Source of the DNA: a virus
DNA: 40,875 nt
IMG/VR virus record: IMGVR_UViG_3300006638_000009
Coordinates: 1-40,875 of that record
Strand: one strand, 5' to 3'
The notes under the pieces are model-generated. The model was given only the letters and a program-made list of their open reading frames with translations, ran no database searches and was not told the origin of the DNA. Positions 1 to 40,875 of this stretch are shown here, piece after piece. A program made the translations under genes and the position numbers. Each line of letters begins with the position of its first letter. The first letter of the stretch is position 1.

Positions 1-79
1 GTACCTTAATAAATGCTAACGTCAACCTCTCAATCGCCTTTGTGAGTGCTTCCAACCTTAGATTTGTTTCGTTAGCCAT
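1..79 (-). CDS. MANETN small protein, left copy, cut by the window edge
   Basis: The reading frame starts MANETNLRLEALTKAIERL and runs off the left edge after 26 residues. The visible part is a predicted amphipathic helix. It is identical to the start of the gene at 40550. The ATG lies two bases after the microprotein stop, so the two are probably translationally coupled. Function unknown. Whether the true protein continues beyond the HNH gene is discussed under the right copy. Confidence 0.55.
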   Translation of the reverse strand, partial: MANETNLRLEALTKAIERLTLAFIKV

Positions 80-138
80 ACCTATTTAATTATCAGTTGT
101 CCCCTCTTCACGATGAACTGACCGCCTTTGATGAGGAA
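1..138. repeat. Left copy of a 138-base near-terminal direct repeat
   Basis: Bases 1-80 are identical to 40472-40551. Homology continues to about base 138 with five mismatches, then stops abruptly. The repeat holds the last five codons of the HNH/AP2 gene (2-19, plus strand), the start of the MANETN gene (minus) and the 29-residue microprotein gene (minus). Beyond it the two copies lead into unrelated tail genes. The simplest reading is a circular genome whose contig ends carry two alleles of one variable tail locus. A genuine direct repeat in one molecule is the alternative. Confidence 0.9.
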
Positions 139-171
139 GATTGGTGGGCCGAGAGGAGTAGAGTTTCTCAT
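82..171 (-). CDS. 29-residue beta-rich microprotein, left copy
   Basis: This short frame reads MRNSTPLGPPIF followed by LIKGGQFIVKRGQLIIK, in effect two tandem xIKxGQxI units that look like a beta hairpin. It starts five bases after the stop of the preceding fibre gene and ends two bases before the MANETN ATG, so it sits inside a tight operon. A second copy at 40553-40624 keeps the same C-terminal 17 residues apart from R to G, with a different N-terminus. Conservation next to two unrelated tail genes supports a real gene. Function unknown; a fibre-capping peptide or tail-assembly chaperone would fit the position. Confidence 0.6.
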   Translation of the reverse strand: MRNSTPLGPPIFLIKGGQFIVKRGQLIIK

Positions 172-176
172 ATCAG

Positions 177-968
177 TTACCAGTCTCCGAAGAGAAGCGT
201 TGCTTGACTCACACCACCTCCTCCCGCTGGAGGTGTTGCCCCAGAGACGTAATACGTTACGAGGGCAGCGGCGTATGCGCGAGAGGTAGTCCACGTCATC
301 GTGCCCGTCTGCGCTCCTGTGACTGACACTTCCGCACTTTCCATACAGTTGTTCGCGTTCGATAGTGCTACAAAAGTCACGTTGCTGTACCCACTGCCTG
401 CGGTGCAAGTGGTATTCGTTGAGGTCGTCACGCTTCCCACGATGACGAGTTCGTTCGCTACCGTCGTTGCGCTCGATGCGCCCGTCGTGAGTGACGCAGA
501 GGTCGCGGCGTTTCCTTTCGTAATATCCTTCGTAAGTGTGCCAGAGCCTCCGAAAGCCCACTCTTGGCAGGAGGCAGCCGAGGCGTTCGAGGACACGATG
601 TTGCGCGTGATGGTGACCGTATCGCTTCCGCCTGTTACCACGGGAGCACTCCATATCGTTACCGCTCGTGGCGTTCCACTGTCTTGCTCGAAGTCCTGCG
701 TGAAGACGTTAAGTCCAGTATCGGTTACGGCAGTTATTTCCCCCGGCCCGCTATCGCTTGTGATGACGCAGATGATTTCATTCTTTGCGGTAACTGCTGA
801 GCCGAAGGTGACGGTGTAGGTCGCTGGGGTTCCTGTCTTTGTCGCTGTAACGCCTGCCTGTGCGAGCGAGAAGGTAGCCGCTTGCGTGCGCTGGGGAGGA
901 TAGCCAGAGAATCCAATAACTCCAATCACCAGGAGAAGGGCTGCGCCGATGTAGAGGTATTTTTTCAT
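177..968 (-). CDS. Tail-region protein with N-terminal hydrophobic segment
   Basis: The 263-residue product begins MKKYLYIGAALLLVIGVIGF, a lysine-led hydrophobic segment like a signal peptide or anchor. The rest is Ser/Thr/Gly/Val-rich and beta-predicted, with motifs such as TYTVTFGSAV and WTTSRAYAAALVTYYV typical of immunoglobulin-like or jelly-roll repeats in surface proteins. The start at 968 lies one base after the stop of the giant fibre; an upstream ATG at 980 would overlap that gene by 11 bases. It is probably a distal tail or surface-binding protein. A specific family is not recognised. The equivalent place at the right window end holds an unrelated Gly-rich protein, so this locus appears exchangeable. 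Confidence 0.8.
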   Translation of the reverse strand: MKKYLYIGAALLLVIGVIGFSGYPPQRTQAATFSLAQAGVTATKTGTPATYTVTFGSAVTAKNEIICVITSDSGPGEITAVTDTGLNVFTQDFEQDSGTPRAVTIWSAPVVTGGSDTVTITRNIVSSNASAASCQEWAFGGSGTLTKDITKGNAATSASLTTGASSATTVANELVIVGSVTTSTNTTCTAGSGYSNVTFVALSNANNCMESAEVSVTGAQTGTMTWTTSRAYAAALVTYYVSGATPPAGGGGVSQATLLFGDW

Positions 969-969
969 G

Positions 970-3900
970 CTACTGGGCATCTACTGTCTTGCTGACCGTA
1001 CAGGATATGGTTGTCGGCGAGGATGCTGGGGTTCCGATTTGCACCGACCGCTTTGACCCCGCGCTGATGTCGTTATTTGTTGAGAGAGTCAGTGTTCCGA
1101 TAGTCGTCGAGGCGTTAAACATATTCATATTGCTGGCTCCGTTGATGAACTGTACGTTGAGCGTTCCGGTGTCGGTGTAGCACTTCACCGCGCCCCACGT
1201 TTGCGCGTAGAAGGCTGGGCCGAGTTGTATCGTTGTTGATGCCGTCCACGCGGTTGTAGTTGAGAAGGTAAAGGATGCCTCGGTGTTGGGCTGGAGAACC
1301 TGCGTTGCGGCGTTGCTCTGGTATTTAAGCTGGTTCTGCGTGCTGTCGATGCCGACGTCACCGTTCGTCGAGACAGTCGGGGCCGCCGCATACGGAAGTC
1401 GGAGATTTGCTGTTGTGAAGTCCCAGACACCCTTTGCCGTCGCCGTTCCGGAGTCGAGGATGTTGAGCAGTGCCGTGCCTGCGGTGTTGTAGATACGAAC
1501 GAGCGAGGCGAATCCGTATGCGGAGTTTCCTTGAATATCGAAGTAAGAAGGAATCGTCGCGGTTTTGCTTGCGAGGCGAGTAGAAGTACCGATACCGAAT
1601 GGAGCCGTAACGGTCGTCATCGTGAAGTCGAAGTTGCTGTCAAGCGCGTTAGTGATGGTGTTCCGAGCGAGCGCAGTAGATGTTGCGGCGAACAGGTAGT
1701 CGAACGTGTTGCTCTCGGTGTGCGGGTTATCGAAGTCATTTTCTATAACGCCTCCGCTGTTCACACCGCCGGCGTAGGAGCCGAGGTAGTAGCCGACCCT
1801 GTTCCCCTCGATGTACATATCTCTGAACGTGTTGTGGTAGAAGCCGCCGCTCGTCGTCATATTCTGGTCGAAGAGATAGACACCGTAAGTGCCAGTGGTG
1901 TTCGCAGGCTCAATGGAGATGTGGTCGAAGGTGTTGAGGTTCCCGTTGTCAGCGAGGATGCCTCCGGAATTTGACCCCCCTCCGCAGAAGATATTTTCAA
2001 AGTAGTTGAAATTAACCGGATTTGTCGAGGATGCGTTGATACACCAACCACCTGCGTGAGCATCATTGAGGTCGAGGTTCGTGAAGCTGTTATAGAAGGT
2101 GGTGTTCTGAGTATCGTTGAGGACGATACCAGTGCCGTATCCGTTCGCGGAGATATGGTCTGCGGTGAAGTGCGTCATGTCGGAGGCGTTAATAAGTACG
2201 CTCGACGTATTGCTATCGCCGACGAGTTTAAGGTTATGCAGCTCGTCATAGGAATATCCGGCAGAAGGGGTGTTCGTCTTAAACATCGTCGTTGCGCCTG
2301 TCATACTAATAGTCGTCGTTCCCATGTTCGTGCCGTAAATTGAACAGTTACTACCTTTCCACAAAAGCCCAGTTCCACCGATTGAATAGAGCGGGTCGGG
2401 AAGAAAAATGCTACCGCCTCCAGCAGACCCACAAGCGTCGAGTGCTCCCTGAATCGTGGTGAAGTCTCCTCCCGAAGCTGAGACAACCCACGTCAAAGGC
2501 TTTTTAATGCCGTACCCTACTCCAAATGTTGCGGTGAGTGTTCCTGACGTGGTAACAGGCGAGTTCGTGACTGTGAGGCCAGTCGGAAGAGAGAGTCCGA
2601 CACTCGTTACCGTACCTGAACCCCCTCCGGTGGAAGTGGCAACGAACGCGAGGCCATTAGTCACATTACTCCATCCGAGGACTTGCCCCCCTGTTCCGTT
2701 CCCATAAAGAGTCGAAGTCGCTTGTACTGTTGGCGTGGTCGCGGTTGGTGCGCCGAGGACGCCAGCAGAGCCTAGAGCCGCGAGAGTTATTGCGCCACCT
2801 GAACCTATATGATTAAACGCGGTACACGATACTCCCGTAGAACAGGTTTCAGACGAAGTGGCTATTGAAGAAAAAGTATTAACTCCCGTTGCGATAAGGA
2901 CGTTCGCACCTGCGGCGGAGATAGCTGATGAAGTAGCAAGCCCTCCCCATGAGATAACTGGTGTGTTACCCGTCGTGGCAAGAATAGGCCATGTACCCGT
3001 GACTGCGGTGAGAGTGCCTGAACCTTTATTATTAAACGTAGTCCAGTCAGTGGAAGAAAGACACCCCGCCTGTGAACCTGAGGCGGTCTGACAACCGAGA
3101 GTGCCAGACGACCCGATTTGAGTAAATGAACCAGTGAGAGGTGAAGAAGGTGTGAGGGTTGAAGTAGCGACTCCAAACGCCGAGCCTGCGCCAGATGCTG
3201 AGTATTCAAGGAGATTGCTCGAAGCTATTGGTGAACTTGTCGCAAGTCCCGACCCGCTTCCGCCGGTCGAGTTGATAGTTACCGCACCCGTTGCTCCCGA
3301 AATAGTGATGTTTGTTCCAGCGACGATAGAGGTGACTCCGGTGTTACTTATCGTCACCGCGCCAGTCGCGCCTGAGACGCCGATGCCCGTTCCGGCTACG
3401 TTACTGGTTACTCCGGTGTTGGTGACGTTGCCACTTGCATAGGTAAGACCCGAAGAAAAGGTTGTTGTCGCAAGCGGGACGAGTAACCCATTCGCATAGC
3501 CAAGTACAGTACCGTTCTGAGCTGCTCCGTAGAGAGTTGAAGTCGCCATGGGCGCGGTATTTCCAGTTGCGGCGTTCCCAAGGACGCCTGCCGTTTGAGA
3601 ACCAAATGCGGTAGTGATAGCGGTTGCTCCGCTACCAGTGACGACACCCGAAAGAGTTATGGACTGATTCGCGGTGAGACATCCAGTACAGGTGAGCGAG
3701 TTTCCAGTCCCTATAACAGTCAAACTCCCGCCAAGGGGGGCGGTTGGTGTAAGAGTAGACGTTGCTGTGCCGTACACCCCCGCGCCTCCATTTGAGGTAA
3801 GAAGATTGTTTATGGAGGGTTGCGAAGTCGTCGCGAGACCGACAAATGCTAGGTTATTTGCCGTTCGTATGATTGGAGTGGTCGCGGTGATTACGGCATC

Positions 3901-4593
3901 ATAAGAACCAGCAACTTGCGCTCCGATGGTGTTATATGAAATCGTCTCTGCGCCGGAGCCGTTGAAGACTTGCGGAGAAGAGCCGCCTGAACCTGAAGAA
4001 TTAAAGGTCACTGAATTAGCTACTGAACCAGCCGAGCCTGTGATGCTCCCGCTAATGGAGTTAGAGAACGTGTTATTCCCGCTGAAAGTATTGTTGTTAG
4101 CGAGAAGAGTTGAAGAAGCGGCGAAGATGGTATGTGTGTCACCGAGATTGAAGGTCGTGCCGTTCACCGTGATAGACGGGTTTTGTAGTGCGGTGTTTGG
4201 GAGGTCTAGGGACGAAGAAGCAATTTGATACAGATTTCCTGCGTTGCCGCCAATAAAACCTGAAAGAGAAGCGACTTGTATTCCGCCAGAGAAGTCTAAG
4301 AGCGTGGAAGTGGCGTTTGAGGGGAAGGGGTAGGAGAAGGTTCCTCCAGTACCAGGACAAGAGAGTGTCCCACCAGTAAAGGTACACCCAGAGCCTATGA
4401 TGACTGTGTTGAGGTGATTTGTTGCGCCGTTATCTCCATAGAGGATGCCAGAGGGGGTGGTAGTACCAGTCCCCCCCTGCACCGTAGCAAACGTACTCAA
4501 AGCGTATGCGAAAGTGAAACTGCCAAAAAACACTCCCAAACAAGAAGCGATTGCTAAACCGATTTTGAGTGTTTTTGAGTTAATCTTACCCAT
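970..4593 (-). CDS. Giant tail fibre/tailspike with beta-helix domain
   Basis: At 1207 residues this is the largest product. Residues 1-31 form a basic start plus hydrophobic stretch (LAIASCLGVFFGSFTFAYA), resembling a signal peptide, which is odd for a virion fibre. Residues ~32-700 are low-complexity beta repeats with recurring ATSTLYG, GVLG and VTSVVAGTG units, including a tandem SGATGAVTI pair. Residues ~705-1010 look like a right-handed beta-helix of the pectate-lyase type (GDFTTIQGALDACGSAGGGSIFLP, then NTF/NYFENI rungs), the usual fold of receptor-binding or polysaccharide-degrading tailspikes. The last ~150 residues resemble a trimerisation tip. It is preceded by the HTH gene (40-base overlap) and followed by two further tail genes. 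Enzymatic activity is not shown by the sequence. Confidence 0.85.
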   Translation of the reverse strand: MGKINSKTLKIGLAIASCLGVFFGSFTFAYALSTFATVQGGTGTTTPSGILYGDNGATNHLNTVIIGSGCTFTGGTLSCPGTGGTFSYPFPSNATSTLLDFSGGIQVASLSGFIGGNAGNLYQIASSSLDLPNTALQNPSITVNGTTFNLGDTHTIFAASSTLLANNNTFSGNNTFSNSISGSITGSAGSVANSVTFNSSGSGGSSPQVFNGSGAETISYNTIGAQVAGSYDAVITATTPIIRTANNLAFVGLATTSQPSINNLLTSNGGAGVYGTATSTLTPTAPLGGSLTVIGTGNSLTCTGCLTANQSITLSGVVTGSGATAITTAFGSQTAGVLGNAATGNTAPMATSTLYGAAQNGTVLGYANGLLVPLATTTFSSGLTYASGNVTNTGVTSNVAGTGIGVSGATGAVTISNTGVTSIVAGTNITISGATGAVTINSTGGSGSGLATSSPIASSNLLEYSASGAGSAFGVATSTLTPSSPLTGSFTQIGSSGTLGCQTASGSQAGCLSSTDWTTFNNKGSGTLTAVTGTWPILATTGNTPVISWGGLATSSAISAAGANVLIATGVNTFSSIATSSETCSTGVSCTAFNHIGSGGAITLAALGSAGVLGAPTATTPTVQATSTLYGNGTGGQVLGWSNVTNGLAFVATSTGGGSGTVTSVGLSLPTGLTVTNSPVTTSGTLTATFGVGYGIKKPLTWVVSASGGDFTTIQGALDACGSAGGGSIFLPDPLYSIGGTGLLWKGSNCSIYGTNMGTTTISMTGATTMFKTNTPSAGYSYDELHNLKLVGDSNTSSVLINASDMTHFTADHISANGYGTGIVLNDTQNTTFYNSFTNLDLNDAHAGGWCINASSTNPVNFNYFENIFCGGGSNSGGILADNGNLNTFDHISIEPANTTGTYGVYLFDQNMTTSGGFYHNTFRDMYIEGNRVGYYLGSYAGGVNSGGVIENDFDNPHTESNTFDYLFAATSTALARNTITNALDSNFDFTMTTVTAPFGIGTSTRLASKTATIPSYFDIQGNSAYGFASLVRIYNTAGTALLNILDSGTATAKGVWDFTTANLRLPYAAAPTVSTNGDVGIDSTQNQLKYQSNAATQVLQPNTEASFTFSTTTAWTASTTIQLGPAFYAQTWGAVKCYTDTGTLNVQFINGASNMNMFNASTTIGTLTLSTNNDISAGSKRSVQIGTPASSPTTISCTVSKTVDAQ

Positions 4594-4907
4594 TTTCTTT
4601 TACGTTCATCATCTAAATAGTCTTGGTAGGTTTTAGTCGAGTAGCTCTCAGTCTCCTCATTGTAAATGGGGTTTGGTGAACTTCTAGTGGTACGCGTTCT
4701 ATGGCTTGGCGGAGAAGGGGGGTTGTATTTTCCTGCAAGTCCAAAACGGCGGCAAATATACCTCACAGTTGTCTTGTTTATTTCAAACTCTGCACTTAAT
4801 TCTCCATAAGACCATCCTAGAGAGCGCAATGCCAAAAACATCTCCAACTTTGAGTACTCATTTAATGGCGGCGTTAGTCGGCGCAGACTGAAAAAGTACA
4901 CCAACAT
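4554..4907 (-). CDS. Small helix-turn-helix DNA-binding protein
   Basis: A product of about 117 residues. Residues ~15-55 (LNEYSKLEMFLALRSLGWSYGELSAEF then INKTTVRYICRRFGL) match a resolvase/homeodomain-like HTH with a clear recognition helix. The basic C-terminal half lacks a recognisable domain. The start is uncertain. A TATAAT box directly precedes the ATG at 4907, so a leaderless transcript would instead begin at the GTG two codons in. The gene overlaps the giant fibre start by 40 bases. It is one of few regulator candidates here and could control tail or late genes; this role is inference only. Confidence 0.75.
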   Translation of the reverse strand: MLVYFFSLRRLTPPLNEYSKLEMFLALRSLGWSYGELSAEFEINKTTVRYICRRFGLAGKYNPPSPPSHRTRTTRSSPNPIYNEETESYSTKTYQDYLDDERKRKWVRLTQKHSKSV

Positions 4908-4957
4908 ATTATAGAAATCATTACGCTCATAATAACTTATCTGTCCACCCCTCCCTA

Positions 4958-4986
4958 TTGTAATTCTGGGGATAACGTGCTAGATT
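4958..4986 (+). promoter_or_regulatory. Sigma70-like leaderless promoter
   Basis: TTGTAA at 4958-4963 and TAGATT at 4981-4986 are separated by exactly 17 bases. The ATG of the peptidoglycan-binding protein begins eight bases after the -10 box, so the transcript would have almost no leader. No Shine-Dalgarno sequence is present. Confidence 0.6.
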
Positions 4987-4994
4987 AGAACTCT

Positions 4995-5810
4995 ATGAAA
5001 ACCACCACTTTTCTAGCCATAGGATTCCTTGCTTTCCCAGCATTTGCCAGTGCCGCTACGTTTAATACATCGCTTTATTACGGCATACAGGATAAGCCTG
5101 ACGTAATCGCGCTCCAAGAGTTTCTAACTACTCAAGGAGACTTTACAGGTCAAGCAACGGGTAACTTCTACTCCCTCACACTCGCCGCAGTTAAGGCATT
5201 CCAAGTACAAAACGGTATCCAGCCAGTATCAGGTTACTTCGGTGTTCTCTCAAGAGGAGTAGCTAATACCCTTCTCGCTCCTGTCGCTCCGATAGAGGAA
5301 ACTGGAACTACGACTACTGTAATCACGCCACCTCCAACACCAGTTCAGCAACCGATTCCAGTAACTATAATTGGGAATACACCTGTGAATAACACGCCTG
5401 TAGTGCAGACCCCCGTGGTACAATCACCTGTAATGAACGAACCAGTTACACCAGTTCTCGGAGCAACACAAGCTCCCGCGTGGAAGATAAATGTTACCCA
5501 GGACACTAACACCGTACCAGGCGGAGTACAGCCACGATTTACGGTGAATGTATATGACGCTAATGGTGTCTATACCAAACAAGCGGTTACGGTCACAACG
5601 GACGACCCAGACCTTCCTCCATCATTCATTATCAACGAACCTCAGAACGCTACTCTCGACAACCCTAATGCAGTCCAGTGGTTCTGTGTAGGGAATTACG
5701 ATGGATTCCCAGGTCAAGGTTGTAAGAGCACAGCGATTCCAACACCAGGAACCTATAACTTCACCTTCACGGTAGATACGGTGAGTGTCACAAAGCAAGT
5801 CACTATCTAG
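4995..5810 (+). CDS. Secreted peptidoglycan-binding protein of Parcubacteria type
   Basis: The 271-residue protein starts with a clear signal peptide (MKTTTFLAIGFLAFPAFASA). Residues ~24-92 form a peptidoglycan-binding domain of the PG_binding_1 type, with LYYG, VIALQEFL, GNFYSLTLAAVKAFQ and GYFGVLSRGVAN. This wording is characteristic of Parcubacteria surface proteins. A Pro/Val/Thr linker follows (~95-150), then a beta-rich C-terminal domain. It is the first gene of the plus-strand cassette and has its own promoter. The stop codon is embedded in the CTAGTGCCACTAG element. It may modify the envelope of the infected cell or act in adsorption, lysis or superinfection exclusion; it was probably acquired from a host. 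Confidence 0.85.
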   Translation: MKTTTFLAIGFLAFPAFASAATFNTSLYYGIQDKPDVIALQEFLTTQGDFTGQATGNFYSLTLAAVKAFQVQNGIQPVSGYFGVLSRGVANTLLAPVAPIEETGTTTTVITPPPTPVQQPIPVTIIGNTPVNNTPVVQTPVVQSPVMNEPVTPVLGATQAPAWKINVTQDTNTVPGGVQPRFTVNVYDANGVYTKQAVTVTTDDPDLPPSFIINEPQNATLDNPNAVQWFCVGNYDGFPGQGCKSTAIPTPGTYNFTFTVDTVSVTKQVTI

Positions 5811-5844
5811 TGCCACTAGCGTGAAGTGAGTGGGCTAGTAATAT
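5807..5844 (+). promoter_or_regulatory. Late-type promoter: CTAGTGCCACTAG, 19 bases, TAATAT
   Basis: The 13-base near-palindrome (5807-5819) is followed after exactly 19 bases by TAATAT (5839-5844), then eight bases to ATG. The same spacing occurs at three other loci (see 9975, 19106 and 21729). The element overlaps the preceding stop codon. A 12-base palindrome, GCCATATATGGC (5846-5857), covers the start codon. Confidence 0.65.
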
Positions 5845-5852
5845 AGCCATAT

Positions 5853-6044
5853 ATGGCACTATCAGACACAGTAAAGGGGTGGGGAAAGGAACTTGGTGCG
5901 ACTATCAAGGCTAACTCATCGTTTCCTAAAGCCGCGAAGCGAAAGAAGGAACTCTCAAAGAAAATAGGAGTTAGTAAGAAGATGGTGAATCGTGATGAGG
6001 AGGGACGACGTACTCCTGACGGTGACAAGAACAGCAACGATTAA
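5853..6044 (+). CDS. Small basic protein with KKELSKKI motif
   Basis: A 63-residue, strongly Lys/Arg-rich product. The central AAKRKKELSKKIGVSKKM belongs to a motif shared by at least five other small proteins in this window. It starts a run of three basic proteins on the plus strand and has its own late-type promoter. Basic composition suggests DNA or capsid-interior binding; that is inference. No known family is recognised. Confidence 0.8.
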   Translation: MALSDTVKGWGKELGATIKANSSFPKAAKRKKELSKKIGVSKKMVNRDEEGRRTPDGDKNSND

Positions 6045-6046
6045 AT

Positions 6047-6358
6047 ATGGCTAGTGCGAAAGGATACAAAGCTAGAGATGCAGTAAGCCATCGCAAGACA
6101 AACCTCGCGCATCTGATGCGACGGTTTAAGTCTGGGAAGATGACGTATCGTGGCAAAGGAAAGCTACGAGGAAGTGGCCACGCAGCTGGGAGAGATTGGG
6201 GAGCAAAGAAAGGCATTGACCCTAACTCGCAAGTGAAACGATACAGTAAGAACTCTCCGAGCTTTGATGAAGGTGTGTGGCAATACAAAGCGTCTACAGC
6301 AGGTGCAGCTAAAAAGGCAGACTCGGCCAAGAAGAAACTCGCAAGTAAAATAGCATGA
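6047..6358 (+). CDS. Basic protein ending in a KKKLASKI motif
   Basis: A 103-residue Lys/Gly-rich protein without hydrophobic segments. The middle (KSGKMTYRGKGKLRGSGHAAGRDWGAKKG) is disordered and basic; the C-terminus SAKKKLASKI is the shared motif. It begins two bases after the previous stop and ends in an ATGA overlap with the next gene, so all three are one translational unit. A DNA-condensing or minor capsid role is possible but unproven. Confidence 0.8.
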   Translation: MASAKGYKARDAVSHRKTNLAHLMRRFKSGKMTYRGKGKLRGSGHAAGRDWGAKKGIDPNSQVKRYSKNSPSFDEGVWQYKASTAGAAKKADSAKKKLASKIA

Positions 6359-6501
6359 GTAGAATCCCTACAATTAAGATAGACGCTAAGAAGGAACAGA
6401 AACGGCTTTTAGATAAGAAGCGCGAGTTAGCTAAAAGGATGAAAGACCCCAAGATACAAGAACGTATGAAACAGAGGCACGAAGAATGGGGTGAACAATA
6501 G
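6355..6501 (+). CDS. 48-residue basic helical protein
   Basis: The frame starts MSRIPTIKIDAKKEQKRLL and continues DKKRELAKRMKDPKIQERMK. It is almost entirely charged and predicted to form one long helix. RELAKRM resembles the shared KKELAGKI motif. The ATGA overlap with the previous stop fixes the start. Function unknown. Confidence 0.7.
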   Translation: MSRIPTIKIDAKKEQKRLLDKKRELAKRMKDPKIQERMKQRHEEWGEQ

Positions 6502-6503
6502 GG

Positions 6504-6532
6504 TTGCAATTTAGACGTTTCTATGGTAGATT
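6504..6532 (+). promoter_or_regulatory. Sigma70-like leaderless promoter
   Basis: TTGCAA (6504-6509), 17 bases, TAGATT (6527-6532), then six bases to ATG. The -10 sequence TAGATTAG is the same as in the promoter at 4981. The expected transcription start coincides with the start codon. Confidence 0.55.
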
Positions 6533-6538
6533 AGGGGT

Positions 6539-6664
6539 ATGAAAAATCCTTTTATCTTCTGGCTATTCGCAGGACTAGGATACGGCTTGACCCGTAGTAT
6601 TTTGAGGAAGAGACGGCAACGCGCTCTGCAAACTAGAGCCAATTTGACCCAAAAGACCGCCTGA
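6539..6664 (+). CDS. 41-residue membrane microprotein, antisense to transglycosylase 3' end
   Basis: It reads MKNPFIFWLFAGLGYGLTRS followed by a basic tail (ILRKRRQRAL). One hydrophobic segment with positive-inside charges suggests a small inner-membrane protein. It has a good upstream promoter and begins where the transcript should start. The last 90 bases overlap the 3' end of the minus-strand transglycosylase, so the two transcripts are convergent. A holin-like or regulatory peptide is possible. Confidence 0.5.
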   Translation: MKNPFIFWLFAGLGYGLTRSILRKRRQRALQTRANLTQKTA

Positions 6665-7222
6665 CGATGCTGAAGGGGGCGTTTGTGCTATGGGTTGCGT
6701 AGTGGGCTGTGGAGGCGTGTTTTGAGCCGCAGGAGTCGCTGTAGGGGATTGAGACTGACTAGGGTCTGTGGCTATATCTTGCGTAAAGAACTTCTTTGCA
6801 TAACTATTGACCGTATTTGCATACGCTGGGACGTTGAACTTTACTCCGTATTGCTTGTTCACTCCTATAGATGGAGAGCCGTCTGAAAACTTGCCCGTGT
6901 AAGCATTTTCATCACCAGAGTTCCATATAGAGGCTATTTGCTTTGCGTTCATTCCCTTGTCTAATAAATCACTCACCTTTTTCATTGTTACAGTCGTCTC
7001 ATTGTCTGGCGTTAAAGGAGCGTTAGCATCTCCTAGATATTCTTTTGCGTATGCTTTCCATGTAGCAGGTTCAAACTGAAAGATAGATTTCATCTCTCCC
7101 GTCTTCCCCGCTGATGGATTATTTATGTTTGGTGCTCCACCATTTTCTGCATAACCAATGGCTTTAGTAATAGCTTTAACTGCCGCGTCCTTTTCTTGGG
7201 GCGTTAAGTTAAGTCCTGCCAT
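6575..7222 (-). CDS. Virion-associated lytic transglycosylase
   Basis: A 215-residue product. Residues ~10-140 resemble a lysozyme-like transglycosylase: AIGYAENGG with likely catalytic Glu26, then GEMKSIFQFEPATWKAY, where the GxxQ/F strand normally follows, and NVPAYANTVNSYAKKF at the domain end. Residues ~145-215 are a Pro/Gln/Thr-rich tail. There is no signal peptide, and the gene lies at the end of the virion operon behind the internal virion protein. It is therefore probably carried in the particle to open the cell wall during DNA entry, not a lysis enzyme. Confidence 0.75.
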   Translation of the reverse strand: MAGLNLTPQEKDAAVKAITKAIGYAENGGAPNINNPSAGKTGEMKSIFQFEPATWKAYAKEYLGDANAPLTPDNETTVTMKKVSDLLDKGMNAKQIASIWNSGDENAYTGKFSDGSPSIGVNKQYGVKFNVPAYANTVNSYAKKFFTQDIATDPSQSQSPTATPAAQNTPPQPTTQPIAQTPPSASSGGLLGQIGSSLQSALPSLPQNTTGQAVS

Positions 7223-7225
7223 AAA

Positions 7226-9052
7226 TTAGAGAGCAGCAGCGGCTGCTCCACTTCCAAACAATGATTCGGCTGCGCCAGCGGCTGCGCCAGTAGCGGCTCC
7301 GCTAACGGCCTCACCTGCTCCACTTACGGCGGAACCGACTACTCCTGCCACCGCACCAAGAACTGCCTTACCCAGATTTGATGCCGCACTTGATGGAGAC
7401 ATTGAACCCGTATTGAACGCATCACCTTGACCCGTGGCTGCGACTCCTGCGGCTGGCCCAGAACCAACAGTATTAGAACCATATCCAGCGTTCATTGCAC
7501 TTTGCGCCTGTGAAAGACGCGTATTAGCCATGTTCTGCAAGTCACCCAAGAATGAGTTGAGGTCATTAGCTGAGAACTTACTGAAGTCGAATGAGTTAAG
7601 TGCTGAAGTAACATCGGTAGGATTAGCACCCGATTGACTTCCGAGAACCTGTATCGCATAGGAGCGAATATCATTGACTGCTGCGTTTAGAGTTGCTACT
7701 TGTGCTGGGTACAACTGTGCGTTCACATTCTCTATTGCTGTATTGACCAACGGAGATGTTGCTGGATTCTGACCAGTCTGTTGAATGAACGTAACCAGTT
7801 TCTGAGCGATTGGCTGCATAGTCTGAATAGCGTTTGAAAGCTCCTGAGCAACTCCCTGATAGGTTGCTCCTTGAGTAAGATTCTGCTGAGTTATCGCATT
7901 GACCGCGCTTGGATTATAGGTTCCGCCAGATGAACTACTGAGTAGAGAAGTGAGTGCTTGCGTTCCAGGTACGCCAAACGCGGAGAGTCCTGAAGCAGCA
8001 GTTGCGTCAGCAATACTTGCGCCGTTCTTTATAAGTTGAGCTGCCTGTTGAACAGCGGTATTAAGTTGCGGATTCCCTCCTGCTGGGCTAACTACCGCAC
8101 CAGTTTGAGGATTCGTTAGTTGTCCGAATTGTGTTACAGGAGCAGCGGTGGTTGCACTTGTATTTAATGATGAGGCCGCATTATTCAGAAGTCCACCAGC
8201 ATTATTTTGTGCAGTTGCCTCTGCGCCAAGAGCTGTTGCCGCTACACCACGTTGGTCAGCATATTTAGATGCTTCAGCTTGCATGAGTGCTCCTTGTACG
8301 TCAGCCGTCCGATTTATAAGACCCTCTTGACCTTGTTGGAACATATTGCTCCAACCTTGACCGTTTGATGCCGCTAGAGCCGCATTACGCTGTTGCTCTG
8401 CGGTGACTGCGTTGAGGTTCGCCTGAAGCTCGGCAGGAGACATCTGTGTTTGTGCTCCGATTTGTTGTGCAGTTTGATTCTCTGTCGCCGCTTGATTTTG
8501 TATGCTCCCCGCCGCACTTGCTGCAGCTCCAAGGAGTCCTGAGAACGTGGTATCTTGACCGTTTGAAAATGTCGTACCTGCTGCTGGGGCTGATTGAGTT
8601 GTTTGTGCGGGAGTCGTTTGAGTATTGGATTGAGTATTCGTTGTGGTATTCGCTTGGTTTGCGGGGTCATTAGGTTGGACTGGTTTAGCACCTATAGACT
8701 TACCGTAATCAGTTAAGAATCCAGTCGTCGGGTCGTACGCGGGGGTATTCTGAGGAGTGTTGACGAACGGGGCCGCAATGGTGGATTGCGGCGGAGCTTT
8801 TGCTATCTGACTAGAGGCAAGAGTTGTTGAAGGCCCAGAGATGTTCGTAGTGGGTGATACTGGCTTCACACCCATAGGGGCTGTGGCGACCCCGTTAATC
8901 GTCCCTGCTGTAGGTAGTTTTGTGACCGTGGACGTAGCTAAAGGAGAGACACTTGAGGACGCAGGAGCTTGGCTCGCATTTACAGGCTGATATGTGAGCG
9001 AACTGTAGTTCGTCGTTGGTGTGGGAAGTTGCCCTAAAAGATTTATAGCCAT
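7226..9052 (-). CDS. Large Ala/Gln/Thr-rich internal virion (ejection-type) protein
   Basis: A 608-residue low-complexity protein. Residues 1-170 are Pro/Thr/Ser-rich and disordered. The middle is Ala/Gln/Asn-rich and helical (MSPAELQANLNAVTAEQQRN), and the C-terminal ~60 residues are Ala/Gly/Val-rich and hydrophobic (LGAVAGVVGSAVSGAGEAV), able to insert into membranes. This composition and the place between the tail adaptor and virion transglycosylase match podovirus ejection proteins. It is not a recognised sequence family, so the role comes from context. Gene spacing on both sides is two to three bases. Confidence 0.75.
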   Translation of the reverse strand: MAINLLGQLPTPTTNYSSLTYQPVNASQAPASSSVSPLATSTVTKLPTAGTINGVATAPMGVKPVSPTTNISGPSTTLASSQIAKAPPQSTIAAPFVNTPQNTPAYDPTTGFLTDYGKSIGAKPVQPNDPANQANTTTNTQSNTQTTPAQTTQSAPAAGTTFSNGQDTTFSGLLGAAASAAGSIQNQAATENQTAQQIGAQTQMSPAELQANLNAVTAEQQRNAALAASNGQGWSNMFQQGQEGLINRTADVQGALMQAEASKYADQRGVAATALGAEATAQNNAGGLLNNAASSLNTSATTAAPVTQFGQLTNPQTGAVVSPAGGNPQLNTAVQQAAQLIKNGASIADATAASGLSAFGVPGTQALTSLLSSSSGGTYNPSAVNAITQQNLTQGATYQGVAQELSNAIQTMQPIAQKLVTFIQQTGQNPATSPLVNTAIENVNAQLYPAQVATLNAAVNDIRSYAIQVLGSQSGANPTDVTSALNSFDFSKFSANDLNSFLGDLQNMANTRLSQAQSAMNAGYGSNTVGSGPAAGVAATGQGDAFNTGSMSPSSAASNLGKAVLGAVAGVVGSAVSGAGEAVSGAATGAAAGAAESLFGSGAAAAAL

Positions 9053-9054
9053 AA

Positions 9055-9966
9055 TTATGGAACGTAAGTTATATTTTGCTGGAACAAGTTTGGTGAAACT
9101 ACAGCAGTATTCTGCGGTGTCAATCCCACACTTGAAGTCTTTGCCCCGAACTCCGCATCAAGCATCTTGTATCCCTCATCGTAGAGAGACTTGAAGTACG
9201 ATGCTTTGTCCTTGTCTGGATTTATAGAATTGTTATACACATACATCGCTCGATAAAGAGGAAGGTCTTGGAAGTCTTCTGGGAGGATTGGTACTTCTCC
9301 GATTGTGTATGACGCTCCCGATACATTGGTGAGTCCCTGATACGGATTATCAAGGACGAGCGTTGTTGAGTTGGTCACAGACGCTATCTGATACCACTCA
9401 TTGTCCCCAGAGGTCGTATTGCTCGCGGTAATGGGTATGTTGAGCCACATACCCGCCATATTGGTTGTCCACGATGTCCCTGAGCCAGTGACCGTAGTGG
9501 CTGCGGTATTAACGGACAAAGTACCTGTCGTATAGTCGGTAACGGACAAGTCCTTTATGCGTCTTTTATAGTTAATCGTGATTGCATCGCCGTTCTCTGC
9601 TGGTGCTGGCCAGAGAAGAAGCTGACTATTCCAAATGTAGTAGAACTGAGGGAAGTTGTTGACGAAGGGAATGACATTGAGAGCGTCATATTGCTTTCTT
9701 GTAGCGACTTCCTGTGGTTGCCACAATACACTTCCGATAAGCACGGTGGAGTTCACCACTTGTTTATTATTGAAAGGAAGTTGGTATCCAGCCTGACTTG
9801 CTACTGTTCCCCCTGGAACGGTATATGAGGCCTCATTGAAGAAGAACGTACCGACGAGATAACGCAAAGCATCGTTGACTAAGTGGAGTCCGAGCGTTGC
9901 GTTCGCAGTCGCGGTGTTATTAGTTAGATTTGTGAAGTCGTTTTGGTATGAAAGAGTTGTCCTCAT
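9055..9966 (-). CDS. Head-to-tail adaptor protein (gp4/gp11-like)
   Basis: A 303-residue protein. The helical N-terminus (ATLGLHLVNDALRYLVGTFFF) and the helical C-terminus (LPLYRAMYVYNNS... FKSLYDEGYKMLDAEF) match the helical core of podoviral adaptor or tail tubular A proteins. Between them, residues ~145-215 form an inserted beta domain (TTVTGSGTSWTTNMAGMWLNI, then STTLVLDNPYQG), an insertion common in such adaptors. It is probably the ring joining portal to nozzle. It has its own late-type promoter and ends two bases before the internal virion gene. Confidence 0.75.
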   Translation of the reverse strand: MRTTLSYQNDFTNLTNNTATANATLGLHLVNDALRYLVGTFFFNEASYTVPGGTVASQAGYQLPFNNKQVVNSTVLIGSVLWQPQEVATRKQYDALNVIPFVNNFPQFYYIWNSQLLLWPAPAENGDAITINYKRRIKDLSVTDYTTGTLSVNTAATTVTGSGTSWTTNMAGMWLNIPITASNTTSGDNEWYQIASVTNSTTLVLDNPYQGLTNVSGASYTIGEVPILPEDFQDLPLYRAMYVYNNSINPDKDKASYFKSLYDEGYKMLDAEFGAKTSSVGLTPQNTAVVSPNLFQQNITYVP

Positions 9967-9974
9967 TTGAGTAT

Positions 9975-10012
9975 ATTTTAGGGTTTAGGTAGGGAATATC
10001 TAGTGGCACTAG
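9975..10012 (-). promoter_or_regulatory. Late-type promoter: CTAGTGCCACTAG, 19 bases, TAAAAT
   Basis: Read on the minus strand, CTAGTGCCACTAG (10012-10000) is followed by exactly 19 bases and TAAAAT (9980-9975), then eight bases to the adaptor ATG. Spacing to both box and start codon matches the promoter at 5807. The site lies in the 73-base gap after the collar fibre gene. Confidence 0.65.
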
Positions 10013-10039
10013 GTCTTGCTAAGTATTTAGGCGACATAT

Positions 10040-10777
10040 TTAATATTTAATTATAAAGGCGAAAGCTAGAACAGGCTGTATGGTGTTGTGCGGGCTATTG
10101 GAGCCATCACTCGCGATGCTCTGAGGACTCGTACTAACGCCTCCGGTTGTTGGGCCGACACCTGAGCTTGCACCTGCACCTGTCGGAACACTGAGGGGAA
10201 GATTTAGAACGTGTGTATGCGCGGCCAATTCAGCCTCAGTAAGCACGTGAGTTTCCTCTCCCTCCCAATCGCCTACGTTGTATTGAGTGAGAGTGTTCCC
10301 TCCCGTTGGTCTAGTTCCAGAGCCAGAAGCCCCCCCTCCTAGTCCTGAATTGGTTGTCGCGCCAACTGGGACACGTCCTGACGTATACGGCACATCAAAA
10401 TGTGTTCCATCAACTGCGCCGAAAGACGTTCCGATAACCGCAAACAAGTCGGGGTAGGTCGCTCGTGCGTAGCTATTGCCATCGCAAAGAAGATACCCTG
10501 TTGGTATGGAAGTAAAAGAACCATACATAAGGATTGTGCCTGTAGGAATGCTCGCAGGTAGGGTGATTGAAAGGTTCGGGGAACCCGTCCCTGGCGTAAT
10601 AGTCAGTGGAGACGACGCAGTAAGCTGACTGGTGAGGTCGTTGTAATCAACCTTCAGCGTGTCTGTTCCAGTGTGTGAATGCACAGGAACTTTAGGAACG
10701 TCGTATTGAGTACCTAATCTATTGTAGACCTTTGTTGCCGCGTCTGTGGCTATCTTTTGTACGTCGTTGGGTGTCAT
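10040..10777 (-). CDS. Short tail fibre with phage tail-collar domain
   Basis: A 245-residue protein. Residues ~90-150 match the phage tail collar domain: PTGYLLCDGNSYARATYPDLFAVIG and GTHFDVPYTSGRVPVG. The C-terminus has HTHVLN and HNTIQPVLAFAFIIKY, the usual metal-binding and closing strands of collar fibres. The N-terminus (residues 1-50) contains HSHTGTDTLKVDYNDL, probably the attachment part. Its ATG overlaps the nozzle stop as ATGA, so the two are coupled. It is a likely receptor-binding or tail-needle component. Confidence 0.85.
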   Translation of the reverse strand: MTPNDVQKIATDAATKVYNRLGTQYDVPKVPVHSHTGTDTLKVDYNDLTSQLTASSPLTITPGTGSPNLSITLPASIPTGTILMYGSFTSIPTGYLLCDGNSYARATYPDLFAVIGTSFGAVDGTHFDVPYTSGRVPVGATTNSGLGGGASGSGTRPTGGNTLTQYNVGDWEGEETHVLTEAELAAHTHVLNLPLSVPTGAGASSGVGPTTGGVSTSPQSIASDGSNSPHNTIQPVLAFAFIIKY

Positions 10778-12642
10778 CGAAGTCGAAGCTCTCTTAGACG
10801 CACATAGCTTGGTGAACTCGCTGTCGAGCTAAGGAGAGCGCGTATCTGTATCCATTGAGATTTTTGGAAGTTCACCTGTACGACGCCTGAGATTCCTGAG
10901 CCTACATCCGCTGAAGTAAAGACCCCTGTTGGATGTTGCGTGTCGGTAATAGTAGTGAAAGACTGTGAGAAGTTTTGTCGGTATTGGAGTGTCACGGATT
11001 CTCCCGCAACCATTGGAACAGTGAGTTTGTATTCGACTTGAGAGTTTGTCGTGGGATTAAGAAAAGTCCCAATGGGAATCATATCTGAATCCACATAGGC
11101 TTGAGCGTTTGAGTAGGGGGTTGGAGACGTTGGTACATAATCTGAACCATACGCAGAAACTCCATCGTACCAACCAGCGACTATTGAAACTTGACCGAAG
11201 GCTACTCCTGAAGCTGCCGCACTCGTAACGAACTGTGCCAGTTCTGAAACAAACCCTGCGTAAGTCGCATAGGACAACTGGTTGGTGAGCCTAATAGCGT
11301 TTGTATCCGTTGAAACTGCCCATATACCACCGTAATTAGGGATAGCAGCACTAGTTGCCGAATTGAGGCACGAAACGCTGAAATAGAGCTGATTTCGGCT
11401 GTATACAGCCCCTCCCCATTGGTAGTAGGGTTCCACAGTCCCCGAAAGGTGGTCTGGTATCTTTTTATAGAGCGTCACGTTCGCTCCGTTGGTTTGATAG
11501 ATACGTCCTCTATTCCCTGCGAAGATATAGGCATTTGAATTGACCGCAACGATTCTAGTGATTCCAGCTTCGGGTATTTCTATTGGAGTACCTCCTGAAC
11601 CTACCCCTGCGTTAAGAGGGTCTCTACTCCATGAATACATGATGTTTCGCGTGCCACCGATAAGTAGATTTGTTCCTAACTGCTCTATGCAGTTAGCTAA
11701 ATCAAAACTAGGGAAAATGAGAGCTGTATTAGTGAATGTGTATGTTGCACCACTAATCGGGTCAAACGTAGTGAGCTGTTCGAGTTGTCCTATTCCTGAA
11801 CCGTTACAGAACCATAGAATGCCATCTGAATCTGTGAAGGTTCTTGAGGAGGAACTAGTCGCGTTAGTTGACTTCCAACCATACTGCCACGCTGAAATAG
11901 AACTCGTGCCGTTATTAGCGCGGTAATCTATTTTCGCATCTCCGGCTCTGAAAACGAGAATGTATCCATTGAAGAATGCTATCCCATTTGCTTTCGGTGG
12001 CGAGGCATTGACTGTCGAATTACCTAAGTATACCCAGTTAGGTGTCGTTGGTATGAATATCCACGCCAACCCATTCGTATCAACCGCGAGCACATTCCCT
12101 TGTTGGAGAAACGAGGTCTGAATACCCAACGCCCCAAACGTAGTATTATTCGAGGAAATCATCTGTACTGTTGAAGCGATATTTACTGTAGTGAACGTGC
12201 CCGTACCGTCGCTAGTGACGTTTATAGCCGCGCTCACGGTTCCTGCTGCGTCCACGCCCGAACCGACTTTGAATGTCGTTGCCGTGACATCTCGCACCCA
12301 ATAAGTGTTCCCCGATGTTATACCAGCCGTACCAGTACTCACTGTAATAACTATCGCAGTTCCTGCCTTTATAGTTGTCCCTGAGTAAGTAAAGACATCT
12401 GTTGCGGCTACTGCTGTGTATGCAACGCCCGACACGGCAGTTTGGTTAGCCTGAACAGTCTGATTGAGTACGCTCGCCTCCCCTGGGATAGAAATAACAT
12501 TGACATTTCGCATATCGGAAAGTCCTGTTTGCTGAATATTACCCACTTGTGTTTGTAGGTTCGTTCCGTAAGGAGAATCGGAAATACCAGACTCCCAGCC
12601 GTCAATGATTAAGTCGTTTGTCGAAGGGTCAAGCCTATACAT
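10774..12642 (-). CDS. Beta-propeller tail nozzle-like protein
   Basis: A 622-residue product; the start MYRLDPSTNDLIIDGWESGI at 12642 overlaps the preceding gene by eight bases and is preferred to an upstream ATG. Repeated strands with turns such as NGYILVFRAGDAKIDY, DGILWFCNGSGIGQLEQL, GTNLLIGGTRNIMYSW and NAYIFAGNRGRIYQTNG resemble propeller blades. Podovirus nozzles (P22 gp10, T7 gp12) are propellers of about this size. Residues ~100-155 look like an inserted beta domain. The neighbours, collar fibre, adaptor and motif proteins, fit a tail-hub position. The family assignment is structural inference. Confidence 0.7.
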   Translation of the reverse strand: MYRLDPSTNDLIIDGWESGISDSPYGTNLQTQVGNIQQTGLSDMRNVNVISIPGEASVLNQTVQANQTAVSGVAYTAVAATDVFTYSGTTIKAGTAIVITVSTGTAGITSGNTYWVRDVTATTFKVGSGVDAAGTVSAAINVTSDGTGTFTTVNIASTVQMISSNNTTFGALGIQTSFLQQGNVLAVDTNGLAWIFIPTTPNWVYLGNSTVNASPPKANGIAFFNGYILVFRAGDAKIDYRANNGTSSISAWQYGWKSTNATSSSSRTFTDSDGILWFCNGSGIGQLEQLTTFDPISGATYTFTNTALIFPSFDLANCIEQLGTNLLIGGTRNIMYSWSRDPLNAGVGSGGTPIEIPEAGITRIVAVNSNAYIFAGNRGRIYQTNGANVTLYKKIPDHLSGTVEPYYQWGGAVYSRNQLYFSVSCLNSATSAAIPNYGGIWAVSTDTNAIRLTNQLSYATYAGFVSELAQFVTSAAASGVAFGQVSIVAGWYDGVSAYGSDYVPTSPTPYSNAQAYVDSDMIPIGTFLNPTTNSQVEYKLTVPMVAGESVTLQYRQNFSQSFTTITDTQHPTGVFTSADVGSGISGVVQVNFQKSQWIQIRALLSSTASSPSYVRLRELRLR

Positions 12643-12994
12643 ACGAAATCGAAAACGCTGCTCCTGAAATTGCTGGCAATGCAGTACCCATAGTGAACCC
12701 AGCACCACTGGCGGTGTATTCCGCTGGGTGAACGAACCCAGCGTTGTACCAAAGACCGATAACTGTCGTAATAGTACGGCCAGTTGTGTATACCTTATTC
12801 ACTCCATCTATCAACCCTCCTGGGGTTTCTGAATAAATCGTCGAGCCACCTACCGAATCTACTAAAAGTCGTCCAGTAACGTGGTCGCACAGAAGCGGAA
12901 GAGTTTGTGTTGAGTCCACATTAGACTGCCCCATTGCAACAGGGATTCTATTACCGTCTCTTGTTGCGTCATATGATGAAGGATTGTAACTCAT
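12635..12994 (-). CDS. RDxNRIP-motif tail protein C
   Basis: A 119-residue protein. Residues 11-45 carry TRDGNRIPVAMGQSNVDSTQ, then TLPLLCDHVTGRLLV, a motif found four times in three consecutive genes. The rest (ETPGGLIDGVNKVYTTGRTI) is beta-rich and resembles baseplate or fibre adaptor domains. It overlaps the previous stop by four bases (ATGA) and the nozzle start by eight. It is probably a small structural protein of the tail tip or its fibres; no family is recognised. Confidence 0.75.
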   Translation of the reverse strand: MSYNPSSYDATRDGNRIPVAMGQSNVDSTQTLPLLCDHVTGRLLVDSVGGSTIYSETPGGLIDGVNKVYTTGRTITTVIGLWYNAGFVHPAEYTASGAGFTMGTALPAISGAAFSISYV

Positions 12995-13287
12995 GTTGTT
13001 TGTGCCTGAATTGCTCCTGTCACTGGATTGACTGAGATTGGAATGACCACAGTATTGTCTGTGCTTGAGACTGCACCTAAGCAGGGGATTCTATTACCGT
13101 CTCTCGGTAATGACCCATTTAATAGAGTCATTATAGGCATCGTAGATGTTCCTATTTCAAACTGCACATTCCCTGTGCTTGAACTTATTGCGATAGGTAC
13201 TGGTGTGACACCATCCACACTAGATATTCCCCACCATATGGGGATTCTGTTTTGTTCCCTTAGAGCAGAGAAGTCCTGCTGGCTCAT
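12991..13287 (-). CDS. RDxNRIP-motif tail protein B, two motif copies
   Basis: A 98-residue protein made almost only of two motif copies: LREQNRIPIWWGISSVDGVTP (residues ~9-29) and PRDGNRIPCLGAVSSTDNTV (~61-80), each followed by PI and a TG turn. The DNA word ggattctattaccgtctct occurs in the second copy and again, identically, in the neighbouring gene. That points to recent duplication or gene conversion. Function unknown; structural by context. Confidence 0.75.
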   Translation of the reverse strand: MSQQDFSALREQNRIPIWWGISSVDGVTPVPIAISSSTGNVQFEIGTSTMPIMTLLNGSLPRDGNRIPCLGAVSSTDNTVVIPISVNPVTGAIQAQTT

Positions 13288-13290
13288 AGG

Positions 13291-13833
13291 TTACAGAGAC
13301 GCTACTGAACTCGTACTGGTGAGGGGAATCCAGCCTAGATAGAACTGAATGACTCCCGATGTTGGTGTATCAGTTGTGGTGTATACGAACTCTATATTGG
13401 TAGCAACACCAGCCGTCTTTTGCTGAACTAGGAAAGGGGAGAAGTAAAGAGTTTCAAGTGTGGTCGGTTCGCTTACTCGTTCCTGTGCAGAGGTGAGAAG
13501 GGTGAGAGCTGCGGATGCTAGGTCTTTCTTTACAAGCATCGAGCCAACTGCTGCTGCGCTGAGAGCTGTACCAGACGATGCGGTGATGCTTGATTGTGCT
13601 GCTGCGTCATTCAAACGGAAGTATGCCGCTGTATTGTTTGCTCCAAGCACTGTCGTTACTACTCCATAGAGAGCGTTCACCAGAACGGTTCCAGTTATGC
13701 CGAAGATAGGCACAGTGACAGTCGTGTTGTTTCCGACGAGAGTCTGGGTGTCCGTGCTCGCAAGCCCATTCTGCATGATGGGGATTCTGTTCTGGTCGCG
13801 GGCGAAAGCCGCATTTGCTATACCTGGTGGCAT
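13291..13833 (-). CDS. RDxNRIP-motif tail protein A
   Basis: A 180-residue protein starting MPPGIANAAFARDQNRIPIM, one copy of the shared motif. Residues ~55-180 are a beta/Ala-rich domain (NTTVTVPIFGITGTVLVN, then VVTTVLGANNTAAYFRL and a C-terminal IQFYLGWIPL). The start lies three bases after the coiled-coil gene stop. It is probably a virion component that shares a binding partner with proteins B and C through the motif. Confidence 0.75.
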   Translation of the reverse strand: MPPGIANAAFARDQNRIPIMQNGLASTDTQTLVGNNTTVTVPIFGITGTVLVNALYGVVTTVLGANNTAAYFRLNDAAAQSSITASSGTALSAAAVGSMLVKKDLASAALTLLTSAQERVSEPTTLETLYFSPFLVQQKTAGVATNIEFVYTTTDTPTSGVIQFYLGWIPLTSTSSVASL

Positions 13834-13836
13834 ATA

Positions 13837-14553
13837 TTATTTCTTGAGTTTAGTTTCAGTAATAGCTCTGAGAAGCGTCTTGTATCGGTCTGCGATTCGG
13901 AGTTCTCGATTTGCAAAGGAGGCGTTCTGTTTCTCGACATACTTCTCGCGTTCGGTGATTGAAACATCCCGACCCTTGAGAACTGCTTTGTAGCGTGCTG
14001 CCTCTGCTTGTGCTTTCTGTGTCTCGTCTAAGGACTCTTGGAGTATTTCTGTTAGGGCAGACATCCGTTCGCCAATTTGTTTCTCCTGTAGTTGGATGGC
14101 AAACTCACGATTGTTGAGAATGAGAGAATACTTTGTTGCATCCTGCTCACGCTCTGATACTGCGTCTAATCTTTCCTGTAATAACTCCTTTGTTTCCTCG
14201 ACATCCGTCTCCTTTATCGCTACCAATTCTTCACGCTTCAAAAGAGCACTATGCTTATCTTGCACTTCTTTTTCGCGTTCTTCTAGTGGCACAAGGGCAG
14301 ACTTACGACGGCTCTCAAGGGCGTCTACTTCTATGGTGAGAGCGTTAATCCTATCCTTCCATAATTGCACCTCATCAGCCCCCTGTTTACCCACCTCTGA
14401 GAGACGATTGACGAGTTGATTATCAAGGTCTTGTATCTCCTTACGTTTGTCCTTTAAGACCTTGTCAAGCTGAAGAGACCGAGATAGCTCGGTGGCTTCT
14501 TGCAGTTTCCTCAGTTGGTTTCCCTCCTGCGGTTTAAGTAACCGCATTGCCAT
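13837..14553 (-). CDS. Long coiled-coil protein
   Basis: A 238-residue protein that is almost entirely charged heptads (LSRSLQLDKVLKDKRKEIQDL, then REKEVQDKHSALLKREELVA and REKYVEKQNASFANREL). No hydrophobic segment or other domain is visible. It lies between decoration-like and motif proteins in the virion operon. It could be a fibre stalk, assembly chaperone or tape-like ruler. A GTGCCACTAG copy lies inside the gene but lacks a -10 box at the expected distance. Confidence 0.75.
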   Translation of the reverse strand: MAMRLLKPQEGNQLRKLQEATELSRSLQLDKVLKDKRKEIQDLDNQLVNRLSEVGKQGADEVQLWKDRINALTIEVDALESRRKSALVPLEEREKEVQDKHSALLKREELVAIKETDVEETKELLQERLDAVSEREQDATKYSLILNNREFAIQLQEKQIGERMSALTEILQESLDETQKAQAEAARYKAVLKGRDVSITEREKYVEKQNASFANRELRIADRYKTLLRAITETKLKK

Positions 14554-14555
14554 AG

Positions 14556-15101
14556 TTAAATTGCGGAGGCTGCTTCTGATGCAGTCTTAGCGGGACGACC
14601 CTTCTTCTTAGGTAGGTCTGCGAACTCTTCTTTCTTCTCACTACCATCAGCGTTGTTGTGAAGCTCCGAAGTTAGGTTGCCGTCTATGATAAGCTGCTTG
14701 CGAATCTGTGCTCGCATAGCGGTGACTTCAGGAGACTCCTGACCAGCTATGACCTCTTGAATAGTCTTATCCTCATACGGCTTACGCATGTCCTTATTAG
14801 CTACTGCCATCTCTAGGCGTTCGCGTTGCTTTGACGGAGAGCCGTCTGGATTGGTGGGAGACTTGCTAGCGTCCTTATACATCTCGCGGTCTACGAATAT
14901 CTGGGTGATGTAATAGGCGAGATATTGAGGATAGGTTTTTACTTCTCCCGCGTGGAGCGTGTAAAAGTTATCTCCTGTGCCCTGCGGCCCTGCGTCCTTC
15001 CAATTAACGGTAATATCCTCATCTGACCAATTCGTGACTGCAAACTGCCTTTTTGGGTCGTATACGATACCTGTGTCTGCTGGCGTCAAATATGAACTCA
15101 T
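14556..15101 (-). CDS. Virion-operon hypothetical protein with basic tail
   Basis: A 181-residue protein. Residues 1-80 are beta-rich (GIVYDPKRQFAVTNWSDEDITV, then NFYTLHAGEVKTYPQYLAYYI). Residues ~80-140 are helical and charged, and the C-terminus has KKKGRPAKTASEAA, an AT-hook-like basic patch. It has its own upstream TATAAT box, separate from the capsid genes. The position after capsid and decoration genes suggests a head-completion or virion protein, but no family is recognised. Confidence 0.75.
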   Translation of the reverse strand: MSSYLTPADTGIVYDPKRQFAVTNWSDEDITVNWKDAGPQGTGDNFYTLHAGEVKTYPQYLAYYITQIFVDREMYKDASKSPTNPDGSPSKQRERLEMAVANKDMRKPYEDKTIQEVIAGQESPEVTAMRAQIRKQLIIDGNLTSELHNNADGSEKKEEFADLPKKKGRPAKTASEAASAI

Positions 15102-15116
15102 GTGGTGAAATTAGTT

Positions 15117-15188
15117 ATTATACTCCCACTATAACACCTAGCACCCATTGTCCAGCACTTATCAACCACCACAGTGAATAAGTGCTGG
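15117..15188 (-). promoter_or_regulatory. Hairpin and TATAAT box between virion genes
   Basis: In the 96-base gap a perfect 11-bp stem, CCAGCACTTAT (15152-15162) with ATAAGTGCTGG (15178-15188), encloses a 15-base loop. Further along the minus strand is TATAAT (15122-15117), 15 bases before the next ATG. No U-run follows the stem, so it is not a classical terminator; it may be a processing or partial-termination site that sets the level of downstream genes. No clear -35 box. Confidence 0.5.
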
Positions 15189-15197
15189 GAATAGAAA

Positions 15198-15938
15198 CTA
15201 GGAAATGTTCAAGAATATCGGGCCGTATTGAGTGGCCGTGATTCCCTGGATTGCATAACCTACCGAAGCGAGAACGCCTGACGTTGCTACGACTGCACCC
15301 GCAGTAGTAGACGACGCCGCGACTTCCTCACCCACAACGATAGTTCCCTGAGCGAGAACACACGCTGGGCCTTTCGTCTGAACCCAACCGTAGTAGGTAG
15401 CCGGAGTCGCTGCGACTGCAGCGCCTACGATAGTACCTGTCGCCGTTGTCGGATTGACAATGACGTTAGACCACGGAGAAGGAACAATGCTGACTGTGGA
15501 ACCCGTTGTAAGGGCAACCACAATCGGGTCACCCAAGGTGAAGGTACATACTGCCGAAGTGACAACCGTGTGGCCGACAATCTGGTAGCTGTATCCCTGA
15601 CCTGGAGTGGTAGCAACCTGCAAGTAACCGCCAACGTACTGACCAGCCGTAGTGGTTATGGCCGAAGTCGTGGTTACTGAGAAGGTTCCTGCCGCTGCTG
15701 CTGCGATAGCAAGACGCTCGTTTGCAGTAACTTCAGCAACTGATTGCTGGAGCTGACCTGGAACGAGAGCCACTGCACCCGCGTTGATGTAGCGGAAGTA
15801 ACGCCCATCACCCGTAGTTGCGAGGCATCCAAGCGTTGCGCCGTCAGCGAAAACACCTCCTGTGTTTGCTGTACCGGCAACCGTGATGTCGAACAAATCC
15901 TGCGGGTTGATGAGTGTGTCTGAAGATAGTGAACTCAT
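15198..15938 (-). CDS. Decoration-like capsid or structural protein
   Basis: A 246-residue beta-rich, Ala/Thr/Gly/Val-rich protein without hydrophobic helices. Features include GDGRYFRYINAGAVALVPGQL near residue 45 and ANERLAIAAAAAGTFSVTTT, resembling phage structural proteins encoded beside the major capsid protein. The lack of charge clusters and abundant beta strands fit an exposed capsid decoration or minor head protein. The assignment is from composition and place in the operon. Confidence 0.7.
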   Translation of the reverse strand: MSSLSSDTLINPQDLFDITVAGTANTGGVFADGATLGCLATTGDGRYFRYINAGAVALVPGQLQQSVAEVTANERLAIAAAAAGTFSVTTTSAITTTAGQYVGGYLQVATTPGQGYSYQIVGHTVVTSAVCTFTLGDPIVVALTTGSTVSIVPSPWSNVIVNPTTATGTIVGAAVAATPATYYGWVQTKGPACVLAQGTIVVGEEVAASSTTAGAVVATSGVLASVGYAIQGITATQYGPIFLNIS

Positions 15939-15960
15939 TTTAAGTTAATTACGTTGATAA

Positions 15961-16497
15961 TTAGGAACCGACATAGCTCACGCCCACTGCACACGTTGCG
16001 GTGTTCGTTGCGTTGAACCAGAAGTCCAATGGCGTATTAGCACCCCAAATGGCCGATGTAATCGAGCCAGTCTGAAGTGTGCTAGATGCCTGAAGGAAGT
16101 ACACAGAGCTTGTGGCGACTGTGCCTGCGTTAACAACAAGGTTTGCCGACGGGATAGTAGCTGAGTTAGCTGCTGTCGTCGTTCCTATCGTGAGCTGGAG
16201 TGCCGCAAGACCTGAACCCGTGTAGGCGGTCTTACTTGTTCCAACAGTTTCGCAACCTATCTGATACCCCGTGATATACCTATCGTTTCCATCTGTGTTA
16301 AGGATTGATGTTGAGGTTCCGTTTGCCCCTGCGTTAGCAAGGTTAACTGAAACCATCGCCACCTTTGCATCACTGAAGGTTGACCCTGCAGGAGATGCGC
16401 CGAAACTTTGACTTGGACGAAGTGCCGCTACAAGCAATATAACTGCTGCCAATATGAGCAAACCAAGAATCAATTTTGTTGAGTTTATAGTAGCCAT
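15961..16497 (-). CDS. Structural-region protein with N-terminal membrane segment
   Basis: A 178-residue product. The start MATINSTKLILGLLILAAVILLVAAL at 16497 lies one base after the previous stop, so longer upstream starts are rejected. The single N-terminal hydrophobic helix is followed by a beta-rich extracytoplasmic-type domain (YITGYQIGC, then TSVYFLQASSTLQTGSI and TATCAVGVSYVG) with two cysteines that could form a disulphide. Such a signal-anchored protein among capsid genes is unusual. It may be displayed on the cell or ride in the virion. Confidence 0.75.
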   Translation of the reverse strand: MATINSTKLILGLLILAAVILLVAALRPSQSFGASPAGSTFSDAKVAMVSVNLANAGANGTSTSILNTDGNDRYITGYQIGCETVGTSKTAYTGSGLAALQLTIGTTTAANSATIPSANLVVNAGTVATSSVYFLQASSTLQTGSITSAIWGANTPLDFWFNATNTATCAVGVSYVGS

Positions 16498-16498
16498 A

Positions 16499-16798
16499 TT
16501 AGACAAGAATATACTTATAAGTCGTTGATGTTTGCGTCTCAGAACTCGATGAGGTAACTGTGAACGTGCCTGGCGTGATTGTGACAACACCCGCCGCACT
16601 TGTTGCTGATGATGTTGGTGTGATGTTTGAGACATACCAACGCCCCGCATATGCAGAGGTGTTCATAATCAATACCTGTGTCAAGTTTTGAATACCATCA
16701 TCGGTAACTGTGTCCGTGTTTCCAGTCGAAGCCCACACACGCGATACTGGCGGTGGGTAGGCTAGTTCTGGAGAGAACAATTGAGGATTGTATGCCAT
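16499..16798 (-). CDS. Small beta-rich virion-operon protein
   Basis: A 99-residue protein beginning MAYNPQLFSPELAYPPPVSRV, then a Thr/Ser/Val-rich region (ATSAAGVVTITPGTFTVTSSS). No hydrophobic helix or cysteine. It directly follows the major capsid gene (18-base gap) and precedes the anchored protein. A capsid-stabilising or head-fibre protein is plausible, but no family is recognised. Confidence 0.7.
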   Translation of the reverse strand: MAYNPQLFSPELAYPPPVSRVWASTGNTDTVTDDGIQNLTQVLIMNTSAYAGRWYVSNITPTSSATSAAGVVTITPGTFTVTSSSSETQTSTTYKYILV

Positions 16799-16816
16799 AA
16801 CGTAAAAGTTAGGCGG

Positions 16817-17851
16817 TTAAATCCCCGTGATGCCTGTCAAGACGCCTTGACGACGAGGGTTAGCACTGATGAGGTTTCCTGCGACGACGATAAACGAGTT
16901 CCAAGCGAGCGCGTTTGTAGCGTGAATGAAACCAGTCCAGAAGAAGCCGAAGTTCTCATCGGCACTGTACTGTGAACCGACGAACAGTTTTGAGCCGACC
17001 TTTACCTTCTCGCCTGAATAGCCTCCCTTATCAAGACCTCCGAGCATATCGAGGGTATAGAAGTTGAGGTAATCCATATTGAGCATGAAGAGGGAGCCAG
17101 ACGTACACTTACGGTCTGGGACAATCGGCATACCTGCCCACATAATCGCGCGATACCCTGTGTATCCCTTGAAGTTCGAGGCTACGTTAACACCTACCTC
17201 CTTTGCGATGCGCTCCTGCGGTTGCAGAAGAGACTCGTACAAAGCCCAAGTAGAGTAGTCCGTAAAGGCCTCGTCCGGCTGGACTTCACCATCAGCGATG
17301 TTGTTGAAGAGAGTACGCATCTTGAAAAGAGAAAGCGTACCGCTTGAAGCAGTTACCGTTGACTGAAGAGTTGAGTAAGTGGAACGTGATGCACCTCCGA
17401 TAGAACCAGTCGCGGACACAATGTTCCCAAGACCGAGGAAGTCGGTAGCGAGAGACTGTGAGCCGTAGAACTGAGTTCCAATGGAGTCTGCGAGGTCTTG
17501 AGCACGCGAAAGCATTTCGACTTCCGTGAGGTCAAGAACCTTACGCATTGTGTTGTTTGCGGCTACGTCAGTAGTTGCAAGTGCGACGTTGCTTTCATTG
17601 AAAGCTGGGTTGTACTTGAGCAACTGGCGGGTCGCGGTGAGAGATGTAGGAAGAGTCTGGAAGCCGATGAACGACGTCGTTGCAGTACCCTTTTGATACT
17701 TGAACGGGAAGTCCTGCGTTGCCGCACGGAACTTCTTTGTGTCCTTCGTCATAATGCGAGTCGTGAACTCATTGGCGCGAAGCACCGTGTCCACAACTTC
17801 AGGCATTATGTCTTCCATCGTCAAGACATCTACTTCTGTAGAGAATGCCAT
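16817..17851 (-). CDS. Major capsid protein
   Basis: A 344-residue protein with features of HK97-fold major capsid proteins. It has a helical N-arm (DVLTMEDIMPEVVDTVLRANEF), a long spine-helix-like stretch near residues 115-140 (LTEVEMLSRAQDLADSIGTQFY), and a late P-domain/A-domain pattern (DEAFTDYSTWALYESLL, then GYRAIMWAGMPIVPDRKC and GSLFMLNMDYLNFYTLDML). The length is usual for the family. It follows the scaffold gene directly (19-base gap), the classic order. It may be a client of the phage chaperonin, an inference. Confidence 0.85.
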   Translation of the reverse strand: MAFSTEVDVLTMEDIMPEVVDTVLRANEFTTRIMTKDTKKFRAATQDFPFKYQKGTATTSFIGFQTLPTSLTATRQLLKYNPAFNESNVALATTDVAANNTMRKVLDLTEVEMLSRAQDLADSIGTQFYGSQSLATDFLGLGNIVSATGSIGGASRSTYSTLQSTVTASSGTLSLFKMRTLFNNIADGEVQPDEAFTDYSTWALYESLLQPQERIAKEVGVNVASNFKGYTGYRAIMWAGMPIVPDRKCTSGSLFMLNMDYLNFYTLDMLGGLDKGGYSGEKVKVGSKLFVGSQYSADENFGFFWTGFIHATNALAWNSFIVVAGNLISANPRRQGVLTGITGI

Positions 17852-17870
17852 ATACGATTAGAATTAATGT

Positions 17871-18686
17871 TTATTTTGGTAATTTGCTCTCCCAGCGTCC
17901 CCGTTGTCCTGGCCTCCAATCTGCGTCGGAAGTGGAAACGGAACCGCCTTCTGAGCGTGAGCCACTGAGAGCTGCTACAGCGTTTCTCTGTGAACGATTA
18001 GGTTTACTTGTCTCAGCTTGGAGTTGATATATCTCGTAGGCTTGGTCAAGCGGGAGCAAGTATTCTTCGGGGATTTTCCCAGACTTGTCTTTGGGTGAAT
18101 ACTTCTCGACAATATCAAGTAGTGCTACTTGTTCGTCATCGGTGAACTCTTTGCCAGAAACTAGTCCGAGTTCCTCGAAGGCGGAGTCCATGCTTGCAAC
18201 ACGATTGTTAATAAGCTGGGCGTCCTCTTGCTCTCTTTGGCTTATGCGTTCATAGGCACGTTCTGATGCTCGCTCTTCAATGACATTGAGACGCTTGAGT
18301 TCGTTCTGATAGAGCTTTTCAGCCATGTCAGTGTCTCCGAATGTGGTGGTGTAGAACTTTTTCAGGTCTTCATCTTCATCCACTTGGATAACTGGTTCAG
18401 GACGACTCTCGCGTTCGGCTTCGTATGCTCTAGCTGCTTTTTCAGCCTCTATCGCCCGTTTAGCCATTGTGAGGAAGCGTGACTTGGGAACTTTCTCCTC
18501 TTCGGGTTCAGGTGTACTTACTTCCGGTTCGGATACTGTCTCGACAGGCGTTTCGGGGACGGACTCCGAGGGTGCAACCTCTTCGCTGGGCGCGACTACT
18601 TCGTCAATCGGTCTATCAAGTTGTTCACTCGTCAATTTGCTACTCGCTTTCTCGAACCCTCTACCTGTGATTTGGATATTATCCAT
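17871..18686 (-). CDS. Capsid scaffolding protein
   Basis: A 271-residue, highly charged and largely helical protein. Residues ~25-75 are an acidic Pro/Val/Glu-rich disordered region; ~80-165 form long charged helices (MAKRAIEAEKAARAYEAERES, then LNVIEERASERAYERISQREQ). A short basic, Arg/Gly-rich C-terminus (WRPGQRGRWESKLPK) would contact the capsid shell, as in other scaffolds. The place between portal and capsid genes is decisive. Confidence 0.8.
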   Translation of the reverse strand: MDNIQITGRGFEKASSKLTSEQLDRPIDEVVAPSEEVAPSESVPETPVETVSEPEVSTPEPEEEKVPKSRFLTMAKRAIEAEKAARAYEAERESRPEPVIQVDEDEDLKKFYTTTFGDTDMAEKLYQNELKRLNVIEERASERAYERISQREQEDAQLINNRVASMDSAFEELGLVSGKEFTDDEQVALLDIVEKYSPKDKSGKIPEEYLLPLDQAYEIYQLQAETSKPNRSQRNAVAALSGSRSEGGSVSTSDADWRPGQRGRWESKLPK

Positions 18687-18795
18687 AGTTTACGGGGGCT
18701 GTTTACTGGTGAGACCCTAGAGACACCTGATTATTTTTAACTACGGAGTGTTTTTATCCTTGCGGAAGGGCGACCCTCTAGAAAACCCAAATGCT

Positions 18796-18954
18796 CTACT
18801 TCTTATCTGCTCCCTCTTCTTTAAGGAACTTCTCGCCACTACCTTTCTTACTTTTAATCTTCTTGGCGAACGTGAGTTTCTTATCGCGGAGTTCCTTACT
18901 CTCTTCTTTCGTCTCGTCCTTTATTTCTTTCTTTTCACTTGTGTTTTTTGCCAT
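18796..18954 (-). CDS. 52-residue Lys/Glu-rich protein with FAKKI motif
   Basis: The frame starts MAKNTSEKKEIKDETKEESK and continues ELRDKKLTFAKKIKSKKG. One long charged helix is likely. The RDKKLTFAKKI part is a divergent version of the motif in the other small basic proteins. It begins one base after the stop of the 47-residue gene. The 109 bases between it and the scaffold gene contain short inverted repeats but no clear gene. Function unknown. Confidence 0.7.
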   Translation of the reverse strand: MAKNTSEKKEIKDETKEESKELRDKKLTFAKKIKSKKGSGEKFLKEEGADKK

Positions 18955-18955
18955 A

Positions 18956-19099
18956 TTAAACTGGTGCTACGGGTGTTGATTCTGTAACAGTCGGGTCTGC
19001 GACAACTGGTTCAACTGCGGGAACCACAGCAACCTGTTCGCTAAAACTCTGCGTCGTGCCATCCGCGAAAGTAAGCGTGATTGATGTTATGGGGTTCAT
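18956..19099 (-). CDS. 47-residue Val/Pro/Thr-rich protein
   Basis: It reads MNPITSITLTFADGTTQSFS, then a Val/Pro/Ala tail. The first 20 residues look like two beta strands; the remainder is disordered. A late-type promoter lies immediately upstream, with its TACTAT box six bases before the ATG, so the transcript should be leaderless. It is the first gene of a short unit running into the scaffold and capsid genes. Function unknown. Confidence 0.65.
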   Translation of the reverse strand: MNPITSITLTFADGTTQSFSEQVAVVPAVEPVVADPTVTESTPVAPV

Positions 19100-19105
19100 G
19101 TTTTT

Positions 19106-19140
19106 ATAGTAATTTATTTATCTGTGTCTGCTAGTGGCAC
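19106..19140 (-). promoter_or_regulatory. Late-type promoter: GTGCCACTAG, 19 bases, TACTAT
   Basis: On the minus strand GTGCCACTAG (19140-19131) is followed by exactly 19 bases and TACTAT (19111-19106), then six bases to ATG. Only the right ten bases of the 13-base palindrome are kept here. The promoter lies upstream of the scaffold and capsid genes. Confidence 0.6.
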
Positions 19141-19165
19141 AAGCGTATGGGTTAGATGATTCCAT
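19118..19165 (-). CDS. 15-residue frame with portal-like start (possible remnant)
   Basis: The frame reads MESSNPYACATSRHR and stops. Its first eight residues equal the portal N-terminus, and twelve bases (aaccCATACGCT on the coding strand) are identical. It overlaps the end of the 42-residue gene in another frame and contains the GTGCCACTAG element. It may be a recombination scar rather than a gene. Confidence 0.3.
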   Translation of the reverse strand: MESSNPYACATSRHR

Positions 19166-19280
19166 TTAGATTTGGTTCGGTTTGCTTAGGGAGAGGTTCT
19201 ACACTATCGGCTATCGCCTTCCATAAGTCTTGTACGTTTTTCAACGTAATCTTTCCTTGATATGGATTCGAGGATTCCAC
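19152..19280 (-). CDS. 42-residue protein with portal-like N-terminus, GTG start
   Basis: The frame begins GTG two bases after the preceding stop and reads (M)ESSNPYQGKITLKNVQDLWKA, ending in EPNLNGII. The first residues echo the portal start MESSNPYAQG. A helical middle is likely. Reuse of the same start in portal and small protein suggests a shared interaction motif or a duplicated translation start. No family is recognised. Confidence 0.6.
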   Translation of the reverse strand: MESSNPYQGKITLKNVQDLWKAIADSVEPLPKQTEPNLNGII

Positions 19281-19282
19281 GG

Positions 19283-19537
19283 TTAAAGAGGTGAGTTCTT
19301 TTCTCTGTCGGGTCGCTCACTCCTAAAGAAGTGGTCGCCGTCTGCTTTTCCTTTCTGGGGATATGCGGGTTTACCAATCTTCCCCGCCAATTCTTTTTTC
19401 TTTGCGGAGGCTTTGGCAGAACTTCTATCGTTTCTAAAACCTTCTGGGTTTGCTCGCTTAACATCCTTGAAGTGTTCCGCAACAGCCCCCTTACCGTAAG
19501 AAATCCCTCTCGGCCCTTCTTTATCGTTATGGTTCAT
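19283..19537 (-). CDS. Small basic protein with AKKKELAGKIGK motif
   Basis: An 84-residue, Lys/Arg/Gly-rich hydrophilic protein. Residues ~42-58 contain SAKASAKKKELAGKIGKP, nearly identical to the motif of the small protein before the portal gene. A strong GGAGG lies just upstream of the ATG. A GTGCCACTAG copy (19573-19582) lies upstream, but no good -10 box is found 19 bases on. It follows the portal gene by nine bases. A packaged or scaffold-linked protein is plausible. Confidence 0.8.
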   Translation of the reverse strand: MNHNDKEGPRGISYGKGAVAEHFKDVKRANPEGFRNDRSSAKASAKKKELAGKIGKPAYPQKGKADGDHFFRSERPDREKNSPL

Positions 19538-19546
19538 ATTCCTCCA

Positions 19547-21463
19547 TTATTGCCCACCTGGTATAGCTCCGCCTAGTGGCACAGACTGTAGTAATTGCTG
19601 GCTCTGCTGTTCCACTGCTGGTGGGGAAGTCAGAGGTTGTGGTTGCGTCTCTGTTCCTTGTTGCTGTTCCTGTGGTGAGACTGTGCCTTGCTGTGCTCCT
19701 TGAGCCATTGGTGCGCCAAACTGAGGGAACAACACTTGAGGAGGTAACTTACCAGCCGCGACCATCTGCCAAGTAAGAGTCTGCTGTGCGCTCTCCATCG
19801 GGTCTGCGAAGTCTAGGCGACTATAAAGCTCTGGGAGTCCTATTGCCTGTGCGCTCCACAAGTCCATAGCCTCGTTACGTTCAGTGAGTGGGTCTTTGGG
19901 AATGAGCGAACCATCTTTAACCGTTACGTTCGGGTCTACAAGGAAGTCTGTGTTATGCAACTGGATAGCCTCTTGAGCACCATTAAGTCCCATAGCGTTG
20001 AACTCGAATGGTTTATCTCCATACACGAATACGAACTGAATCACGAAGTTATATATCGTGTTAGCCGCTTGTTCGATGTACTCGGTAACACCTCCACCAA
20101 TTCTTGAGGAGTCGGTCTGTTGCACCATAATCTTTCCACGGACACTCTTCTCATCCTGTATGCCTGAAGCTGTGGAGCCTGTGATGCCGAATATACCCTT
20201 GAGTCTTTCTTCAGACTTCTCTTGCTGTTGGAATATATCTCCTGGTAGGGCAGGGGCAGCATCTCGTTTCCAAGCTGTATTAACGTCTCCATTCGGAACC
20301 CACACCGTGCCTCCTTTACGAAGGAAGGTGGCGGCTTCAGCGGCTTGCTCTTTAGTGAACGAAGTACCCGAAGCGAGTGCTCCATTGTTCTGCGAGTCTG
20401 CGTTCTTGTCTATCTGTCGTAGTCTCTTGTTATGCAAATCCTGCATCGAGACGTTCTGCATGATGAGTGAAGTGTCGTCGTGTGGATGCTCGCCTGTGCT
20501 GAATACCGATAGACCAACATAAGGGAACGTTGGCTGATTCCTACCGAACATGTGATTCTTCCCTTGCACTGGTGTTGAAATCTCCTCCTGTGTATTTGGG
20601 TCAATGGTCTTAGTCTCGCCGTCGTAGTTCCAGTTAGGGTTCTTGAACGTACCCACACACTCATCGTCTATGAAATAGAACACATCAGTGCCTTTGTACC
20701 ACCATTCCTCAAGTGTGAGCTTCTTTGTGGCATTGCCCTTTGATAGAGCTTTAATTCTGTCTGCGTGCTTAGGGAACATATCTGAGAGTGTCCCTGCTGA
20801 AATCTTCTTAGGCTCGCCTATCCAATCGCCTGTAAATAAACCTTCTTCATCCCAGTGTCCATCGGGGTCGAGCTTGAGGTTCTTTACGACAAGGACATTG
20901 CATTCAATCTTATGTTGAACGACGTTGTATGAAACCTTCCACACGCCGAGCTTGGACATCACCCATTGTCGCGTTCCACCCTTGAGACGCATACGGAACT
21001 TCGCTTTATCAGCCCAGTCTACGAGGAAGCTCTTTGTGTTCTTAGCAAGCTCAATAGCGGCTGGCGCGTCTCCTGCGGTAACAACAGGGTCAGGGTTCGC
21101 ACGGTTAGCGATAGGGAGGAACGTCTCTACTGCCTCAAAGATAAGGTTGTCTACCGTGTTATGCCCATCGAGGTCTTCGGTAACATCGGTCTTTTGTTTA
21201 CCTAGCCAGTAGTTATAAGACTTCTTCTGGTCAGGCTCTACGTCTCCGAAGTATACGGAGTACGTAGCTTTCCATTGTGCGCGGAGTCTGCGTGCTTCTT
21301 CGGGAGTGTATTTAGATTTATATTCTTCTAATACTTCATCACCATTCCCTCCACCTAATCCATCAGCTTTAACATCAGAGACTTTGTTGTAGTCCTGGGC
21401 AAGAGACTGTGCTTGTTTTACAGCCTGGAATATTCCTTGAGCGTATGGGTTGCTACTTTCCAC
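19547..21463 (-). CDS. Portal protein
   Basis: A 638-residue protein of the size and composition of podovirus portals. After a helical, charged N-terminus (EEARRLRAQWKATYSVYFGDV) come mixed alpha/beta wing regions (WVMSKLGVWKVSYNVVQHKIE), a likely crown/stem region (YIEQAANTIYNFVIQFVFVYG), and a disordered Gln-rich C-terminus. It lies between terminase and scaffold/capsid genes, the usual order. It would form the dodecameric channel for DNA packaging and attach the adaptor. Its N-terminus MESSNPYAQG recurs in two tiny downstream frames. Confidence 0.85.
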   Translation of the reverse strand: MESSNPYAQGIFQAVKQAQSLAQDYNKVSDVKADGLGGGNGDEVLEEYKSKYTPEEARRLRAQWKATYSVYFGDVEPDQKKSYNYWLGKQKTDVTEDLDGHNTVDNLIFEAVETFLPIANRANPDPVVTAGDAPAAIELAKNTKSFLVDWADKAKFRMRLKGGTRQWVMSKLGVWKVSYNVVQHKIECNVLVVKNLKLDPDGHWDEEGLFTGDWIGEPKKISAGTLSDMFPKHADRIKALSKGNATKKLTLEEWWYKGTDVFYFIDDECVGTFKNPNWNYDGETKTIDPNTQEEISTPVQGKNHMFGRNQPTFPYVGLSVFSTGEHPHDDTSLIMQNVSMQDLHNKRLRQIDKNADSQNNGALASGTSFTKEQAAEAATFLRKGGTVWVPNGDVNTAWKRDAAPALPGDIFQQQEKSEERLKGIFGITGSTASGIQDEKSVRGKIMVQQTDSSRIGGGVTEYIEQAANTIYNFVIQFVFVYGDKPFEFNAMGLNGAQEAIQLHNTDFLVDPNVTVKDGSLIPKDPLTERNEAMDLWSAQAIGLPELYSRLDFADPMESAQQTLTWQMVAAGKLPPQVLFPQFGAPMAQGAQQGTVSPQEQQQGTETQPQPLTSPPAVEQQSQQLLQSVPLGGAIPGGQ

Positions 21464-21465
21464 GA

Positions 21466-21705
21466 TTATTTATTGTACTTCTCACTTATCCTCTTCTGTT
21501 GCGCCACTAATTCTTTATGCTGGCGATTACCACCGTCTTTAGGAGAGATTCCATACTTATCACCCTTACTTATCTTCCCCGCTAGTTCCTTCTTCTTTGC
21601 GAAGCTCTTTCGTGCCTCCATCATCGCAGGGCTGTTCGCTCCATGACCTTTCTGAGCTGAGTTGCCCCAACGCTTGTTACTATCAAATCCGTCTTTGTTT
21701 GCCAT
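21466..21705 (-). CDS. Small basic protein with AKKKELAGKISK motif
   Basis: A 79-residue hydrophilic protein: MANKDGFDSNKRWGNSAQKG, then ARKSFAKKKELAGKISKGDK near residues 32-50 and a helical, charged C-terminus. The start at 21705 is preferred to an upstream ATG at 21738, which lies before the mapped promoter's expected start region. It has its own late-type promoter and precedes the portal gene by two bases. Role unknown; co-assembly with portal or DNA is an inference. Confidence 0.8.
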   Translation of the reverse strand: MANKDGFDSNKRWGNSAQKGHGANSPAMMEARKSFAKKKELAGKISKGDKYGISPKDGGNRQHKELVAQQKRISEKYNK

Positions 21706-21728
21706 ATAAATAGTTATGTTATTCCTCA

Positions 21729-21766
21729 ATCGTACCAACCAAACCGCACATCGCTAGTGGCACTAG
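21729..21766 (-). promoter_or_regulatory. Late-type promoter: CTAGTGCCACTAG, 19 bases, TACGAT
   Basis: On the minus strand the palindrome (21766-21754) overlaps the large-terminase stop codon and is followed by exactly 19 bases and TACGAT (21734-21729). Unlike the other copies, a leader of about 20 bases with GAGG separates it from the ATG. It would drive the portal, scaffold and capsid genes independently of terminase. Confidence 0.65.
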
Positions 21767-23316
21767 GCTTCATACCCCATCCGCACCTTCCTATCCCCAG
21801 CCGTGATGAAGCTCACACTACCTCCACTGAATCTATCCATCCCAATCCTCCAAAATAGGGTCGCAGAGGCACGATGGTTACGTCCATTGCGTACCCACTT
21901 GATTCCCTTGAACATGCCCGTTTTATCGTCCATTATCTTTATTCGGGACATATTCTTCCAGTCGAGCCAATACTCCCACCAGTCCTGCTCTGTGCCTTGA
22001 AGAGCCAATCTTTTATCTCTAAACTCATCCACGCACAATTGCCATGTTCGGTTAAGGTCGTATAGTACTTTTCCTTCTTCGTCTTTAGTTCCCCATCTAA
22101 ATAGCTTGTTTTCTTTTCGGTCTTCACCTGCATATGCTTTGAACACTCTGCCAGGCCACGACTCTTGAAACTTCTGTGCGCCTATGAAATCTCCTCCAGC
22201 GTCTATGATTGCAATAGCCATTGGCCACCGTTGCATGAAGCCATTGAGTATTCCGTAGTCCTCTGTGCTTCCGTGATGAAAGAGTCCGAGCCTGTCGTTA
22301 CCTAATACGAAGTCTAGCTTAGCTCCTGTGTCTATGCCTATTACCACGCGCTCATTGCTCTCAGCCACATCTTGTTTGTTGGTGAGGTTCTGAAAGAGAT
22401 TCTGCATGGTGAGCTTTGCATCTCCTCCTGCGTAGGGAAGTCCGAGAACGTAGTTCCAGAAGTATTCTGGTGTCTTTTCAGCAAAGTCAGTTAGTATTTT
22501 GTCCGCTGTAATCCACGGACACATGAGTTGCGATATCCAATAACCGGAGAACGCCCGCCCTTTGTGTTTTGGATACCAGTTACCTCGCCGTCTATCGTTA
22601 TCACTCAATTCCTTATGACACTTCTTACACTGATAGCATCTGCGCTTGGTGTCTATGCTTTCAGGCCATGAGAGATACTGCAATTCTTCACAATGAGGAC
22701 AGGTAATGAACCAGTGCTTCTGGTCGGAGAGTTGCCAGTATTTATCTATTCCAAAGTCGGGTAGGGTAGGATGAGAGAAGTACCACCTCATACCATCTGC
22801 TGTAGCTTGAAGGCGCGTCTCATATTGTTCTATATTCGCCGCGCTTGATGCGTCTACCTCGTCGTGAATGTTGAGTTGAGACGCAACCATCATCGCGCTC
22901 TTAGCTGTCCAGCTACCTCGATAGTAGATTGTATTCTCTCCCACCCGCTTACTCTCTACTGCATCGTGGTCTTCTATCCACTTCTTGAACGGTGGATTCT
23001 GGGCAATGATTCTGTTTATCTTTCCACTCGCCATGTCGTATATGTCTGACTGCGTGGGGAGCGTGTAGATGATGTCCTTATGCTTATAGTTCGCCACCCA
23101 GAATGATTTGATTACCTCTAGTGTAGTCATTCCTACCTGAGGACATTTGAGGACAACCTGTAAAGGACTCATGTCCTCGTAGATGTCCCATAGGAAACGT
23201 CTATCCTTGAACTCTATAGGAAGGCCTTGCTCATTCTTTATCTGGTTATCGTGAATGAACGCGTGAATCTCGTATTCACCAAAGTCAAACTCCGGCATCT
23301 TTGAGGGAGTCAACAT
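21763..23316 (-). CDS. terL: Terminase large subunit, GpA-like
   Basis: A 517-residue DNA-packaging motor. The ATPase half has a degenerate Walker A (KCPQVGMTT, residues ~58-65) and a Walker B with catalytic acid (NIHDEVDA, ~149-156). A zinc-binding insertion follows (C206-P-H-C209 with CYQCKKC ~227-233), typical of the lambda GpA family. The nuclease half begins with IGIDTGAK (Asp329) and continues with IIDAGGDFIG, both likely metal-binding. It overlaps the small terminase gene by 32 bases. The stop codon lies inside the late-promoter palindrome. Confidence 0.9.
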   Translation of the reverse strand: MLTPSKMPEFDFGEYEIHAFIHDNQIKNEQGLPIEFKDRRFLWDIYEDMSPLQVVLKCPQVGMTTLEVIKSFWVANYKHKDIIYTLPTQSDIYDMASGKINRIIAQNPPFKKWIEDHDAVESKRVGENTIYYRGSWTAKSAMMVASQLNIHDEVDASSAANIEQYETRLQATADGMRWYFSHPTLPDFGIDKYWQLSDQKHWFITCPHCEELQYLSWPESIDTKRRCYQCKKCHKELSDNDRRRGNWYPKHKGRAFSGYWISQLMCPWITADKILTDFAEKTPEYFWNYVLGLPYAGGDAKLTMQNLFQNLTNKQDVAESNERVVIGIDTGAKLDFVLGNDRLGLFHHGSTEDYGILNGFMQRWPMAIAIIDAGGDFIGAQKFQESWPGRVFKAYAGEDRKENKLFRWGTKDEEGKVLYDLNRTWQLCVDEFRDKRLALQGTEQDWWEYWLDWKNMSRIKIMDDKTGMFKGIKWVRNGRNHRASATLFWRIGMDRFSGGSVSFITAGDRKVRMGYEA

Positions 23317-23566
23317 AGGCTTTGGATGCGGCTGCTTTCGCTACTTCATCTACGCGCTTATCTTCTATCGTGTGCTCTACTTTGTCAGGTGCTTTCCCTA
23401 AGTATTGGTCAGCAACATATTCAGGTCTGAGCTTATCTATAATCTCTTCCCACTTCTGAGATACTTGCGATTCAAATATAGCGCGACGTTCGTCTTGTAA
23501 AAGGGTCGTGCGGTTCTTAGAACCTAATGGTCTGCCTCCTAGTTTATTTCCTTTAGGGAAGGGCAT
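23285..23566 (-). CDS. Terminase small subunit-like protein
   Basis: A 93-residue protein beginning MPFPKGNKLGGRPLGSKNRT, the basic GGRP-GSKN pattern common at the start of phage small terminase and DNA-binding proteins. A helical region (ERRAIFESQVSQKWEEIIDKL) and a charged C-terminus follow. It directly precedes and overlaps the large subunit. It would recognise the packaging site and regulate the motor. The length is short for the family, so part of the function may lie elsewhere. Confidence 0.7.
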   Translation of the reverse strand: MPFPKGNKLGGRPLGSKNRTTLLQDERRAIFESQVSQKWEEIIDKLRPEYVADQYLGKAPDKVEHTIEDKRVDEVAKAAASKAYVDSLKDAGV

Positions 23567-23588
23567 ATAGATTGTTTATCATGAAATA

Positions 23589-23819
23589 TCATACCACACG
23601 CATACCCTTTGCTCCACTGTATTTATAAAATAGGGGATAATCTGGCTGTAGTATATCACGACGGAACCATTCTAAATACGCTCTATGCTCTGGGCTTCCT
23701 TTTAAGTCTTTGCCGATTCGCTCTTGATTACCACATTGAGAACAGTAGACAAGGATGGCGTTGTTGTCTTCGCCTATTACTTCCGTGTTATGACACAGTT
23801 GGATATTATCGCAAATCAT
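23589..23819 (-). CDS. Small zinc-ribbon-like protein
   Basis: A 76-residue protein with one obvious metal pair (YCSQCG, near residues 25-30) and two more ligands nearer the start (MICDNIQLCH). The C-terminal part (HRAYLEWFRRDILQPDYPLF) is helical and aromatic. It overlaps the GroES-like gene by four bases (ATGA) and precedes the terminases. Function unknown; DNA or protein binding is likely. Confidence 0.75.
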   Translation of the reverse strand: MICDNIQLCHNTEVIGEDNNAILVYCSQCGNQERIGKDLKGSPEHRAYLEWFRRDILQPDYPLFYKYSGAKGMRVV

Positions 23820-24076
23820 TTGATTATCGCCACGATTCCATTCCGCGCTTCGCTGGTGAAGATATAATTCTTACCCTCATAGAGAATGACGTCCTGCGAC
23901 CAAGCTTTGCAGAACACTCTTGCGCCTACCTTTAGCTCCTTGTTCTTTACCTCTGAACCTATCGCGGCTATGGTTGCCCATTCCATTCCTGTCTTCACGC
24001 TGTCAGTGTTGAGTGAGCCGAGCTTCGCTTCCTCTACGTTCAAGAATATCTCATCTCCTACGGGTTGTATTTTCAT
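23816..24076 (-). CDS. groES: GroES-like co-chaperonin
   Basis: An 86-residue protein of the usual Cpn10 size. It begins MKIQPVGDEIFLNVEEAK, like the N-terminal strand of GroES. It continues with a possible mobile-loop region (LGSLNTDSVKTG), then EWATIAAIGSEVK, LKVGARVFCK and ILYEGKNYIFTSEARNGIVAII, which follow the GroES order (G-x-V-x-A-x-G, K-x-G-D-x-V, Y-x-G-x-x-Y, I-L-A). The start at 24076 makes an ATGA overlap with the previous gene and is preferred to 24091. It would cap the phage GroEL encoded three genes upstream. Similarity is distant, so confidence is moderate. Confidence 0.75.
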   Translation of the reverse strand: MKIQPVGDEIFLNVEEAKLGSLNTDSVKTGMEWATIAAIGSEVKNKELKVGARVFCKAWSQDVILYEGKNYIFTSEARNGIVAIIK

Positions 24077-24264
24077 AACTTTATATCCCACTTAGTTGCC
24101 TTAATTATTGATTCTAGTCTTATCATTGCGTATTTTGTCTCGCCATTCCATAAGTAGGGGAAATACATACGAGTTCCCATAAAGTGAAGCGTGGGGATAA
24201 TAGTACGCGCTAGGTATTGCTCCTTGAATGTGTCTGTTGTCTTCCGCTTATTTATTTTCTTCAT
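24073..24264 (-). CDS. 63-residue basic hypothetical protein
   Basis: It reads MKKINKRKTTDTFKEQYLAR, then a more hydrophobic part (TIIPTLHFMGTRMYFPYLWNG). It overlaps both neighbours by four bases and lies between the chaperonin genes. No family is recognised. Confidence 0.7.
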   Translation of the reverse strand: MKKINKRKTTDTFKEQYLARTIIPTLHFMGTRMYFPYLWNGETKYAMIRLESIIKATKWDIKL

Positions 24265-24455
24265 GGAATTATCTCTTTAGCTAATATCTCTGCGCGTTTC
24301 ATACGATAGGCTTTTAACATCATGTCGTTGAGTGTGTTGTCGTCGAATTGTGTGAGTCCTTTCTCCTTAGCGAGCGCGGTTGCTTTCTCTAGAAAGTCCT
24401 TCGCGGGCCAGTACGGAAGTTGGACTTTACGCTTTTTCTTTAGGGGGTTCGACAT
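24261..24455 (-). CDS. 64-residue basic helical hypothetical protein
   Basis: It begins MSNPLKKKRKVQLPYWPAKD and continues with helices (LEKATALAKEKGLTQFDDNT, then LNDMMLKAYRMKRAEILAKE). It overlaps the GroEL 3' end by 29 bases and the next gene by four. No family is recognised. Confidence 0.7.
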   Translation of the reverse strand: MSNPLKKKRKVQLPYWPAKDFLEKATALAKEKGLTQFDDNTLNDMMLKAYRMKRAEILAKEIIP

Positions 24456-25950
24456 AATCTGTGATGGCGCAGTGCGTGGTTATAAAGTGTGCCGCAGTTG
24501 CGATGCTATTTTCCAATGCCGCACGCTCGACTTTTAATGGGTCGAGGATACCTTCTTTGAAGAAGTCGCTGTAGCAGTCCTTCTTAGCATCATAGCCCTG
24601 GCCTTCGGGGAGATTAGTGAGGATTTGCGCGTAATCCTTTCCAGCGTTCTCAATAATTCTTCGTAGAGGTGCTGTGAGAGATACTCGAAGGATGCTATCC
24701 CCAATCGTTTTCCCTTTACTTTTACTGGCAATGTTATAAAGAGCCATCCCTCCGCCAGCAACCACTCCTTCCTCAAGGGCCGATTGGACACTATGGACGG
24801 TATCGTCTGCTTTGTCCCTAAGGTAGTTTCTTTCTGCATCGGTATGTGCGCCTATTCTAATAACTGCGATTCCGCCTTTTAGTTTGGCGGCGCGTTCTCG
24901 CAGTCTTTTTGCCTCGAATTGATTAGGGTTGTCGTTAGCAAACAGTTCGAGGCGGTCTGCTTGCTTCTTTGCGCTCGGTGCTCCACTGGTGAAGATGGTC
25001 TTCTTCTCCTCACAGATTACCTTATCCGCTTTGCCCAGATGTTTAACCTCGAAGTTCTCAAAGTTCACGCCCGTTTCGTCGCTTATGAGTGTTGCCCCTG
25101 TTGCCGCCGCGATGTCCTCTAACAATGGCCCAGCCGCTTTTATTACAAGTAGGTTCATCTTCCCGCTTATCTTAGTGGCTACAAATATACCGAGAATGGA
25201 AGGCTCTATCTCCTCCGCAACGATTACCAGCTCATTTATGCCCTCCTTAGCCAGTTTATCGAAGAACTTGAGGTCATTAACCGTTCCCATACGTTTCGCT
25301 GTACAGAGGACAGGAATATGCGTATAAAGGGCACGGGCTTTGTTCGGGTCGTTGCGGAAATAGGGAGACATGAAGCCAACGTGCGCTTCGTATCCTTGAA
25401 CGAGCTTGTAATCACTCTCAAACCCGTCTTGTCTGTCTTCTACGGTGATAACTGCTTTGGGGCCGACCTTGCCTATGACTTCGGTAACAAGCTGGGCGAG
25501 CATCTCATTCTCTGCGGAGATTCTTGCGACTGAGATAACGTCTTCTTGCTTGATAGGCTTGGCTTGCTTCTTTAACTCTTTGAGGACTTTCTTCTTAGCT
25601 TCCATGAGGGACTGCATTATCTGTACTTTGTTCTCTGGTCTAGCGAGGCATTCGTCTATGATTGCGCGGAGAAGGACTGCCGTGGTCGTGGTTCCGTCGC
25701 CCGCGTCGTCGTTCGTTTGAGCGCAAGCGTTTCGGACAACCCACGCTCCGGCATTCTCTAGTTTATCTGAGAGAGTGATGTGGTGTGCGATTGAGTGACC
25801 GTCGTTAGTGAATTTTGGTTGCACCTCATTGTCTATAAACACATTGGTTCCACGGGGGCCGATAGTTTTCCCGACTGCATCAGCTACGATGTTGATGCCT
25901 GTTCGCATCTTATCGAGAGCACTTGGATTGAATGTAACGATTTTTGTCAT
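24427..25950 (-). CDS. groEL: Phage-encoded GroEL chaperonin
   Basis: A 507-residue group I chaperonin, shorter than the usual ~545. Equatorial landmarks are present: KTIGPRGTNV (residues 28-37), TNDGHSI (48-54), DDAGDGTTTTAVLL (81-93) and EEGVVAGGGMAL near 395. The apical domain has GFMSPYFRND and KLAKEGINELVIVAEEI. The FGDRR-type loop after the apical strand is missing (AAGPLLEDIAA), and the C-terminus ends PPKEKA without the GGM tail. A GroES-like gene lies in the same operon. It probably folds virion proteins, as inferred for other phage chaperonins. Divergence argues against recent host acquisition. Confidence 0.95.
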   Translation of the reverse strand: MTKIVTFNPSALDKMRTGINIVADAVGKTIGPRGTNVFIDNEVQPKFTNDGHSIAHHITLSDKLENAGAWVVRNACAQTNDDAGDGTTTTAVLLRAIIDECLARPENKVQIMQSLMEAKKKVLKELKKQAKPIKQEDVISVARISAENEMLAQLVTEVIGKVGPKAVITVEDRQDGFESDYKLVQGYEAHVGFMSPYFRNDPNKARALYTHIPVLCTAKRMGTVNDLKFFDKLAKEGINELVIVAEEIEPSILGIFVATKISGKMNLLVIKAAGPLLEDIAAATGATLISDETGVNFENFEVKHLGKADKVICEEKKTIFTSGAPSAKKQADRLELFANDNPNQFEAKRLRERAAKLKGGIAVIRIGAHTDAERNYLRDKADDTVHSVQSALEEGVVAGGGMALYNIASKSKGKTIGDSILRVSLTAPLRRIIENAGKDYAQILTNLPEGQGYDAKKDCYSDFFKEGILDPLKVERAALENSIATAAHFITTHCAITDYVEPPKEKA

Positions 25951-25952
25951 GG

Positions 25953-26084
25953 TTATTTCTTGAGTACGTCGTCAATAGTTGCGTTAGGCTTTTCCTTTAG
26001 GATTTCTTCGACTCTGTTAGGCATAATAAATACTGCATATTCTTTCTTTGGCTTCCTCGGCTTCTTTATTCTTTCTTTTGCCAT
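25953..26084 (-). CDS. 43-residue basic protein before GroEL
   Basis: The frame reads MAKERIKKPRKPKKEYAVFI, then MPNRVEEILKEKPNATIDDV. A basic N-terminus is followed by a short helical domain. It ends two bases before the GroEL ATG and overlaps the upstream gene by 19 bases. Function unknown. Confidence 0.65.
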   Translation of the reverse strand: MAKERIKKPRKPKKEYAVFIMPNRVEEILKEKPNATIDDVLKK

Positions 26085-26263
26085 AGGTCGCGTAAGACTG
26101 CTGTAGCGGCAATAGCTTCGTTAGTCATTCCAAGTGCCGCCCACGGGACAACGCCCAGCTCTTCACAGATGGGTTTAATCCTTTCCTCAAACTGTTTCGC
26201 GCGTTCCTCAAATGGAGTGTCTTTATTCTGCTTACCAATGAAGTCAGAAATGGTGGGTTTCAT
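26066..26263 (-). CDS. 65-residue hypothetical protein, first gene of the chaperonin operon
   Basis: It starts MKPTISDFIGKQNKDTPFEE and continues with helices (KQFEERIKPICEELGVVPWA). The ATG lies six bases after a TAGGAT box, suggesting a leaderless transcript that includes GroEL and GroES. No known domain is seen. Confidence 0.75.
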   Translation of the reverse strand: MKPTISDFIGKQNKDTPFEERAKQFEERIKPICEELGVVPWAALGMTNEAIAATAVLRDLWQKKE

Positions 26264-26269
26264 ACTTAA

Positions 26270-26302
26270 ATCCTAGCACGTTTATTTGTCAACGTGTACG
26301 TT
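26270..26302 (-). promoter_or_regulatory. Candidate promoter and operator of the chaperonin operon
   Basis: TAGGAT (26275-26270 on the minus strand) lies six bases before the ATG. No good -35 box is seen at 17 bases. Instead there is an inverted repeat, CACGTT (26277-26282) and AACGTG (26291-26296), plus a third half site (ACGTT, 26298-26302). TTGACA is embedded between the arms but only 11 bases from TAGGAT. This looks like an activator or repressor binding site; the protein is unknown. Confidence 0.45.
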
Positions 26303-26325
26303 TTCCACACCCTCCCTATGGGGCG

Positions 26326-26658
26326 TCATACAAGAGGGATGATTTCTTCTCTGAAGACTGGTTGTGGAACCCATTGACCCTGCGCGTTCTTTATCGGAGG
26401 TAGTGCATCGTTGTCGCGGATTTCTACATTACGAGTGGGGACGTTCTCTAAGCGATACATGTGTACTGCTGCCTTGTGGTTGAATCCGCACTTCTTATCG
26501 CAGACTTGAGAGCTTATAGTGAATCCTTCATGCGTCATTTCTGAAATCCTTTTCCTGTAGTCTCGGACTATATGGCCGTCTATGAAGTTAGAACAGAGCC
26601 ATGCGCCAGATTTTAGAAGGTCGTACAAGTATTGCTTCTGAGGGGAGAGTGATTTCAT
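26326..26658 (-). CDS. Winged-helix-like hypothetical protein
   Basis: A 110-residue protein. The N-terminal half, SPQKQYLYDLLKSGAWLCSN through YRKRISEMTHEGFTI, resembles a winged helix (helix, recognition helix with RKRISEM, then a wing with SSQVCDKKCGFNHKAA). The C-terminus is Pro-rich. It overlaps the upstream gene by four bases. It may be a DNA-binding regulator of early genes; inference. Confidence 0.75.
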   Translation of the reverse strand: MKSLSPQKQYLYDLLKSGAWLCSNFIDGHIVRDYRKRISEMTHEGFTISSQVCDKKCGFNHKAAVHMYRLENVPTRNVEIRDNDALPPIKNAQGQWVPQPVFREEIIPLV

Positions 26659-26885
26659 ATTTTGTTTCGTAGATTAAATCCCACTGAATGTATTGCGTGA
26701 AAAAACTCTACACAATCTAAACTTAATGCTTTATCTTCTCCTGACGCAATTTGCCAAAAATCTACTGATGGATTCCCTCCGACTTCCTTTTTCAGGGTTT
26801 GCAACGCTTCTATCAAAGAATCCACTGTTGGTTCAACTCCTACCAAGTCAAAGTTTGTTTTCGTTGTTGTAGTCGGCTTCTTCAT
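26655..26885 (-). CDS. 76-residue hypothetical protein
   Basis: Starting at 26885 it reads MKKPTTTTKTNFDLVGVEPT, then helices (VDSLIEALQTLKKEVGGNPS and VEFFHAIHSVGFNLRNKI). The start four bases after the preceding stop is preferred to the ATG at 26960, which lies inside that gene. Function unknown. Confidence 0.7.
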   Translation of the reverse strand: MKKPTTTTKTNFDLVGVEPTVDSLIEALQTLKKEVGGNPSVDFWQIASGEDKALSLDCVEFFHAIHSVGFNLRNKI

Positions 26886-26889
26886 AGAG

Positions 26890-27063
26890 TTATGTGGTTG
26901 GGGGTGATTTAGACGATACGTCTTTTGTGGGCGCACCTTGCTTAATTTCGTCTCCAACATAATCGAGAAAGTTTACAATCGTGTCGTTACCATTTACTCC
27001 TTGGTCTGGGTAGCTCAAATATAACTTATAAAGCAACTTCATTGAGAGTCTTGGTTTGGTCAT
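26890..27063 (-). CDS. 57-residue hypothetical protein
   Basis: It reads MTKPRLSMKLLYKLYLSYPD, then QGVNGNDTIVNFLDYVGDEI and a short disordered tail. It overlaps the upstream gene by four bases (ATGA). The compact helical composition suggests a folded small protein. No family is recognised. Confidence 0.65.
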   Translation of the reverse strand: MTKPRLSMKLLYKLYLSYPDQGVNGNDTIVNFLDYVGDEIKQGAPTKDVSSKSPPTT

Positions 27064-27221
27064 ATTTTATTTCTTTTTAGCCACTCTGCTCTTTTCATAT
27101 CAAGCCAGTCAGCAAATCTTTCCAAAGCATTTGAGGCAGTCTGTGATTTATATTCGCACTCTATTTCTTTCCGCCACTGTTCCAGAAGTTTCCTATGTCC
27201 TGTTTCTGTAATATCTCTCAT
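27060..27221 (-). CDS. 53-residue helical hypothetical protein
   Basis: It starts MRDITETGHRKLLEQWRKEI at 27221 in an ATGA overlap with the upstream gene, which decides against the ATG at 27242. The product is Arg/Lys/Glu/Trp-rich and helical (ALERFADWLDMKRAEWLKR). Function unknown. Confidence 0.65.
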   Translation of the reverse strand: MRDITETGHRKLLEQWRKEIECEYKSQTASNALERFADWLDMKRAEWLKRNKI

Positions 27222-27427
27222 ACTATTTTGCATTGAACGCAAATGTGCTTCGGGTTTATAAGCAGATTCTCTCTATCCATCTCGCGCCGCATATCCGCCG
27301 TGGTGCAATGGACGCAATACTTATTACCCTTATTTGTCTCTAAGCCACAATGAGTGCAAAGCTGGATTATGGGAAGCATTGCGCCATTGTCTGCACTAGC
27401 CTCATTCACTTGTCTTGCGGTCATCAT
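27218..27427 (-). CDS. Small four-cysteine zinc-finger protein
   Basis: A protein of about 69 residues (MMTARQVNEASADNGAMLPI onwards) with CTHCG, YCVHC and a C-terminal ICVQC, three CxxC knuckles that suggest a zinc ribbon. The start at 27427 is six bases after a TAGGAT box and fits a leaderless transcript; an ATG at 27433 would touch the box. It is the first gene of the leftward early operon, divergent from the replication region. Confidence 0.7.
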   Translation of the reverse strand: MMTARQVNEASADNGAMLPIIQLCTHCGLETNKGNKYCVHCTTADMRREMDRENLLINPKHICVQCKIV

Positions 27428-27433
27428 ACCCAT

Positions 27434-27462
27434 ATCCTATACCATAATGTCGTTTCTGTACA
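27434..27462 (-). promoter_or_regulatory. Leftward early promoter, leaderless type
   Basis: TGTACA (27462-27457 on the minus strand), 17 bases, TAGGAT (27439-27434), then six bases to ATG. The -10 box and its distance to the ATG match the chaperonin operon start. Confidence 0.45.
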
Positions 27463-27715
27463 TCCCCTACATACACTATCTGGGGATAGCACTCCTATCT
27501 GTGTATAACCCTTTTACTGAAGCTCGCGGTTTGGGGGTGGAGTGCAAATGGGGAGAGTGAATTAAGATGTGCCTGCCTGCCAACGCTTCACTCCTATTGG
27601 CCTGATTAACATCCTTCTATTCCCCCATCTATACTCCACTTCTCTCCTACCTAAAGTATACCACACCATCCTATCTTTCTCTCCTATGTGTGGGGATATG
27701 TTATCCACAGTTCTT
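27463..27715. other. Gene-free divergent region with DnaA-box-like sites
   Basis: No gene is evident between the leftward zinc-finger gene and the replication leader. The region holds TGTGTATAA at 27500-27508 (reverse DnaA box TTATACACA), TTATCCACA at 27701-27709 (perfect DnaA box), and a nearby TGTGGGGATA (27689-27698) similar to the reverse box. A small inverted repeat, CTATCTGGGGATAG, lies near 27475-27488. Together with the downstream replisome-organizer gene this is a plausible host-DnaA-dependent replication origin. Confidence 0.5.
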
Positions 27716-27744
27716 TTCTTAAAGCGATTTTCTTGGAGTATAAT
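27716..27744 (+). promoter_or_regulatory. Promoter of the replication leader RNA
   Basis: A perfect TATAAT (27739-27744) with TTCTTA 17 bases upstream (27716-27721). Transcription should begin near 27751, at the first hairpin of the structured leader. Confidence 0.6.
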
Positions 27745-27750
27745 GTGTGT

Positions 27751-27840
27751 ACGCGAAAGCGTGGCAGGTAACCCGATAAAGAGCTGTCAGGCGGGTACTT
27801 GTAGCAATACGAGACCCTGCCTAACGGCTCTTTATTATTT
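27751..27840 (+). ncRNA. Structured leader RNA, attenuator-like
   Basis: ACGC-GAAA-GCGT (27751-27762) forms a GNRA hairpin at the expected 5' end. A long hairpin follows at 27778-27833: ten pairs from AAAGAGCTGT with ACGGCTCTTT, a C/A mismatch, AGGC/GCCT, a bulge, GGGT/ACCC, and CTTGTA/TACGAG closed by a GCAA tetraloop. TTTATTATTT follows. GGCAGG at 27763-27768 can instead pair with CCTGCC inside the big hairpin, giving two exclusive folds. The ATG of the replisome-organizer gene is ten bases downstream. A riboswitch, antiterminator or attenuator is likely; no known class is recognised. Confidence 0.65.
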
Positions 27841-27850
27841 AATCTCACTT

Positions 27851-28366
27851 ATGGCAATCCGCAGAATGTTCTCAATGAGTATTATGGATTCAGACGCGTT
27901 TCTCGATATGCCGCTTTCCTCTCAAGCATTATACACCCAGCTAGGAATGCGTGCTGATGATGAGGGTTTTATCGGCAACCCGAAACGAATAATCAAGATG
28001 CTCGGCGCAAATGACGACGACTTTAAAATCCTTCTGGCAAAGAAGTTTGTGATTCAGTTCGAGAGTGGAGTTGTAGTTATCAAGCATTGGCGTATGCACA
28101 ACACGATTCGTATGGATAGATTCGCGCCTACTACCTACAGAAAAGAGAAAGACCAGCTTTATCTGAAAGAAAACCGCGCTTATACATTATCCAAAGACGG
28201 TGTCAGTCTGGCAACCAAGCGTCAACCAATTGGCAACCGTCTGGCAACGCAAGTTAAGTTAAGTAAAGATAATATAAATATAGCTACGCTAAATCCCGAA
28301 GACACTGAGAGGGTAAATGCAATCAAAGCCGAGATTAGCAAGAAGTTTAGAGTTAAGTCTGTATGA
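27851..28366 (+). CDS. Replisome-organizer-like replication initiation protein
   Basis: A 171-residue protein. It begins MAIRRMFSMSIMDSDAFLDM and continues PLSSQALYTQLGMRADDEGF, GNPKRIIKMLGANDDDFKIL and FESGVVVIKHWRMHNTIRMD, the conserved N-terminal winged-helix region of phage replisome-organizer and DnaD-like initiation proteins. The C-terminal part is short and basic, so helicase-loader regions seen in longer homologues may be absent. The start at 27851 is preferred to upstream starts that would run through the RNA leader. It probably binds the nearby origin and recruits the host helicase. Confidence 0.85.
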   Translation: MAIRRMFSMSIMDSDAFLDMPLSSQALYTQLGMRADDEGFIGNPKRIIKMLGANDDDFKILLAKKFVIQFESGVVVIKHWRMHNTIRMDRFAPTTYRKEKDQLYLKENRAYTLSKDGVSLATKRQPIGNRLATQVKLSKDNINIATLNPEDTERVNAIKAEISKKFRVKSV

Positions 28367-28614
28367 AATCAAAGACCAAGCGCGGTATAGAAGCATCTCA
28401 AGCCGACTTCGAGGAAGTACGCGCCTTAGGCTATGAGATATATTCGTTCCAGCCGTGGCACTATCGCATTTCGCACCCCGACTACGAAACTAAAGTTGAT
28501 GTGTGGCCGACGACTAGAAAATTGTGGAAAGTTGATAGCGGATATGTTACCACCTACAACCTTGGAGAGTTGCCCGATAAAATCGCCGACATCTTTTCAA
28601 AAGAAGACATTTGA
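28363..28614 (+). CDS. 83-residue hypothetical protein
   Basis: It begins MKSKTKRGIEASQADFEEVR, then a beta-rich middle (YSFQPWHYRISHPDYETKVD, then YVTTYNLGELPDKIADIF). An ATGA overlap joins it to the replication gene. No family is recognised. The 82 bases after it, before the convergent NinG gene, show no gene. Confidence 0.75.
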   Translation: MKSKTKRGIEASQADFEEVRALGYEIYSFQPWHYRISHPDYETKVDVWPTTRKLWKVDSGYVTTYNLGELPDKIADIFSKEDI

Positions 28615-28696
28615 CTCCCCCACAGACACATACCCTTCAGAGGTCATAGTGGACATAACTTCTAAATACTAAGGTGTGGGTGTCATAGGAGTGGTG

Positions 28697-29140
28697 TTAG
28701 GTTGGTAGGGCTTCTAGTAACTTTACTTGCGCTTTATAGTAACTGATTTGTTCTTCGTAGTCTGCGGGCGTGAGCTTGGTTATCGTGTGGCGTTTCTTTT
28801 TCAGTGCCTCGACCTTCTCCTTCCCGATTTCTGCGATTAAGTTTTCCTCGAAGTCTAATGGTTTGCCTCCTCCGAAGATGTTGCAGCCGACTTCCTGCGG
28901 CCTAAGATTGTCGAGGTCAAAGCGCGTCGCAAGATAACTGCGTGAAATCCAGTGCCCACAATGCGCTTGCTTCCAATGGACTATCTTAGGGCAGGTGTAG
29001 CATTTTACGTTGCCGTTCTTATCCGCGTATTTGAGACGGACGTACTTCGATATGACCGCATCGAGGTCGTGCTTTAAGCGAGAGAGTGACTTTACCTTCT
29101 TTGTCTTCTTGCCGCCAAGCATTCCAGTTTTCTTTTTCAT
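28697..29140 (-). CDS. ninG: NinG/Rap-like recombination endonuclease
   Basis: A 147-residue protein. After a basic N-terminus it has VKCYTCPKIVHWKQAHCGHWISRSYLATRFDLDNLRPQ (C47, C50, C61, H63), the metal-binding core of lambda NinG (Rap), a Holliday-junction and branched-DNA nuclease with an HNH-like fold. A later Cys pair is reduced to EVGCN, with only C86 kept. The helical C-terminus (TPADYEEQISYYKAQVKLLEAL) is typical. It probably acts in phage recombination with the PD-(D/E)XK nuclease and SSB-like protein. Confidence 0.85.
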   Translation of the reverse strand: MKKKTGMLGGKKTKKVKSLSRLKHDLDAVISKYVRLKYADKNGNVKCYTCPKIVHWKQAHCGHWISRSYLATRFDLDNLRPQEVGCNIFGGGKPLDFEENLIAEIGKEKVEALKKKRHTITKLTPADYEEQISYYKAQVKLLEALPT

Positions 29141-29325
29141 AGAACTTTTGAATTTCTGATAGCCTTAGTAATTATTTTGTATATCTTTCCGCCGTCTATA
29201 ATCGCGTAGCCAGATTTTACAGGAAATAACATTTGAGAGCCTTTCCAATTTGGAAGTAATTCTCGCCATATCTTTATAGCTTCTTTTTCTATCTCTTTTG
29301 CGTTCGCTTTGGGTATGTAGGTCAT
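29137..29325 (-). CDS. 62-residue hypothetical protein
   Basis: It starts MTYIPKANAKEIEKEAIKIW, then a beta-rich end (QMLFPVKSGYAIIDGGKIYK). It overlaps NinG by four bases and may be co-translated with it. No family is recognised. Confidence 0.7.
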   Translation of the reverse strand: MTYIPKANAKEIEKEAIKIWRELLPNWKGSQMLFPVKSGYAIIDGGKIYKIITKAIRNSKVL

Positions 29326-29326
29326 A

Positions 29327-29641
29327 TCAGTAGTTTGGGGTTTGATAGATACGGGAGCGTATACTCGACAGTATCTTACTTATCGCCTTCACTTCTATTT
29401 CTTTCTGGGTGAGGTCTATACCCTCATCGCTGGCTTTCCATATCCTCTTTATCTTTATGTCAGGGAGTTCGGGGTTCTGCTGTTCCTTTGCGTAGAAGAA
29501 GAGTGCTTCGGCTTTCTTGAGAGTTGCGATGCGGAGCATATATTCCCCGTAGAGGTGCGCGAGACGCTGCTCATAGCTCTCTAATGCGCCTCTGCTCAAT
29601 CGCTCATCTTTTATTTCTAGAAAGAGGTCAGCGAGATTCAT
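29327..29641 (-). CDS. 104-residue helical hypothetical protein
   Basis: The sequence is almost entirely helical (LADLFLEIKDERLSRGALES, then LRIATLKKAEALFFYAKEQQ and KAISKILSSIRSRIYQ). It overlaps the upstream ribbon-helix-helix gene by four bases. It could be a small adaptor or oligomerising protein; no family is recognised. Confidence 0.75.
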   Translation of the reverse strand: MNLADLFLEIKDERLSRGALESYEQRLAHLYGEYMLRIATLKKAEALFFYAKEQQNPELPDIKIKRIWKASDEGIDLTQKEIEVKAISKILSSIRSRIYQTPNY

Positions 29642-29784
29642 ATTTTAATAGGTGGAAACTCTACACAACTCCTAACATATTCTGCTTCACTTATCTTAAA
29701 CTTCTTTGCTTCTTTCCTTATCTTTACCCTCTGTGCCCGCGTGAACCTTACTAGTAATATCTCTGGGTATTGCTTTTGATTCAT
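29638..29784 (-). CDS. Ribbon-helix-helix-like DNA-binding protein
   Basis: A 48-residue product: MNQKQYPEILLVRFTRAQRV then KIRKEAKKFKISEAEYVRSC. The order strand (ILLVRFT), helix (RAQRVKIRKEAKKF), turn (KIS), helix (EAEYVRSCVEF) fits an Arc/MetJ-type ribbon-helix-helix fold. It is the first gene of a leftward operon, next to divergent promoters that share an ACGATATC site, so it is a natural candidate for their repressor. That link is inference. Confidence 0.75.
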   Translation of the reverse strand: MNQKQYPEILLVRFTRAQRVKIRKEAKKFKISEAEYVRSCVEFPPIKI

Positions 29785-29790
29785 GCTATT

Positions 29791-29819
29791 ATAGTACGAT
29801 ATCAAGGGCTATATTGCAA
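29791..29819 (-). promoter_or_regulatory. Leftward leaderless promoter with GATATC operator
   Basis: On the minus strand TTGCAA (29819-29814), 17 bases, TACTAT (29796-29791), then six bases to the ribbon-helix-helix ATG. ACGATATC (29796-29803) overlaps the spacer. The same word lies between the boxes of the divergent promoter. Confidence 0.6.
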
Positions 29820-29823
29820 TAGG

Positions 29824-29846
29824 TTATTCACATAAGGTTATCCACA
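29824..29846 (+). promoter_or_regulatory. Pair of DnaA boxes
   Basis: TTATTCACA (29824-29832) and TTATCCACA (29838-29846) are in the same orientation, five bases apart. They lie between two divergent promoters. They could form a second DnaA-dependent origin element or a transcription-control site. Confidence 0.5.
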
Positions 29847-29852
29847 CCCCTA

Positions 29853-29881
29853 TTGACAGAACGATATCGGGGGTATAAGAT
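29853..29881 (+). promoter_or_regulatory. Rightward early promoter with GATATC operator
   Basis: A consensus TTGACA (29853-29858) is followed at 17 bases by TAAGAT (29876-29881); TATAAG two bases earlier is an alternative -10 box. ACGATATC (29861-29868) lies in the spacer, where a bound repressor would block polymerase. It should drive the long plus-strand early operon. Confidence 0.65.
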
Positions 29882-29882
29882 A

Positions 29883-30003
29883 GGCAGAGAGAGGAAACAG
29901 CGAGTGACTTGGTTCGCCTCGTCACCCCGCCAGTTGAAACTCAGAGAATCTGCAATATGGTTCTCGCAAGACGGACTGACTTATTAGCCTCTCTTGCTCT
30001 GCC
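29883..30003 (+). ncRNA. Multibranched structured leader RNA of the early operon
   Basis: GGCAGAG (29883-29889) pairs with CTCTGCC (29997-30003), and AGAGG (29890-29894) with CCTCT (29988-29992). Enclosed are one hairpin from GCG/CGC plus GTGAC/GTCAC (29900-29930) and a second from GAGAAT/GTTCTC (29945-29964), with CAGT/ACTG closing the latter. The fold begins at the expected transcript start and ends 47 bases before the first ATG. A cis-acting riboswitch-like or antitermination element is likely; no known family is recognised. Confidence 0.55.
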
Positions 30004-30049
30004 CGTAGTTGGCTAATTGCGGGTGGAGCTAGGGGAAACTTACAAACTT

Positions 30050-30262
30050 ATGAACACCTCTACAGCAAGTGAAATAATACAGCGCGGTTTGGCGGCAAAG
30101 CAGGAACGTGAAATCTACGCGCAAATGCTCGCAATGCTTTCCGACCAGTTCTACCACCAGACAGGAAACAACATCACGATAAATAAAATGGAACTCGCGG
30201 ATATGCTTACCAAACAAACCATTCACGGAATTGAAATTGGCAAAAACGAAACCAACTTATGA
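30050..30262 (+). CDS. 70-residue helical hypothetical protein
   Basis: It begins MNTSTASEIIQRGLAAKQER and is predicted helical (IYAQMLAMLSDQFYHQTGNN, then INKMELADMLTKQTIHGIEI). It is the first gene behind the structured leader. The ATG at 30050 is preferred to an upstream TTG. Function unknown. Confidence 0.75.
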   Translation: MNTSTASEIIQRGLAAKQEREIYAQMLAMLSDQFYHQTGNNITINKMELADMLTKQTIHGIEIGKNETNL

Positions 30263-30345
30263 TTACACTCACCTTCTCACTCGCCCTCGGTTCTATCGCT
30301 CTGTATGCTCTGGGAGTTTCATTAGTAGAAGTGTTTAGCTGGTAA
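30259..30345 (+). CDS. 28-residue single-pass membrane microprotein
   Basis: It reads MITLTFSLALGSIALYALGV, then SLVEVFSW. It is hydrophobic throughout and overlaps the previous stop as ATGA. Coupled translation supports a real peptide. Function unknown. Confidence 0.5.
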   Translation: MITLTFSLALGSIALYALGVSLVEVFSW

Positions 30346-30349
30346 TTCT

Positions 30350-30532
30350 ATGGAAAAGAACATTGAACTAGTCATGTGCGGCAGTTGTGACACAAAGATT
30401 ACTCCTAACCTCATCGCCTCATTTGGAAACGACCACCACGACCCTGATGAGATGATGTGTGCAAATTGCTTCGCTGGTGCGTGTGATAGGGCAGAGGCTA
30501 GAGCTTACTCACTTAAAGAAGAAATGGTATGA
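30350..30532 (+). CDS. 60-residue zinc-finger-like protein
   Basis: MCGSCDTKI near residue 9 and MCANCFAGACD near residue 36 give two CxxC pairs with His/Asp between them, suggesting a treble-clef or zinc ribbon. It starts four bases after the microprotein and ends in an ATGA overlap. No family is recognised. Confidence 0.75.
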   Translation: MEKNIELVMCGSCDTKITPNLIASFGNDHHDPDEMMCANCFAGACDRAEARAYSLKEEMV

Positions 30533-30666
30533 ACGGCGACCCTATTGCAGAGTGGAATAAGTTACTTGAGAAAATCTTGTCGGATATGAAAGAAATCAGA
30601 GCAATGAATCAGGAGACATTGGAGATATTAAAAGACGTGTATGGAGAATTAAGCAACAAAGTATGA
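30529..30666 (+). CDS. 45-residue helical protein
   Basis: It begins MNGDPIAEWNKLLEKILSDM and continues in heptads (KEIRAMNQETLEILKDVYGE). It is a likely coiled coil, overlapped by four bases at both ends in the early operon. Function unknown; it may bind the adjacent nuclease. Confidence 0.6.
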   Translation: MNGDPIAEWNKLLEKILSDMKEIRAMNQETLEILKDVYGELSNKV

Positions 30667-31391
30667 CATTCCACTTCGACGAAAAAAAGCATAAGTATTA
30701 CCTAGACGATGAGTTGCTTCCTGGAGTTACTACGATTCTAGGAACACTCGCCAAGCCAGCTCTGATTCAGTGGGCGGCGAACGAAGCGGTAAAATACGTC
30801 ATAGAGAAATGGGGCGAGAATGGACTTACAAAAGACGAATTGTTCGCCGTCCTAGATGAAGCCAAGACTGCCCATGCTCGTAAAAGAGATAAGGCGGCAG
30901 ATTCAGGGACAGATACGCACGCGCAAATCGAGATAATCATTAAGGACGTTATCGAGCGAAATGATGGGAAGATTGTTGAGGGGTTAAAAAACGACTCTCC
31001 GCAAGTTCAGAAGTTCATTGACTGGGCGGTGACAAATAAAGTCGTATTCCACGAAAGCGAGAAGAAGGTCTATTCTCCATCAGAGAAATACGCAGGAACA
31101 GTGGATTTCACGGCTACCGTAGGCGGAAAACGGCTCGTAGGCGACATTAAGACGACAAGTGGTATCTATGACCTTTCTCCCTTCCTACAGTGCGCCGCGT
31201 ACCAGTTTTGCCTCGAAGAGATGGGTGAGACTGGCTACGAGGGTTCGGTCATTATCCGTCTAGGTAAAGATGGTAGTTTCGAGGAGTTCTATCGCTACGA
31301 TTCAGGCGGGGAAGATAAACAAACATTCCTTTCCCTTCTGAAAGTGTATCGTGCGCTTACTAAGTTCAAGAATCAAAATAACAAAAAATAA
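30663..31391 (+). CDS. PD-(D/E)XK exonuclease (RecB/Cas4-like fold)
   Basis: A 242-residue nuclease. The N-terminal YLDDELLPGVTTIL and GTDTHAQIE (His86) precede the catalytic core. AGTVDF (Asp148) and GDIKTTSGIYD (Asp161, Lys163) give the D-x(n)-D-x-K signature, followed by LQCAAYQFCLEE, the usual QxxxY-like helix. Similar phage nucleases process DNA ends in recombination or replication. It is followed immediately by the SSB-like gene, a common pairing. Confidence 0.85.
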   Translation: MTFHFDEKKHKYYLDDELLPGVTTILGTLAKPALIQWAANEAVKYVIEKWGENGLTKDELFAVLDEAKTAHARKRDKAADSGTDTHAQIEIIIKDVIERNDGKIVEGLKNDSPQVQKFIDWAVTNKVVFHESEKKVYSPSEKYAGTVDFTATVGGKRLVGDIKTTSGIYDLSPFLQCAAYQFCLEEMGETGYEGSVIIRLGKDGSFEEFYRYDSGGEDKQTFLSLLKVYRALTKFKNQNNKK

Positions 31392-31392
31392 T

Positions 31393-31797
31393 ATGCAAGT
31401 CACAAAAAAGGTATCGGTTGCCGGACAGTACGCAAAACTCGGTGTGGACTTTGACGAGGGAGAGAACATTACTATCCTCAATGGTGGCGACATCACTACA
31501 GGACAGTTCGGAGAACAGCATACATTCAAGGTCAATACCAAGAATGGGGAGCGCAATATGTCATTCAATCAGACCTCACTCAATTATCTCATTGACGCAT
31601 TTGGCGGAGATACCGATGAATGGGTTAAGAAGGACGTTAAAGTATGGGTAGTAGATATGAACGTGCAAGGGAAGATGCGTGCCGTCGCGTTCCTTACAGA
31701 CCCGTCGTGGAAGAAAGTTCGTGTGAATGGCGAGTTGAAGTTTGTACCGAGTGACACAGAGCCAGAAATCAAGCCAGAGGACATTCCCTTCGACTAA
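31393..31797 (+). CDS. Single-stranded-DNA-binding-like protein
   Basis: A 134-residue, beta-rich product: MQVTKKVSVAGQYAKLGVDF, then NITILNGGDITTGQFGEQHT, VKVWVVDMNVQGKMRAVAFL and a C-terminal acidic tail ending EIKPEDIPFD. The strand pattern suits an OB fold, and the tail closely resembles the DDDIPF tip of bacterial SSB that recruits repair proteins. Placement directly after the exonuclease supports the role. Core similarity to SSB is weak, so the call leans on the tail and context. Confidence 0.65.
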   Translation: MQVTKKVSVAGQYAKLGVDFDEGENITILNGGDITTGQFGEQHTFKVNTKNGERNMSFNQTSLNYLIDAFGGDTDEWVKKDVKVWVVDMNVQGKMRAVAFLTDPSWKKVRVNGELKFVPSDTEPEIKPEDIPFD

Positions 31798-31799
31798 CT

Positions 31800-31991
31800 A
31801 TGTTGATAGAAAAAAGTGGGCAAAAAACGCGCGAGACAGTAGAAGAGGGTTATAAACCCACTCCCGACCTTCTACGAATGGAGCGGAAAATGGACGCAAT
31901 TCTCGCGGAGTGCCAGTGGATTAGAAGCCTTCTAGGAAAAGAAGTGAAGGACGAGAGTTACCAACCGACACCAGAGAATAATTTATTCTAG
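31800..31991 (+). CDS. 63-residue hypothetical protein
   Basis: It reads MLIEKSGQKTRETVEEGYKP, with a helical centre (DLLRMERKMDAILAECQWIR) flanked by two similar phrases, GYKPTPDLL and SYQPTPENN. It starts two bases after the SSB-like gene. Function unknown. Confidence 0.7.
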   Translation: MLIEKSGQKTRETVEEGYKPTPDLLRMERKMDAILAECQWIRSLLGKEVKDESYQPTPENNLF

Positions 31992-31994
31992 ACC

Positions 31995-32153
31995 ATGACC
32001 ACGAAGCTCGTTGATGGACTCCTCGCTCTCCCAAAAGACAAAAAGCTCCCTCTACGCTGGAAGCAAGTCATCAAGACAGAGGGACTCATCCCACTCTTCC
32101 TAAAAGACTGTTTCTTCCAAGACATTAAAAAGAACAAGGTTGTAAATTACTGA
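31995..32153 (+). CDS. 52-residue hypothetical protein
   Basis: It begins MTTKLVDGLLALPKDKKLPL and continues with a helical region (RWKQVIKTEGLIPLFLKDCF). It is tightly packed between neighbours (gaps of three and one bases). No family is recognised. Confidence 0.65.
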   Translation: MTTKLVDGLLALPKDKKLPLRWKQVIKTEGLIPLFLKDCFFQDIKKNKVVNY

Positions 32154-32154
32154 T

Positions 32155-33051
32155 ATGAAAACACGAGATGAAATGGGGTGTTGTGGAGAATGGACAGGAA
32201 AAAATGCTTATGACTGCTATGCTAACGGGGCGCGAATAAAACAGGGAGTTTGCAATTGTGGGTGTCATACAGAGGTGAAGGAGGCAACTGATGAAGAACT
32301 TGACGCGGCACTTAAACTAATCCCACAAGAGAAGCCGAAAGACGCGTGTCCAAACGCCGAGGCGGTCGGGCACAATACTTGTTCGCTATGCAAACGCACC
32401 AGTGATGTTGTTGATTTCTCTAAGGGTTGTCCATTCTGCGATAATGTGCACCCAGAAAGGTCGATGGAGGACGATGTAAATCCAGACACTACCTCATCGT
32501 GTCGTTCGTGTCGTTCGTGTCTTGCGTGTACCTGCTCGTGCCACAAAGGACGGGCGGATGAGATTAAAAAGCGTTCGCTATGTATCCACAACGGTAAGTG
32601 CCGCGATGCTTCTTCTGGCATGTATTGCCGCGAATGGGAAGAAAACAATCACACAGAGATAGAACGAGCGAAGAGCAGCATTGAAGGATGCAAGTGCGAT
32701 ATGTGCAAGGTGGACGATATAAATCCGATGGAACGCACTATGCCTAGACTGGAAACAAACGTTGAATGGGAGAATAAGATAGAAGAGTTAGTGCAATGGG
32801 AGACGCCCGAACATGAAAAACAAGTCAAATCCTTCATCACCAAAGTCGCCGCCTCCGCCAGAAAGGATGAGAGAGATAGAGTGTTGGCGGTGATTAAAAA
32901 GGAGTGGGAATTAAAGTTCTCATATAAATTGAATCAGCAGATTATTCTGCTAGAAAAAGTCGCGCTAGCCAATTCAATTGCTTTAACGAGGATTGTTGCT
33001 GATATGTATAGTTTCTGGGACGACCTCGCCGCTAAAATCAGTTTGCTATGA
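32155..33051 (+). CDS. Cys-rich protein with C-terminal helical domain
   Basis: A 298-residue protein with more than twenty cysteines. Residues 1-40 have CCGEW and CNCGCH; ~60-100 have CSLCKRT and CPFCDN; ~113-130 have the repetitive CRSCRSCLACTCSCH, encoded by tandem tcgtgt units; ~140-190 have further pairs including CKCDMCK. Several zinc knuckles are likely. The C-terminus (VKSFITKVAASARKDERDRV) is helical and shared with the protein at 33516. It could be a nucleic-acid-binding early protein assembled from duplicated knuckles. Confidence 0.75.
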   Translation: MKTRDEMGCCGEWTGKNAYDCYANGARIKQGVCNCGCHTEVKEATDEELDAALKLIPQEKPKDACPNAEAVGHNTCSLCKRTSDVVDFSKGCPFCDNVHPERSMEDDVNPDTTSSCRSCRSCLACTCSCHKGRADEIKKRSLCIHNGKCRDASSGMYCREWEENNHTEIERAKSSIEGCKCDMCKVDDINPMERTMPRLETNVEWENKIEELVQWETPEHEKQVKSFITKVAASARKDERDRVLAVIKKEWELKFSYKLNQQIILLEKVALANSIALTRIVADMYSFWDDLAAKISLL

Positions 33052-33230
33052 TATTCAAAAATAACAAATATAGAGAAAGTCTTGGCTGGGGCATTCGAGT
33101 CTATCGCCACGAATATCCTTTCAGCGCACCGACAAAAGAGTTTGAGGCTCTGCTAATAAAACTCGGTAAGCGAGGGCTATGGTTTTTTAGGAATGAGAAA
33201 GTATTATCAGAGTGGCCTTCAACGTCATGA
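33048..33230 (+). CDS. 60-residue hypothetical protein
   Basis: It begins MIFKNNKYRESLGWGIRVYR and has a hydrophobic helical part (FEALLIKLGKRGLWFFRNEK). An ATGA overlap joins it to the Cys-rich gene. Function unknown. Confidence 0.7.
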   Translation: MIFKNNKYRESLGWGIRVYRHEYPFSAPTKEFEALLIKLGKRGLWFFRNEKVLSEWPSTS

Positions 33231-33266
33231 CCCCTCCCATTACCAAGGCTCACTAACAAATAATCT

Positions 33267-33323
33267 ATGACCCACCTCGCATCAGGCAAGCCCCTTGACG
33301 ATTTCTTTAGAGATTTGGTATGA
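33267..33323 (+). CDS. 18-residue frame in a chain of tiny genes
   Basis: MTHLASGKPLDDFFRDLV overlaps the next ATG by four bases. Coupling to a membrane microprotein is its only support; it may simply be a leader peptide. Confidence 0.3.
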   Translation: MTHLASGKPLDDFFRDLV

Positions 33324-33430
33324 AAAATCCTAACTCTAGGGAGTGGCGGAATGGATATCTGTGGGGAATCGGCTTCGGCGTTCCGATTGGGATAACCCTC
33401 ACGAATTTCATCTGGTCATTATTCAGATAA
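33320..33430 (+). CDS. 36-residue membrane microprotein
   Basis: It reads MKNPNSREWRNGYLWGIGFG, then VPIGITLTNFIWSLFR. The C-terminal 22 residues form one membrane segment. The start MKNP resembles the microprotein at 6539. Function unknown. Confidence 0.5.
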   Translation: MKNPNSREWRNGYLWGIGFGVPIGITLTNFIWSLFR

Positions 33431-33454
33431 CTTACCAGCCCTCACATAATACCT

Positions 33455-33526
33455 ATGACTAACCGAGAAACAATAGAGAAAGACGCTGGAGTACCAACAA
33501 CTAAACGATATAAATATGGAAAATAA
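33455..33526 (+). CDS. 23-residue basic frame
   Basis: MTNRETIEKDAGVPTTKRYK ends inside the next gene's start. It is supported only by its position in the chain of overlapping frames. Confidence 0.3.
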   Translation: MTNRETIEKDAGVPTTKRYKYGK

Positions 33527-34019
33527 ATCTTGCTGTGAGAAGTGTCGAGACTACGGAACGGAGCATGGCCCAACAATTTGTGAAAATACTTCTTGTCCCT
33601 GTCATACAGGGGTGAAGAGCCTCGCTGAAAAAGCTATCAAGGACTACGATAAAACCCTCAAAGACCTTGCTGAATACGATACTGTGAAGGAGCCGAAGAA
33701 AAAGAAGCCGATAGAGTGGGAGAGGGAGTTTAACGAAACTTTCAATTACGCCAGCTTCTGTTGGAACGGCGATAACGCAACTGGTGCAAAGTTCGCTAAA
33801 CAGACAATGAAAAAAGTAAAAGACTTCATCCGCCGCATTGCCGCCACTGAGAGGGAGAAGGTGCGAAGTGAGGTGGTGAAGGAGATAGAGGGGATGGCTA
33901 AAGACACGCGCGGTAGCTTCTCAAGTCAATTCACAAAAGGGTATGCGAAAGGAAAGAATGACACTCTTTCCGACCTCGCCGCCCGTCTCTCTGTGCCTAG
34001 TGATAAAATAGGGGTATGA
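33516..34019 (+). CDS. Cys-motif protein, paralogue of the 32155 protein
   Basis: A 167-residue protein. Residues 1-35 have CCEKCRD and CENTSCPCHTGVK, parallel to CNCGCHTEVK in the larger Cys-rich protein. The C-terminal part, VKDFIRRIAATEREKVRSEV, parallels VKSFITKVAASARKDERDRV there. The two therefore share both ends and differ in the middle. A repeated phrase, ENKS/EWEREFNETF, suggests a helical linker. Function unknown; nucleic-acid binding is likely. Confidence 0.75.
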   Translation: MENKSCCEKCRDYGTEHGPTICENTSCPCHTGVKSLAEKAIKDYDKTLKDLAEYDTVKEPKKKKPIEWEREFNETFNYASFCWNGDNATGAKFAKQTMKKVKDFIRRIAATEREKVRSEVVKEIEGMAKDTRGSFSSQFTKGYAKGKNDTLSDLAARLSVPSDKIGV

Positions 34020-34396
34020 ACCGACCAACCGCATTCCAAAAGGGACATAAAAAGGTGGGAGGCTTCCATAAAGGCAGTAAGCATACCGAAGCATCAAAGC
34101 AAGTTCTTAGGGATAAAGCATCGAAGAGACGAGCGGAAATGTTGGGCAACTGGAAAGGTGGTGGTCTTCCTTGGAACAAGTTGCAGGCTCTAGACAGAGA
34201 TAACTATACTTGCCAAATTTGCGGTCTTAATGACCGAGAGGTAATGGAGGTTGACCACATTGTTCCGAAAGCAAAAGCACCAGAGTTGTTCAATTCACTG
34301 GAAAACTTAATGACCCTTTGTGCTAATTGTCACCGCAGAAAGACAAATAGAGATGTTGCCGAACTTAATAGACTTAGAGCACAAAAATATGCGTGA
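34016..34396 (+). CDS. HNH endonuclease with NUMOD-like N-terminus
   Basis: A 126-residue protein. Residues ~55-115 form an HNH nuclease: DNYTCQICG, MEVDHIVPK with the catalytic His, NSLENLMTLCANCHRRK, and CxxC metal pairs. The N-terminus (FQKGHKKVGGFHKGSKHTEA, then KQVLRDKASKRRAE) resembles the NUMOD3 DNA-binding repeats of homing endonucleases. It overlaps its neighbours by four and eight bases and is probably a free-standing homing enzyme. Confidence 0.85.
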   Translation: MNRPTAFQKGHKKVGGFHKGSKHTEASKQVLRDKASKRRAEMLGNWKGGGLPWNKLQALDRDNYTCQICGLNDREVMEVDHIVPKAKAPELFNSLENLMTLCANCHRRKTNRDVAELNRLRAQKYA

Positions 34397-34721
34397 AATC
34401 AAATTCAGGGCGTGGGATAAAGCGGAAAAAATGATGCGAAAAGTGTGGGACGATTTGGCGCATATAGATGGTCTTGAACTCATGCAATTCACCGGCCTCT
34501 TGGATAAATCAGGGAAGGAGATATATGAGGGGGATGTTCTGAAATGCCGAAATCACTTGGATACATTGTCGTACGGATATGCTCCTGGGCCATCTACTGA
34601 AAATACTTTCGGCTATTACTGGACAACATCGGGGAGTGCTCTTGCTACCGTGGACGATGTTGAAGACCGGTACGAAGTCATCGGCAACATCTACGAGCAT
34701 AGTGAGTTGCTAAAACCCTAA
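34389..34721 (+). CDS. YopX-family protein
   Basis: The start MREIKFRAWDKAEKMMRKVW, followed by LMQFTGLLDKSGKEIYEGDV and YEVIGNIYEHSELL, is the standard YopX signature found in many phages. At 110 residues it is slightly short. The middle strand region carries a variable insert. The function of the family is unknown. The start at 34389 fits the family and lies inside the HNH stop. Confidence 0.9.
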   Translation: MREIKFRAWDKAEKMMRKVWDDLAHIDGLELMQFTGLLDKSGKEIYEGDVLKCRNHLDTLSYGYAPGPSTENTFGYYWTTSGSALATVDDVEDRYEVIGNIYEHSELLKP

Positions 34722-34735
34722 CCTTGTGATAGCAT
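34707..34735 (+). promoter_or_regulatory. Sigma70-like leaderless promoter inside YopX 3' end
   Basis: TTGCTA (34707-34712), 17 bases, TAGCAT (34730-34735), then six bases to the next ATG. It gives the HNH-like gene its own transcript. Architecture is the same as at 6504. Confidence 0.45.
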
Positions 34736-34741
34736 ATCGCT

Positions 34742-35185
34742 ATGGCTAAACGGGGAACAATGAAATGGAAGAAAAATATCAGCATCGCTCGGAGCGGTAC
34801 TAAGGTTCAATTCAAGTGCGATAAATGCGGTAAAGACGCGAGCGATAAGCCAAGCTCGTACAGTCGAAAGAAGCGACACTTTTGCTCCTCTAAATGTTAT
34901 GCGGATTTCCGCAGAGAGAATCTACCGATTGAGGAACACAACCGATATGGGACTGGTCATACACCAGAGGAACGTGCGAAGCGACGCAAAGCTCGTTCCG
35001 TGTTGAATCATTACTTGCGAGATAAGAAGGTTATCAGACCGAAATGTATCGTTTGTGGAGGGAAAGCAGAAGCACACCACGATGACTACGATAAGCCACT
35101 GGAAGTTCAATGGCTCTGTTTTAAGCATCACCGTCAGTATCACGAGCACCCCGACCTTATTAACCCCTCTATCCCTACTACATAA
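34742..35185 (+). CDS. Zinc-finger plus HNH-like protein
   Basis: A 147-residue protein with two parts. Residues ~24-60 hold FKCDKCGKD and HFCSSKCYADF, a zinc finger. Residues ~105-140 hold CIVCGGKAEAHHDDYDKPLE, then VQWLCFKHHRQYHEH, a small HNH-like fold often found in phages. The basic linker (RAKRRKARSVLNHYLRDKKV) could contact DNA. It may be a nuclease or only a DNA-binding protein. Confidence 0.8.
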   Translation: MAKRGTMKWKKNISIARSGTKVQFKCDKCGKDASDKPSSYSRKKRHFCSSKCYADFRRENLPIEEHNRYGTGHTPEERAKRRKARSVLNHYLRDKKVIRPKCIVCGGKAEAHHDDYDKPLEVQWLCFKHHRQYHEHPDLINPSIPTT

Positions 35186-35191
35186 TTAGAT

Positions 35192-35386
35192 ATGAAAATA
35201 AAACGATGGAAGCTACCGATAATCCGCTGGGCATTGAGACAATTAAAACCTCTTCTCCCAACACTGGCAGATTGCTCTTACGAGACGCTCGCAAAGTTTG
35301 GCATTGACGACTTGTATTTTGAGTCGAATACAGGTGAGTATGCTCTTTACCCGAGCGCGGAGAATTATGTACCTGAACCTCTATGA
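35192..35386 (+). CDS. 64-residue hypothetical protein
   Basis: It begins MKIKRWKLPIIRWALRQLKP and continues LADCSYETLAKFGIDDLYFE. It is a compact mixed alpha/beta protein with a basic start. It is the last gene before the third structured RNA. No family is recognised. Confidence 0.65.
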   Translation: MKIKRWKLPIIRWALRQLKPLLPTLADCSYETLAKFGIDDLYFESNTGEYALYPSAENYVPEPL

Positions 35387-35423
35387 CCCCCCAAAGGATA
35401 GAGAGGGTAAGTGATGTATGACC

Positions 35424-35514
35424 CTGGAACCCCGAGCGTAGGTAGAGCGACAAGGCTGGTAGGAGCTGGGAAACCCTCTATATCAGCCCCGACTACCTGC
35501 GCTCGGGGTTTCAG
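35424..35514 (+). ncRNA. Highly stable structured RNA element
   Basis: CTGGAACCCCGAGCG-T-AGGTAG (35424-35445) pairs with CTACCT-G-CGCTCGGGGTTTCAG (35493-35514): 22 continuous pairs, two of them G-U. Inside, GGCTGGTA (35454-35461) pairs with TATCAGCC (35481-35488), with a GGG-AAA-CCC loop. It lies in a 206-base gap with no gene. Weak U-richness after the stem argues against a simple terminator. It may be a regulatory leader, packaged RNA or processing site. A TATAAT-like stretch and T-run follow near 35554-35577. Confidence 0.6.
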
Positions 35515-35592
35515 TATACACACCTCTCCACAGAGTCCTCCACCTCTAGGGTTTATAATTTATAAGGACTTAGTTTTTTGACATAGGAGAAG

Positions 35593-35799
35593 ATGGTGCG
35601 AGTCCACACTGGAATAAAAAACTGTTACGGATGTGGCTACCCGTCTCGCGGACAAATGGTTCCGGGGCCGTGGGGCCGCGTATGGCATCCTTTGTGCGCG
35701 TTTGCAAAGAAACGCCAAAGGGAATCTCAACGAGTCGTCAGCGAGAGCTTATCAAACGCTCAGCACGCCCGACGACGCAAAGAAAGGAGTAATTCTTAA
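35593..35799 (+). CDS. 68-residue zinc-finger basic protein
   Basis: It reads MVRVHTGIKNCYGCGYPSRG, then WGRVWHPLCAFAKKRQR. CYGC and HPLC give a likely zinc site; the C-terminus is Arg/Ser-rich. GGAGAAG lies ahead of the ATG. By eye this cassette is richer in CpG words than its neighbours. Function unknown. Confidence 0.7.
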   Translation: MVRVHTGIKNCYGCGYPSRGQMVPGPWGRVWHPLCAFAKKRQRESQRVVSESLSNAQHARRRKERSNS

Positions 35800-35969
35800 T
35801 GCAATGTTTTATTTGTGGCTACAGGATTCTCACCGTAGGAGATGCGGTGGCAAAACCCATTAACGGTTCTGACAGGCAGATATTCGCGCATGTTCAATGC
35901 CAACAGCAACGGGACATGAGGGAACTGCCCATCGAAGAGCTGGCGATGTCAGCAAGGGAGCAAAACTGA
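35799..35969 (+). CDS. 56-residue zinc-ribbon-like protein
   Basis: It begins MQCFICGYRILTVGDAVAKP and continues FAHVQCQQQRDMRELPIEEL. CFIC and HVQC give a possible zinc site resembling the previous protein. A strong AAGGAG precedes the ATG, which overlaps the previous stop as TAATG. Function unknown. Confidence 0.65.
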   Translation: MQCFICGYRILTVGDAVAKPINGSDRQIFAHVQCQQQRDMRELPIEELAMSAREQN

Positions 35970-36007
35970 AACTGTTACTACACTTACGACGACGCGAGGA
36001 TAGGGCT

Positions 36008-36307
36008 ATGAAAGCGATTGTCTTTACCTTGATGTGTATGGTGCTTGTTGTGTCGGTTGTGAGGTGTGCTCACGCGGCAGACGCACCGAAAGACCCGTGG
36101 ACGACTGACTACGTTACCGGAGTTATCGCCATATGGTACGAGAACGAGGTGCAGGACTTTCTCTTCGTGAGCAAGGACGGTCATCGTCTTCTCGTCTCAG
36201 CGACGGCGTGTGGGCAGTACCCGAAATGCGGCATTCTCATCAGAAAGCTGGCGAGTATGAAACGCGCGGAGATTGCCAATCTCGACAAGCCAGGAGCGCA
36301 ATTATGA
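36008..36307 (+). CDS. Small secreted protein
   Basis: A 99-residue product with a clear signal peptide (MKAIVFTLMCMVLVVSVVRC then AHA-ADAPKD). The mature part is beta-rich (DYVTGVIAIWYENEVQDFLF, then SATACGQYPKCGILIRKL) and keeps two cysteines that could form a disulphide. It lies in a short operon with another exported protein. It may act at the cell surface, for example in superinfection exclusion; inference. Confidence 0.75.
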   Translation: MKAIVFTLMCMVLVVSVVRCAHAADAPKDPWTTDYVTGVIAIWYENEVQDFLFVSKDGHRLLVSATACGQYPKCGILIRKLASMKRAEIANLDKPGAQL

Positions 36308-36516
36308 GAATAATCTTGCTTCTGATTCTGGCGACCTTTGCGGGTTCGGTAGACCGAGAGCTTCGGGTAACGTACTTGCCGTCCCGTCCTTTGCATCAAG
36401 TCGACATCCAAAACAATCTCCGTCCTAGTACGGAGACAAGACAAGGATGCGAAGCCGCAGGAGGACTCGTAGAAACTGTCCCCTACACCAAACTCTTTCT
36501 CTTATGTGCTCGGTAG
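36304..36516 (+). CDS. Second small secreted or anchored protein
   Basis: A 70-residue product with hydrophobic N-terminus MRIILLLILATFAGSVDREL, then YLPSRPLHQVDIQNNLRPST and a C-terminal YTKLFLLCAR. A signal peptide or anchor is likely. An ATGA overlap couples it to the previous secreted protein. A terminator follows after 44 bases. No family is recognised. Confidence 0.65.
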   Translation: MRIILLLILATFAGSVDRELRVTYLPSRPLHQVDIQNNLRPSTETRQGCEAAGGLVETVPYTKLFLLCAR

Positions 36517-36726
36517 GAGGTGGTCTTTTATCAACGCGAGGGTTACACCCCCCCGCAACAACGGAGAGCTAACTGGCTCTCCGTTTCTTATGTCATTGGG
36601 GAGAAGACTGCTCTGTCCCCCGTATCTCTCTTTTAGAGACTGTTTCTGTTTAGCATAGAACGCAATGCCTTTAAGATAGTCTTGTATCCTTTTTTCACAA
36701 TTGCGGATAGCTCGTTCATACGTCAT
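36502..36726 (-). CDS. 74-residue hypothetical protein
   Basis: It begins MTYERAIRNCEKRIQDYLKG and continues with basic helices (IAFYAKQKQSLKERYGGQSS). Its 3' part is antisense to the rightward terminator and it overlaps the secreted-protein gene by 15 bases. No clear ribosome-binding site is seen, so it may be only partly real. Confidence 0.4.
   Translation of the reverse strand: MTYERAIRNCEKRIQDYLKGIAFYAKQKQSLKERYGGQSSLLPNDIRNGEPVSSPLLRGGVTLALIKDHLLPST
36560..36590 (+). terminator. Intrinsic terminator of the rightward operon
   Basis: AACGGAGAGC (36560-36569) pairs with GCTCTCCGTT (36576-36585) around a six-base loop and is followed by TTTCTT. The T-run is only on the plus strand. It ends the early and secreted-protein transcription. 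Confidence 0.75.
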
Positions 36727-36737
36727 GGTGGTGTGAT

Positions 36738-36836
36738 ATGAGTAAGGAGCCTAAAACCAAGGCTTATCCCCAAGCCGTACTAGAAAGGGAAGCATTACAG
36801 TGTTATATTGCGTCTGCGAGAAGCTCGTCGCTTTGA
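36738..36836 (+). CDS. 32-residue frame of doubtful status
   Basis: MSKEPKTKAYPQAVLEREAL, then QCYIASARSSSL. It lies alone between two terminators. No promoter or ribosome-binding site is obvious. The area (36727-36918) could instead encode a small RNA. Confidence 0.3.
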   Translation: MSKEPKTKAYPQAVLEREALQCYIASARSSSL

Positions 36837-36918
36837 CCCTGGAATCTCGCATAAGCGTCCCCTTCCCATCACCATAGAATCTAAAGGAGAAACATTTTAC
36901 CCAGGTGGGAGCCAAGTA

Positions 36919-36961
36919 AGAGCCATGATTATTTTTCAAATTATGGCTCTCGCGTATTTTT
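36919..36961 (+). terminator. Candidate intrinsic terminator
   Basis: A 12-bp stem, AGAGCCATGATT (36919-36930) with AATTATGGCTCT (36939-36950), is followed after five bases by ATTTTT. The GC content is modest and the spacing not ideal. No convincing gene precedes it, which suggests an unannotated short transcript. Confidence 0.5.
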
Positions 36962-36966
36962 AAGTG

Positions 36967-37200
36967 ATGGACTTCTCATCAAATTATAAATCCCACGCAA
37001 AATATCATACTCTGCTCTGCCAGTTTTGCGGATTTCCTTTGCAGCGCGTTTTAAACGTGAAAATAGCGACTTGTGTTTCATGTAGAACAAAGATTCAAAA
37101 CGAGAGACATCGTAAAAGCACTAAGATTGGGCGACCCCGTAAAGTTTTGTCCAGCAGCTCCACCGCGACTCCTCGTTCTGTTTCCAAGCGGAAGCCATAA
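36967..37200 (+). CDS. Zinc-finger protein with AT-hook
   Basis: A 77-residue protein: MDFSSNYKSHAKYHTLLCQF, CQFCG and CVSC (a zinc pair set), then HRKSTKIGRPRKVL, with the AT-hook core GRPRK, and a Ser/Lys-rich tail. It is probably a DNA-binding regulator. Its last 80 bases overlap the 3' end of the convergent transglycosylase gene. Confidence 0.7.
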   Translation: MDFSSNYKSHAKYHTLLCQFCGFPLQRVLNVKIATCVSCRTKIQNERHRKSTKIGRPRKVLSSSSTATPRSVSKRKP

Positions 37201-37513
37201 TCTCTAAAGAGACTCGTGGGTCGTGGGCTGTAGAGGTAGAAATGCCCCACAGACCAGGGTAATGAAGCTGAGCGATACCAATAGACGTTCCGTGGTCGCC
37301 GATAATATCAGGGTCAAATCCCGACTCGCAATTTATAACCTTGATAAAATGGTCTGCGTTTAATCCATACTTCTGCGCATCACTAAGAGCTATATTTTGT
37401 AGGTCAGAGGTTTCCAGGGTCTGAGGTTGTATTGTAGCAGCTTCTGCAATAGGCGTACTTAAAACAGGCGAAGCAACGTTCGCAAATAACAACGCCCACA
37501 GAATTAGCGGCAT
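37121..37513 (-). CDS. Secreted lytic transglycosylase (lysis)
   Basis: A 130-residue product. A signal peptide-like start (MPLILWALLFANVASPVLST) is followed by an SLT-type domain: DAQKYGLNADHFIKVINCES with likely catalytic Glu63, GDHGTSIGIAQLHYPGLWG, and SAWKQNEESRWSCW. C62 and a later Cys may form a disulphide. It is the last gene of the lysis cassette, behind a holin-like gene. It degrades peptidoglycan glycan strands. Confidence 0.85.
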   Translation of the reverse strand: MPLILWALLFANVASPVLSTPIAEAATIQPQTLETSDLQNIALSDAQKYGLNADHFIKVINCESGFDPDIIGDHGTSIGIAQLHYPGLWGISTSTAHDPRVSLEIMASAWKQNEESRWSCWTKLYGVAQS

Positions 37514-37536
37514 GGCCGCGTTTACTCAGAGTGAAA

Positions 37537-37743
37537 TCAGTATTGAATGTTACGTCCTTGTGTACTGCCCAAAACCGCAGCGTTATTGACTGCAGAGATG
37601 TGGAAGAACGTCGCGGCGATTCCGAGGATGCCGAGAATTGGAGTTGCGAATGAACCTAGAGAAGAGCTAACAGCCCCAAAGCCTCCTATAAGGAACATCA
37701 AGACAACTGTCCAAAACGTCTTACTGGTGAGATATGAAATCAT
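37537..37743 (-). CDS. Two-pass holin-like protein
   Basis: A 68-residue protein with two hydrophobic segments: FWTVVLMFLIGGFGAVSS and ATPILGILGIAATFFHISAV, and a polar C-terminus. Size and topology fit a class II holin. It lies between two transglycosylase genes. Similar two-pass proteins are common in Patescibacteria, so another membrane role is possible. Confidence 0.7.
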   Translation of the reverse strand: MISYLTSKTFWTVVLMFLIGGFGAVSSSLGSFATPILGILGIAATFFHISAVNNAAVLGSTQGRNIQY

Positions 37744-37775
37744 GAAGTTATATTAGCTTGTACCCCCTAAGTATA

Positions 37776-38330
37776 CTAGGTTGCCAAGTGCCACATAGGA
37801 GAGGTTGGGGATAGCCATTGTTTGTATGCACCACTGGAATAGGAAACCCATAATTTGAGCAGACCCTCCTTATAGAGTTTAATCATCCACTCAACTGCCT
37901 TGTCTGGGTTTGCCACGACATACGAAGCAGAGGGAAAATCCTTGCCCACGCCACAATGAAAGTAATCGTTCACCTGAGCAAGCCCCCAATCTCTTGAAGT
38001 AACAACTCCTTGAGTGTTCACATTCTTATTGACTGCGTTGTTGTTAAATCGGGACTCCTGATAGATACACGCACAGATGAGATTCTTCTGTTCTAAAGTA
38101 AGCCCTAAATTGTCACAGGTTACTCTAACGGCGTGATAAGCGAGACTAGGCGTAGTCCACTGTAAAACAGGCTGTACGGTGGCAATTTGAGGCTCTGGTG
38201 GCATTGTAGAAGGGGTTAAGTCTATCTCTGGGTCAATAATAGGATTATACGCGCCGCCCTTCCTAAATAAGACAATGCTCGCTCCAAGTCCCGCTAGAAT
38301 GATTCCGCCCATAGTCAGTAGAAAGGTCAT
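37776..38330 (-). CDS. Membrane-anchored lytic transglycosylase
   Basis: A 184-residue product. Residues ~4-22 are a membrane anchor (LLTMGGIILAGLGASIVLF), ~25-60 a Pro-rich linker, and ~60-184 an SLT-like domain with ICACIYQESRFNNN (likely catalytic Glu92), VTSRDWGLAQVNDYFHC and AVEWMIKLYKEG. Anchoring suggests action from the membrane, like SAR or anchored endolysins. It is the second of three muralytic enzymes in the window. Confidence 0.8.
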   Translation of the reverse strand: MTFLLTMGGIILAGLGASIVLFRKGGAYNPIIDPEIDLTPSTMPPEPQIATVQPVLQWTTPSLAYHAVRVTCDNLGLTLEQKNLICACIYQESRFNNNAVNKNVNTQGVVTSRDWGLAQVNDYFHCGVGKDFPSASYVVANPDKAVEWMIKLYKEGLLKLWVSYSSGAYKQWLSPTSPMWHLAT

Positions 38331-38485
38331 GTCTTCTTTAGTTTACCATCTTCCTTGATAGGAAATCTGTGAGCAGAACACATGAAGCGACCTCCAATAG
38401 CGTACATATCTCCTACGATGGGCTTGTTGTCCACAAGGCAGTTTGGTTGGAATCTTACGGTCTTGCGTTTATTTTTGTGTTCCAT
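38327..38485 (-). CDS. 52-residue basic protein in lysis cassette
   Basis: It reads MEHKNKRKTVRFQPNCLVDN, then KPIVGDMYAIGGRFMCSAHR and a Lys-rich end. Two cysteines and a His could bind metal. It overlaps the fusion gene by 31 bases and the transglycosylase by four. Function unknown. Confidence 0.7.
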   Translation of the reverse strand: MEHKNKRKTVRFQPNCLVDNKPIVGDMYAIGGRFMCSAHRFPIKEDGKLKKT

Positions 38486-39558
38486 AGGGTTGAGTCAGTT
38501 GGAATGTCTTTGTTAAAGCTAGACCAGTTTAAGAGATGCCCCATGAGGTAATGGTCACGCCTACAAAGTGTTATTAAGTTTGAGTTGTCCAGTTCGAGCG
38601 CGGGGTGTAGATGGAAAGGCTGGATATGATGCACGTTTAGTTGGTTGGTGAGCGAGCCTTTAGTGCCACAGACCGCGCAGGTAGGGTGCAGAGCGATAAA
38701 TGCTTTTCTCACTTGCTCCCATTTAGGTGAACGTGCTGCGCCAAACGCCTTACCCTCTAAGCCAAGTTGCTCGCGTATCCATTGAATAAACGCTGGTACA
38801 TTCAACCACCCATTAGGGTTAGGAGTGTCGGCTACTTTCTTGTTTATGGTGTATCTCTTTGCATACCCGAATCCGTAATCCCATGCGAGCTTCTTGTGGG
38901 TCTGGTCGTAGGAGTCAAAGCATTTCCAGTATTGTCCGTCTACATACCCGTAAATCGTAACCCAATGACAGTCTGCGGCTCCTGGGGGTCGGTGGTAGAT
39001 ACCGTTAACGTCAGGTATTCCCCACGCCCAAACCGAGGCTCCGAGTGGAGAGAAGGTCAGTCCTCCTTTCATTGTTGTAGGAGTGGTATCCGCGAGCCAC
39101 GAATGTCCAAATGCGATGTCTACAAACTGCGCCTTCGCAAGCTGGAGGATGTTCTGTGGGACGGGTTGATAGAAAGTCTGGTAGTCAGGAGCGTCGAATG
39201 GATAATCAGTTTCTAAGACACATCCACCTGTTCGCAGTTTCTCCGCCACTACGTTAGGGTCTGCGCCTTGTGCTGGCCCGGTGCCACTTACTTCAGCAAG
39301 CATTCTCACCGCGTAAATATTTGCGGTTCCAAACTCCTTATTCTCTAGAGTCTCCTCAGCATGTAGTGTTCCCTGACTTCCGCATGAATATGTTTCAAAC
39401 TTTATGTTCTGCAATTCACCGTTATCTGTTGGGAGGTAGTCGTCCCACTGACCGTCGGGTTGAAGGGCTACGGTGCCAAGCATCCCGTCCCCGTGGATAT
39501 AGTCCGTGGGCTTGATGACTGGCTCGATGTATCCAAAACGTGATGTATTATTTCCCAT
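38455..39558 (-). CDS. Papain-like protease fused to HNH endonuclease
   Basis: A 367-residue, two-domain protein. Residues ~1-240 look like a C1 papain-type peptidase: FETYSCGSQGTLHAEETLEN with Cys59, and ADCHWVTIYGYVDGQYWKCF with His198 and Asp215 in the place of the papain Asn. Residues ~270-350 are an HNH domain: CAVCG (294, 297), NVHHIQPFHLHP (His310-311), NLITLC and H336. The gene lies in the lysis cassette, directly after the XhlA-like holin (11-base overlap). Such a fusion of protein- and DNA-cleaving domains is unusual. The partner for each activity is unknown; one half may be a binding module only. Confidence 0.8.
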   Translation of the reverse strand: MGNNTSRFGYIEPVIKPTDYIHGDGMLGTVALQPDGQWDDYLPTDNGELQNIKFETYSCGSQGTLHAEETLENKEFGTANIYAVRMLAEVSGTGPAQGADPNVVAEKLRTGGCVLETDYPFDAPDYQTFYQPVPQNILQLAKAQFVDIAFGHSWLADTTPTTMKGGLTFSPLGASVWAWGIPDVNGIYHRPPGAADCHWVTIYGYVDGQYWKCFDSYDQTHKKLAWDYGFGYAKRYTINKKVADTPNPNGWLNVPAFIQWIREQLGLEGKAFGAARSPKWEQVRKAFIALHPTCAVCGTKGSLTNQLNVHHIQPFHLHPALELDNSNLITLCRRDHYLMGHLLNWSSFNKDIPTDSTLWNTKINARP

Positions 39559-39994
39559 AGTATTTTAGTGCTATCTGCACGATTGTTAATAAGATTAAAA
39601 TCCCACTGCCCCACGTCATTATTCTTGTGATTTGGGATTCAATAGAGCGTATTCGTGCCTCATGGTCGTCAATTCTTTTGTTGTCTTCGGCGTGATGCTG
39701 TGTGTCATCATTGATATGATTCGTCACATCGTTTTTGCTTGCCAGCGTGGTGACAGAAGCAACCAGAGCATCCACTTTTGTATCCAGCCGTATGAGAAGA
39801 TTATGGTCGTCAGACGAAGCTGGTGTTGGGATTGCTGCTATCTTTGCTTGTATTTCGGCGTTGCTAGAGACTACTTTTGCGGCAGACTCAGCGGCCTGTG
39901 CGATAGTCGCAGTAGCTCTAACCGCTGCCTCTGAAATCACCCTGACGGCATCAGCGGCGGCATTCTCTATGCTTCTTGTGTTAATGCTGACCAT
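39548..39994 (-). CDS. XhlA-like coiled-coil membrane protein
   Basis: A 148-residue protein. Ala/Val-rich helices (EAAVRATATIAQAAESAAKV) precede a His/Asp-rich coiled coil (NDDTQHHAEDNKRIDDHEAR), then IRSIESQITRIMTWGSGILI and a single C-terminal membrane segment ending LKYYGK. The end part matches the layout of XhlA/holin-associated proteins. It precedes the fusion gene and is the first lysis-cassette gene. Confidence 0.75.
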   Translation of the reverse strand: MVSINTRSIENAAADAVRVISEAAVRATATIAQAAESAAKVVSSNAEIQAKIAAIPTPASSDDHNLLIRLDTKVDALVASVTTLASKNDVTNHINDDTQHHAEDNKRIDDHEARIRSIESQITRIMTWGSGILILLTIVQIALKYYGK

Positions 39995-40004
39995 ACCGTA
40001 TAAT
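39976..40004 (+). promoter_or_regulatory. Leaderless promoter of the HNH/AP2 gene
   Basis: TTGTGT (39976-39981), 17 bases, perfect TATAAT (39999-40004), then six bases to the ATG. It lies within the divergent XhlA-like gene start. The homing gene therefore carries its own promoter. Confidence 0.6.
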
Positions 40005-40010
40005 TAAACT

Positions 40011-40490
40011 ATGAAGGTAAAACTTAGTAACGGAATGGTTGCTCTTATTGACAAGTCCGACTGGGAGAAAGTTAAACATCTGACGTGGGGCTTTGGATAC
40101 GGCTGTTCTTATAAGACTGGATATACCCCTTACGTTGGGGCCAACAAAAAGACGGGTGGAAGCATACTCCTTCATCGTTTTATAATGGACACCCCAAAGG
40201 GTCTTCATACCGACCATATAAACGGAGACCATCTCGACAACAGGAGGAAGAATCTTAGGATATGTACCCCTGCGGAGAATCAATTTAATAGCAGAAAGCA
40301 CAAAACGCAGACATCCAAGTATAAAGGCGTTTCTTGGTACAAGAGAGATGCGTGTTGGAGAGCTTACGTCAACTTCAGCCGCAGACAGATTCATCTCGGA
40401 TACTTTGCCGATGAAGTCGCCGCCGCGAGAGTCTACAACGAAAAGGCGAAGGAAATCTACGGAGACTTTGCGTACCTTAATAAATGCTAA
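40011..40490 (+). CDS. HNH/AP2 homing endonuclease
   Basis: A 159-residue protein. Residues ~50-95 are an HNH_3-type nuclease: LLHRFIM, GLHTDHINGDHLDNRRKNLR and CTPAENQFNSR. Residues ~100-155 are an AP2 DNA-binding domain: YKGVSWYKRDACWRAYVNFS and IHLGYFADEVAAARVYNEKA. This pairing is typical of free-standing homing endonucleases. It is the only plus-strand gene among the minus-strand lysis and tail genes and has its own promoter, consistent with mobility. Its last five codons reappear at the left window edge. Confidence 0.9.
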   Translation: MKVKLSNGMVALIDKSDWEKVKHLTWGFGYGCSYKTGYTPYVGANKKTGGSILLHRFIMDTPKGLHTDHINGDHLDNRRKNLRICTPAENQFNSRKHKTQTSKYKGVSWYKRDACWRAYVNFSRRQIHLGYFADEVAAARVYNEKAKEIYGDFAYLNKC

Positions 40491-40550
40491 CGTCAACCTC
40501 TCAATCGCCTTTGTGAGTGCTTCCAACCTTAGATTTGTTTCGTTAGCCAT
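40472..40550 (-). CDS. MANETN gene, right copy, interrupted by the HNH/AP2 gene
   Basis: MANETNLRLEALTKAIERL starts here as in the left copy. The frame then runs antisense through the whole homing gene and stays open for 189 residues to 39981. Only the first ~26 residues look like an ordinary protein; the remainder mirrors the endonuclease gene. I read this as a short gene whose 3' part was displaced by the homing gene. A true 189-residue overlapping gene is less likely. Confidence 0.5.
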
Positions 40551-40609
40551 ATCTATTTAATTATCAGTTGTCCTCCTTTCACTATGAACTGACCGCCTTT
40601 GATGAGGAT
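40472..40609. repeat. Right copy of the near-terminal direct repeat
   Basis: It matches 1-138 with five mismatches, all in 40552-40584. The first 80 bases are identical. Upstream on the minus strand it leads into a Gly-rich tail protein instead of the left-end protein. Confidence 0.9.
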
Positions 40610-40624
40610 AGAGAGAGGGGTCAT
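40553..40624 (-). CDS. 23-residue beta-rich microprotein, right copy
   Basis: It reads MTPLSILIKGGQFIVKGGQL then IIK. The last 17 residues match the left copy except for one change. The ATG overlaps the preceding tail gene's stop region (stop, one base, ATG), so translation is probably coupled. Confidence 0.6.
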   Translation of the reverse strand: MTPLSILIKGGQFIVKGGQLIIK

Positions 40625-40625
40625 A

Positions 40626-40875
40626 TCAAAAGAAGGCACTCCTTACGAGTCCGATGATTGAATGCGTTGGGGTTGAAATTGCAGTCGGTGTCCACGTCCC
40701 TCCTGCGGTGAACGTCCATATGTCATTGCCTCCTGACTCCGTGTGAGTGTTTGCGCCAGAAAGAGTTGCGGCGAATGTTCCGATAGTGTCGGATATAATT
40801 ACGATACCTGAGCCACCAGCACCACCCGTTCCGTACCCTGCCGTATAACCCGCACCACCACCTCCTCCACCAGTG
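40626..40875 (-). CDS. Gly-rich tail protein, C-terminal part, cut by the window edge
   Basis: The 82 visible residues begin with a glycine-rich run (TGGGGGGAGYTAGYGTGGAG), then SGIVIISDTIGTFAATLSGA and NDIWTFTAGGTWTPTAISTP, ending LVRSAFF. Gly-rich polyglycine-helix regions and FTAGGTWT strands are typical of phage fibre tips (adhesins). It occupies the place held by the unrelated protein at 177-968 in the other allele. The N-terminus lies outside the window. Confidence 0.7.
   Translation of the reverse strand, partial: TGGGGGGAGYTAGYGTGGAGGSGIVIISDTIGTFAATLSGANTHTESGGNDIWTFTAGGTWTPTAISTPTHSIIGLVRSAFF

Follow-up and report, generated by a model that had tools for sequence, protein, structure and literature searches.

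A putative late-promoter element set at a fixed distance from the -10 box in a phage lineage

The sequence GTGCCACTAG, followed after 19 nt by a TANNNT box, probably defines a class of late promoters belonging to one phage lineage, in which the host RNA polymerase and its primary sigma factor would read the -10 box and a phage-encoded activator, likely a 117-aa helix-turn-helix (HTH) protein, would bind the element. The 10- to 13-bp element (about -44 to -32) would thus substitute for a -35 box, and we infer that the late operons (portal, scaffold/capsid, adaptor/tail, and a tail gene) would turn on together once the activator is made. The initial annotation had interpreted the repeat as a late-promoter element, an interpretation strengthened here by the exact gap, the orthologous late-gene sites, the ATG lying mostly 6-8 nt past the box, and the TTGACA-like boxes found in outgroup phages.

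Copies of the element and promoter-like sites in the window

In the window (the whole stretch of 40,875 nt that was analysed), GTGCCACTAG is the most repeated 10-mer, with 6 copies against 4 for the runner-up. These copies lie at 5810-5819 on the plus strand and at 10000-10009, 14283-14292, 19131-19140, 19573-19582, and 21754-21763 on the minus strand, in agreement with every coordinate and strand first annotated. Their rarity, originally put at about 0.08 expected occurrences, was borne out by a Markov model of both strands, which gave 0.04-0.06. The count of three for the full 13-base near-palindrome CTAGTGCCACTAG was likewise reproduced; it is the sole 13-mer with three copies in the window, where 0.0005 are expected. 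The 19-nt gap is exact at the four copies for which it had been claimed, leading to TAATAT (from 5810, plus strand), TAAAAT (from 10009, minus), TACTAT (from 19140, minus), and TACGAT (from 21763, minus). A fifth promoter-like site absent from the earlier list, GTACCACTAG at 4684-4693 on the minus strand with N19 and TACAAT, brings to 5 the window sites with this fixed gap. When all 7-mers were searched blindly at 12 gaps to TANNNT, CCACTAG-N19-TANNNT was the best combination of the window, accounting for 5 of the 7 occurrences of CCACTAG (p = 1.3e-8, uncorrected for the roughly 2e5 tests).

Four of the five sites, all on the minus strand, have counterparts in related phages. Late promoter A (21729-21766) consists of CTAGTGCCACTAG at 21754-21766, a 19-nt spacer, and the -10 box TACGAT at 21729-21734; it lies 3' of terL and 5' of a 79-aa gene (21466-21705) and the portal gene, and diverged orthologous copies follow terL in relatives G008, G010, G012, G031, and G033. 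Late promoter B (19106-19143) carries CTTGTGCCACTAG, a spacer of 19, and TACTAT at 19106-19111 with an ATG 6 nt further on. It stands 3' of the portal gene and 5' of a 47-aa open reading frame (18956-19099), the scaffold gene (17871-18686), and the major capsid protein gene (16817-17851), and has orthologous copies in G010, G012, G014, G031, and G033. Late promoter C (9975-10012), 5' of a tail adaptor-like gene (9055-9966), combines CTAGTGCCACTAG at 10000-10012, a spacer of 19, and TAAAAT at 9975-9980 with an ATG at 8 nt; orthologous copies occur in G010, G014, and G031, the gap being irregular in the last. Late promoter D (4659-4693) is the fifth site named above, with TACAAT at 4659-4664. 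It is placed within the HTH gene (4554-4907) and upstream of a 1207-aa gene (970-4593), and G031, G010, and G014 have the element at the equivalent place in their HTH genes, G014 without a detectable -10 box. Promoter E (5807-5844, plus strand), a candidate identified by its match to the pattern, has CTAGTGCCACTAG at 5807-5819, a spacer of 19, and TAATAT at 5839-5844; it precedes a 63-aa gene with its ATG at 5853 and then a gene for a basic protein of 103 aa (6047-6358).

The distance from the -10 box to the ATG is 6-8 nt at 15 of 23 sites with TANNNT at the exact gap, and the mRNAs are therefore probably leaderless, with most transcripts beginning at or beside the ATG. In canonical sigma-70 promoters the TANNNT box precedes the start of transcription by about 6-8 nt. 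No TTGACA-like hexamer of that type stands 16-18 nt before the -10 box, where CTAGNN or a similar sequence is found at the element sites. Canonical promoters showed no excess in the late region (23 found against 24.2 expected), and comparison of the window with Rfam gave no match. As in activator-dependent phage late promoters, the element is common to the late operons and missing from the early region; its copies are confined to 4.7-21.8 kb, where they precede structural-gene units or lie inside them, with 0 at 22-40.9 kb.

Two of the six copies that had been grouped as one promoter element lie in coding sequence and lack a -10 box. Both are on the minus strand, share the frame VPL, have no TANNNT at +19, and are probably not promoters. 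The copy at 14283-14292 falls in the coding sequence 13837-14553, over codons V P L E, and is kept in all 4 comparable element-bearing relatives, though inside the conserved peptide VPLEE; none of the copies in the five phages has a -10 box. The copy at 19573-19582 forms the final codons of the portal gene, which encode the conserved C-terminal SVPL, and its DNA element is not preserved in relatives, which identifies it, on sequence comparison, as a coding coincidence. Chance repetition or coding constraint thus explains 19573 and possibly 14283. As an account of the element as a whole it is hardly credible, given the statistics and the independent conservation in relatives, and it is already refuted at sites A, B, C, and D.

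Conservation and spelling of the element in related phages

The initial annotation had proposed searching related phages for the motif at the fixed gap. In the relatives alone, the equivalent RCCACT-N21-TANNNT occurred 16 times, whereas other gaps gave 2.76 ± 1.71 (maximum 8), and CCACT ranked first of 830 5-mers at this gap, the best anagram control reaching 6. Loss of the element from phages that keep the genes had been named as the outcome that would speak against the proposal. Close relatives retain it at orthologous places after terL, before the scaffold gene, and before the adaptor gene, with the gap unchanged, but G014 has lost it at site A, where a different repeated motif has taken its place. 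An exact search for GTGSCACTAG in 45 relative records gave 2 matches only; the apparent loss was dropped as an explanation once aligned orthologous sites revealed diverged spelling.

Each genome has its own version of the element, such as CTAGTGCCACTAG, GTAGTACCACTAC, and CTCGTACCACTCC. In G014 its own spelling, TCGTACCACT, is the commonest 10-mer, with 6 copies, and G031 carries 4 copies of TAGTACCACTACC against 0.0018 expected. Across the aligned sites the invariant part is RCCACT together with the spacing, and not the palindrome. The near-palindrome had been presented as a key feature; it is not conserved, since its left arm is missing from G010 and G014, which rules it out as the recognised unit. 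That the same places and spacing are kept while the spelling is private to each phage suggests a phage-made switch protein evolving with its DNA sites. In more distant relatives, blind clustering of 10-mers (one mismatch allowed) beside TANNNT returned low-complexity clusters only, no better than controls at wrong gaps.

In phages outside the clade, some of the element's places are taken by TTGACA-like -35 boxes: TTGACA-16-TACAAT at site A of G053, TTGTCA-17-TATAAT at site A and TTAACA-17-TATAAT at site C of G023, and TTGACA after terL in G002. These boxes agree with the earlier proposal that the element occupies the -35 position, and they bear on two other explanations. A repressor operator or stoperator laid over the promoters to hold the late genes off would account for the three near-perfect palindromes across the -35 region and for the copies inside genes without a -10 box. 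We consider it quite unlikely, because CTAGNN in place of TTGACA leaves no -35 hexamer and thus little to repress, because the conserved part is the polymerase-side half and the gap, and because outgroups have TTGACA-like boxes at the same places. That the motif is not phage-specific but a host-type promoter signal, from an unusual host, might be entertained because little work exists on promoters of uncultured bacteria with small genomes and only small genomes surround the one related phage contig. It appears very improbable nonetheless, as the spelling is private to each phage, the relatives G023, G053, and G002 have TTGACA-like boxes, and across IMG/VR the full 13-mer with N19 and a -10 box gave only five unrelated contigs with single copies, which we treated as chance.

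The candidate activator and its likeness to known systems

The most probable activator is the 117-aa protein encoded at 4554-4907 on the minus strand (Pfam HTH_28), with an HTH at residues 18-54, a disordered linker whose codons contain an element copy, and a C-terminal helix at 94-115 that perhaps holds it to the polymerase. It is the better candidate because its close homologs are limited to element-bearing phages and because of the element copy in its gene. Homologs at 1e-3 were confined to G031, G010, and G014, which are the relatives that carry the element and have the HTH region in their records; when IMG/VR was scanned with an alignment of the HTH, the same three alone came back. All four CCACT-type phages have the recognition helix K[TL]T[IV]R[YH], from which G027 and G053, both without the CCACT element, depart. 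Further homologs exist in G027, G029, and G053, which are without the element in this form, so that a link between the HTH protein and the element requires a change of specificity. An AlphaFold model of moderate confidence (mean pLDDT 69.9) predicts a trihelical HTH and the C-terminal helix; Foldseek with this model gave no match at E <= 0.001. The small HTH protein beside the 5810 copy had been suggested as the binder. This 63-aa, weakly HTH_3-like protein (5853-6044, plus strand), under promoter E, has no homolog in any relative, is thus unlikely to be a common activator, and was set aside. Two other small genes common to the element phages, 23589-23819 (Zn-ribbon-like) and 26066-26263, encode products that could take part in element function.

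One protein might instead read the whole bipartite signal, the element being the -35 of a sigma factor, either encoded by the phage or an alternative one of the host, with no separate activator. The element does overlap the -35 position at a rigid gap, and the 117-aa protein and its G014 homolog faintly resemble Sigma70_r4_2 (E 0.1 and 0.011) and a sigma-E region 4 chain (2h27, E 0.14), although searching the PDB by HTH profile and by model returned nothing significant for an HTH protein. This explanation seems unlikely: the -10 box has the usual TANNNT form, PHROGs and Pfam revealed no sigma-factor gene among the window genes scanned, the candidate has a single HTH and no sigma region 2, and outgroup phages have TTGACA-like boxes at the same places.

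Binding of a separate activator would resemble T4 middle promoters, where a phage MotA box replaces the -35 beside an ordinary -10 in the course of MotA/AsiA sigma appropriation (PMC2988021), and here too a small phage protein is the expected binder. The MotA box, (a/t)(a/t)(a/t)TGCTTtA, is centred at -30 and lies 12 ± 1 bp from the -10 (PMC2988021), whereas the element here reads GTRCCACTAG (RCCACT[AG], centre near -38) with a gap of 19 and no TGCTTtA box, and the HTH_28-like predicted trihelical fold of the candidate differs from the MotA double wing. PHROGs and Pfam detected no MotA homolog among the genes scanned; the phage system would work in the manner of MotA-box promoters but does not belong with them. 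In Mu, the activator site of the late (C) and middle (Mor) promoters overlaps a poor -35 region or lies upstream of it (PMC4461284). As in Mu, one late promoter set would serve the morphogenesis genes, but the gap to the -10 here is rigid and the spelling genome-specific; the likeness is one without detected homology, and neither the candidate nor the other small genes scanned matched the Mor/C family in Pfam.

In class II activation of the lambda CII type, the activator lies over the -35 region and contacts sigma region 4 or alpha, and CII itself reads TTGCN6TTGC around the -35 hexamer. An activator over the -35 region is expected here too, yet these sites lack a -35 hexamer, and the candidate, a small HTH protein, is unrelated. 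Stoperators of mycobacteriophage L5 are 13-bp repeats, many near gene ends and oriented with transcription, as are the repeats described here, but they need no fixed gap to a -10 box, which is the conserved feature of these sites.

Evolution of the spelling and the host

We tentatively consider it possible that each lineage changes how the element is spelled jointly at all its late operons, some lineages exchanging it for TGGGGATACGC (G014), TATCCCCATAGCA (G027), or a host-type -35, while the places of the promoters, their -10 boxes, and the leaderless starts are kept. The small HTH protein with its C-terminal helix might then be a replaceable substitute for sigma region 4, its specificity evolving with its sites, one of which lies in its own linker codons. 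Differing spelling at orthologous promoters of close relatives would be a natural experiment on how the specificity of an activator can shift jointly with that of its entire regulon, a question of long standing in regulatory evolution, and the phage set may supply orthogonal promoter-activator pairs. The regulatory code of an uncultured phage family would be readable from its letters alone, and it offers a specific and cheap test involving one 117-aa protein, one 10-bp site, and one 19-nt gap.

A literature search returned nothing on promoters of Patescibacteria phages. The one genome match of a related phage, which does not in itself prove a Patescibacteria host, is a contig in a metagenome bin whose relatives have genomes of 0.4-1.0 Mb, and it fits a host among small-genome bacteria.

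The repeated element and its -10-like box

The window is an IMG/VR virus record of 40,875 bases with a gene content like that of short-tailed phages, including a large terminase (terL, 21763-23316), a portal (19547-21463), a major capsid protein (16817-17851), tail fibre/adaptor-like genes (9055-9966 and 10040-10777), a phage GroEL (24427-25950) and a GroES-like protein (23816-24091), while the replication region encodes a DnaD-like helicase loader and an exonuclease. A 137-nt direct repeat (1-137 and 40472-40608; 96% identical) lies near both record ends.

All six copies of GTGCCACTAG reported by the initial annotation were found where it had placed them, making this the top 10-mer of the window (0.04-0.06 copies expected), and the 13-base near-palindrome CTAGTGCCACTAG occurs 3 times (0.0005 expected). 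The 19-nt spacing to a TANNNT box, claimed for four copies, was exact at all 4. A near-copy that had been overlooked, GTACCACTAG (4684-4693, minus strand), is likewise followed after 19 nt by TACAAT. When every 7-mer of the window was scored blindly at 12 possible distances to TANNNT, the top result was CCACTAG at gap 19 (5 of 7 occurrences; uncorrected p = 1.3e-8).

Two copies, at 14283 and 19573, are intragenic, in the frame V-P-L, and have no TANNNT box. The 19573 copy encodes the conserved portal C-terminus SVPL and the element is not kept there in relatives; the 14283 copy falls within a conserved VPLEE peptide, where the element-bearing phages keep the CCACT codons. The portal start MESSNPYA (21463, minus strand) recurs at the opening of two small ORFs in the portal-scaffold interval (about 19155 and about 19290, minus strand), and the 19131 element copy sits at the end of the first. 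Another common word of the window, TATCCCCA, is among its most frequent 8-mers (9 copies, some intergenic, e.g., 4967 and 27481).

Diverged spellings at orthologous sites

About 100 related contigs were collected through terminase and capsid alignments. These contigs contain almost no exact copies of the element, because the orthologous places hold diverged spellings, which differ genome by genome. Directly after terL, the window's CTAGTGCCACTAG-19-TACGAT is matched in five related phages by GTAGTACCACTAG-19-TATTGT (G008), CTAGTACCACTAC-19-TAGTAT (G012), GTAGTACCACTAC-19-TATTCT (G031), GCCGTACCACTAC-19-TACTAT (G033) and TTGCTACCACTGG-19-TAGACT (G010). The diverged element is likewise seen in the portal-scaffold interval, before the adaptor gene and inside a helix-turn-helix (HTH) gene. 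The arrangement is irregular in two cases: TANNNT lies at gap 22 before the G031 adaptor gene, and no -10 box accompanies the copy that G014 carries within its HTH gene.

The fixed-gap motif search of related phages that had been proposed as a check bore the pattern out: RCCACT-N21-TANNNT occurred 16 times in seven pooled relatives, the window being left out, against a mean of 2.76 at other gaps (sd 1.71, maximum 8), and CCACT ranked first among 830 5-mers at the N21 gap. The element was identified in relatives only after the window version had been seen, and all genomes are metagenomic assemblies, some relatives being short contigs. The gap and anagram controls, together with unbiased counts in G014 and G031, guard against over-reading; each genome's own spelling ranks first among the 10-mers of the window and of G014, and is one of the most frequent in G031.

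Outside this clade, host-type boxes occupy some of the orthologous places, namely TTGACA-16-TACAAT (G053), TTGTCA-17-TATAAT (G023) and TTGACA (G002) after terL, and TTAACA-17-TATAAT before the G023 adaptor gene. G029 carries TTACCA(T/A/G)TA at three of these places with gaps of 17-19, a weaker match judged by eye. We treat two further motifs as leads. ATCCCCATAGCA is present 3 times in G027 (0.002 expected; record L124, 5569, 7803 and 14541, plus strand), each time with TANNNT at gap 18, two copies lying after terL and after portal. G014 has a further promoter-like repeat, GGGGATACGC with TANNNT at gap 14, at four positions (L114/L115, 288, 21328, 25582 and 28822, all minus strand); among them are the post-terL site and the stretch upstream of its HTH gene.

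Probably leaderless starts

An ATG lies 6-8 nt past the -10 box at 15 of 23 element sites, a geometry in which transcription should start at the start codon. Across the clade, only 4 of 177 predicted starts have an SD-like sequence ahead of them, and the TANNNT-to-ATG distances of gene starts peak at 6 and 8; together these lend independent support to the view that the TANNNT boxes are genuine -10 elements. Leaderless translation thus seems general in the window phage and its relatives. The element with its box is very probably a promoter.

Two TCTAGGGT...CCCGTA-like blocks in tandem stand immediately before the scaffold gene in all element-bearing phages and partly in G023 (window 18687-18810, minus strand; relatives' records L036 14100-14218, L112 13575-13699, L122 7180-7298 and, from G014, L114 17488-17610, minus strand). 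They look like a conserved RNA leader; Rfam gave no match to them.

A candidate activator

The small HTH-like protein (63 aa, 5853-6044), which the initial annotation had suggested assaying with the element, has no homolog in any relative. A second protein, of 117 aa and encoded at 4554-4907, scores 25.1 bits (E 1.8e-5) with Pfam HTH_28, for which the cut-off is 25. Its homologs are in G031 (51%), G010 (35%) and G014 (41%), which are the relatives that bear the element and have records spanning this region; an IMG/VR scan with the HTH alignment returned only these three. Remote homologs occur in G027, G029 and G053. All four phages of the CCACT type have K[TL]T[IV]R[YH] as helix 3; the helix differs in G027 and G053. 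The AlphaFold model (mean pLDDT 69.9) predicts a trihelical HTH at residues 18-54 and a C-terminal helix at 94-115, joined by a disordered linker, and the element copy at 4684-4693 forms linker codons, with the element present there in all four close homologs. PDB fold and profile searches gave weak, generic matches only, one of which was sigma-E region 4 in complex with its -35 DNA (profile E 0.14, Foldseek E 2.3).

The host holoenzyme would most likely read the -10 box, and the phage HTH protein, bound over about -44 to -32, would stand in for the missing -35 contact. What the sequences themselves show is the element with its gap, its conservation and its spelling, and a leaderless geometry; we infer binding, activation and its timing, and which protein is responsible. 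Dependence of these promoters on a phage activator is probable, and the chances that the 117-aa protein is that activator appear about even.

In T4 middle promoters a phage box likewise replaces the -35 element, at a distance of 12 +/- 1 bp (PMC2988021); however, the box, its distance and the protein family are all unlike those of the window phage, whose promoters are therefore not members of that class. Mu late promoters resemble them in that their activator site lies at or above a poor -35 region (PMC4461284), without homology to the window phage's system. What is new in this phage group is that orthologous promoters are spelled differently from genome to genome, that the transcripts are likely leaderless, and that there is a candidate for the activator.

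Not found in the element-less relatives, a 65-aa protein of unassigned function (26066-26263, minus strand) is conserved in G008, G010 and G014.
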